A stretch of DNA of 44,240 bases from Bacteroidota bacterium (GTDB lineage Bacteria; Bacteroidota; Bacteroidia; Bacteroidales; JABHKC01): the NCBI GenBank assembly GCA_018692315.1, contig JABHKC010000035.1:1-44240 (forward strand). The letters run 5' to 3'. The notes beneath the pieces were generated by a model. The model worked only from the letters and a program-made list of their open reading frames with translations. It was not told where the DNA came from and did no database searches. The translations under genes and the position numbers were made by a program. Positions 1 to 44,240 of this stretch are shown here, piece by piece. The stretch's first letter is position 1. Each line of letters opens with the position of its first letter.

Positions 1-2
1 CT

Positions 3-128
3 TTCTATAGCTATGCCATGGCAGATGGTATCTTTAATTATCTGTTTGATAATAAATATGGGCTAATTTATAAAACTAAACCCAAAATCCCTGATAGCCA
101 GCTATCTATAATTTGGGAGGAAAATTGA
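3..128 (+). CDS. C-terminal fragment of an unrecognised protein
   Basis: The reading frame is open from the window edge and ends at TGA 126-128, leaving 41 residues that finish in SIIWEEN. Composition is protein-like (aromatic and charged residues mixed, no low complexity), and the other two forward frames close early, so this is probably the 3' end of a gene entering from the left. A hairpin terminator lies about 170 bases downstream. No family could be recognised from so short a tail, and no function is proposed. Confidence 0.5.
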   Translation, partial: FYSYAMADGIFNYLFDNKYGLIYKTKPKIPDSQLSIIWEEN

Positions 129-362
129 GGAAACTTCAGATATATATTTCTATTGTTTAACAATCTTATAATACACTACTTGAAAATTTGCGTCCTTCAT
201 ATTAGTAATATTTTGGTTTGTACAATACAAAAAAAATATTCATACAAAGATAAAAGTATTTTGTGTTTCAGCAAACAAGAGCTGCCTATTTCTTATATAA
301 AAAAAGCCCCAACAATTTGGAGCTTTTTTAGTTTCTTTATTTTATAATCAATTTCGGTATTA
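129..362. other. Intergenic region between convergent genes
   Basis: AT-rich 3' untranslated space between the fragment ending at 128 and the stop of nqrF at 363. Apart from the terminator hairpin at 299-330, nothing was recognised. A short open stretch at 153-347 has non-protein-like composition and runs through the terminator, so it is not called. Confidence 0.6.
299..330. terminator. Bidirectional hairpin terminator between convergent genes
   Basis: A 12-base arm (300-311, A6 then GCCCCA) pairs with 318-329 (TGGAGC then T6) with one mismatch and a six-base loop. The A-run and T-run flanks make it a Rho-independent terminator in both directions. It lies between the rightward fragment at 3-128 and the end of leftward nqrF, so it plausibly serves both transcripts. 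Confidence 0.7.
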
Positions 363-1625
363 TCATCCAAAATCGTCAAAATCAACCATTTCGTCCGGAA
401 CACCGAGGTCATAAAGCATTTTGTTTATGGCATCGTTCATCATTGGAGGTCCGCACAAATAGTATTCTATTTCTTCCGGTTCTTCGTGTTTGCTCAAATA
501 TTCATCGTAAATTACCTGATGTATAAAACCTACATGTCCGGTCCATTTATCTTCTTCTAATGGTTCCGAAAGTGCTATTTCGAACTTGAAATTTGGAAAT
601 TCTTTTTCAATTGCACGGAAATGTTCTTCGTAGAAAACTTCTCGTTTCGAGCGTGCTCCGTACCAAAACGTTGCTTTTCTACCGGTTTTTACTGTATGAT
701 ACATATGGAAAATGTGCGAACGCATAGGAGCCATTCCTGCACCTCCACCAATAAACATCATTTCGTTTTCTGTTTCTTTAATAAAGAATTCTCCGAAAGG
801 ACCGGAAATCATAACCTTATCGCCAGGCTTTCTTGAGAAAATGAATGAAGAACAAATTCCTGGATTTACTTTTGCAAATCCTCCTAAGTTTCTGTCGAAA
901 GGTGGTGTTGCAATACGAATATTAAGCATTACAATATTTCCTTCGGCAGGATGATTGGCCATGGAATAGGCACGATAAGTTGGTTCAGGATTACTCATTT
1001 TTAAATCGAACATTTTGAATTTTTCCCAATCGCCACTATATTCCTCTTCAATTTCCATATCTTTGAAATCTACATCGATCTTAGGTACATCAATTTGAAT
1101 ATATCCTCCTGAACGGAAATCTAAAGTTTCGCCTTCCGGTAGTTTTACTACAAATTCTTTAATAAATGTTGCAACATTATAATTAGAAACTACCTCGCAT
1201 TCCCATTTCTTAATTCCCATAATTTCTTTAGGAATCTTTATTTTCAGGTCTTGTTTAACTTTTACCTGACAGGCCAACCTGTATTGTGCTTGCTGTTCTT
1301 TTCTGGTGAAATAAGGCTTTTCGGTTGGCAAAATTTCACCGGCTCCTTCAGTAACCTGACATTTACACATTCCGCAAGTTCCACCTCCACCACATGCCGA
1401 GGGCAACAAAATTTTGTTGTTTCCTAAAGTTGCGAGCAAAGTGTATCCCGGATCTACAACAAAATCTTTATCTTCGTTTATGTTTAATGTAACTTCTCCC
1501 TGAGGGGTGAGTTTAGCTTTTGCATAAAGTAAAATGATTACTAAAAATAGAATTACAACTAAAAAAGCAACAATACTAACTGTCATAATTGTCGATAATC
1601 CTGCTTGGGCGCTTAATAAAATCAT
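363..1625 (-). CDS. nqrF: Na+-translocating NADH:quinone reductase subunit F (NADH dehydrogenase, FAD/2Fe-2S)
   Basis: NqrF is the electron entry point of Na+-NQR: it oxidises cytoplasmic NADH through FAD and passes electrons to a [2Fe-2S] cluster. The 420-residue product has one N-terminal membrane helix (about residues 11-34), then a plant-type ferredoxin domain with cluster ligands C78, C84, C87 (CGGGGTCGMC) and C119. A ferredoxin-reductase module follows: RAYS at 218-221 binds FAD, GGGAGMAP at 293-300 and CGPPMM at 391-396 bind NADH. Length and domain order are normal for the family. It is the last gene of the operon, separated from nqrE by 89 bases containing a palindrome, and ends before the hairpin at 299-330. 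Confidence 0.97.
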   Translation of the reverse strand: MILLSAQAGLSTIMTVSIVAFLVVILFLVIILLYAKAKLTPQGEVTLNINEDKDFVVDPGYTLLATLGNNKILLPSACGGGGTCGMCKCQVTEGAGEILPTEKPYFTRKEQQAQYRLACQVKVKQDLKIKIPKEIMGIKKWECEVVSNYNVATFIKEFVVKLPEGETLDFRSGGYIQIDVPKIDVDFKDMEIEEEYSGDWEKFKMFDLKMSNPEPTYRAYSMANHPAEGNIVMLNIRIATPPFDRNLGGFAKVNPGICSSFIFSRKPGDKVMISGPFGEFFIKETENEMMFIGGGAGMAPMRSHIFHMYHTVKTGRKATFWYGARSKREVFYEEHFRAIEKEFPNFKFEIALSEPLEEDKWTGHVGFIHQVIYDEYLSKHEEPEEIEYYLCGPPMMNDAINKMLYDLGVPDEMVDFDDFG

Positions 1626-1659
1626 CTTTATATTTTTTATTTATTATTTTTTTTTATTG

Positions 1660-1677
1660 TCCTGATAGCTATCGGGA
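1660..1677. repeat. Small intergenic palindrome between nqrE and nqrF
   Basis: TCCTGATAG is followed directly by CTATCGGGA, an 18-base palindrome with one imperfect pair, which would be a G-U wobble in rightward RNA. It is followed on the + strand by seven T, giving a terminator-like look, but only the leftward nqr transcript is expected here. It may be a copy of a dispersed palindromic repeat; this cannot be tested from one window. Confidence 0.45.
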
Positions 1678-1714
1678 TTTTTTTGGATTATTTATACCTT
1701 AATTTATTCAAAAC

Positions 1715-2335
1715 TTATAGTTTTATTCCCATAAAAGTCATAAAAGCAATTCCCATCAAACCTGTAGCAATGAATGTAATTCCTAATCCTCTTAGTGGTG
1801 CCGGTATGTCTGAGTAGCGTATTTTTTCTCTTACGGCAGCAATTCCAACAACTGCCAAAAGCCAGCCAAGACCGGAGCCTAAACCGAAAACCGATGCTTC
1901 AGTTATTGAATTATATTCACGTTCTTGCATAAACAATGCACCTCCGAGAATGGCACAGTTTACAGCAATTAGCGGCAGAAAAATTCCAAGTGCTGCATAT
2001 AAAGCCGGTGCAAATTTTTCAACTATCATTTCCACAAGTTGAACCATTGAGGCAATTACAGCTATAAACATAATAAAACTTAAAAAGCTTAAATCGATAT
2101 TAAGTGCAGAATCTCCAAGTATCCACTCTAAAGCTCCTTTTTTCAACATATAGTTCTCTATCAAATAATTAACAGGAACTGTAATTCCAAGTACAAAAAT
2201 AACAGCAATCCCTAATCCTGTTGCCGTTTTTACCGTTTTTGAAACTGCAAGATAGGAACACATACCGAGAAAGTATGCGAATATCATATTATCTATAAAA
2301 ATAGATTTGACGAATATATTTAGTAAATTTTCCAT
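1715..2335 (-). CDS. nqrE: Na+-NQR subunit E, integral membrane
   Basis: NqrE is a six-helix inner-membrane subunit that forms, with its homologue NqrD, the Na+ pathway and holds an intramembrane iron-sulfur centre. The 206-residue product is almost entirely hydrophobic segments. The two cysteines expected to bind the centre are visible as C26 (YFLGMCSYL) and C127 (AVNCAILGG), each in the conserved half-helix context. Length matches the family (about 200 residues). The start lies 20 bases after the nqrD stop, consistent with one operon. No oddities were seen. Confidence 0.97.
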
Positions 2336-2355
2336 ATCGTTTTTTTATTATTCGT

Positions 2356-2985
2356 TTATGCTTCAATCAATTCTTTGGTTCTTGCTCTTTGAATCCAAAT
2401 TATTATACCAACAACTATAAGTGCCATTGGAGGTAATATCATCAGACCATTGTTTGCATATCCCATTTCGTAGAAACTATCAGGAATAACCTGAAATCCC
2501 CAAATTGTTCCTGAGCCAAGCAATTCTCTGAAAAATGCTACAATAATTAAAATTATTCCATATCCGGCAGCATTTCCCAAACCATCGAGAAATGAAGGCC
2601 AGGGTTTGTTGCCAAGAGCAAATGCTTCAAGACGACCCATAATTATGCAGTTGGTGATAATTAAACCTACAAAAACAGAAAGTTGTTTGCTAATTTCATA
2701 TACAAATGCTTTTAAAACCTGATCGACTAATATTACCAAAGAGGCAATTACAACAAGCTGAACGATAATTCTAATTCGTGCAGGAATTGTATTTCTCAAT
2801 AAAGAAATTATAACATTTGCAAATGCAAGAACAAATAGCACAGAAAGCGACATTACAACTGCCGGTTCTAATTTTACTGTAATGGCAAGTGCCGAACAAA
2901 TTCCAAGAACTTGAATTGTAATAGGATTGTCAATATTTATTGGTCCTGTTAGTAGTTTGACATCTTTTGAGGAAAGTAAACTCAT
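2356..2985 (-). CDS. nqrD: Na+-NQR subunit D, integral membrane
   Basis: NqrD is the pseudo-symmetric partner of NqrE: six membrane helices contributing to sodium translocation and to the shared intramembrane iron-sulfur site. The 209-residue product shows the expected cysteines at C30 (QVLGICSAL) and C113 (ITNCIIMGR), and the family-typical GNAAGYG and FRELLGSGT segments in its second half. The start lies 43 bases after the nqrC stop and the stop lies 20 bases before nqrE. Length and motifs are ordinary. Confidence 0.97.
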   Translation of the reverse strand: MSLLSSKDVKLLTGPINIDNPITIQVLGICSALAITVKLEPAVVMSLSVLFVLAFANVIISLLRNTIPARIRIIVQLVVIASLVILVDQVLKAFVYEISKQLSVFVGLIITNCIIMGRLEAFALGNKPWPSFLDGLGNAAGYGIILIIVAFFRELLGSGTIWGFQVIPDSFYEMGYANNGLMILPPMALIVVGIIIWIQRARTKELIEA

Positions 2986-3028
2986 TTTTATTTTGGATTT
3001 ATATTAGTAAAATTGAAATTTTATAATC

Positions 3029-3748
3029 TTAATTTTTCTTTTTTTTCAAAAAAGTTTCGAAATTTATTAAGCAATCTTTACTTAACATATCTTGAAGTGC
3101 GACACTAGTAATTGTCCCGCCTGAAATTGCATCAACACCATGAACTAAATCGCCGGCATTTTTTGCTGCTCCTTTTCCTCCTTTATAAACTTTTATTGAG
3201 ACAAAATTACCTTTATCATCAAACAATTTTTTTCCTTTAAAAGGGTCCTGGAACCATGCTTGATTGATATCGGCACCCAAACCGGGAGTTTCTTGTTTGT
3301 GGTCGAAAACTGCACCGAATATTGTATTATAATCCTCTTTCAAAGAAATGTACCCCCAGATTGGACCCCATAGTCCTTTGCCTCTAACAGGGATTATTAT
3401 ATTTTTGCTTCCATCATCTTGTGTACATTCGAAAACCGGCAAAGTCATTTTTTCTTTATCGAGACTTAATTCTTTTTTCAAATTTATATTAAAAGCATCG
3501 CCACTTTTATCATTCCCGTTATGCCCGATTGTAAAACTTTTGGTAATATATTTTGTGAAATTACTTTCGGCAGTCTCAACTGTACTTTCTATACCTACTG
3601 ATGATAGAATATTTTGCATTTTTTCTATCCTGACATTTTGTTCTTGATAGGGTTGAAGTTTGATTGCTGTGAACGAAAGAATTGCTGCAACTACTACAAC
3701 CAGACCGGATGCATACAGAAATATGTATAAATTACTGTTTGTATTCAT
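3029..3748 (-). CDS. nqrC: Na+-NQR subunit C, covalent FMN protein
   Basis: NqrC carries an FMN phosphoester-linked to threonine and relays electrons toward NqrB. The 239-residue product has one N-terminal membrane helix (about residues 8-30) and a periplasmic FMN-binding domain. The flavinylation site is D206-A-I-S-G-G-T212, followed by ITS, so T212 is the predicted FMN acceptor for the ApbE transferase. The usual SGAT core is SGGT here. RGKGLWGPIWG at about 122-132 and the ETPGLGA segment at 153-159 are also typical. It begins only 4 bases after nqrB ends, indicating tight co-expression. Confidence 0.96.
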   Translation of the reverse strand: MNTNSNLYIFLYASGLVVVVAAILSFTAIKLQPYQEQNVRIEKMQNILSSVGIESTVETAESNFTKYITKSFTIGHNGNDKSGDAFNINLKKELSLDKEKMTLPVFECTQDDGSKNIIIPVRGKGLWGPIWGYISLKEDYNTIFGAVFDHKQETPGLGADINQAWFQDPFKGKKLFDDKGNFVSIKVYKGGKGAAKNAGDLVHGVDAISGGTITSVALQDMLSKDCLINFETFLKKKKN

Positions 3749-3752
3749 TTTA

Positions 3753-4907
3753 TTATATTTTTAGTCTTTTAAGTCTTTTTTTAACATTTCCACGTACAAT
3801 ATAATGATCGATAAGTGGAGCAAAAACGTTCATTAGTAGAATTGCAAGCATCATTCCTTCGGGATATGCAGGATTTAAAACTCTCACTATCACAGCTATA
3901 AAACCAATCAGAAAACCATAAATATATTTTCCTTTTTCGGTTTGAGCTGCTGTAACAGGGTCGGTTGCCATAAAAACAGCACCAAAAGCAAATCCTCCAA
4001 GAAAAAGGTGCTGATAAAATGGAATTTCCATAAAAGGATTAACTGCAAAGGCATTAAATAATAATCCCATTACTGAACCTCCTACAAAAACTGATAGCAT
4101 AATTTTCCAACTTGCAATTCCTGTATAAAGCAAAAATACTGCACCAAGCAAAATTGCAAGTGTTGAAGTTTCTCCAATAGATCCTGGGATAAAACCAAAA
4201 AACATATCGCTTGTGGATAGTTGGATACTTTCTGTAGCTGCAGCAGCTTCTGCCAGAGGCGTTGCACCAGAAAATCCATCAACTACTCCTTCGCCTTTTT
4301 CAAGACCTGATACCCAAATTTTATCTCCTGACATCTTTGAAGGGTAAGCAAAAAATAGAAAAGCCCGTGCAGTCAAAGCCGGATTTACAATATTCATTCC
4401 TGTTCCACCAAAAACCTCTTTTCCAATTACTACTGCAAAAATTGTGGCTACTGCAATCATCCATAATGGTGTATCAATAGGAACAATAAGAGGAATTAAA
4501 AGTCCCGAAACTAAAAATCCTTCTTCAATTTCATGACCTTTTATAAACACAAAAATAAATTCTGTTCCCAAACCTACAACATATGAAACAACTATTATTG
4601 GAAGCACTTCGAGAAAGCCATACCAAAAATTCTGAAACAGACTTGACTCTTCGCCTAAAGAGGCAAAATGCCAGGCACCAACATTCCAGCAACCAAACAA
4701 TAGGGCAGGAATAAGAGCTATAACAACCATGCTCATGGTTCGTTTCATATCCATTGCATCTCTAATGTGGCTGCCTTTTTTTGTAACATCTCCAAGTACG
4801 TAGAGAAATGTTTCAAAACTTTCGAAAACTGGAAGCCATTTCTCGTATTTGCCACCCTTCTCGTAATTGGGTTTTATTTTATCGAGATATTTTCTAAATG
4901 AATCCAT
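3753..4907 (-). CDS. nqrB: Na+-NQR subunit B, covalent FMN, membrane channel subunit
   Basis: NqrB is the main sodium-channel subunit. It holds a covalent FMN and riboflavin and receives electrons from NqrC. The 384-residue product begins with an amphipathic cytoplasmic segment, followed by many hydrophobic helices. The FMN motif DGFSGATPL (residues 210-218) places FMN on T216. GKEVFGGTGMN at 162-172 and the following NPALTARAF are conserved family segments, and MATDPVTA near the C-terminal third is also diagnostic. Length is near the family norm (about 380-415). It lies 85 bases downstream of nqrA and 4 bases before nqrC. Confidence 0.97.
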   Translation of the reverse strand: MDSFRKYLDKIKPNYEKGGKYEKWLPVFESFETFLYVLGDVTKKGSHIRDAMDMKRTMSMVVIALIPALLFGCWNVGAWHFASLGEESSLFQNFWYGFLEVLPIIVVSYVVGLGTEFIFVFIKGHEIEEGFLVSGLLIPLIVPIDTPLWMIAVATIFAVVIGKEVFGGTGMNIVNPALTARAFLFFAYPSKMSGDKIWVSGLEKGEGVVDGFSGATPLAEAAAATESIQLSTSDMFFGFIPGSIGETSTLAILLGAVFLLYTGIASWKIMLSVFVGGSVMGLLFNAFAVNPFMEIPFYQHLFLGGFAFGAVFMATDPVTAAQTEKGKYIYGFLIGFIAVIVRVLNPAYPEGMMLAILLMNVFAPLIDHYIVRGNVKKRLKRLKI

Positions 4908-4961
4908 TTTATATTGATTATTTTATATTTACTTTTTTTCGATTGATAATTGATAATTCTC

Positions 4962-4975
4962 CCAATATCTATTGG
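4962..4975. repeat. Short palindrome in the nqrA-nqrB gap
   Basis: CCAATA, a two-base spacer, then TATTGG form a perfect 6-base inverted repeat in the 85-base spacer between nqrA and nqrB. No T-run follows on the transcribed strand, so it is not a clear terminator. It could be an mRNA stability or processing element; this is weak evidence. Confidence 0.3.
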
Positions 4976-4992
4976 TATTATAATTATGAAAC

Positions 4993-6342
4993 CTAATTCA
5001 TTTCTTTTATCATAATGTTTAGTCCATTGCGTACTATTTCCTGAACATTAATTTTTGAGGTACATACAAATTCGCACAAAGCAAAATCTTCTTCTGCAAT
5101 TTCATAAATTCCCAGTTCTTCCATCTGGTCGATGTCTTCAATTATTATTGCTTTAAGCAAATGTTGTGGTAAAATATCCATTGGGAAAACTTTGTCGTAC
5201 TCACCTGTAACCACGAAAGAACGTAATCCTCCTTTCATATTTGTGTTTAGAGCGTATTTTCTTTTGGGGGTCATCCACGAACAGAAAGTACGTGAAACAC
5301 TAAATTTTCCAAATCCGGGCATTCCCCATCCAAGTAGTTCTGCTTTATTTCCTTCCGGAATAACACTTATCATTGAGTCGTAAAAACCAACAAATCCTTT
5401 CATAGAGATTAGTGATCCGGTGAGTACATTTCCGCTGATAATTCTATTCTCATTTTCCGAAATATTGTTTGCAATAATTTTATCAATTGATGCACCCAGC
5501 ATAGTTTCAAAGTATTGGGGCTTTTTAACTTCTGAACCCACCAAAGCAACTGTTTTTTTTGCATCCAATTTGCCATTGGCAAAAAGTCGTCCTATCATGG
5601 CAAGCTCTTGTGGATTTATGTACCACACAACTTCACCTTTGTTTATAGGGTTTAGATGATGAATCTGGATTCCTACATTTCCAGCAGGATGTGGACCTGA
5701 AAAGTAATTTATATCAACATTTTTAAGCTTTGAAAATACAGATTCTGAGTTTTCAGATTTTAAGTTCAAATATATTTTACCTTCAGTAAGTTTTGATAAA
5801 GCATCGATGCCGCTTTGTAGATTTTTCTCTTCAGCTTTCAATATAAAATCGAAGTCGGGAGCAAGAGGTGCTGTATCGAAACCAGAGATATATATTGCTT
5901 TTGGTTGATCTGCAGGATTTGCAATTATCGAATATGGACGCTGGCGAACAAACGGCCATAATCCACTTTTTAATAAGTTTTCAATAATTTCTTCTTTCGA
6001 AAGTTGTATTGGATTGCCTTGTTTGAATTCTTCGTATAGAATTGTTTCATCGGCTTTAACAACAATTTCGAGCAATCGCCTGCGTTCGCCTCTGTTTATT
6101 GCAACCACCTTGCCACTTACCGGCGAAGTAAACATAGCTTCCGGTCGATTTTTGTCGAAAAACAAGGGACTGCCTGCTTTCACTTCGCTATCAATTTTTA
6201 CTTTAAGTTTTGGTGTTATGCCTTCAAAATCGGTTGGCTTTATGGCAAAAAATTCAGTGTTCGAAATAGGGGAGATTGTCTTCTCCGGTTTGCCTTTCAG
6301 TTTAATATCTAAACCTCTTTTTATTCTAACAACTTTCGTCAT
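4993..6342 (-). CDS. nqrA: Na+-NQR subunit A, cytoplasmic ubiquinone-associated subunit
   Basis: NqrA is the peripheral cytoplasmic subunit, implicated in quinone binding. The 449-residue product starts with the typical N-terminal segment (RIKRGLDIKLKG) and a lipoyl-like region around SGKVVAINRGERR (about 95-107). It carries ISGFDTAPLAPD near 153-164 and ends with a conserved tail containing ALCEFVCTSK. Length is normal. It is the first gene of the operon. The ATG at 6342 lies just downstream of a good Bacteroidota promoter on the same strand, which supports this start and suggests one transcript for all six subunits. Confidence 0.97.
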   Translation of the reverse strand: MTKVVRIKRGLDIKLKGKPEKTISPISNTEFFAIKPTDFEGITPKLKVKIDSEVKAGSPLFFDKNRPEAMFTSPVSGKVVAINRGERRRLLEIVVKADETILYEEFKQGNPIQLSKEEIIENLLKSGLWPFVRQRPYSIIANPADQPKAIYISGFDTAPLAPDFDFILKAEEKNLQSGIDALSKLTEGKIYLNLKSENSESVFSKLKNVDINYFSGPHPAGNVGIQIHHLNPINKGEVVWYINPQELAMIGRLFANGKLDAKKTVALVGSEVKKPQYFETMLGASIDKIIANNISENENRIISGNVLTGSLISMKGFVGFYDSMISVIPEGNKAELLGWGMPGFGKFSVSRTFCSWMTPKRKYALNTNMKGGLRSFVVTGEYDKVFPMDILPQHLLKAIIIEDIDQMEELGIYEIAEEDFALCEFVCTSKINVQEIVRNGLNIMIKEMN

Positions 6343-6675
6343 TTTTTTTATATTAATTTCAATACAATTGCAAAAGTATATTATTTTTATTGTTGCACAA
6401 AAATATATATATCAGTTTTTTTTAGTTTTTGGTATTGTTTTACCGAAATCCCATATTATCAATTCGTTAATATGTTAATATATAGATATTTTTATAATTC
6501 AATTTGTGCTGTAGAACATAAAATATTTGTTTGTTTTTTTTCAAAATAATAGTTAATTTTTACTTTTTATATTAAAATAAAATCTTGAAAGTTTTAATGT
6601 TATAGGATTTCAAAAATATTATATCGAAAAACTACAAATTTGTTTATGTTTGATTTTTATTTTTTTGTAAAATTT
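6343..6675. other. Divergent intergenic region (nqr operon / plug gene)
   Basis: Very AT-rich 333-base spacer between two outward-facing genes. On the minus strand it holds the nqrA promoter (6371-6401). On the plus strand TATGTTTG at 6645-6652 fits the Bacteroidota -7 box (TAnnTTTG), but I see no matching -33 TTTG at the right distance. No other structure was recognised. Confidence 0.6.
6371..6401 (-). promoter_or_regulatory. Bacteroidota sigma-AB-type promoter for nqrABCDEF
   Basis: Read on the minus strand, TTTG (6401-6398) is separated by exactly 19 bases from TACTTTTG (6378-6371), matching the Bacteroidota primary-sigma consensus TTTG-N(about 19-21)-TAnnTTTG. Transcription would begin roughly 20-25 bases before the nqrA ATG. 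No operator was recognised. Confidence 0.7.
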
Positions 6676-8031
6676 ATGATAGAAATTGTCAATTTTTCTA
6701 AGTTCAAAGCTTCTGTATCAACATTTTTATTTTGTACAGTTTTTTTATTCTATACAGGTCAGCAAGAAGGTTATGCTCAAGAACTTACAGATAGCGATTC
6801 TGTTCCGGAGTTTTACAACGACAATTTTTTAAGGTATTCCGATTTTGTTTATAAAAATAGTATCAAAACAGTAAAAATTCACCGTGAAGGCTGGGATTTG
6901 TCCCACCCAATAATCGAACTGAATGGTGAAGATAAAATACTTTTAAGTTTTGATGATTTACGTGCGGAAATTGCTGATTTTTCGTATAAATTAGTTCATT
7001 GTAATTCAAGATGGGAGCCTTCCGATTTGATGTCTTCAGAATTTATTGAAGGTTTTGAGGAAAATCAAATTGAAGATTATGAGTTGTCTTTCAACACTTT
7101 TCAGAAATATACTCACCATTGGCTCACCATTCCTAATGAAAATATTAAAGCTACAATTTCAGGAAACTATATTATTAAGGTGTATGAAGATTTTGATGAA
7201 GAGAATCTGGTTCTTAGCAGACGCTTTATGATTACTGAAAACAATGTAAATATTGAAGCTGAGGTAAAACAATCCTCAATTATCGATTTGCGAAAAAGCC
7301 ATCAGGAAATCGATTTCAAAATCAGACCAGGCATTTCGCTGAGCGATCCTTATAGTGAAATTCAGGTGGTTCTGATGCAAAACGGGAGATGGGACAATAA
7401 AATAGACAATTTGAAACCACTTTTTATTAAGGACAATTTGCTAATTTACGATTACGACGAAGACAATTCTTTTGCAGCAGGAAGCGAATTTCGCTATTTC
7501 GATATAAAAAGTGTTCGTTACCAATCTGATAGAATAAAAAGCATACTATTCAAAAAGCCATTCTACCATGTCGATTTGTTGGAAGATCATAAAAGAACTT
7601 TCAAAGTTTATTTTTACAATAAGGATATAAATGGCAAATATTTTATTGATATACAGGAAGCTGTGAACAAAGAAATTGAAGCTGACTATGTTTATGTAAA
7701 TTTCACTCTTCCATTTGATGCACCTGTGGTAAATGGTAATTTGTATTTATTCGGATTGTTATCAGACTGGTCGTTCAGTAACACGAATAAAATGAAATAC
7801 GACTACGAAAAAAAGGCATACACTCTCACAATGTTTTTAAAACAAGGCTATTATAATTACGAATATGTGTTGCTCGAAGATGGTGAAACAGCCGGAAATG
7901 TAAGTTACATTGAAGGTAGCCACTACGAAACCGATAACGACTATTTGATTTTGGTATATTTAAAAGGTATAAATGAACGATACGACAGGCTCTTAGGAAT
8001 TAAAATTATTAATTCTATGAAGAGATTTTAG
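6676..8031 (+). CDS. Type IX secretion system plug-family protein (DUF5103-like)
   Basis: This family includes the T9SS plug protein, which seals the periplasmic side of the giant outer-membrane pore SprA/Sov when no substrate is passing. Seen here: a signal peptide ending near GYA-QEL, then the family N-terminal region (KTVKIHREGWDLS, LSFDDL, LVHCNSRWEPSDL, ISGNYIIKVYEDFD, LSRRFMITE). The C-terminal part resembles a CBM48/E-set sandwich (LYLFGLLSDW ... GYYNYEYV). I chose ATG 6676 (451 residues) because it gives a conventional signal peptide; in-frame TTG 6640 or ATG 6646 would add an odd aromatic extension and overlap a possible -7 box at 6645. Plug genes are found in varied contexts, so linkage to the next gene is suggestive only. 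Confidence 0.88.
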   Translation: MIEIVNFSKFKASVSTFLFCTVFLFYTGQQEGYAQELTDSDSVPEFYNDNFLRYSDFVYKNSIKTVKIHREGWDLSHPIIELNGEDKILLSFDDLRAEIADFSYKLVHCNSRWEPSDLMSSEFIEGFEENQIEDYELSFNTFQKYTHHWLTIPNENIKATISGNYIIKVYEDFDEENLVLSRRFMITENNVNIEAEVKQSSIIDLRKSHQEIDFKIRPGISLSDPYSEIQVVLMQNGRWDNKIDNLKPLFIKDNLLIYDYDEDNSFAAGSEFRYFDIKSVRYQSDRIKSILFKKPFYHVDLLEDHKRTFKVYFYNKDINGKYFIDIQEAVNKEIEADYVYVNFTLPFDAPVVNGNLYLFGLLSDWSFSNTNKMKYDYEKKAYTLTMFLKQGYYNYEYVLLEDGETAGNVSYIEGSHYETDNDYLILVYLKGINERYDRLLGIKIINSMKRF

Positions 8032-8276
8032 GATGAAAAATTCTTAATCTCTACTTGATTTTTTGAATATCATTTTTACATTATCTGCAGCTTGTATAAG
8101 GTTTACGACAAATCTCTACTTGTATAATAATTAAAACGAGAAGAGTTTGAATAGGCTCTAATGAAATTCGGGATATAGGAAAAGACCTGTAAAAGAACCC
8201 TAAAAAGGATTTAGAATATGCAGTAAAGTTTGGGATTATGAAAAATGAAAAAACACTTTCAAAATCCTGAATTGTT

Positions 8277-8294
8277 GAACTCCGGCTGGAGTTC
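8277..8294 (+). other. GC-rich hairpin in the giant-gene upstream region
   Basis: GAACTCC, loop GGCT, GGAGTTC: a perfect 7-pair stem with a 4-base loop, the most GC-rich spot in an AT-rich gap. It is not followed by a T-run, so it is not a standard terminator. It could be a remnant of a mobile element or an RNA structure. Confidence 0.4.
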
Positions 8295-8437
8295 TATTAT
8301 GCAAGTGGCAAATTTACAATAGCTTATACCGGAAGTACAAAGATTTCAGCTCAAGGGTATTTATAAAAACAAACCTGATATATTTTGAAAATTGAACTTT
8401 GGTTCATTTTTTTTGCATGTTATTATAAAAATAATGT

Positions 8438-8490
8438 TAAAAATAATATTTAAAGTTTTTTTTTTCTTTTTAAGAAAAATATTATTTTTA
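8438..8490 (+). other. Long AT-only inverted repeat upstream of the giant gene
   Basis: A perfect 14-base arm (8438-8451) is inverted at 8477-8490 around a 25-base spacer containing a run of ten T. It lies about 175 bases before the ATG at 8665 and about 400 bases after the plug gene. It could end upstream transcription or fold in the 5' leader; the sequence alone does not decide. Confidence 0.45.
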
Positions 8491-8664
8491 CTGATTAATA
8501 TTTGAATTTAATTGATGAATAGATGAAATATGCTGATAAAAAACTGCTTCATGTCGAATTTGTCTTACTTATTGATTATCAAGCAAACATAATTCCATGA
8601 AAAAATCTGCTAATACGAGTAATAAAAAATTGAATACAATAAAATTATAATTAAAATAAGAAAA

Positions 8665-8727
8665 ATGAAAAAATCTACATTATTAATTATTCTAATTTGG
8701 TTTGCGATTAGTGCAAATCTTGATGCT
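8665..8727 (+). other. Sec signal peptide of the giant protein
   Basis: Residues 1-21: two lysines, a hydrophobic core LLIILIWFAI, and a cleavage site L-D-A before Q, the common Bacteroidota pattern of Gln at +1. It directs Sec export to the periplasm, the first step for T9SS substrates. Confidence 0.85.
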
Positions 8728-11700
8728 CAATCTCTTTCAGGAACTTACACTATTGGTGGCTCAAATCCGGATTATGCAACTATCTCAGCAGCGGTTACAG
8801 ATTTGACCACAAACGGGATTTCAGGAACCACAACTTTTAATATCCGAACAGGAACCTACAACGAGCAAGTTTCTTTAGATACAATTATTGGAGCATCTGC
8901 TAACGACACAGTGGTTTTCCAGTCAGAAGCAGGTGCACAAGTTATTATGACATATGAACCGACAGGCTTCGAAGATAATTATGTTGTAAAATTTAATGGT
9001 GCTGATTATGTTACTTTCAAGGATATGACATTAATTAGTACAGGCACCACAGGTAAAAGCTATGTTTTCAATTTTCAAAATGGTAGTGAAAACATTACTC
9101 TTGAAAATGATTCAATTATCGGAACTTCAAATGTTGATATACAAGATGGAATTTATCATGCTGTTATCTATTTAGATGGACAAAATTATAATATTGCAAT
9201 TAGAAATAATACTATTCTGAATGGATCTTATGGAATCTTTAGCCGTGACGTAATAGGACTTAATATCTCCAATAATACAATCAATAACTTTTATCAAGGT
9301 GGAATATGGATTTCCGATCAATTTAATGGGCTGGATTCAATTGTGATTAGTTCAAACGAATTGTATTCGAGGACATTTGCAACCGTATTTGGTATATATA
9401 TTGATTATAGTGGTAGCAATTGTTTGATTGTTAATAACATGATTCAAATGAATGCTTTAAATAGAAACTCCGGAATGCTTTTAAGCAATTTTTCTGGAAC
9501 CTCTGGAAACGAAATATTAATCTCCAACAATATTATTTCAACCAAAAATGCAACTTATTATTCAACCTCACTTGCTAGAGGCTGTGTTCTATCTTCATGC
9601 AGTTATGTAAAAATATTCTATAATTCAATTAACATAACTGATGGAATGTCAACCAATACCTATGCTTGTTACTTTAGTAGTTGCACGGATATTGATTTAA
9701 AGAACAACAATTTCGTACTTGATGGTTGCGATAATGGCTATTCCATTTACAATTCTGGCTCAACAAGTATCACAAGCGATTATAATAACCTTTACTCAAC
9801 AGGAACAAATCTGGGATACTGGAATGCTGATGTTATAGATTTATCGGCATGGCAAACAGCAAGCAGTTTAGATGCTAATTCTTTGTCAGTTGATCCATAT
9901 TTTGTAAACGATACTAATCTTCATGCACGATCAATTTATTTAGATAATGCCGGAACACCAATCTCATCTGTTTCAACCGATATTGATGGCGAACAGAGAA
10001 GTACTACAAACCCTGATATTGGAGCTGATGAATTTACAGGTATCGATTTAAGGCTTGCAGGAAATTATACCATCGGCGGTACAAGCCCCGATTACACAAC
10101 AATTTCGGAAGCAGTGACATATTTGACAAGTTTTGGAATTTCAGGTACTGTTAGTTTTAACATCCGCACGGGAACTTACAATGAGCAGGTTTCAATTGAC
10201 TTGATTGCTGGAGTATCTTCAAATGATACAATTGTTTTTCAATCGGAAACAGGTGCAGATGTAACAATGACCTACGAACCAACAAGTTCAGATAATTATA
10301 TTGTTAAGTTCAATGGATGCGATTTTATTTCATTCAAAGGAATTACATTTGAAGCAACTGGAACTACAAATGGAGGGATATTTGATTTCAGGGATGGTTC
10401 GGATTATATTACAATAGATAGTAATGAAATCTATGGCATAAATATTAGTGGCAATTCATCTACCAATACAATTATACATGCCCAGCCGCCCCATACAAAT
10501 GGCAATATAAGAATCATAAATAACGACATCTATTATGGAGCCTATGCAATAGACTTCCCTGGTGATATTGCCAATAATTGCAGCAACAATATTATTTCAA
10601 ATAATATTATTCGAGACTTCAATTATTATGGAATAAAAGTTCACAATCAGGATTCTATGACCATATCTGGAAATCAAATAATTGCAAAAAAAACCGGAGG
10701 ATACGAAACCCAGTATGGTATAGAATTTAAAGCTTCAAATGGAGAGAATATTATTTCGTCAAACGAAATCGTGCTCTATGGAAGTAATTGGAACACTGGT
10801 ATGAGTTTGGACTTGAATAATAGTCTAAGCGGAAGCGAAAATTTTGTTGTGAATAATACAATATCCTGCCAAAACGCATCCAATATTACTTGGGGAATGT
10901 TAGTTAGCGCAAAGTACACAAATATCTATTACAATTCAATTAATGTTCTTGATGGTAATGCCTCTTCAAGCGCAGCATTTTACCTTAATCAAGTATCAAA
11001 TACTAATATTAAAAACAATATCTTTGCTTTCACATCAGGATCAAATAGTGGGTTTGCCTTTTATAACGACAATTCATCAAATTCGTTTATAAGCGATTAT
11101 AACGATCTGTACTCGACAGGAACAAATCTGGGCTATTGGAATGCTAATGTAGCAGATTTATCAGCCTGGCAAACTGCAAGTGGTTTGGATGCAAACTCAG
11201 TTTCAGCAAATCCTTTATTTGCTGCAGATACAAACTTACATGCAAATTCTCCTGCCTTAGATGGTCAAGCTACACCAATAGCTTCAATCACTTTAGATAT
11301 CGACGGAGATATCAGGGATGCAACAAACCCGGATATTGGAGGTGATGAATTTACAGTTGTTCCTTTAGCAGGAGGTACATACACTATCGGTGGTACAAAC
11401 CCGGATTATCCAACAATTTCAGATGCTGTAAATGATCTAAAAGTAAAACCTATATCTGGTCCTGTGAGCTTCAATATCCGTACAGGAACCTACAACGAGC
11501 AGGTTTCAATAAAAGCAATTTATGGAGCTTCGACTACAAACACGGTAACTTTTCAGCCCGAAACAGGTGTTGCTGTTACGATGACCTACGAACCAACATA
11601 CACGAACAATTATATTGTTCAGTTCGACGGTGCCGATTATCTTACATTTAAAAATATGACATTTACTGCTACAGGAACTTCATATGGTCGGGTTTTCGAT

Positions 11701-14700
11701 TTTGAGGATGGAAGCCATTATATTACTCTTGATAGTAATGTTGTTAATGGAATTAGTACGACTTCAACAAGTGACGATTTGGCTGTAGTTCACTCAATGT
11801 CAGGTACTGAAAATGACTATATTACAATTTCGAATAATGAAATTAACAATGGTTCATACGGTATGTGCATATACGGAAGTAGTATGTCAAATTTGGAATT
11901 GGCAAATATCATTGAAAATAATATTATTCAGGATTTTCATTATTATGGAATGTGTTTATATTATTTCGATTCGCTTTTGCTTTCTTCAAATGAGATTTAT
12001 GCAAAATCGACTGGTGGTAATAGCTTACAATTTGGAATTGAAGCCGGCTTTTGCTATAATAGAAGTTTGGTTTCAAAAAATAAAATTCGTGTTAACTCAA
12101 CATCAAATAATCAAGGAATATATTTGTCTAGTTTTGATGGAACATTGGGCAACGAAAATCTGGTAATTAATAATTTCGTTTCCTGCCACAATTCAAGTTC
12201 GTCTAGTCATGGAATTTGGGCTAGCAATTGCAGTTATATAAAATTCTACTACAATTCTATAAATATTACTGACGGGGATATAGATGGAAAGGCTTTCATA
12301 GCAAGCTTTTGCGGTAATATTGAGCTGCAAAACAACATTTTAGCAAACACCAAAACAGGAGGTGGATATGCAATATATACTGAAAACACATCAACTTTCT
12401 CTAATAGCGATTATAACGATTTATATACAGAAGGTACTTTTCTTGGAAGATGGTATAATACTTATTGCACTGACTTATCTGCATGGCAATCAGCAATCTC
12501 AAAAGATGCCAACTCAGTCTCTGCCGATCCTTTTTTCGAATCGGATACAAACCTACATGCCAACGCAGTATCTTGCAACAACACGGCAACACCAATTGCC
12601 GGAATCACCGAAGATATAGATGGCGAAAGTCGCGATGCTTCGACACCTGACATTGGTGCAGACGAATACTATATTACACCACTTTCCGGAATTTACACCA
12701 TTGGTGGCACAAATCCCGACTATGCAACAATAGCTGCAGCAGTAAACGATTTAGGAATAACATCTATTGATGGACATGTTTATTTTAATATCCGCACAGG
12801 AACCTACTACGAGCAGGTTTCTATTGAAAGAATCTGGGGTGCAAACGAATCGAACACAGTAACTTTCCAGCCCGAAAGCGGTGCAAGTGTAACAATGACC
12901 TTTGAACCAACAAGCACAGACAATTACATCGTTCAATTCGACGATGCCGATTATGTTACTTTTAAAAACATGACATTTACAGCTACCGGAACAGATTATG
13001 GAGGGGTTTTCCTTTTTAATGATGGAAGTAACTGTATTACACTTGACAGTAATATTATCAACGGTATTAGTACAACATCAACAAGTGGATGCGAAGTATT
13101 AAGTTCTGCTAATTCAAGTGAAAACAACCATATTACAATTTCAAACAATGAAATAAATAATGGTTCGAATGGAATATATCTGGAAGGTGAAAGTCTATCA
13201 AATCTTGAAGAAGGAAATGTTATTTTCAATAATACCATTCAGGATTTTCATTTTTATGGAATGATTCTAATTTCTCAAGACTCTATTTCAGTTTTATCTA
13301 ACACAATAATTTCTAAATATAGCGGTGGATATTCCACACAATATGGAATTTCTGCTAGCTATTGCGATAACAATTGCGATTATAGTAATAACGTTATTAT
13401 CATGAAAGCGAGTTCAATCAATTATGGAATGTATTTCCACTACTGCGAGGGTACATCGGGAAATGAAAATCTTGTTTCGAACAATTTTATTTCAACACAA
13501 AATTCTACATCAACAACAAAAGGAATTTTTTTGGGGAATAATAAATATACAAATATTTATCACAACAGTGTAAACATTACAGATGGTAATACTTCAAGTA
13601 GTGCATTTTATAATGAAACGAGTTCAAGTATTTTTTTGAGAAATAATATTTTTGCAAATACAAAAACTTCCGGTGGATATGCAATTTACTATTATAATAC
13701 TTCCAGTATCCATAGCGATTATAATTGTTTATTTACCGAAGGTACAAATCTTGGCTATTTGGGAGGCAACCGTACAACATTAGCACAATGGCAATCATAC
13801 AGTGTAGATGCTAACTCCGTTTCAGTCGATCCATTCTTCGAATCGGATACTAATTTGCATGCAAACGCTGTTGCTTGTAATAATACAGCAACTCCTATTG
13901 CCGGAATCACCACAGACATTGACGGAGAAGCCCGCGATGCCTCAACTCCTGATATGGGGGCAGACGAATATTACATAACACCACTTGCCGGAACTTACAC
14001 CATTGGTGGCATAAATCCCGACTATGCAACAATAGCTGCAGCAGTAAACGATTTAAGAATTACACCAATTGATGGTCATATTTACTTTAATATTCGCGAC
14101 GGTGTATATAATGAGCAGGTATCGATTGAAAGAATTTATGGAGCAAGCGAATCAAATACTGTAACTTTCCAACCTGTAACAGGAGCTTCGGTTACTATGA
14201 CTTACGAACCAACAAGCTCAGACAACTACATTGTTCAGTTTGACGATGCCGACTATGTTACCTTTAAAAATATGACATTTACTGCAACAGGAACAGACTA
14301 TGGTAGAGTTTTCGATTTCTTAGATGGTAGCCATTATATTACTATTGATGGCGATACGATAAATGGAATTTATACAAGCTCCTTTGCACATTTTCTTGCT
14401 GTGATTTATTCTAATTCAGGAACAGAAAACAATCATGTTTCAATTACAAATAATAAGATTAATAATGGGTCATATGGATTATATTTCGCTGGAATTGGTA
14501 CATCAGATTTTGAAACAGGAAATTTAGTTAGTAATAATGAATTTATTGATTTTAACTATTCTGGCATATATCTATATTGTCAGGATTCAATCAATGTAAA
14601 TTCAAATAATATTTATGCAAAATCTAGTGGAGGAAATAGTTCACAATACGGACTTAATGTATCTTATACAGATAATTCAAGTATATTTTCTAAAAACAAA

Positions 14701-17700
14701 ATCAGAGTAAATGCTACAGCTTCGAATTATGGAATATCTCTGAATAATTGTGATGGAACTTCAGGAAATGAAAATCAAATTGTAAATAATCTTATTTCCT
14801 GCCATAATTCGAGTAATACAAGCTACGGTATTAATATTTCATCATGTACTTGGCTAAATATCTATTATAACTCTGTAAATATTACAGATGGAATTTCTCC
14901 TTATAGCTCTGCTATGTATGCTCCTAATGGTAGCAATATAGAAATACAAAACAATATTTTTGCCAATACCAAATCTTCAGGTGGAGGATATGCAATTTAT
15001 ACATATAGCACTACAAATATTACCCTAAGTGATTATAATGATTTATATAGCGAAGGTACTAATCTTGGAAAATGGTATAATACTAATTGCACTGACTTAT
15101 CTGCATGGCAATCAGTCAGTTCTAAAGATGCAAATTCAATTTCCATTGACCCAATGTTTACATCGGATACCGATTTGCACACAAATGCATTGCAATGCTA
15201 CGGCACAGCAAATCCAATAGCCTCGGTAACCGATGATATCGATGGTGAACTACGTGAAGCTTTGACACCTGAGATTGGAGCTGATGAGTTTGAACTAACA
15301 TCATTGGCGGGTACTTATACAATTGGAGGAACAAATCCTGATTTCACATCAATTGCCGATGCAGTAAACGAACTAAGAATAAAACCTATTTCTGGCAATG
15401 TTATATTTAATATCCGAACAGGAACCTACAACGAACAAGTTTCCATTGAGACAATTTATGGAGTTTCGGCTACAAACACAGTAACTTTCCAGCCCGAAAC
15501 TGGAGCCTCGGTTACAATGACATACGAACCAACAAGTACAGACAACTATGTGGTTCAGTTCCATGATGCAGACTATGTTACTTTTAAAAATATGACATTT
15601 ACGGCTACAGGAACAGATTATGGACATGTTTTTGATTTCAAAGATGGTAGCAATTATATTACCCTCGATAGTAATATTATTAATGGAATTTACATAAGTT
15701 CGACAAATACTAATTTCGCTACATTATATTCTAGTGTAAATACTGAAAACGACCATATAACAATTACAAATAATGAAATTTATTATGGATCATACGGAAT
15801 GTACCTGTATGGTATGAACGCAGCAAATCTTGAAGAGGCTTGTGTAATCAGCAATAATACGATACAGGATTTCCATTTTCATGGAATGTATATCCAATAT
15901 TTCGAGTCGCTACAATTAAGCTCAAATGAGATTTATGCAAAAACGACCGGAGGAAATGATACGCAATATGGTGTTTATGCAGCAAATTGTGATAATGGAA
16001 GTGAGTTTACAAAAAATATAATCAGGGTAAATGCTACTAATAGTAATTATGGTTTGTATCTCAAATATTGCGACGGACCAGCCTATGATAGAAACCATAT
16101 AATCAATAATTTCATTTCATGTCACAATTCATCCACATACAGTTATGGAATTTATTCTAATAGCAACACTTACATTAATTTCTATTACAACTCGGTAAAT
16201 ATTACTGATGGTAATTCATCGTATGGAAATGCATTCTACGCAAATAGTGGAAATAACATCACTTTGCAAAACAACATTTTTGCAAACACCAAAACTTCGG
16301 GTGGTTATGCTATTTATACAAACGGTGGTTCGAATATAATAGCCAGCGACTACAACAATCTATATACAGAAGGCACATATCTTGGATATTATTGGACAGG
16401 TAATAGGACAGATTTATCAGCATGGCAATCGACAAGTAACAAAGATGCAAACTCAGTTTCGGTAGATCCTTTTTTCGAATCGGATACAAATCTACATGCC
16501 AACGCAGTAGCTTGCAACAACACAGCAATACCTATTTCAGGAATTACAGAAGATATTGACGGAGAAGCAAGAGATGCTTCAACTCCAGATATGGGGGCTG
16601 ATGAATATTACATAACACCACTTGCCGGAACTTATACCATTGGTGGAACAAATCCCGACTATGCAACAATAGCTGCAGCAGTAAACGATTTAAGAATAAC
16701 ACCAATCGACGGACATGTTTATTTTAACATTCGCACCGGAAACTACAACGAGCAAGTCTCGGTAGAAAGAGTCTGGGGTGCCAGCGAGGCAAACACCGTA
16801 ACTTTCCAGCCAGAAAGTGGAGCAGATGTTACAATAACTTACGAACCAACAAGCTCAGCAAACTATGTTGTTCAGTTCGACGATGCCGATTATCTTATTT
16901 TCAAAAATATGACATTCACGGCTACGGGAACATACAACGGTAGAGTTTTTGATTTTCTTGACGGAAGTCATAATATTACTCTTGATAGTAATATTATTAA
17001 TGGTATTAGTGCAACATATACAAGTACGAATTTGGCTGTTATTTATTTGGCTTCTTCAACCGAGAATAACCATATTACAATTTCTAATAATGAAATCAAC
17101 AATGGTTCATATGGATTATACTTATTTGGAACTAGTACTTCAAATCTTGAACAGGCTTGTGTAATTAGCAACAATATAATTCAGGATTTCCATTCTTATG
17201 GAATGTATTTATATAATCTGGATTCAGTTGTTGTAAGTTCAAATCTTATTTCGGCTAAATTGACAGGTGGAAATAGTACCCAGTATGGAATTTATGCCCG
17301 ATATTGCGATAATGGAAGTGAGTTTTCTAAAAACAATATCAGAGTATATGCTAGTACAACAAATTATGGAATGTACATATATAACTGTGATGGGACATCA
17401 GGAGATGAAAATCATATAGTTAATAATTTTGTTTCAACACATTATTCCACCGGCACATCTTACGGAATTTATTCATATACAAATATTTACACCAATTTTT
17501 ATCACAACTCTGTAAATATTACAGATGGTAATTCTTCAAGTTATGCGTTTTATAATTATACAGGTTCATATATTGTATTGAAGAATAATATTTTCGCTAA
17601 TACGCAAATTTCAGGAGGTTATGCAATTGGTAACTATAATACTTCCGGTATTAGCGAAAGCGATTATAATTGTTTATATACTGAAGGTACTTATCTTGGA

Positions 17701-20700
17701 TATTGGTCAGGTAGCAAATCAACTTTAGCTAATTTTCGATCTGCGAGCGGAAAAGATGCAAACTCAGTTTCTGTAGATCCATTATATGTTAGCGATACCG
17801 ACTTGCATGCAAGAGCTAACGATATTGACAGTGCTGCAATATTCATTTCTGCATATACAGAAGATATTGATGGAGATAGTAGAAATTCCACATATCCCGA
17901 TATTGGAGCAGATGAGTTCGATTATCTCAATTTTTCTTTTGCAGGAGTTTATACTATTGGAGGAACAAATCCCGACTTTCTAACTGTAAAACAAGCAGCC
18001 AATGACTTGTACAAATATGGAATGTCGGCATCTGTAACATTTAATATCCGTACAGGAACCTATTACGGACAATTTATAATCCGCAATATTCCAGGCGCTT
18101 CTGCTACTGATACTGTTGTATTTCAGGCAGAAGACGGAGCCGATGTAACAATTACTTTTGAACCTACTATGATATTCAATTATGTTGTTCAGTTTGATGG
18201 GGCAGAATATGTTACATTTAAAAATTTAACCTTTACTGCTACAGGAACAAGCTACGGTTATGTTTTTGATTTCGAAGAAGGATGCAATTATATCACTCTT
18301 GATAGTAATATTATTAATGGTATTGTTACATCATCAACAGATTCAAAATTAGTAGTATTACATTCTGCTCCATCAGCCGAAAACGACCATATAACAATAA
18401 CAAACAATGAAATAAACAATGGTTCGTCCGGAATGTCCTTTAATGGCACTACATCAAATCTTAAAGAGTTTTATTTAATTAGCAATAATACAATTCAGGA
18501 TTTCCATTGTTGTGGAATACATCTATCTTATTTTGACTCAGTCCAGGTAAGATCAAACGAGATATATGCAAAAACAAGTGGAGGAAATTCTGAACAATCT
18601 GGAATTTCTGCATTTAATTGCGATAATAACAGTAATATTTTAAAAAATAAAATCAGAGTAAATGCCACTTCAACAAACACAGGTATATATCTAAACTACT
18701 GCGACGGAACATTAAGTGATAGATTTTTAGTTGCTAACAATTTCATATCATGTCACAATTCAACATCATTCAGCTATGGAATATATTCTTTCAATAGTAA
18801 TTATCTGAATTGTTACCACAATTCTATTAATGTTACTGATGGAACGTCTTATGGTGGGAGAGCAATGTATTTAAACGGAGGTAGCAATATTGAACTTTTG
18901 AATAATATTTTTGCAAATACTTCAGAAGGTTACGCCATTTATACATCTAGTTATCCAAACATATCGGTAAGTAATTATAACAATTTATTTACTGAAGGTA
19001 CAAATATTGGATACTGGAATAGCTCAAATCACATATCATTATTTGATTGGCAAAGAAATACAGGTAATGATGTCAACTCAGTTTCAATCGATCCGTTTTT
19101 CGAATCGGATACTAATCTGCATGCAAATTCCGCAGGTTGTAACAACACTGCAACTCCAATTTCAGGAATAACTGATGATATTGATGGAGAAACCCGAGAT
19201 ACCTTAACTCCTGATATAGGTGCAGACGAATATTACAAAACTACACTTTCAGGAGTTTATACAATCGGTGGTGCAAATCCCGACTATGCAACAATTGCTT
19301 CAGCTGTAAATGACTTAAGAATTAAACATGTAAATGGGCATCTATATTTTAATATTCGTGATGGCGTTTACAACGAACAAGTTTCAATAAAACGAATTTG
19401 GGGAGTAAACGAAACGAACACTGTAACATTCCAACCTGAATCTGGAACTTCGGTTACGATGACTTACGAACCAACAAGCACAGACAATTATATTGTCCAG
19501 TTTGATGATGCAGATTATGTAATATTTAAAAATATGACTTTCTGTGCAACGGGGACAACTTTCGGACGAGTTTTCGATTTCCTTGATGGTAGCAATAATA
19601 TTACCATTGAAAATGACACTATAATTGGTCTTTCTACCTCTCTTCCTAGTGATTGGTGTGCAGTAGTATATTCCGGAGATCAAACTAGAAATAACAATAT
19701 AAATATCCTTAATAACGAAATTATTAATGGTTCAATTGGAATAAACTTTCAAGGATATCATACTACTATACCTGATGTCTCAATCAGAATTTACAACAAT
19801 CAGATATATGATTTTTCAGCATATGGGATTAGAATTGTATATCTTGATTCAGTTAATATTTGTTTGAATGAAATGTATTCAAAATCAAATGGCGGATACT
19901 CAACACAATATGGTATATATTGCTCGGGCTGTGATAATTCGTCTATAATTTCTAGGAATAAAATCCAGGTAAATGGAAGTTCGAGTAACTATGGCATGTA
20001 TTTTCACGCTTGCGATGGTATTACGGGCGACGAAATTTTGGTTGCTAACAATTTTGTTGTAACAAAAAATGCAACTTCTACGGTTTATGGAATTCATCCT
20101 ACTTCAAGTACTCATTTTAAAATATATCATAATTCGGTAAATGTAACAGATGGAAGTACATTCAGCTCTGCATTATATGTAGCTAATGGAAGCAACTTCG
20201 ATGTTCAAAACAATATTTTGACAAATACCAAATCTTCCGGTGGAGGCTATGCTATTTATACAAATTCTACTACAAACATTTCTGTATGCGACTATAACGA
20301 CCTTTATAATGAAGGCTCTTATCTTGGGAAATGGGGCACTTCGAATAAAACAGATTTAACTGCATGGCAATCAGCAAGCAGTATGGATGCCAACTCAGTT
20401 TCAGTGGATCCATACTTTGAATCGGATACAAATCTGCATGCAAATGCAATAGCTTGCAACAATACTGCAACTCCTATTGCCGAAATTACTGAAGACATTG
20501 ACGGAGAAGCCAGAGATGCCTCAACTCCTGATATGGGGGCTGATGAATATTATATTACACCACTTTCAGGAATTTATACCGTTGGTGGCACAAATCCTGA
20601 TTATGCAACTATTGCACTTGCCGTAAACGATTTAAGAATTAAACCAATCGAAGGCCATGTATATTTTAATATTCGCGATGGTGTTTATAATGAACAAGTT

Positions 20701-23700
20701 TCAATAAGTAGAATTTGGGGAGCAAGCGATTCTAATACCGTAACTTTCCAGCCCGAAAATACCGATTCGGTAACAATAACTTACGAACCAACAAGTACAG
20801 ATAATTACATCGTTCAGTTCGACGATGCCGATCATGTTACTTTTAAGAATATGACTTTCACTGCAACAGGAACTTCTTATGGTAGAGTTTTCGATTTTCT
20901 TGACAACAGCCATTATATTACACTTGATAGTAATGTTGTTAATGGTATTGTTACAACAGCAACAGGTCTCAACTTAGCAGTAATTCACTCAGCTTCATCT
21001 ACAGAAAACGACCATATAACAATTTCAAATAATGAAATAAATAATGGTTCGTACGGGATGTACCTGTATGGTAAGAGTACATCAGATTTTGAAGAGGCAT
21101 GTGTAATTAGCAATAATACGATACATGATTTCCACAATTATGGAATCTACATCCACCTTTTCGATTCACTCCAATTAAACTCTAACGAGATATATGCAAA
21201 AACAACAGGTGGAAACAGCATACAATATGGAGTTTATGCACATTCATGCAAAAATGGAAGTGAGTTTACAAAAAACAGAATCAGGGTAAATGCCAGTTCT
21301 GAAAACTATGGTTTCTCTCTCAATGCTTGTAACGGAACATCAGCAGAAAAGAACCAGGTAATCAATAATTTTATCTCCTGCCATAATTCAAGTTCAATAA
21401 GCTATGGAATTTATTCAAATTCAAATAGTTATAATGATTTTTATCACAATTCGATAAATGTTACCGATGGTAGTTCATCAAGTGGAAGAGCATTCTGCGC
21501 TATCAGTGGAAGTAATATCACTTTGCAGAACAACATTTTTGCAAACACCAAAACATCGGGAGGTTATGCAATTTATACAAACAGTACTTCAAATATTACA
21601 GCCAGCGACTATAACGATCTATATGCCGAAGGCTCATATCTTGGATATTGGTATAATTCTAATAAATCAACTCTGGCACAATGGCAAACAGCAAGCTCGA
21701 AAGATGCAAATTCAGTTTCAGTAGATCCTTTCTTCGAATCAGATACAAATCTTCATGCCAATGCAGTAGCATGTAACAATACGGCAACACCAATTGCAGG
21801 AATCACTACAGACATTGATGGCGATGCCCGCGATGCCTCAACTCCGGATATGGGTGCAGACGAATACTATATTACACCACTTTCAGGAATTTACACAATT
21901 GGTGGAACAAACCCCGATTATGCTACTCTCACAGCAGCAGTAAACGATTTAAGAATCACACCAATAGATGGACATATTAATTTTAATATTCGCACAGGAA
22001 CCTACAACGAGCAAGTTTCGATAGAAAGAGTCTGGGGTGCTTCGGAATCGAACACCGTAACTTTCCAAGCAGAAACAGGAGCAGACGTAACAATAACATA
22101 CGAGCCAACAAGCTCAGACAATTATGTAGTTCAGTTTGACGATGCCGATTATGTTACTTTTAAGAATATGACTTTCACTGCAACAGGAACTTCTTATGGT
22201 CGTGCATTTGATTTTAAAGATGGCAGCCACAATATTACACTCGACAGTAATAATGTAAATGGAATATCAACAACATCAACAAGTGCGAATGTGGCAGTAA
22301 TTTATTCAGCAAGTGGAACTGCGAACAATAACATTTCGATTACAAATAATAATTTCAATTACGGTTCATTTGGAATTTATCTAAGTGGAACAAGTACTTC
22401 AAATCATGAAACAGGAAATGTAATTACTAATAATACTTTACAAGATTTTCATCAAAATGGAATGATCTTGTTTTATCAGGATACAATTAATATTTCTTCA
22501 AATATTGTGTATGCAAAAGGTAGTGCCGGAAATAGTACGCAATTTGGAATTCAGGCAATCAGTTGCGATAATTCTAGCTCTTTCTCAAAAAATAAAATCA
22601 GGGTATATGCCAGCTCGACAAACTATGGATTATATTTAAGCGCATCCGACGGAACTTCCGGAAATGAGAATCTAATTGCTAATAATTTTATATCATGCCA
22701 TGGTTCTGGCACAAATAGTTATGGAATTTATACCACGTCCAGCAATTATTTGAACTTATATCATAATTCTGTAAATGTTACAGATGGCAGTAGTTCAAAT
22801 GGATATGCATTAAATCTCAATTCCGGCAGTAACATAGAACTACAAAACAACATTTTTGCAAATACCAAAACCTCAGGTGGTTATGCTATTTATACAAACA
22901 GCACATCGAATATTGTTGCAAGCGATTATAACGATTTATATACCGAAGGCTCAAATCTTGGATATTGGTCAGGTAACCGTACAACTTTGGCTAATTGGCA
23001 ATCATATAGCGGAAAAGATGCAAACTCAGTTTCAACCGATCCGTTTTATGTTTCTGATACCGATTTGCATGCAAGATCTTCTGTAGTTGATAGTGCTGCA
23101 ACACCAATGGTTGAAATTACTGATGATATTGATGGCGACGCCCGTGATGCAACTTATCCTGATATGGGTGCCGATGAGTTTGATTATGTAGATCTGACTA
23201 TGGCAGGATTATATACTATTGGAGGAACAAATCCTGATTTTACCTCAATACTCTCTGCGGTAGATGATATCGTACGTTTTGGAATATCCGATTCGGTAAT
23301 ATTTGAAATTAGAGAAGGAACTTATATCGAACAGGTTTCTATTGAAGATATTCCTGGTAGTTCGGTGAGTAATTATGTTGTTTTCAGGCCTGAAAATACC
23401 GATTCAGTAGAAATGACTTACACACCAACAAGCACTGATAACTATATAGTTCAGTTCGATGGTGCCGATTATGTTACATTCCAAAATATGACATTTACGG
23501 CTACCGGAACATCATACGGAAGAGTTTTCGATTTTAAAGGTGAAAGCCACTATATAACAATAGACAGCAGTATTATAAATGGAATTAGTACAACATCAAT
23601 AAGTACAAATTTATCGACAATATATTCCGCTTCTTCAACCGAAAACGACCATATCACAATTTCAAATAATGAAATAAATAATGGCTCGTACGGAATGTAT

Positions 23701-26700
23701 TTTTATGGTATGAGCACATCAAATCTTGAACAGGCTAATATAATCAGCAATAATACAATTCAGGATTTCCATTATTATGGAATGTTTCTGTATTATTTCG
23801 ATTCGCTCCAATTAAGTTCAAATGAGATTTATGCAAAATCAAGTGGTGGATATAGCACACAATATGGTATTTATGCTGCATATATTGATAACTCAAGTTT
23901 AATAGCTAAAAACAAAATCAGAGTAAATGCTACATCTGTAAATTATGGAATGTATTTATATTACTGTGATGGTAGTTCAGGAAACGAAAATCAGTTTATT
24001 AACAATTTTGTCTCTACTTATAATTCCACCTCAACTACATATGGAATTTATACCTACAATGGTAATTTTTTGAATATTTATCATAATTCTGTAAATATTA
24101 CAGATGGCAATACTTCAAGTACTGCATTTTATAATTATACCGGTAGTAATGTCTCATTGCAAAACAACATTTTCGCCAATACGAAAACTTCGGGCGGATA
24201 TGCAATTTATAATTATAACACTACAGGTATAATTCTTAGCGATTATAACGATTTATATACCGAAGGCACATATCTTGGCTATTGGTCGGGAAATCGTTCT
24301 ACATTGGCACAATGGCAATCAGCCAGCTCGAAAGATGCAAACTCGGTTTCTGTAGATCCGTTCTTTACCTCTGCTACCGACCTGCATGCAAATGCAGTAG
24401 GCTGCGATGGCCAGGCAAATCCAATTGTAGGAATCACCTATGATATTGATGGAGAATCAAGAGACGCAACAAATCCTGATATTGGTGCCGATGAGTTTTA
24501 TATTACACCGCTCGCCGGAGTTTATACTATTGGTGGCACAAATCCGGACTATGCAACAATCGCACTTGCTGTGAACGACTTAAGAGTAAGGCCTGTAACA
24601 GATAATGTTACATTTAATATACGTACCGGAACCTACAACGAGCAGGTTTCGATAGAAACTATTTATGCTACATCACCAACTTATTCCGTTACATTCCAGC
24701 CCGATACCGGACATCAGGTTGTTATCACATACGCACCAACAAGCACTGACAACTATATAGTTCAGTTCGACGATGCCGATTATGTTACATTTAAGAATTT
24801 AACATTTACGGCTACAGGAACCACTTACGGAAGGGTTTTCGATTTTAAAGATGGAAGCCATTATATTACTCTTGATAATAATACTATTAATGGTATTTCA
24901 ACAAACTTATCGGCAGATAATTTAGTAGTAATTCATGCAACCTCAGGTACTGAAAATGATAATATTACAATTACTAATAATGAAATTAATTATGGATCGT
25001 ATGGAATGTATTTAAGAGGAATTAGCGCTTCAAATCTTAACACTGAAAATGTAATTACAAATAATATTATTCAAGATTTTTCTCATTATGGAATATATCT
25101 GTATTACTTCGATTCCGTAATTGTTTCATCAAACGAAATTTATGCAAAATCGACTGGAGGACATGCAAATCAGTATGGCATTTATGCTGCTTATTGCGAT
25201 AATGGAAGTGAGTTTTATAAAAACAATATCAGGGTAAATGGTACGTCTGCAAATTTTGGTATATATCTGTACTATTGTGACGGGACATCAGGAAAAGAAA
25301 ACTGTATAGTTAATAATTTCATCTCTACTCATAACTGTACTTCCAATTCCAACGGAATTTATTCGACCCAGAATAACTATTTGAACATCTATCATAACAG
25401 TGTAAACGTTACGGATGGTAACACTTCGAGTAAAGTTTTATATAACTACTACGGAGGAAATATCTCCTTGCAAAACAATATTTTTGCCAATACAAAAACT
25501 TCCGGCGGATATACAATTTATAATACTTCCAGCACTGGAATTACCGAAAGTGATTATAACGATCTTTACACCAAAGGTTCATATATTGGATACTGGAATG
25601 GTTCAAATCGTACCACCTTATCAAGCTGGCAATCGTATAGCGGAAAAGATGCCAACTCTATTTCGGTTGATCCATACTTTGTCTCTGATACCAATTTGCA
25701 TGCTGCCTCAATTCACATAGACGGGCAGGCAAACCCGATAGCAGGGATCAGCGAAGATATTGATGATGAACAGAGAGACCCGAGCAATCCTGATATTGGT
25801 GCCGATGAGTTCTCATTATCGCCGCTGGCAGGTACATATTACATAGGAGGCGTAAGTCCGGATTATGCGACATTTAGCGAAGCAGTTTACGATTTGAATA
25901 CACGTCCGGTAGAAGAAGCAGTTATTTTTAAAGTGAGGGATGGTTTGTATAACGAACAGTTTTCAATAAAAACTATTTATGGTGTTTCCGAAATTAATAC
26001 CGTAACATTCGAGCCGGATACATCATCGGATGTAACTGTTACTTATGCTCCAACAAGCAGCGACAACTATATAGTTCAGTTCGACGATGCAGATCATGTA
26101 ACCTTCAAAAACATTACGTTTACAGCAACAGGTTCTTCTTATGGTAGAGTTTTTGATTTTCTTGATGGCAGCCATAATATAAGCATTGAGGGAAATACAA
26201 TAAATGGAATTGTTACCACATCAATCAGTGAAAATCTTGCTGTGATATATTCATATACTGGAACAGAAAATAATTTTGTTTCAATTGAAAATAATGACAT
26301 TAATAATGGTTCAACTAGTTTGTTTTTATATGGAGCAAATAGTTCTGATCCTGAAGAGGCATGCAATATTAGTAATAATACAATCCAGGATTTCCATTAT
26401 AGGGGAATATATATACAATATTTTGATTCTGTGCGGGTAATTTCAAATACTATATTTGCAAAGTCTTCCGGAGGCCATAGTACACAATTTGGATTTGTTC
26501 CAGGATATTGCAGCAATCAAAGCCTGTTTGAGAAAAATGAAATTCGAGTTAATGCATCAAGTGTAAATTATGGAATATACTTATCTCATAGTGATGCAAC
26601 TGCAGGAACCGAAAATCTATTGATAAATAACTTTGTTTCAACACATAACTCAACTTCAACCACTTATGGTATTTATCAATATTACTGCGACTATCTGAAA

Positions 26701-29700
26701 GTTTATCACAATAGTGTAAACATTAGTGATGGTAATAGTTCCAGTGCAGCATTTTATAGCTATTCCGGTAGTAATGTTACTCTGAAAAACAACATCTTTG
26801 CAAATACAAAAACATCCGGCGGATATGCAATTTATAGTTACAATACTTCCGGAATTACTGAGAGCAACTATAATAATCTTTACACCGAAGGTTCAAATCT
26901 TGGCTACTGGTCTGGAAATCGCACAAATTTAACTAACTGGCAATCAGGAAGCGGCAAAGATGCCAACTCGGTTTCTGCCGATCCTATCTTTACTTCTGAT
27001 ACTGATTTACACGCCTTCTCAATTCATTGCGACGGACAAGCAAACTCAAGTCTTGGAATTACAGAAGATATTGATAATGAACAAAGAAACAATAGCAATC
27101 CTGATATTGGAGCCGATGAGTTCTATATTCCGCCAATGGCAGGAGTTTATACAATTGGTGGACTTAATCCGGATTATAGCACAATTGCAGCGGCTGTTTC
27201 CGATTTAAATACCAGACCTGTGATAGGACAAGTTATTTTCAATATTAGAACAGGTACTTACAGCGAACAAATTTCAATAAGCACTATTTATGGCGTTTCT
27301 GCAACAAATAGAGTTACTTTTCAACCCGATGATACAGCTTCTGTAACAATCACTTTTGAGCCAACAAGTAGCAACAACTATATTGTTCAGTTCGACGATG
27401 CCGACTATGTAACATTCCGTAATCTTACATTTACTGCAACAGGTGCATCTTATGGAAAAGTTTTCGATTTAAAAAACGAAAGCCATTATATTACCTTAGA
27501 TGGAAATACTCTTAATGGTATTTCAACCACATCAACAAATGCAAATTTGGCGGTAATTTATTCTGCCTCCGGAACTGCCAATGATGGTTTTACCATTACT
27601 AACAATACAATAAACGATGGTTCATATGGAATTTATTCCTATGGAACAAGCACGTCAAATCTTGATGCTGAAAATGAGATTAGCTATAATACAATTCAGG
27701 ATTTTCATTACGAGGGAATTTGTCTCTATTATTTCGATTCTGTACAAGTTTATTCAAATTCAATAAGCTCAAAATCATTAGGAGGATATGGTACTCAATA
27801 TGGTATATATTCCGTATATTGCGACAATGGTAGTATGTTCTCGAAAAATATAATTCGTGTAAATGCAACAGGCTCAAACTATGGAGTTTATCTATATTAT
27901 TGTGATGGAACTATCGGAAATGAAAATCAATTTGTAAACAATTTTATTTCAACTCATAATTCCACTTCAACAAGCTACGGAGTTTATATTAACACTTGTA
28001 GCTATTTGAACCTATATCACAACAATGTAAACATTACTGATGGTAATACTTCAAGTTCGGCAATATATAATTACAACGGAAGTAATATCACATTACAAAA
28101 CAACATTTTTGCAAACACAAAAACATCTGGAGGATATTCTATTTATACAAACAGTACATCAAACATTGTAACGAGCGACCACAACGACCTTTTCGCCGAA
28201 GGTTCAAACCTCGGTTATTGGTCAGGAAATAGGACAGACCTATCGCAATGGCAGTCAGCAAGTAGCAAAGATGCAAACTCGGTTTCAGGAGATCCTCTAT
28301 TTACAGCAGATACTAATTTGCATGCAAATGCAAATGTTTGTGATGGGCAAGCAATGCCAATTGTTGGATTATTAGACGATATTGATGGAGAACAGAGAGA
28401 TGCAAGTAATCCGGATATTGGAGCTGACGAATTCTACAAAACACCTCTTGCCGGCACCTACACAATTGGCGGTGCAAGCCCCGATTATGCAACTTTAAGC
28501 GATGCTGTTGATGATTTACGAATTAAATCAGTATCAGGTGATGTTTATTTCAAAATGCGAGAAGGAACATACCACGAGCAGGTTTCGATAGAACAAGTAT
28601 ATGGTGTAACACCTGAATTTTCGGTTACTTTCGAGCCTGAAAACTCCGATTCGGTTGCAATAACTTTTGCACCTACAAGCTCGGCAAACTATATTGTGCA
28701 GTTCGACGATGCCGATTATGTTACTTTCCGTAACTTAACTTTTACTGCTACAGGTTCTTCATATGGCCGGGTATTTGATTTCCTTGACGGAAGCCAGCAT
28801 ATTACTATTGATAGTAACATAATAAATGGTTTGTCAGTCGTTACAACAAGTTCTAATTCTGCGGTCATTTATTCCTATTCAGGAACTGATAACAATAATA
28901 CGACAATTACCAATAATACTATCAACAATGGTTCTTATGGTATTTATATAAATGGAACAAGTGAAACAGTTCTTGAACAAAATGTTGTGATAAGCAATAA
29001 TGCAATTCATGACTTCCATTGTTATGGAATACGATTGCATTATTTTGATTCAATTCAAGTTAGCTCAAACGAAATTTATGCAAAAACGACAGGAGGCAAT
29101 AGCACTCAATATGGTATTTGTGCTTACTATAACGACAATGGAAGTTCATTTTCGAAAAACAAGATTAGAGTGTATGCAAGTTCTTCAAATTATGGAATGT
29201 ATTTTTATTATTGCGATGGTAGCTCAGGAAACGAAAATCTGCTAATAAATAATTTCATTTCTTGTCATAGTTCCAGTACAAACAGTTATGGAGTTTATAC
29301 ATATTATGGCAGCTATTTTAAATTCTATCATAATTCTGTGAATGTTACTGACGGAAATTCTTCAAATGGAAGGGCTTTGTATGTATATTACAGTAGTTAT
29401 TTCGAATTGCTAAACAATATTTTCGCAAATACAAAAACTTCGGGTGGTTATGCAATTTATACGCAGAGTTCATCTTCCATCGCCAATAGCGATTATAACA
29501 ATTTATATTCAGAAGGAAGCTATCTTGGATATTGGAGTGGTAACAGATCTAATATGGCACAATGGCAATCGGCAAGCAGTAAAGATGCAAATTCGGTTTC
29601 CGAAGATCCTGTGTTTGTTTCCGATACCGACCTTCATTCAGGTACTTATTTTTGCAATGGGCAGGCAATCCCAATAGCCGGAATTTCAGAGGATATTGAT

Positions 29701-32700
29701 GGCGAAATCAGGCATTCCACAAATCCTGATATTGGTGCAGACGAGTTTTATATTACACCTATGTCAGGCGATTATACTATTGGAGGAACTAATCCTGACT
29801 ATGCAACAATTGCTGAAGCAGTCCACGATTTGAATACCAGACCTGTTGAAGGAGATGTAAATTTCTTTCTGAGAGATGGAACCTTCAACGAGCAGGTTTC
29901 TATTGGAAGAATCTACAATTCGGCCAACTTCAATGTTATTTTCCAACCCGATATTAATGCAAATGTTAATATTACATTCGAACCAACCAGTTCAAACAAT
30001 TATATTGTTCAGTTCGACGATGCCGATTATGTTACATTCCGCGATATTACTTTCGTGGCAACAGGAAGTTCATATGGTAGAATTTTCGATTTAAAAGATG
30101 AAAGTCATAATATTACTATTGAAGGAAACTTTTTAAACGGAATTAGTACAACATCTACCGGTGATAATCTTGCAGTTATTTATTCGGCAAGCGGAACAGC
30201 CAACAATAATATAGTTATAAACAATAACTTCATTGTTAATGGCTCATACGGATTATATCTATATGGAAAAAGTACATCTGATCTTGAAACAGGCTGTGAA
30301 ATTTTATACAATAGTATTCAGGATTTTCACTATATGGGTTTATATACCTATTCGTTCGATTCAATTGTTGTTAATTCTAATCAGATTTATGCCAAATCTA
30401 ATGGGGGATACAGTACTCAGTATGGAATATATGCTACATATTGCAAACATGGAAGTATTTTCTCTAAAAACAAAGTACAGGTAAATTCTACATCTTCAAA
30501 CTACGGTATAAACTTAACCCATTGCGATGGAACTTCAGGCGAAGAAGTTTATCTTACAAACAATTCTGTATCATGCCACAAAGCAAGCTCAAATAGTTAT
30601 GGATTGTCTTTAAATTCCTTGGATCATACAAAAGTTTATTTTAACTCGATAAATGTTACCGATGGAAGTAGTAGTGGAGGAAGAGCAGTATTCATTAGTT
30701 CAGGAAGTAATATCGATTTGCAAAACAATATTTTTGCAAATACTAAAGAGAGCTCCGGAGGTTATGCAATTTACACAAGCAGTACAAGTAATATTTCGGT
30801 AAGCGATTACAATGACCTATATACAAATGGCACGTATCTGGGATATTGGTACAATTCATACAAAACCAATTTGGCACTATGGCAATCGGCAAGCGGAAAA
30901 GATGAAAATTCAATTTCGGCCGATCCATTATTTGTTTCCGATTCTACATTGACACCTCAATCGTTTAAGTGCGACGGACAGGCAATTCCAATTGCAGCTA
31001 TAGCTGACGATATAGATAATGTTGTGAGAGATGCTTCAAATCCTGACATTGGAGCTAAGGAGTTTTCAACTACATCGCTTGCAGGTACTTATACAATTGG
31101 CGGATTAAATCCTGACTATGCAACAATTAGCGAGGCTATTGCCGATATTAACAGTAATGCTGTTTCTGATAGTGTAACTTTCCTAATAAGGACAGGAACC
31201 TACAATGAGCAATTAAGCATTCAGAAAGTATATTACACCTCGAGTTCTAAATCTGTTACATTCATGCCAGATACATCAGCAGAAGTTACTATTACATATG
31301 AACCTACAAGCTCCGACAATTATATTGTTCAGTTTGATGACGCTGATTATATTACTTTCCAAAATCTTACATTCACAGCAACTGGTACTTCATATGGTAG
31401 AGTTTTCGATTTTCTTGACGAAAGCCATAACATTACTATTCAAGGAAATACGATTAATGGTATAAACACTACATCTTCAAGTACAAATACTATTGTATGT
31501 TATTCAGCCTCAGGAACCTCAAACAATAATATCACAATTTCTGACAATGATATTAACTACGGTTCATATGCAATCTATTTATATGGAACTAATTATACTA
31601 ATCTGGAAAATAACAATGTTGTTATAAATAACACAATTCATGATTTTAGCTATATGGGATTATACTTCTACGGTCAGGATTCTATTTCAATCAGTTCTAA
31701 TGAGATAATAGCTAAAACCAGTAATGGATACAGTCATAATTACGGTATTCATTTGACCTATTGCGACAATGCGTGTAATATCTCCAAAAACATAATAAAA
31801 CTGTTTGCAAGCTCTTATAACTATGGCTTATACATGTATTATTGTGATGGAACTTTAGGAAACGAAATTATTGTATCAAACAATTTTGTGTCAAATCACA
31901 ATTCAGGTAGTACAAGCTATGGAATTTTCCCTACAAGTTCCAATTATATTAAAATATATTATAATTCAGTGAATGTTACAGACGGCAGTTCTAGTGGTGG
32001 TAGTGCAATCTATGCAGCAAGCGGAAGTAATATTGAACTTAAAAACAATATTTTCGCAAATACGCAGGATTACCAGGGTGGTTATGCAATTTATTCAAAT
32101 AGCACAAGCAATATTATATCAAGTGATTATAATGACTTTTATACCGAAGGCACTAATCTTGGATATTGGACGGGAAATAGGACAAATTTGGCACAGTGGC
32201 AATCGGCAAGTAGTAAAGATGCAAATTCTGTTTCCTCCGATCCATGGTATCTTTATTATACAGATTTACATGCACGCTCATCAGTTGTTGATAGTACAGC
32301 AAATCCAATTGCATCCATTACAACTGATATTGATGGTGATGCAAGAGATGCGAATTATCCAGATATTGGTGCCGACGAGTTCGATTATGTTGACATTTCC
32401 CTTGCAGGAATTTATTACATTGGCGGAGAAAATTATGATTATCCTACAATTGCCGATGCTGTAAACGACCTTAACCGTTTTGGTGTATCCGATTCGGTTG
32501 TGTTCCGTATCAGAACAGGAACATACAACGAGCAGGTTTCTATTAAAGAAATACTTGGTGTTTCTGCTACATACTATGTAGTTTTTGAATCTGATACCAG
32601 CGCCGAGGTTACTATATCGTATTCAGGAACCAGTACGCACAACTATCTAGTACAATTCGATGGTGCCGATTATGTAACTTTCAGGAATCTTACTTTAACG

Positions 32701-35700
32701 GCAAACTCTGCCTCTTACGGTAGAATTTTTGATTTGCTCGACGAAAGCCATCATATTACTATTGATGGAAACACACTAAATGGATACGCAACTACATCAA
32801 ATAGTGTAAATCTAGCAGTGATTTACTCAAGTTCATCAACAGACAATGATAATATTACAATCACAGACAATGAGATAAATAATGGCTCTTATGGGATTTA
32901 TCTTTATGGAGTTGGTACTTCCAACTATGAAGAAGCCTGCATTATCTCAAACAATATTATTCATAATTTCTACTATCAGGGAATATATTTATATTATTTT
33001 GATTCTCTTGAAATTAGCTCAAATGAGATTTACGCAAAATCGAGTGGTGGATATAGTTATCAATATGGTATATATGGTTCTTATATTAATAATGCAAGTT
33101 TAGTTTCGCTGAACAAGATTCGAGTAAATGCCAGTTCATATAATTATGGTATATATTTGTCCAATAGCGATGGAACATTGGGTAGTGAATGTGAGCTAAT
33201 CAATAATTTCATTTCAACCCATAGTTCATCATCTACTACATATGGTATCTATTTTACAGCTAGCGACTATTGGAATTTACAATATAACTCTATAAATATT
33301 AGTGATGGAAACACTTCGAGTAGTGCATTATATTTAAACTCTGGCAGCAATTTTAAGTTACAGAATAATATTTTTGCAAACACAAAAACTTCCGGTGGTT
33401 ATGCTATTTATACAAACAGTAGTTCTAATATTTTAGTTAGCGACTACAATAATTTATATGCCGAAGGTTCATATCTTGGCTACTGGTCAGGAATTCGCAC
33501 AAATTTATCTAACTGGCAATCAGGAAGTGGAAAAGATGCTAATTCTGTTTCTTCCGATCCTTTGTTTATTTCAGAAACAGACCTTCATTCATTTTATGTT
33601 GGAAACAATGGACAGGCAATGCCAATAGCAGGTATTACCGACGATATTGATAATGAAACGAGAGATGCAGTGAATCCCGACATTGGTGCCGATGAATTCT
33701 CGCTTGCACAAATGGCCGGTGTTTATACTATCGGTGGAGTAAATCCCGATTTCGAGACCTTCACAGAAGCTGTAGCAAATGCCTACTATCAGGGAATTTC
33801 CGATGATGTAACTTTCAAAGTCCGAACAGGAACATACAACGAGCAAATCTCAATTGGTATTATCTATGGAGTTAATGATACAAACACCGTAGTTTTCGAA
33901 CCTGATACCAATGCAGTTGTAACCATAATTTATGCTCCTACAAGTTCTAAAAACTATGTAGTACAATTTGATGGTGCCGATAATGTTACTTTCAGAAATT
34001 TAACACTTACTGCGACAGGCAGTTCCTATGGTAGAGTTTTGGATTTTAAGGACGGTAGCCATAATATAACAATTGAGGGTGATACTATAAATGGATTAGA
34101 TGTTGCATCAACTAGTAGTAATATTGCAACAATTTATTCCGGACCAGGAACATCCAATAATAATATCGTTTTCGCAAATAATGATATTAATTACGGATCG
34201 CATAGTTTCTGTTTCTACGGGACTAATACTTCTATTTTGGAAACCGGAAATGTCATTTATAGTAATACAATTCAGAATTTTTATTATTATGGTGTCAGAC
34301 TATACTATCAGGATGCTATTACTGTTTATGAAAATGAAATATATGGAGAAACAAGTAATACTTATAGCACGCAGGTAGGAATTGAAGCATATTATTGCGA
34401 TAGTTCTAGTGTATATTCAAAAAACGATATAAAAGTATATGCTTATAATTATAATGTTGGATTATACATTCTCAGTTCCGATGCAAGTTCAGGAAACGAA
34501 ATTGTTGCAAAAAACAACTTCATCTCATGTTTTAATTCAAGCTCTAATAGTTATGGAGTTTATTATACTTCAAGTAATTATGTAAAATCATATAATAACT
34601 CTGTGAATGTAACAGACGGGAATTCATCATATGGCTATGCAGCATACACTACCAATGGAAGCAATATTGAATTTAAAAACAATATTCTCGCAAATACGAA
34701 AACTTCAGGTGGCAAGGCTCTTTATACAAATAGCACTTCGAATATTTCTGTCTGCGATTATAACGACCTGTTCACAAAAGGTAGTTATTTGGCATACTGG
34801 GGAGGAAACCGAACCAATCTTTCTGCACTGCAAAGCTACACTGGTAAAGACCAAAATTCAGTTTCTGTAGATCCATATTTTGCAGCCGATACCAACCTGC
34901 ACTCATACTCGCAATATTGCAATGATGCAGGAACACCTATTGCTGAAATAACTACTGATATTGATGGCGAAGCACGTGATGCTACAAATCCGGATATTGG
35001 TGCGGATGAATACACCATTGTTCCTCTCGAAGGAATTTACACAATTGGTGGCTTAAATCCCGACTATGAAACTATTGCCGAAGCTGTTTTCGATTTGAAA
35101 ATGTTGCCGGTAGCCGATTCAGTAATTTTTAGAGTCAGAACAGGAACCTACAACGAGCAAGTTTCTATTGTTGATATTAACGGAGCTTCGGAAACGAACA
35201 CTGTTACATTCGAGCCGGACGATACTGCTTCGGTTACAATAACATACGAGCCAACCAGCTCAGATAATTATATTGTGCAGTTCGATGGTGCCGATTATGT
35301 TACATTTAAAAATATGACATTTACGGCTACCGGAACAAGTTATGGACGAGTGTTTGATTTTAAAGATGGAAGCCATTATATTACTCTCGATAGCAATACT
35401 ATAAATGGTATTGTTACAACAGCAACGGGTCTCGGCTTAGCAGTAATTCACTCAGCTTCTTCTACCGAAAACGACCATCTAACAATTTCGAATAATGAAA
35501 TAAATAATGGTTCGTATGGATTGTATCTGTATGGTAAGAGTACATCAGATCTTGAGGAAGCTTGTGTAATTAGCAATAACACGATACATGATTTCCATAA
35601 TTATGGAATCTACCTCCACTCTTTCGATTCACTCCAATTAAGCTCAAACGAAATATATGCAAAAACGACAGGTGGAAATAGCACGCAATATGGTGTCTTT

Positions 35701-38700
35701 GCACATTATTGCGATAATGGAAGTGAGTTTACAAAAAACAAAATCAGGGTAAATGCCACTTCTACAAACTATGGTTTGTGTCTCTATTATTGTGACGGAA
35801 CATCCACAAATAAAAACCAGGTAATCAATAATTTCATTTCATGTCACAATTCACCCTCATACAGTTATGGAATTTATTCTAATAACAATATTTACATAAA
35901 TTTCTATCACAACTCGGTAAATGTTACCGATGGTAATTCATCGTATGGATATGCATTCTACGCAACTAGTGGAAATAACATCACATTGCAGAACAACATT
36001 TTTGCAAATACGAAAACATCGGGAGGTTATGCAATTTATTCAAACAGTACCTCAAATATTTCTGCAAGCGATTATAATGACTTATATTCTGAAGGATCAA
36101 ATTTGGGATACTGGTCGGGAAATAGGATAGATTTGTCGGCATGGAAGACAAGCAGTGGTAAAGATGCAAACTCAGTTTCTTCTGATCCGGGTTTTGCTTC
36201 CGACACCAACCTTCATGCCTATGCAGCAGCTTGCGACGGGCAGGCAATTCCAATTGCAAGCATCACCGACGACATTGATGGAGATGTACGCGATGGATCA
36301 AATCCCGACATCGGAGCTGATGAATTTGATGGAACACCTCTCGCTGGAGTTTATTATATTGGTGGCACAAACCCCGATTTCAATTCAATTGGCGAAGCTG
36401 CAAAGGCTGCTGAATACATGGGAATTTCCGATTCGGTTATTTTCAGACTTAGAGGCGGAACATACAACGAACAAGTTTCGATTAGTACTATTTACGGAGT
36501 CTCAGAAACCAAACAAGTAATTTTTGAGCCTGATAGCTCTGCAGAAGTTATAATTAGCTATGCTCCTACAAGTTCTGAAAATTATATTGTTCAGTTCGAC
36601 AATACCGATTATATTACTTTCCGTAATCTTACTTTCACAGCTACCGGTTCTACCTATGGTAGGATATTCGATTTCGAAGACGAGAGCTACAACATAAGTA
36701 TAGACGGAAATACTCTGAACGGATTAAATAATAATTCAACATCTCATTATTCTGTCATAATTTATTCTGCAACCGCCACTTCAAACAATTCAATTACAAT
36801 AAGCAATAATACTTTAAATTATGGTTCTTTCGGATTGTATTTATATGGGACAAGTACATCAGAGCTTGATTCAGGACTTACTATTAGCGGTAATACAATT
36901 CAGGATTATCATTATGCGGGAATATACCTGCGTAATCAAGAATCAGTTTCTGTTATTTCTAATATTATTGCAGCTAAAACAAGTGGTGGATATAGCTCAC
37001 AATATGGATTGCATTTATCATATGTTGATAATGGAGGTGTAATTTTAGGAAATAAAATCAGTGTGACTGCCGGTTCATACAATTATGGTATTCGTTTATC
37101 TTATTGTGACGGAACTTCTGGTAACGAACTTCAGTTGATAAACAATTTTGTTTCTAATAAAAACTCGGGTTATGTAAGCTATGGAATTTATTCTGACTAT
37201 AGTAATTACATACATTTTTACAACAATAGTGTAAATGTAACAGACGGAAACTACTATAGTGGAAGAGTGCTGTATCTGGTAAATGGAAGTAATATTTCGC
37301 TGCAAAATAATATTCTGGCATTTACAAAATCGAGTGTTTACGGATATACTATTTACACAAATAGCACATCGAATATTACTGCCAGCGATTACAATAATTT
37401 ATATACCGAAGGATATTATGTTGGATACTGGAGCGGATCACGTTCTACTCTAAGCAACTGGCAGTCGGCAAGCGGAAAAGATGCAAATTCTGTAACTCAC
37501 GATCCATATTTTGTTTCCGATACCGACCTACATTCTCAATCGGTAGCCTGCGACGGTCAGGGAAGCCCAATTGCATCAGTAATAGAAGATATTGATGGAG
37601 ATGTGAGAGATGCTACTAATCCTGATATGGGTGCCGACGAGTTTGGTATTACACCACTTGCTGGAGCTTACACCATTGGCGGTACAAATCCCGATTTTGC
37701 TACAATCACAGATGCTGTTTATGCACTTGAAATCAGGCCGGTAGCCGGAGAAGTTACATTTAATATCCGCACAGGAACTTACAACGAGCAGGTTTCGATA
37801 TCTACAATTTACGGAGTTTCTGAAATAAATACCGTAACGTTCCAGCCCGATACTTCTGCAAATGTAAGCATCTCGTATGCACCAACATATTATGAAAATT
37901 ATGTTGTGCAGTTCGACGGTGCAGATTATGTAACATTCAAAAACCTTAGTCTTGCATCTACAAGCTCATCTTATGGCAGGGTATTCGATTTTAAAGACGG
38001 TAGCAATAACATTAATATTGAGAATAATGTGATAAGTGGCGTAAGCACCACATCTACAAGCAGTAATATGATCCTGTTGTATTCAAATTCCGGAACAAGT
38101 AATAATAATATAATAATTGATAATAATGCATTCAATTATGGTTCATATGCCATATATATGCAGGGTTACAATTCATCAAATCCTGAGTCAAACAATATTA
38201 TTAGCGGCAATACTATTAGTAATTATCATTACATGGGGATATTTATCTATTATCAGGATACTCTTACTATATCTTCAAATACAATAAGGGCTAAAGAAAC
38301 AGGAGGCTATAGCTATAGTTATGGTATTTATGGATACTATTGTCAAAATTCAAGCGAATTTTCGAAAAACGATATAAGGGTAAATGGAACTTCTTCTAAT
38401 TATGGCTTGTACCTGTATAATTGCGATGGAAATTCAAATGATAAAACTTTAGTTAGTAATAACTTTATTTCTACAAATAATTCTAGTTATTACTCATATG
38501 GAGCATATATATATAATTGTGATTATATTGACATTTATAATAACACAATAAATGTAACAGATGGATACTATTATCACTATTCAAGTGCTATTTATTTATA
38601 TTATGGAAGTAATATTGAATTACAAAATAATATATTTGCAAATACCAAAGGTAGTTCTTATGGTTTAGCAATTTACACTAGTTCTAGCACGAATATTATT

Positions 38701-41700
38701 AGTAGTAACTACAATAATATTTATACAGAAGGTTCTTATCTGGGATATTATTCAGGATACAGATCAAATATTGCAAACTGGCAATCGGTTTCCGGGCAGG
38801 ATGCGAATTCATTTTCTGTAAATCCATATTTTCTGTCGGATACTAACTTACATGCTGTTTCGCTTGAAGGAGATGGAACAGGAAACCCAATTGCAAACAT
38901 TACAACTGATATTGATGGTGAAATACGTGATGCTACGAATCCTGATATAGGTGCCGATGAATATTCTATCACATCACTTGCAGGTGTTTACACTATTGGC
39001 GGTACAAATCCTGATTTTGCAACTATTACAGATGCAGTTTTTGCATTACAAACGAAAGGTATATCGGCAGCAGTTAGCTTCAATATTCGTAGCGGAACAT
39101 ATAACGAACAAGTCTCGATAAGCCAAATTAGAGGCTCGTCGGTAACTGATACTGTTACTTTCCAGGCAGAGGATACTGCTCAGGTGGTAGTTACTTATAC
39201 ACCAAGCTCAGTGGAGAATTATATCTTCGGCTTAAATGGTGGTGACAATGTTGTAATTCAAAACCTTACACTCACAAACACTGGTAATTATTACAATGGA
39301 GCATGTGTAAACTTTGGCGATGGAAGCAATAATATAGTTATCAGAAATAATACTCTAAATGGTTCTGATTATGGCTACACTTATCATACTTCGAGTCCTA
39401 TTTTATCAGAAAGCTCTGCTTCAAACGACAGTATTTCAATAATAAATAATACTATTAATAATGGCTCGTATGGTATATATTTACAAGCAGAAAGTCAGAC
39501 AAATCCGGACAAAAATCTTGTAATTAGTGGAAATACTATACAAAATTTCCATTATCGAGGAATTTATATTCTATGGCAAGATTCTTCTTTGATTGCTACA
39601 AATAGTATTATCGGAAAAACGAGTGGTGGCAATTCCACACAAGTTGGAATTTATGCTTATATGTGTGATGGTTCTGTGCGTATTAGCAGAAATAATATTG
39701 AGATGTATGCAAGTAATAATAACACAGGAATAAAAATTGATCGCTCTTACGCAACTTTAGGAACGGAGAATATTATAGATAATAATTTTGTTTCATGTCA
39801 AAATGCAAGTACGGCTAGTTTTGGAATCTATAATGTATATTGTAATTATTTAAAGATATACAACAACTCAGTTAATATTACTGATGGGTATAGTTCAAAT
39901 TCAAGTGCAATGTATATTTACGGAGGTAGTCATTATATCACCATTCAAAATAATATTTTTGTAAATACCACTTATTACGGTTTTGCATTTTATTTCTACA
40001 CAATAGGTAATTACTTGATTGATAATAATGATTTGTACACAAGCGGGAATCATTTTGCTTATTGGTCAGGCTACTATTCAAATTTGGCCAACTGGCAATC
40101 GGCAAAAGGAGTTGATTCGAATTCAATTTCAGTTGATCCGGTGTTTACTTCTGCAACAGATTTGCACTTGCTGACAGATGCCTGTAATGGATTAGGACAA
40201 CCAATAGGTGTTATTAGTGAAGATTACGACGGTGAAATAAGAGATGCCACTAATCCTGATATTGGTGCCGATGAATATACAATTACTCCACTTGCCGGAA
40301 TTTATACAATTGGTGGTATAAATCCCGATTTCGAAACTCTAAGTACTGCTGTTTTGGCTCTTCACACAAAAGGTATATCTGCTGCAGTAACTTTCAATAT
40401 CCGTGAAGGAACTTACACCGAGCAAATTTCTCTTGACGATATTCAAGGTTCGTCAGCAACAAATAGTGTATCATTCCAGTCAGAAAACGGAGTGCCTGTA
40501 ATAATTACTTATCCACCTACTAGTACCGACAATTACATTGTGCAATTCGATGGCGCCGATAATATTGTTTTCAGTGATCTTACGCTTACTGCAACAGGAA
40601 GCTCATTTGGACGAATATTCGACTTTAGAGATGGCAGCGATAACATTACCATTGATAATAACATTATCAACGGTTTAAATCTTAGCTCAACCAGTTCTTA
40701 CATTATTCCAGTTTACTCCGAATCTGGAACAGGTAATGATAGCATTACAATTTCGAACAATATTATCAATTATGGTTCATATGGTTTATATCTGAATGGA
40801 ACTAATAGCTCGAATTTGGAGTCTGAAATGTTAATTGTTAATAACACTATTCAGGATTTCTATTACGAAGGAATGTACTTGCGTTATCAGGATTCTGTGC
40901 TTGTCTCTGGAAACTCAATTTTAGCAAAAACAACAGGCGGATATAGTACTCAATACGGTATTTATGCGGCAAACTGCGATAATAGTTCACAGTTTACCGG
41001 AAATACAATCAGACTTTATTCAAATAGCAATAACTACGGAATCTATCTATATTACTCAGATGGTACTTCGGGTGAGAAGATCACAATTGATAATAACTTC
41101 ATCACCAGTCATAATGGTGGCTCTACAAGTAGAGGTATTTACACAAATTACTCAAGCTATCTGAATATCTATTTCAACTCGGTTAATATTACCGACGGGT
41201 ATAGTTATTATTCAGCCGCATGTTATTTTGAATACGGAAGTAACATATCACTTCAAAACAACATTTTGGCAAGTACTAGTGCTTCGTCTGCAGGATATGC
41301 AATTTATACCAATAGCAGTTCTAATATCATTGCCAGCGATTATAATGATCTCTTTACTAATGGTAATTATCTCGGATACTGGTCAGGATCTCGTGCAAAT
41401 CTGGCAAACTGGCAGACGGCTAGCGGAAAAGATGCTAATTCTGTTTCTGTTAATCCATTGTTTGCCTCAGATACAGATTTGCATACATATGCTCTTGCCT
41501 TAGACGGAACAGCAAATCCAATTGCTGGTATTACAACAGATTTTGATGCGGAAAACAGAGATGTCTCAACGCCTGATATTGGAGCCGATGAGTTTGAAAT
41601 TACTCCTCTTGCAGGTATATATTATGTTGGTGGAACCAATCCCGATTTTGCTACAATTTCCGATGCCGTCTATGCTCTAAGCGTGCGACCTGTTGCCGAT

Positions 41701-44240: not shown

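Follow-up and report, generated by a model that had tools for sequence, protein, structure and literature searches.

The locus analysed here raises the question of whether one bacterial polypeptide can really consist of 26 whole beta-helix domains joined in tandem and, if so, where such a chain would be placed, what it would do and how it came about. The window, i.e. the whole stretch of DNA that we analysed, is 44,240 bp long and is identical with the complete contig JABHKC010000035.1 (C35) of a Bacteroidota genome. The original prediction was of a single ATG-started frame reaching the window edge with 26 complete beta-helix domains, in a polypeptide of more than 1.2 MDa, and on both points it was borne out. 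The frame comprises 11,858 codons from the ATG at position 8665 (11,871 if counted from stop to stop), has no stop codon, carries 26 units and is open at the 3' contig end; the visible protein without its first 23 residues has a computed mass of 1.29 MDa and a pI of 4.2. We rejected a chance open frame, since the remaining five frames hold 548-1214 stops each and an equally long stop-free run would arise with a probability of about 10^-393 at the base composition of the contig. Because the window is the whole contig, the C-terminus of the protein is missing: the gene is visible only as its 5' part, and the rest lies beyond the contig end. The visible part is organised as follows.

8665-44238, + strand: giant open reading frame, 3'-incomplete at the contig end (frame scan)
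8665-8730, + strand: likely Sec signal peptide, residues 1-22 (MKKS...LDAQ; read by eye)
8734-42930, + strand: array of 26 directly joined beta-helix units (patterns, profile, fold)
8734-10053, + strand: beta-helix unit 1
10054-11367, + strand: beta-helix unit 2
11368-12681, + strand: beta-helix unit 3
12682-13983, + strand: beta-helix unit 4
13984-15303, + strand: beta-helix unit 5
15304-16620, + strand: beta-helix unit 6
16621-17937, + strand: beta-helix unit 7
17938-19245, + strand: beta-helix unit 8
19246-20562, + strand: beta-helix unit 9
20563-21879, + strand: beta-helix unit 10 (structure predicted)
21880-23199, + strand: beta-helix unit 11 (structure predicted)
23200-24510, + strand: beta-helix unit 12
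24511-25824, + strand: beta-helix unit 13
25825-27135, + strand: beta-helix unit 14
27136-28446, + strand: beta-helix unit 15
28447-29760, + strand: beta-helix unit 16
29761-31077, + strand: beta-helix unit 17
31078-32400, + strand: beta-helix unit 18
32401-33711, + strand: beta-helix unit 19
33712-35025, + strand: beta-helix unit 20
35026-36339, + strand: beta-helix unit 21
36340-37656, + strand: beta-helix unit 22
37657-38976, + strand: beta-helix unit 23
38977-40290, + strand: beta-helix unit 24
40291-41607, + strand: beta-helix unit 25
41608-42930, + strand: beta-helix unit 26
42931-43815, + strand: fibronectin-III-like region, outer bounds approximate (PF00041 stretches)
43867-43959, + strand: SprB repeat 1 (45.2 bits, cut-off 28)
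44083-44181, + strand: SprB repeat 2 (46.9 bits, cut-off 28), with the contig end 59 bases further on

A relaxed start pattern, a relaxed end pattern and a profile built from the units themselves each recovered 26 units in the frame, 434-441 residues long and arranged head to tail without a spacer. At the protein level the units share on average 55.5% pairwise identity (range 39-77%), and at the DNA level unit pairs are 52-77% identical. The characteristic ending DIDGxxR...DIGAxE, predicted for every unit, does occur 26 times in relaxed form, but in literal form DIDGxxR is found only 20 times and DIGAxE only 17 times. In at least 25 of the 26 units, 72 of 439 positions are kept, 30 of them Asn or Gly and none Lys, and a ladder of conserved Asn residues runs through all 26 units at a spacing of 23-30 residues. 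PF13229 matched in the four stretches of the frame that were scanned (30.2, 34.3, 66 and 35.1 bits; cut-off 25.9).

An array of this kind could also have been produced by the assembly, if repeat copies had been falsely expanded or joined; the genome (G000) is a draft of 248 contigs (4.98 Mb), and C35 ends within a repeat array. However, the longest exact repeat in the frame measures 50 bp, with none found in a test at 55 bp, and the units differ from each other by at least 23% at the DNA level. In addition, two other contigs of the same genome, C108 and C7, share an exact overlap of 141 bp, so that the assembler words were probably near 141 bp and shorter repeats were presumably resolved. Misassembly of the array is thus unlikely, and we consider false expansion or joining of copies extremely improbable. 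We also compared 61 distinct unit pairs (60 sampled and four chosen, three of which had already been sampled) and found dN values of 0.17-0.57, with dS of at least 0.85 in 58 pairs and saturation in three. There are signs of purifying selection on the units in these values, with dN/dS being a rough measure since dS exceeds 1 in most pairs. To judge by its sequence, the array seems genuine and constrained.

The proposal that the units are beta-helical was confirmed at the level of predicted structure. A model of two adjacent units, 10 and 11, based on an alignment of the 25 pairs in the window (mean pLDDT 86.7, pTM 0.61, weak at residues 386-438), yielded right-handed beta-helices, each beginning with a strand, then a capping helix and about 13 coils. 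The predicted units thus appear to be complete, capped right-handed beta-helices, albeit with about 13 coils (strands of the model counted by eye; Asn spacing of 23-30 residues) instead of the roughly 16 first proposed. Among the structure matches listed for a single unit the best was the NosD R-domain (7osf; Z 31.5 over 312 residues at 3.0 A), and the AlgE6 A-module (5lw3) aligned with Z 31.1 over 323 residues at 2.8 A. Both share the right-handed parallel beta-helix fold with the C35 unit but are single domains, with 15% and 12% identity to it, respectively, and their function is not transferable. A sequence search of solved structures with a 10-unit profile gave no match at E <= 0.1.

Among the structural matches listed, many are beta-helix proteins that act on carbohydrates, and the 72 kept positions include eight Asp, two Glu, two Arg and one His, so that an active site is conceivable. 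The protein might be a multivalent polysaccharide-modifying enzyme, with lyase, epimerase or hydrolase activity in every unit. We consider this improbable: the mannuronan C-5 epimerase signature, in the pattern used, does not occur in the frame, and the kept positions are dominated by the Asn and Gly residues mentioned above, with Lys absent. Moreover, a common fold does not mean a common function, and the likeness to PL6 and pectin-lyase-like enzymes is one of fold only.

How did the array arise? When 94 units were placed in a midpoint-rooted tree, the units of C35, of its paralogue C221 and of the sampled kin genome G463 grouped in one clade with a support of 0.999; the C35 units alone formed no clade, their common node holding four other units at a support of 0.242. 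Neighbouring units in the array are slightly more alike than expected by chance (lags 1-4, p 0.002-0.015, 2,000 permutations). The clade and the likeness of neighbours together give a pattern that fits unit duplication within the lineage of C35. The paralogous giant frame on C221 (L010; 16775-3, - strand) has 5,591 codons, also runs off the contig end and contains three MAM stretches, four beta-helix units, 28 FG-GAP stretches, fn3 and seven SprB stretches.

Searches with a unit as query matched 21 of 60 genomes among the closest sampled kin (E <= 0.001; 59 other genomes, all of the same order), 32 of 395 in a phylum sample (E <= 1e-20), 55 of 393 in an order sample (E <= 1e-40) and 33 of 395 in a class sample (E <= 1e-60); the samples overlap, and each count includes the own genome. 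In the phylum, order and class searches at most four candidates per genome were scored, so that unit counts are lower bounds and longer frames could escape. The longest other frame among the matches listed has 6,580 codons (G1031), compared with 11,871 from stop to stop in C35. One such domain per protein had been taken as the norm, which did not hold within the family: in 28 related named loci, 25 frames contained one or more near-full units and 15 of these contained two or more, with a maximum of eight; some of these frames are truncated where the locus ends.

In these relatives the units are mostly set apart. Of 40 gaps between units, 35 measure 105-115 residues, two are longer and three are direct junctions, all in locus L047. 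Most gaps share a spacer of about 111 residues (L051, L048, L050, L049, L046, L059 and others), which we aligned in 38 copies, three of them from own-genome paralogues. From its sequence we read it as a shared Ig-like domain; the one copy that was scanned had no Pfam match, and the spacer had no match in the C35 frame. By coordinates, direct runs of three or four units are also found in G463, G602, G668 and G839, with G602 and L047 probably representing the same locus because they have the same N-terminus. Direct joining is thus already present in the family, and 26 units are far beyond the other counts observed.

A close counterpart in plan is L047 (JAADHC010000055.1, from a MAG titled Chlorobiota), a complete frame of 2,519 residues: it opens with a signal-like start, continues with four direct units and five SprB repeats, and has a type A sorting domain. 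Like C35 it combines a signal-like start with the same, directly joined unit and then SprB repeats; unlike C35 it is complete and has four units instead of 26. Read from its sequence, L047 is a miniature of the C35 protein plan. When the tails of six relatives were scanned with NCBIfam models, a type A sorting domain was present in L047 and, barely, in L059 (24.2 bits, cut-off 23), and none was found in the tails of L046, L049, L050 and L051. With four of six scanned tails lacking it, the type IX route is therefore not established for the whole family. The same beta-helix unit also occurs in 1,440-codon frames of L069 and L070, from MAGs titled Lysobacterales, i.e. outside Bacteroidota, which may reflect transfer or a binning error.

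The direct joining of the units in C35 bears on a further claim, namely that the helices stack end to end into a very long fibre. At about 13 coils per unit and the rise of 0.48 nm assumed earlier, 26 units would extend for about 160 nm plus joints, so an array length near 0.2 micrometre is possible. We modelled the junction with a construct that joins the C-terminal 200 residues of unit 10 to the N-terminal 200 of unit 11, using an alignment of 75 rows (25 window junctions, three direct L047 junctions and 47 partial rows of relatives). The model was confident throughout (pLDDT 96.3, pTM 0.87, every residue at 70 or above), and the conserved tail motif therefore probably adopts an ordered structure and does not act as a floppy linker. 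None of the 50 chains listed, out of 433 aligned, fitted well as a continuous beta-helix from one side of the junction to the other: 45 listed rows spanned only residues of about 200-400 (2.2-3.6 A), with the first half barely covered, and the five that crossed it did so at an rmsd of 12.6-15.3 A.

These results can be read as a rigid coaxial fibre, in which fixed junctions stack the 26 beta-helices into one rod of about 0.16-0.2 micrometre; such a rod would be compatible with the surface role discussed below. In its favour are the ordered junction predicted from the deeper alignment, the end motif recurring 26 times and the lack of any spacer in C35, as opposed to the 35 of 40 gaps in related loci that contain one. 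Against it, units 10 and 11 both start with a capping helix in the model, the five junction-spanning matches fit poorly, the 25-row pair model reached a pTM of only 0.61 with weak residues 386-438, and the junction construct cuts both helices, whose halves may close up artificially. Caps at the ends of beta-helices are described, in the available part of the source, as preventing oligomerisation (PMC8392785). On balance we regard the rigid fibre as rather unlikely. A similarly low probability is given to the more specific idea that the conserved DIDG..R...DIGADE tail packs on the next unit, so that one chain would form a semi-rigid rod about 0.16-0.2 micrometre long, which would be a new type of surface fibre compared with Ig-like, Calx-beta and SprB-repeat stalks. 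Support for an end-to-end stack is thus limited to the ordered junction that a second model predicted, given the capped starts and the lack of a good fit across the junction among the structures listed. Rigid junctions, if present, would make the array a natural nanorod of one chain, with 26 variable faces.

The beta-helix was also expected to continue up to the window edge; instead, the last 436 residues consist of the fibronectin-III-like region and the two SprB repeats. No C-terminal sorting domain is present within the window. With the last 201 bases of C35 as query we obtained 22 matches (40 of 101 candidates scored), of which only the window itself was 100% identical. Six tail candidates were compared with 13 heads, a subset of the 248 contigs, and C35 had no end overlap with any of the contigs tested, C80 included; the only overlap was that between C108 and C7, and C7 was rejected as a partner of C35 since it overlaps C108 instead. 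Among the contigs tested, two that begin inside an SprB array come into question: C80, which ends with a type B domain (TIGR04131) adjoined by a PorP/SprF gene, and C53, which carries a type A domain. Both are possible and equal candidates for the missing end of C35, as is another contig beyond those tested. On C222, whose 5' end is cut, the end of a beta-helix unit is followed by PKD, eight SprB repeats and a type B domain, again with a PorP/SprF gene adjoining.

The genomic setting points to the cell surface. A gene for a type IX plug protein (NF052315; window 6640-8031, + strand, 429.2 bits) lies 633 bases upstream of the giant gene and in the same direction. The genome also encodes SprA (SprA_N 608.8 bits), at least 150 matches to Por_Secre_tail (type A; 150 of 390 candidates scored), 43 to CHU_C, of which 26 are over the cut-off and some lie on the same tails as Por_Secre_tail matches, and at least 150 to SprB (150 of 470 candidates scored). 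Window positions 363-6342 (- strand) hold six genes that, to judge by their Pfam matches, are a likely operon for an Na+-translocating NADH:quinone reductase (Nqr), presumably NqrA to NqrF. Considering the type IX genes, the SprB repeats and L047, the giant protein is very probably secreted and surface-attached; this part of the surface-fibre proposal stands, and the end-to-end stack is not established.

We therefore consider it likely that the protein is a giant surface adhesin or stalk, exported by Sec and the type IX system, with an array that grew within the lineage. Sec would take the protein through the inner membrane and the type IX secretion system through the outer one, after which it would stay attached to the cell surface. 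There, the 26 capped beta-helix domains could form a long acidic stalk or, alternatively, line up as modules that bind carbohydrates or surfaces, and the fn3-like domains and the SprB array would lead to a C-terminal sorting or anchoring domain encoded on the part of the gene outside C35. The array itself would have grown by in-place duplication of units. This raises the question of whether type IX export can cope with more than 1.29 MDa of beta-helix cargo.

Very long surface proteins made by Bacteroidota serve gliding and adhesion. A narrower version of the adhesin reading is that the C35 protein is an SprB-like gliding adhesin, sorted by a type B domain, served by a PorP/SprF partner of its own and transported along the cell. 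This is possible, but we have doubts. The two SprB repeats in C35 would suit such a role, as would the features of C80 and the union of beta-helix unit, SprB repeats, type B domain and PorP/SprF gene on C222. A relative of GldJ is encoded in the genome at near full length (8-553 of 559), but its 441.7 bits are below the cut-off of 458.2; C80 has no end overlap with C35, C53 with its type A domain is just as good a candidate, and L047, a relative, is also of type A. According to the accessible text of one report, type B cargo has PorP/SprF shuttles, whose genes are often neighbours, and some of its substrates are static rather than mobile (PMC12618676). SprB of Flavobacterium johnsoniae itself is described, in the part of the source available, as a type IX-exported surface adhesin of about 200 nm (PMC12635249). 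It resembles the C35 protein as a very long surface adhesin and has given its name to the Pfam repeat in C35; it differs in that no beta-helix array is described in the same text, and in C35 the SprB repeats only begin the C-terminal part.

Giant tandem-repeat proteins are already known from Bacteroidota. As far as the available sections describe it, the giant protein of Kordia antarctica has 16,944 aa, more than 100 Calx-beta domains and a gliding-associated (TIGR04131) C-terminus (PMC7477175). It shares with C35 the phylum and one domain in tandem, carries a predicted signal peptide comparable to the likely one of C35, and is larger than the visible part of C35, but its repeats are Calx-beta and not 26 beta-helix domains of about 438 residues. 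For Ca. Menyafoubacter, again in the accessible part of the source, a large protein is described that is putatively extracellular and has several CASH beta-helix domains in tandem (PMC12057145), where proteins of up to 85,800 residues are also cited. Like C35 it is large, putatively extracellular and built with tandem beta-helix domains; unlike C35 it belongs to a PVC lineage, has a polysaccharide lyase 6 domain and others, and its beta-helix domains are 'several', not 26. Judged by titles and the openings of abstracts, none of the papers listed in literature searches describes a 26-fold beta-helix array. What is unusual here is that so many whole beta-helix domains are joined directly. As C35 shows, expansion to 26 copies per chain is open to entire folded domains of about 438 residues and not just to small repeats.

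Other contigs of the same genome contain further large SprB-bearing genes. The end of C108 and the start of C7 (L089/L087) meet in their exact overlap at SprB-bearing frames and represent another split large gene, and very long SprB-bearing frames of 5,102 and 4,408 codons are found on C115 and C245, respectively. On C157 (L086, about 2-1250), a frame bearing SprB and a type A sorting domain opens with nearly identical tandem repeats, each about 51 residues long (around ICDGESYF; length counted by eye).
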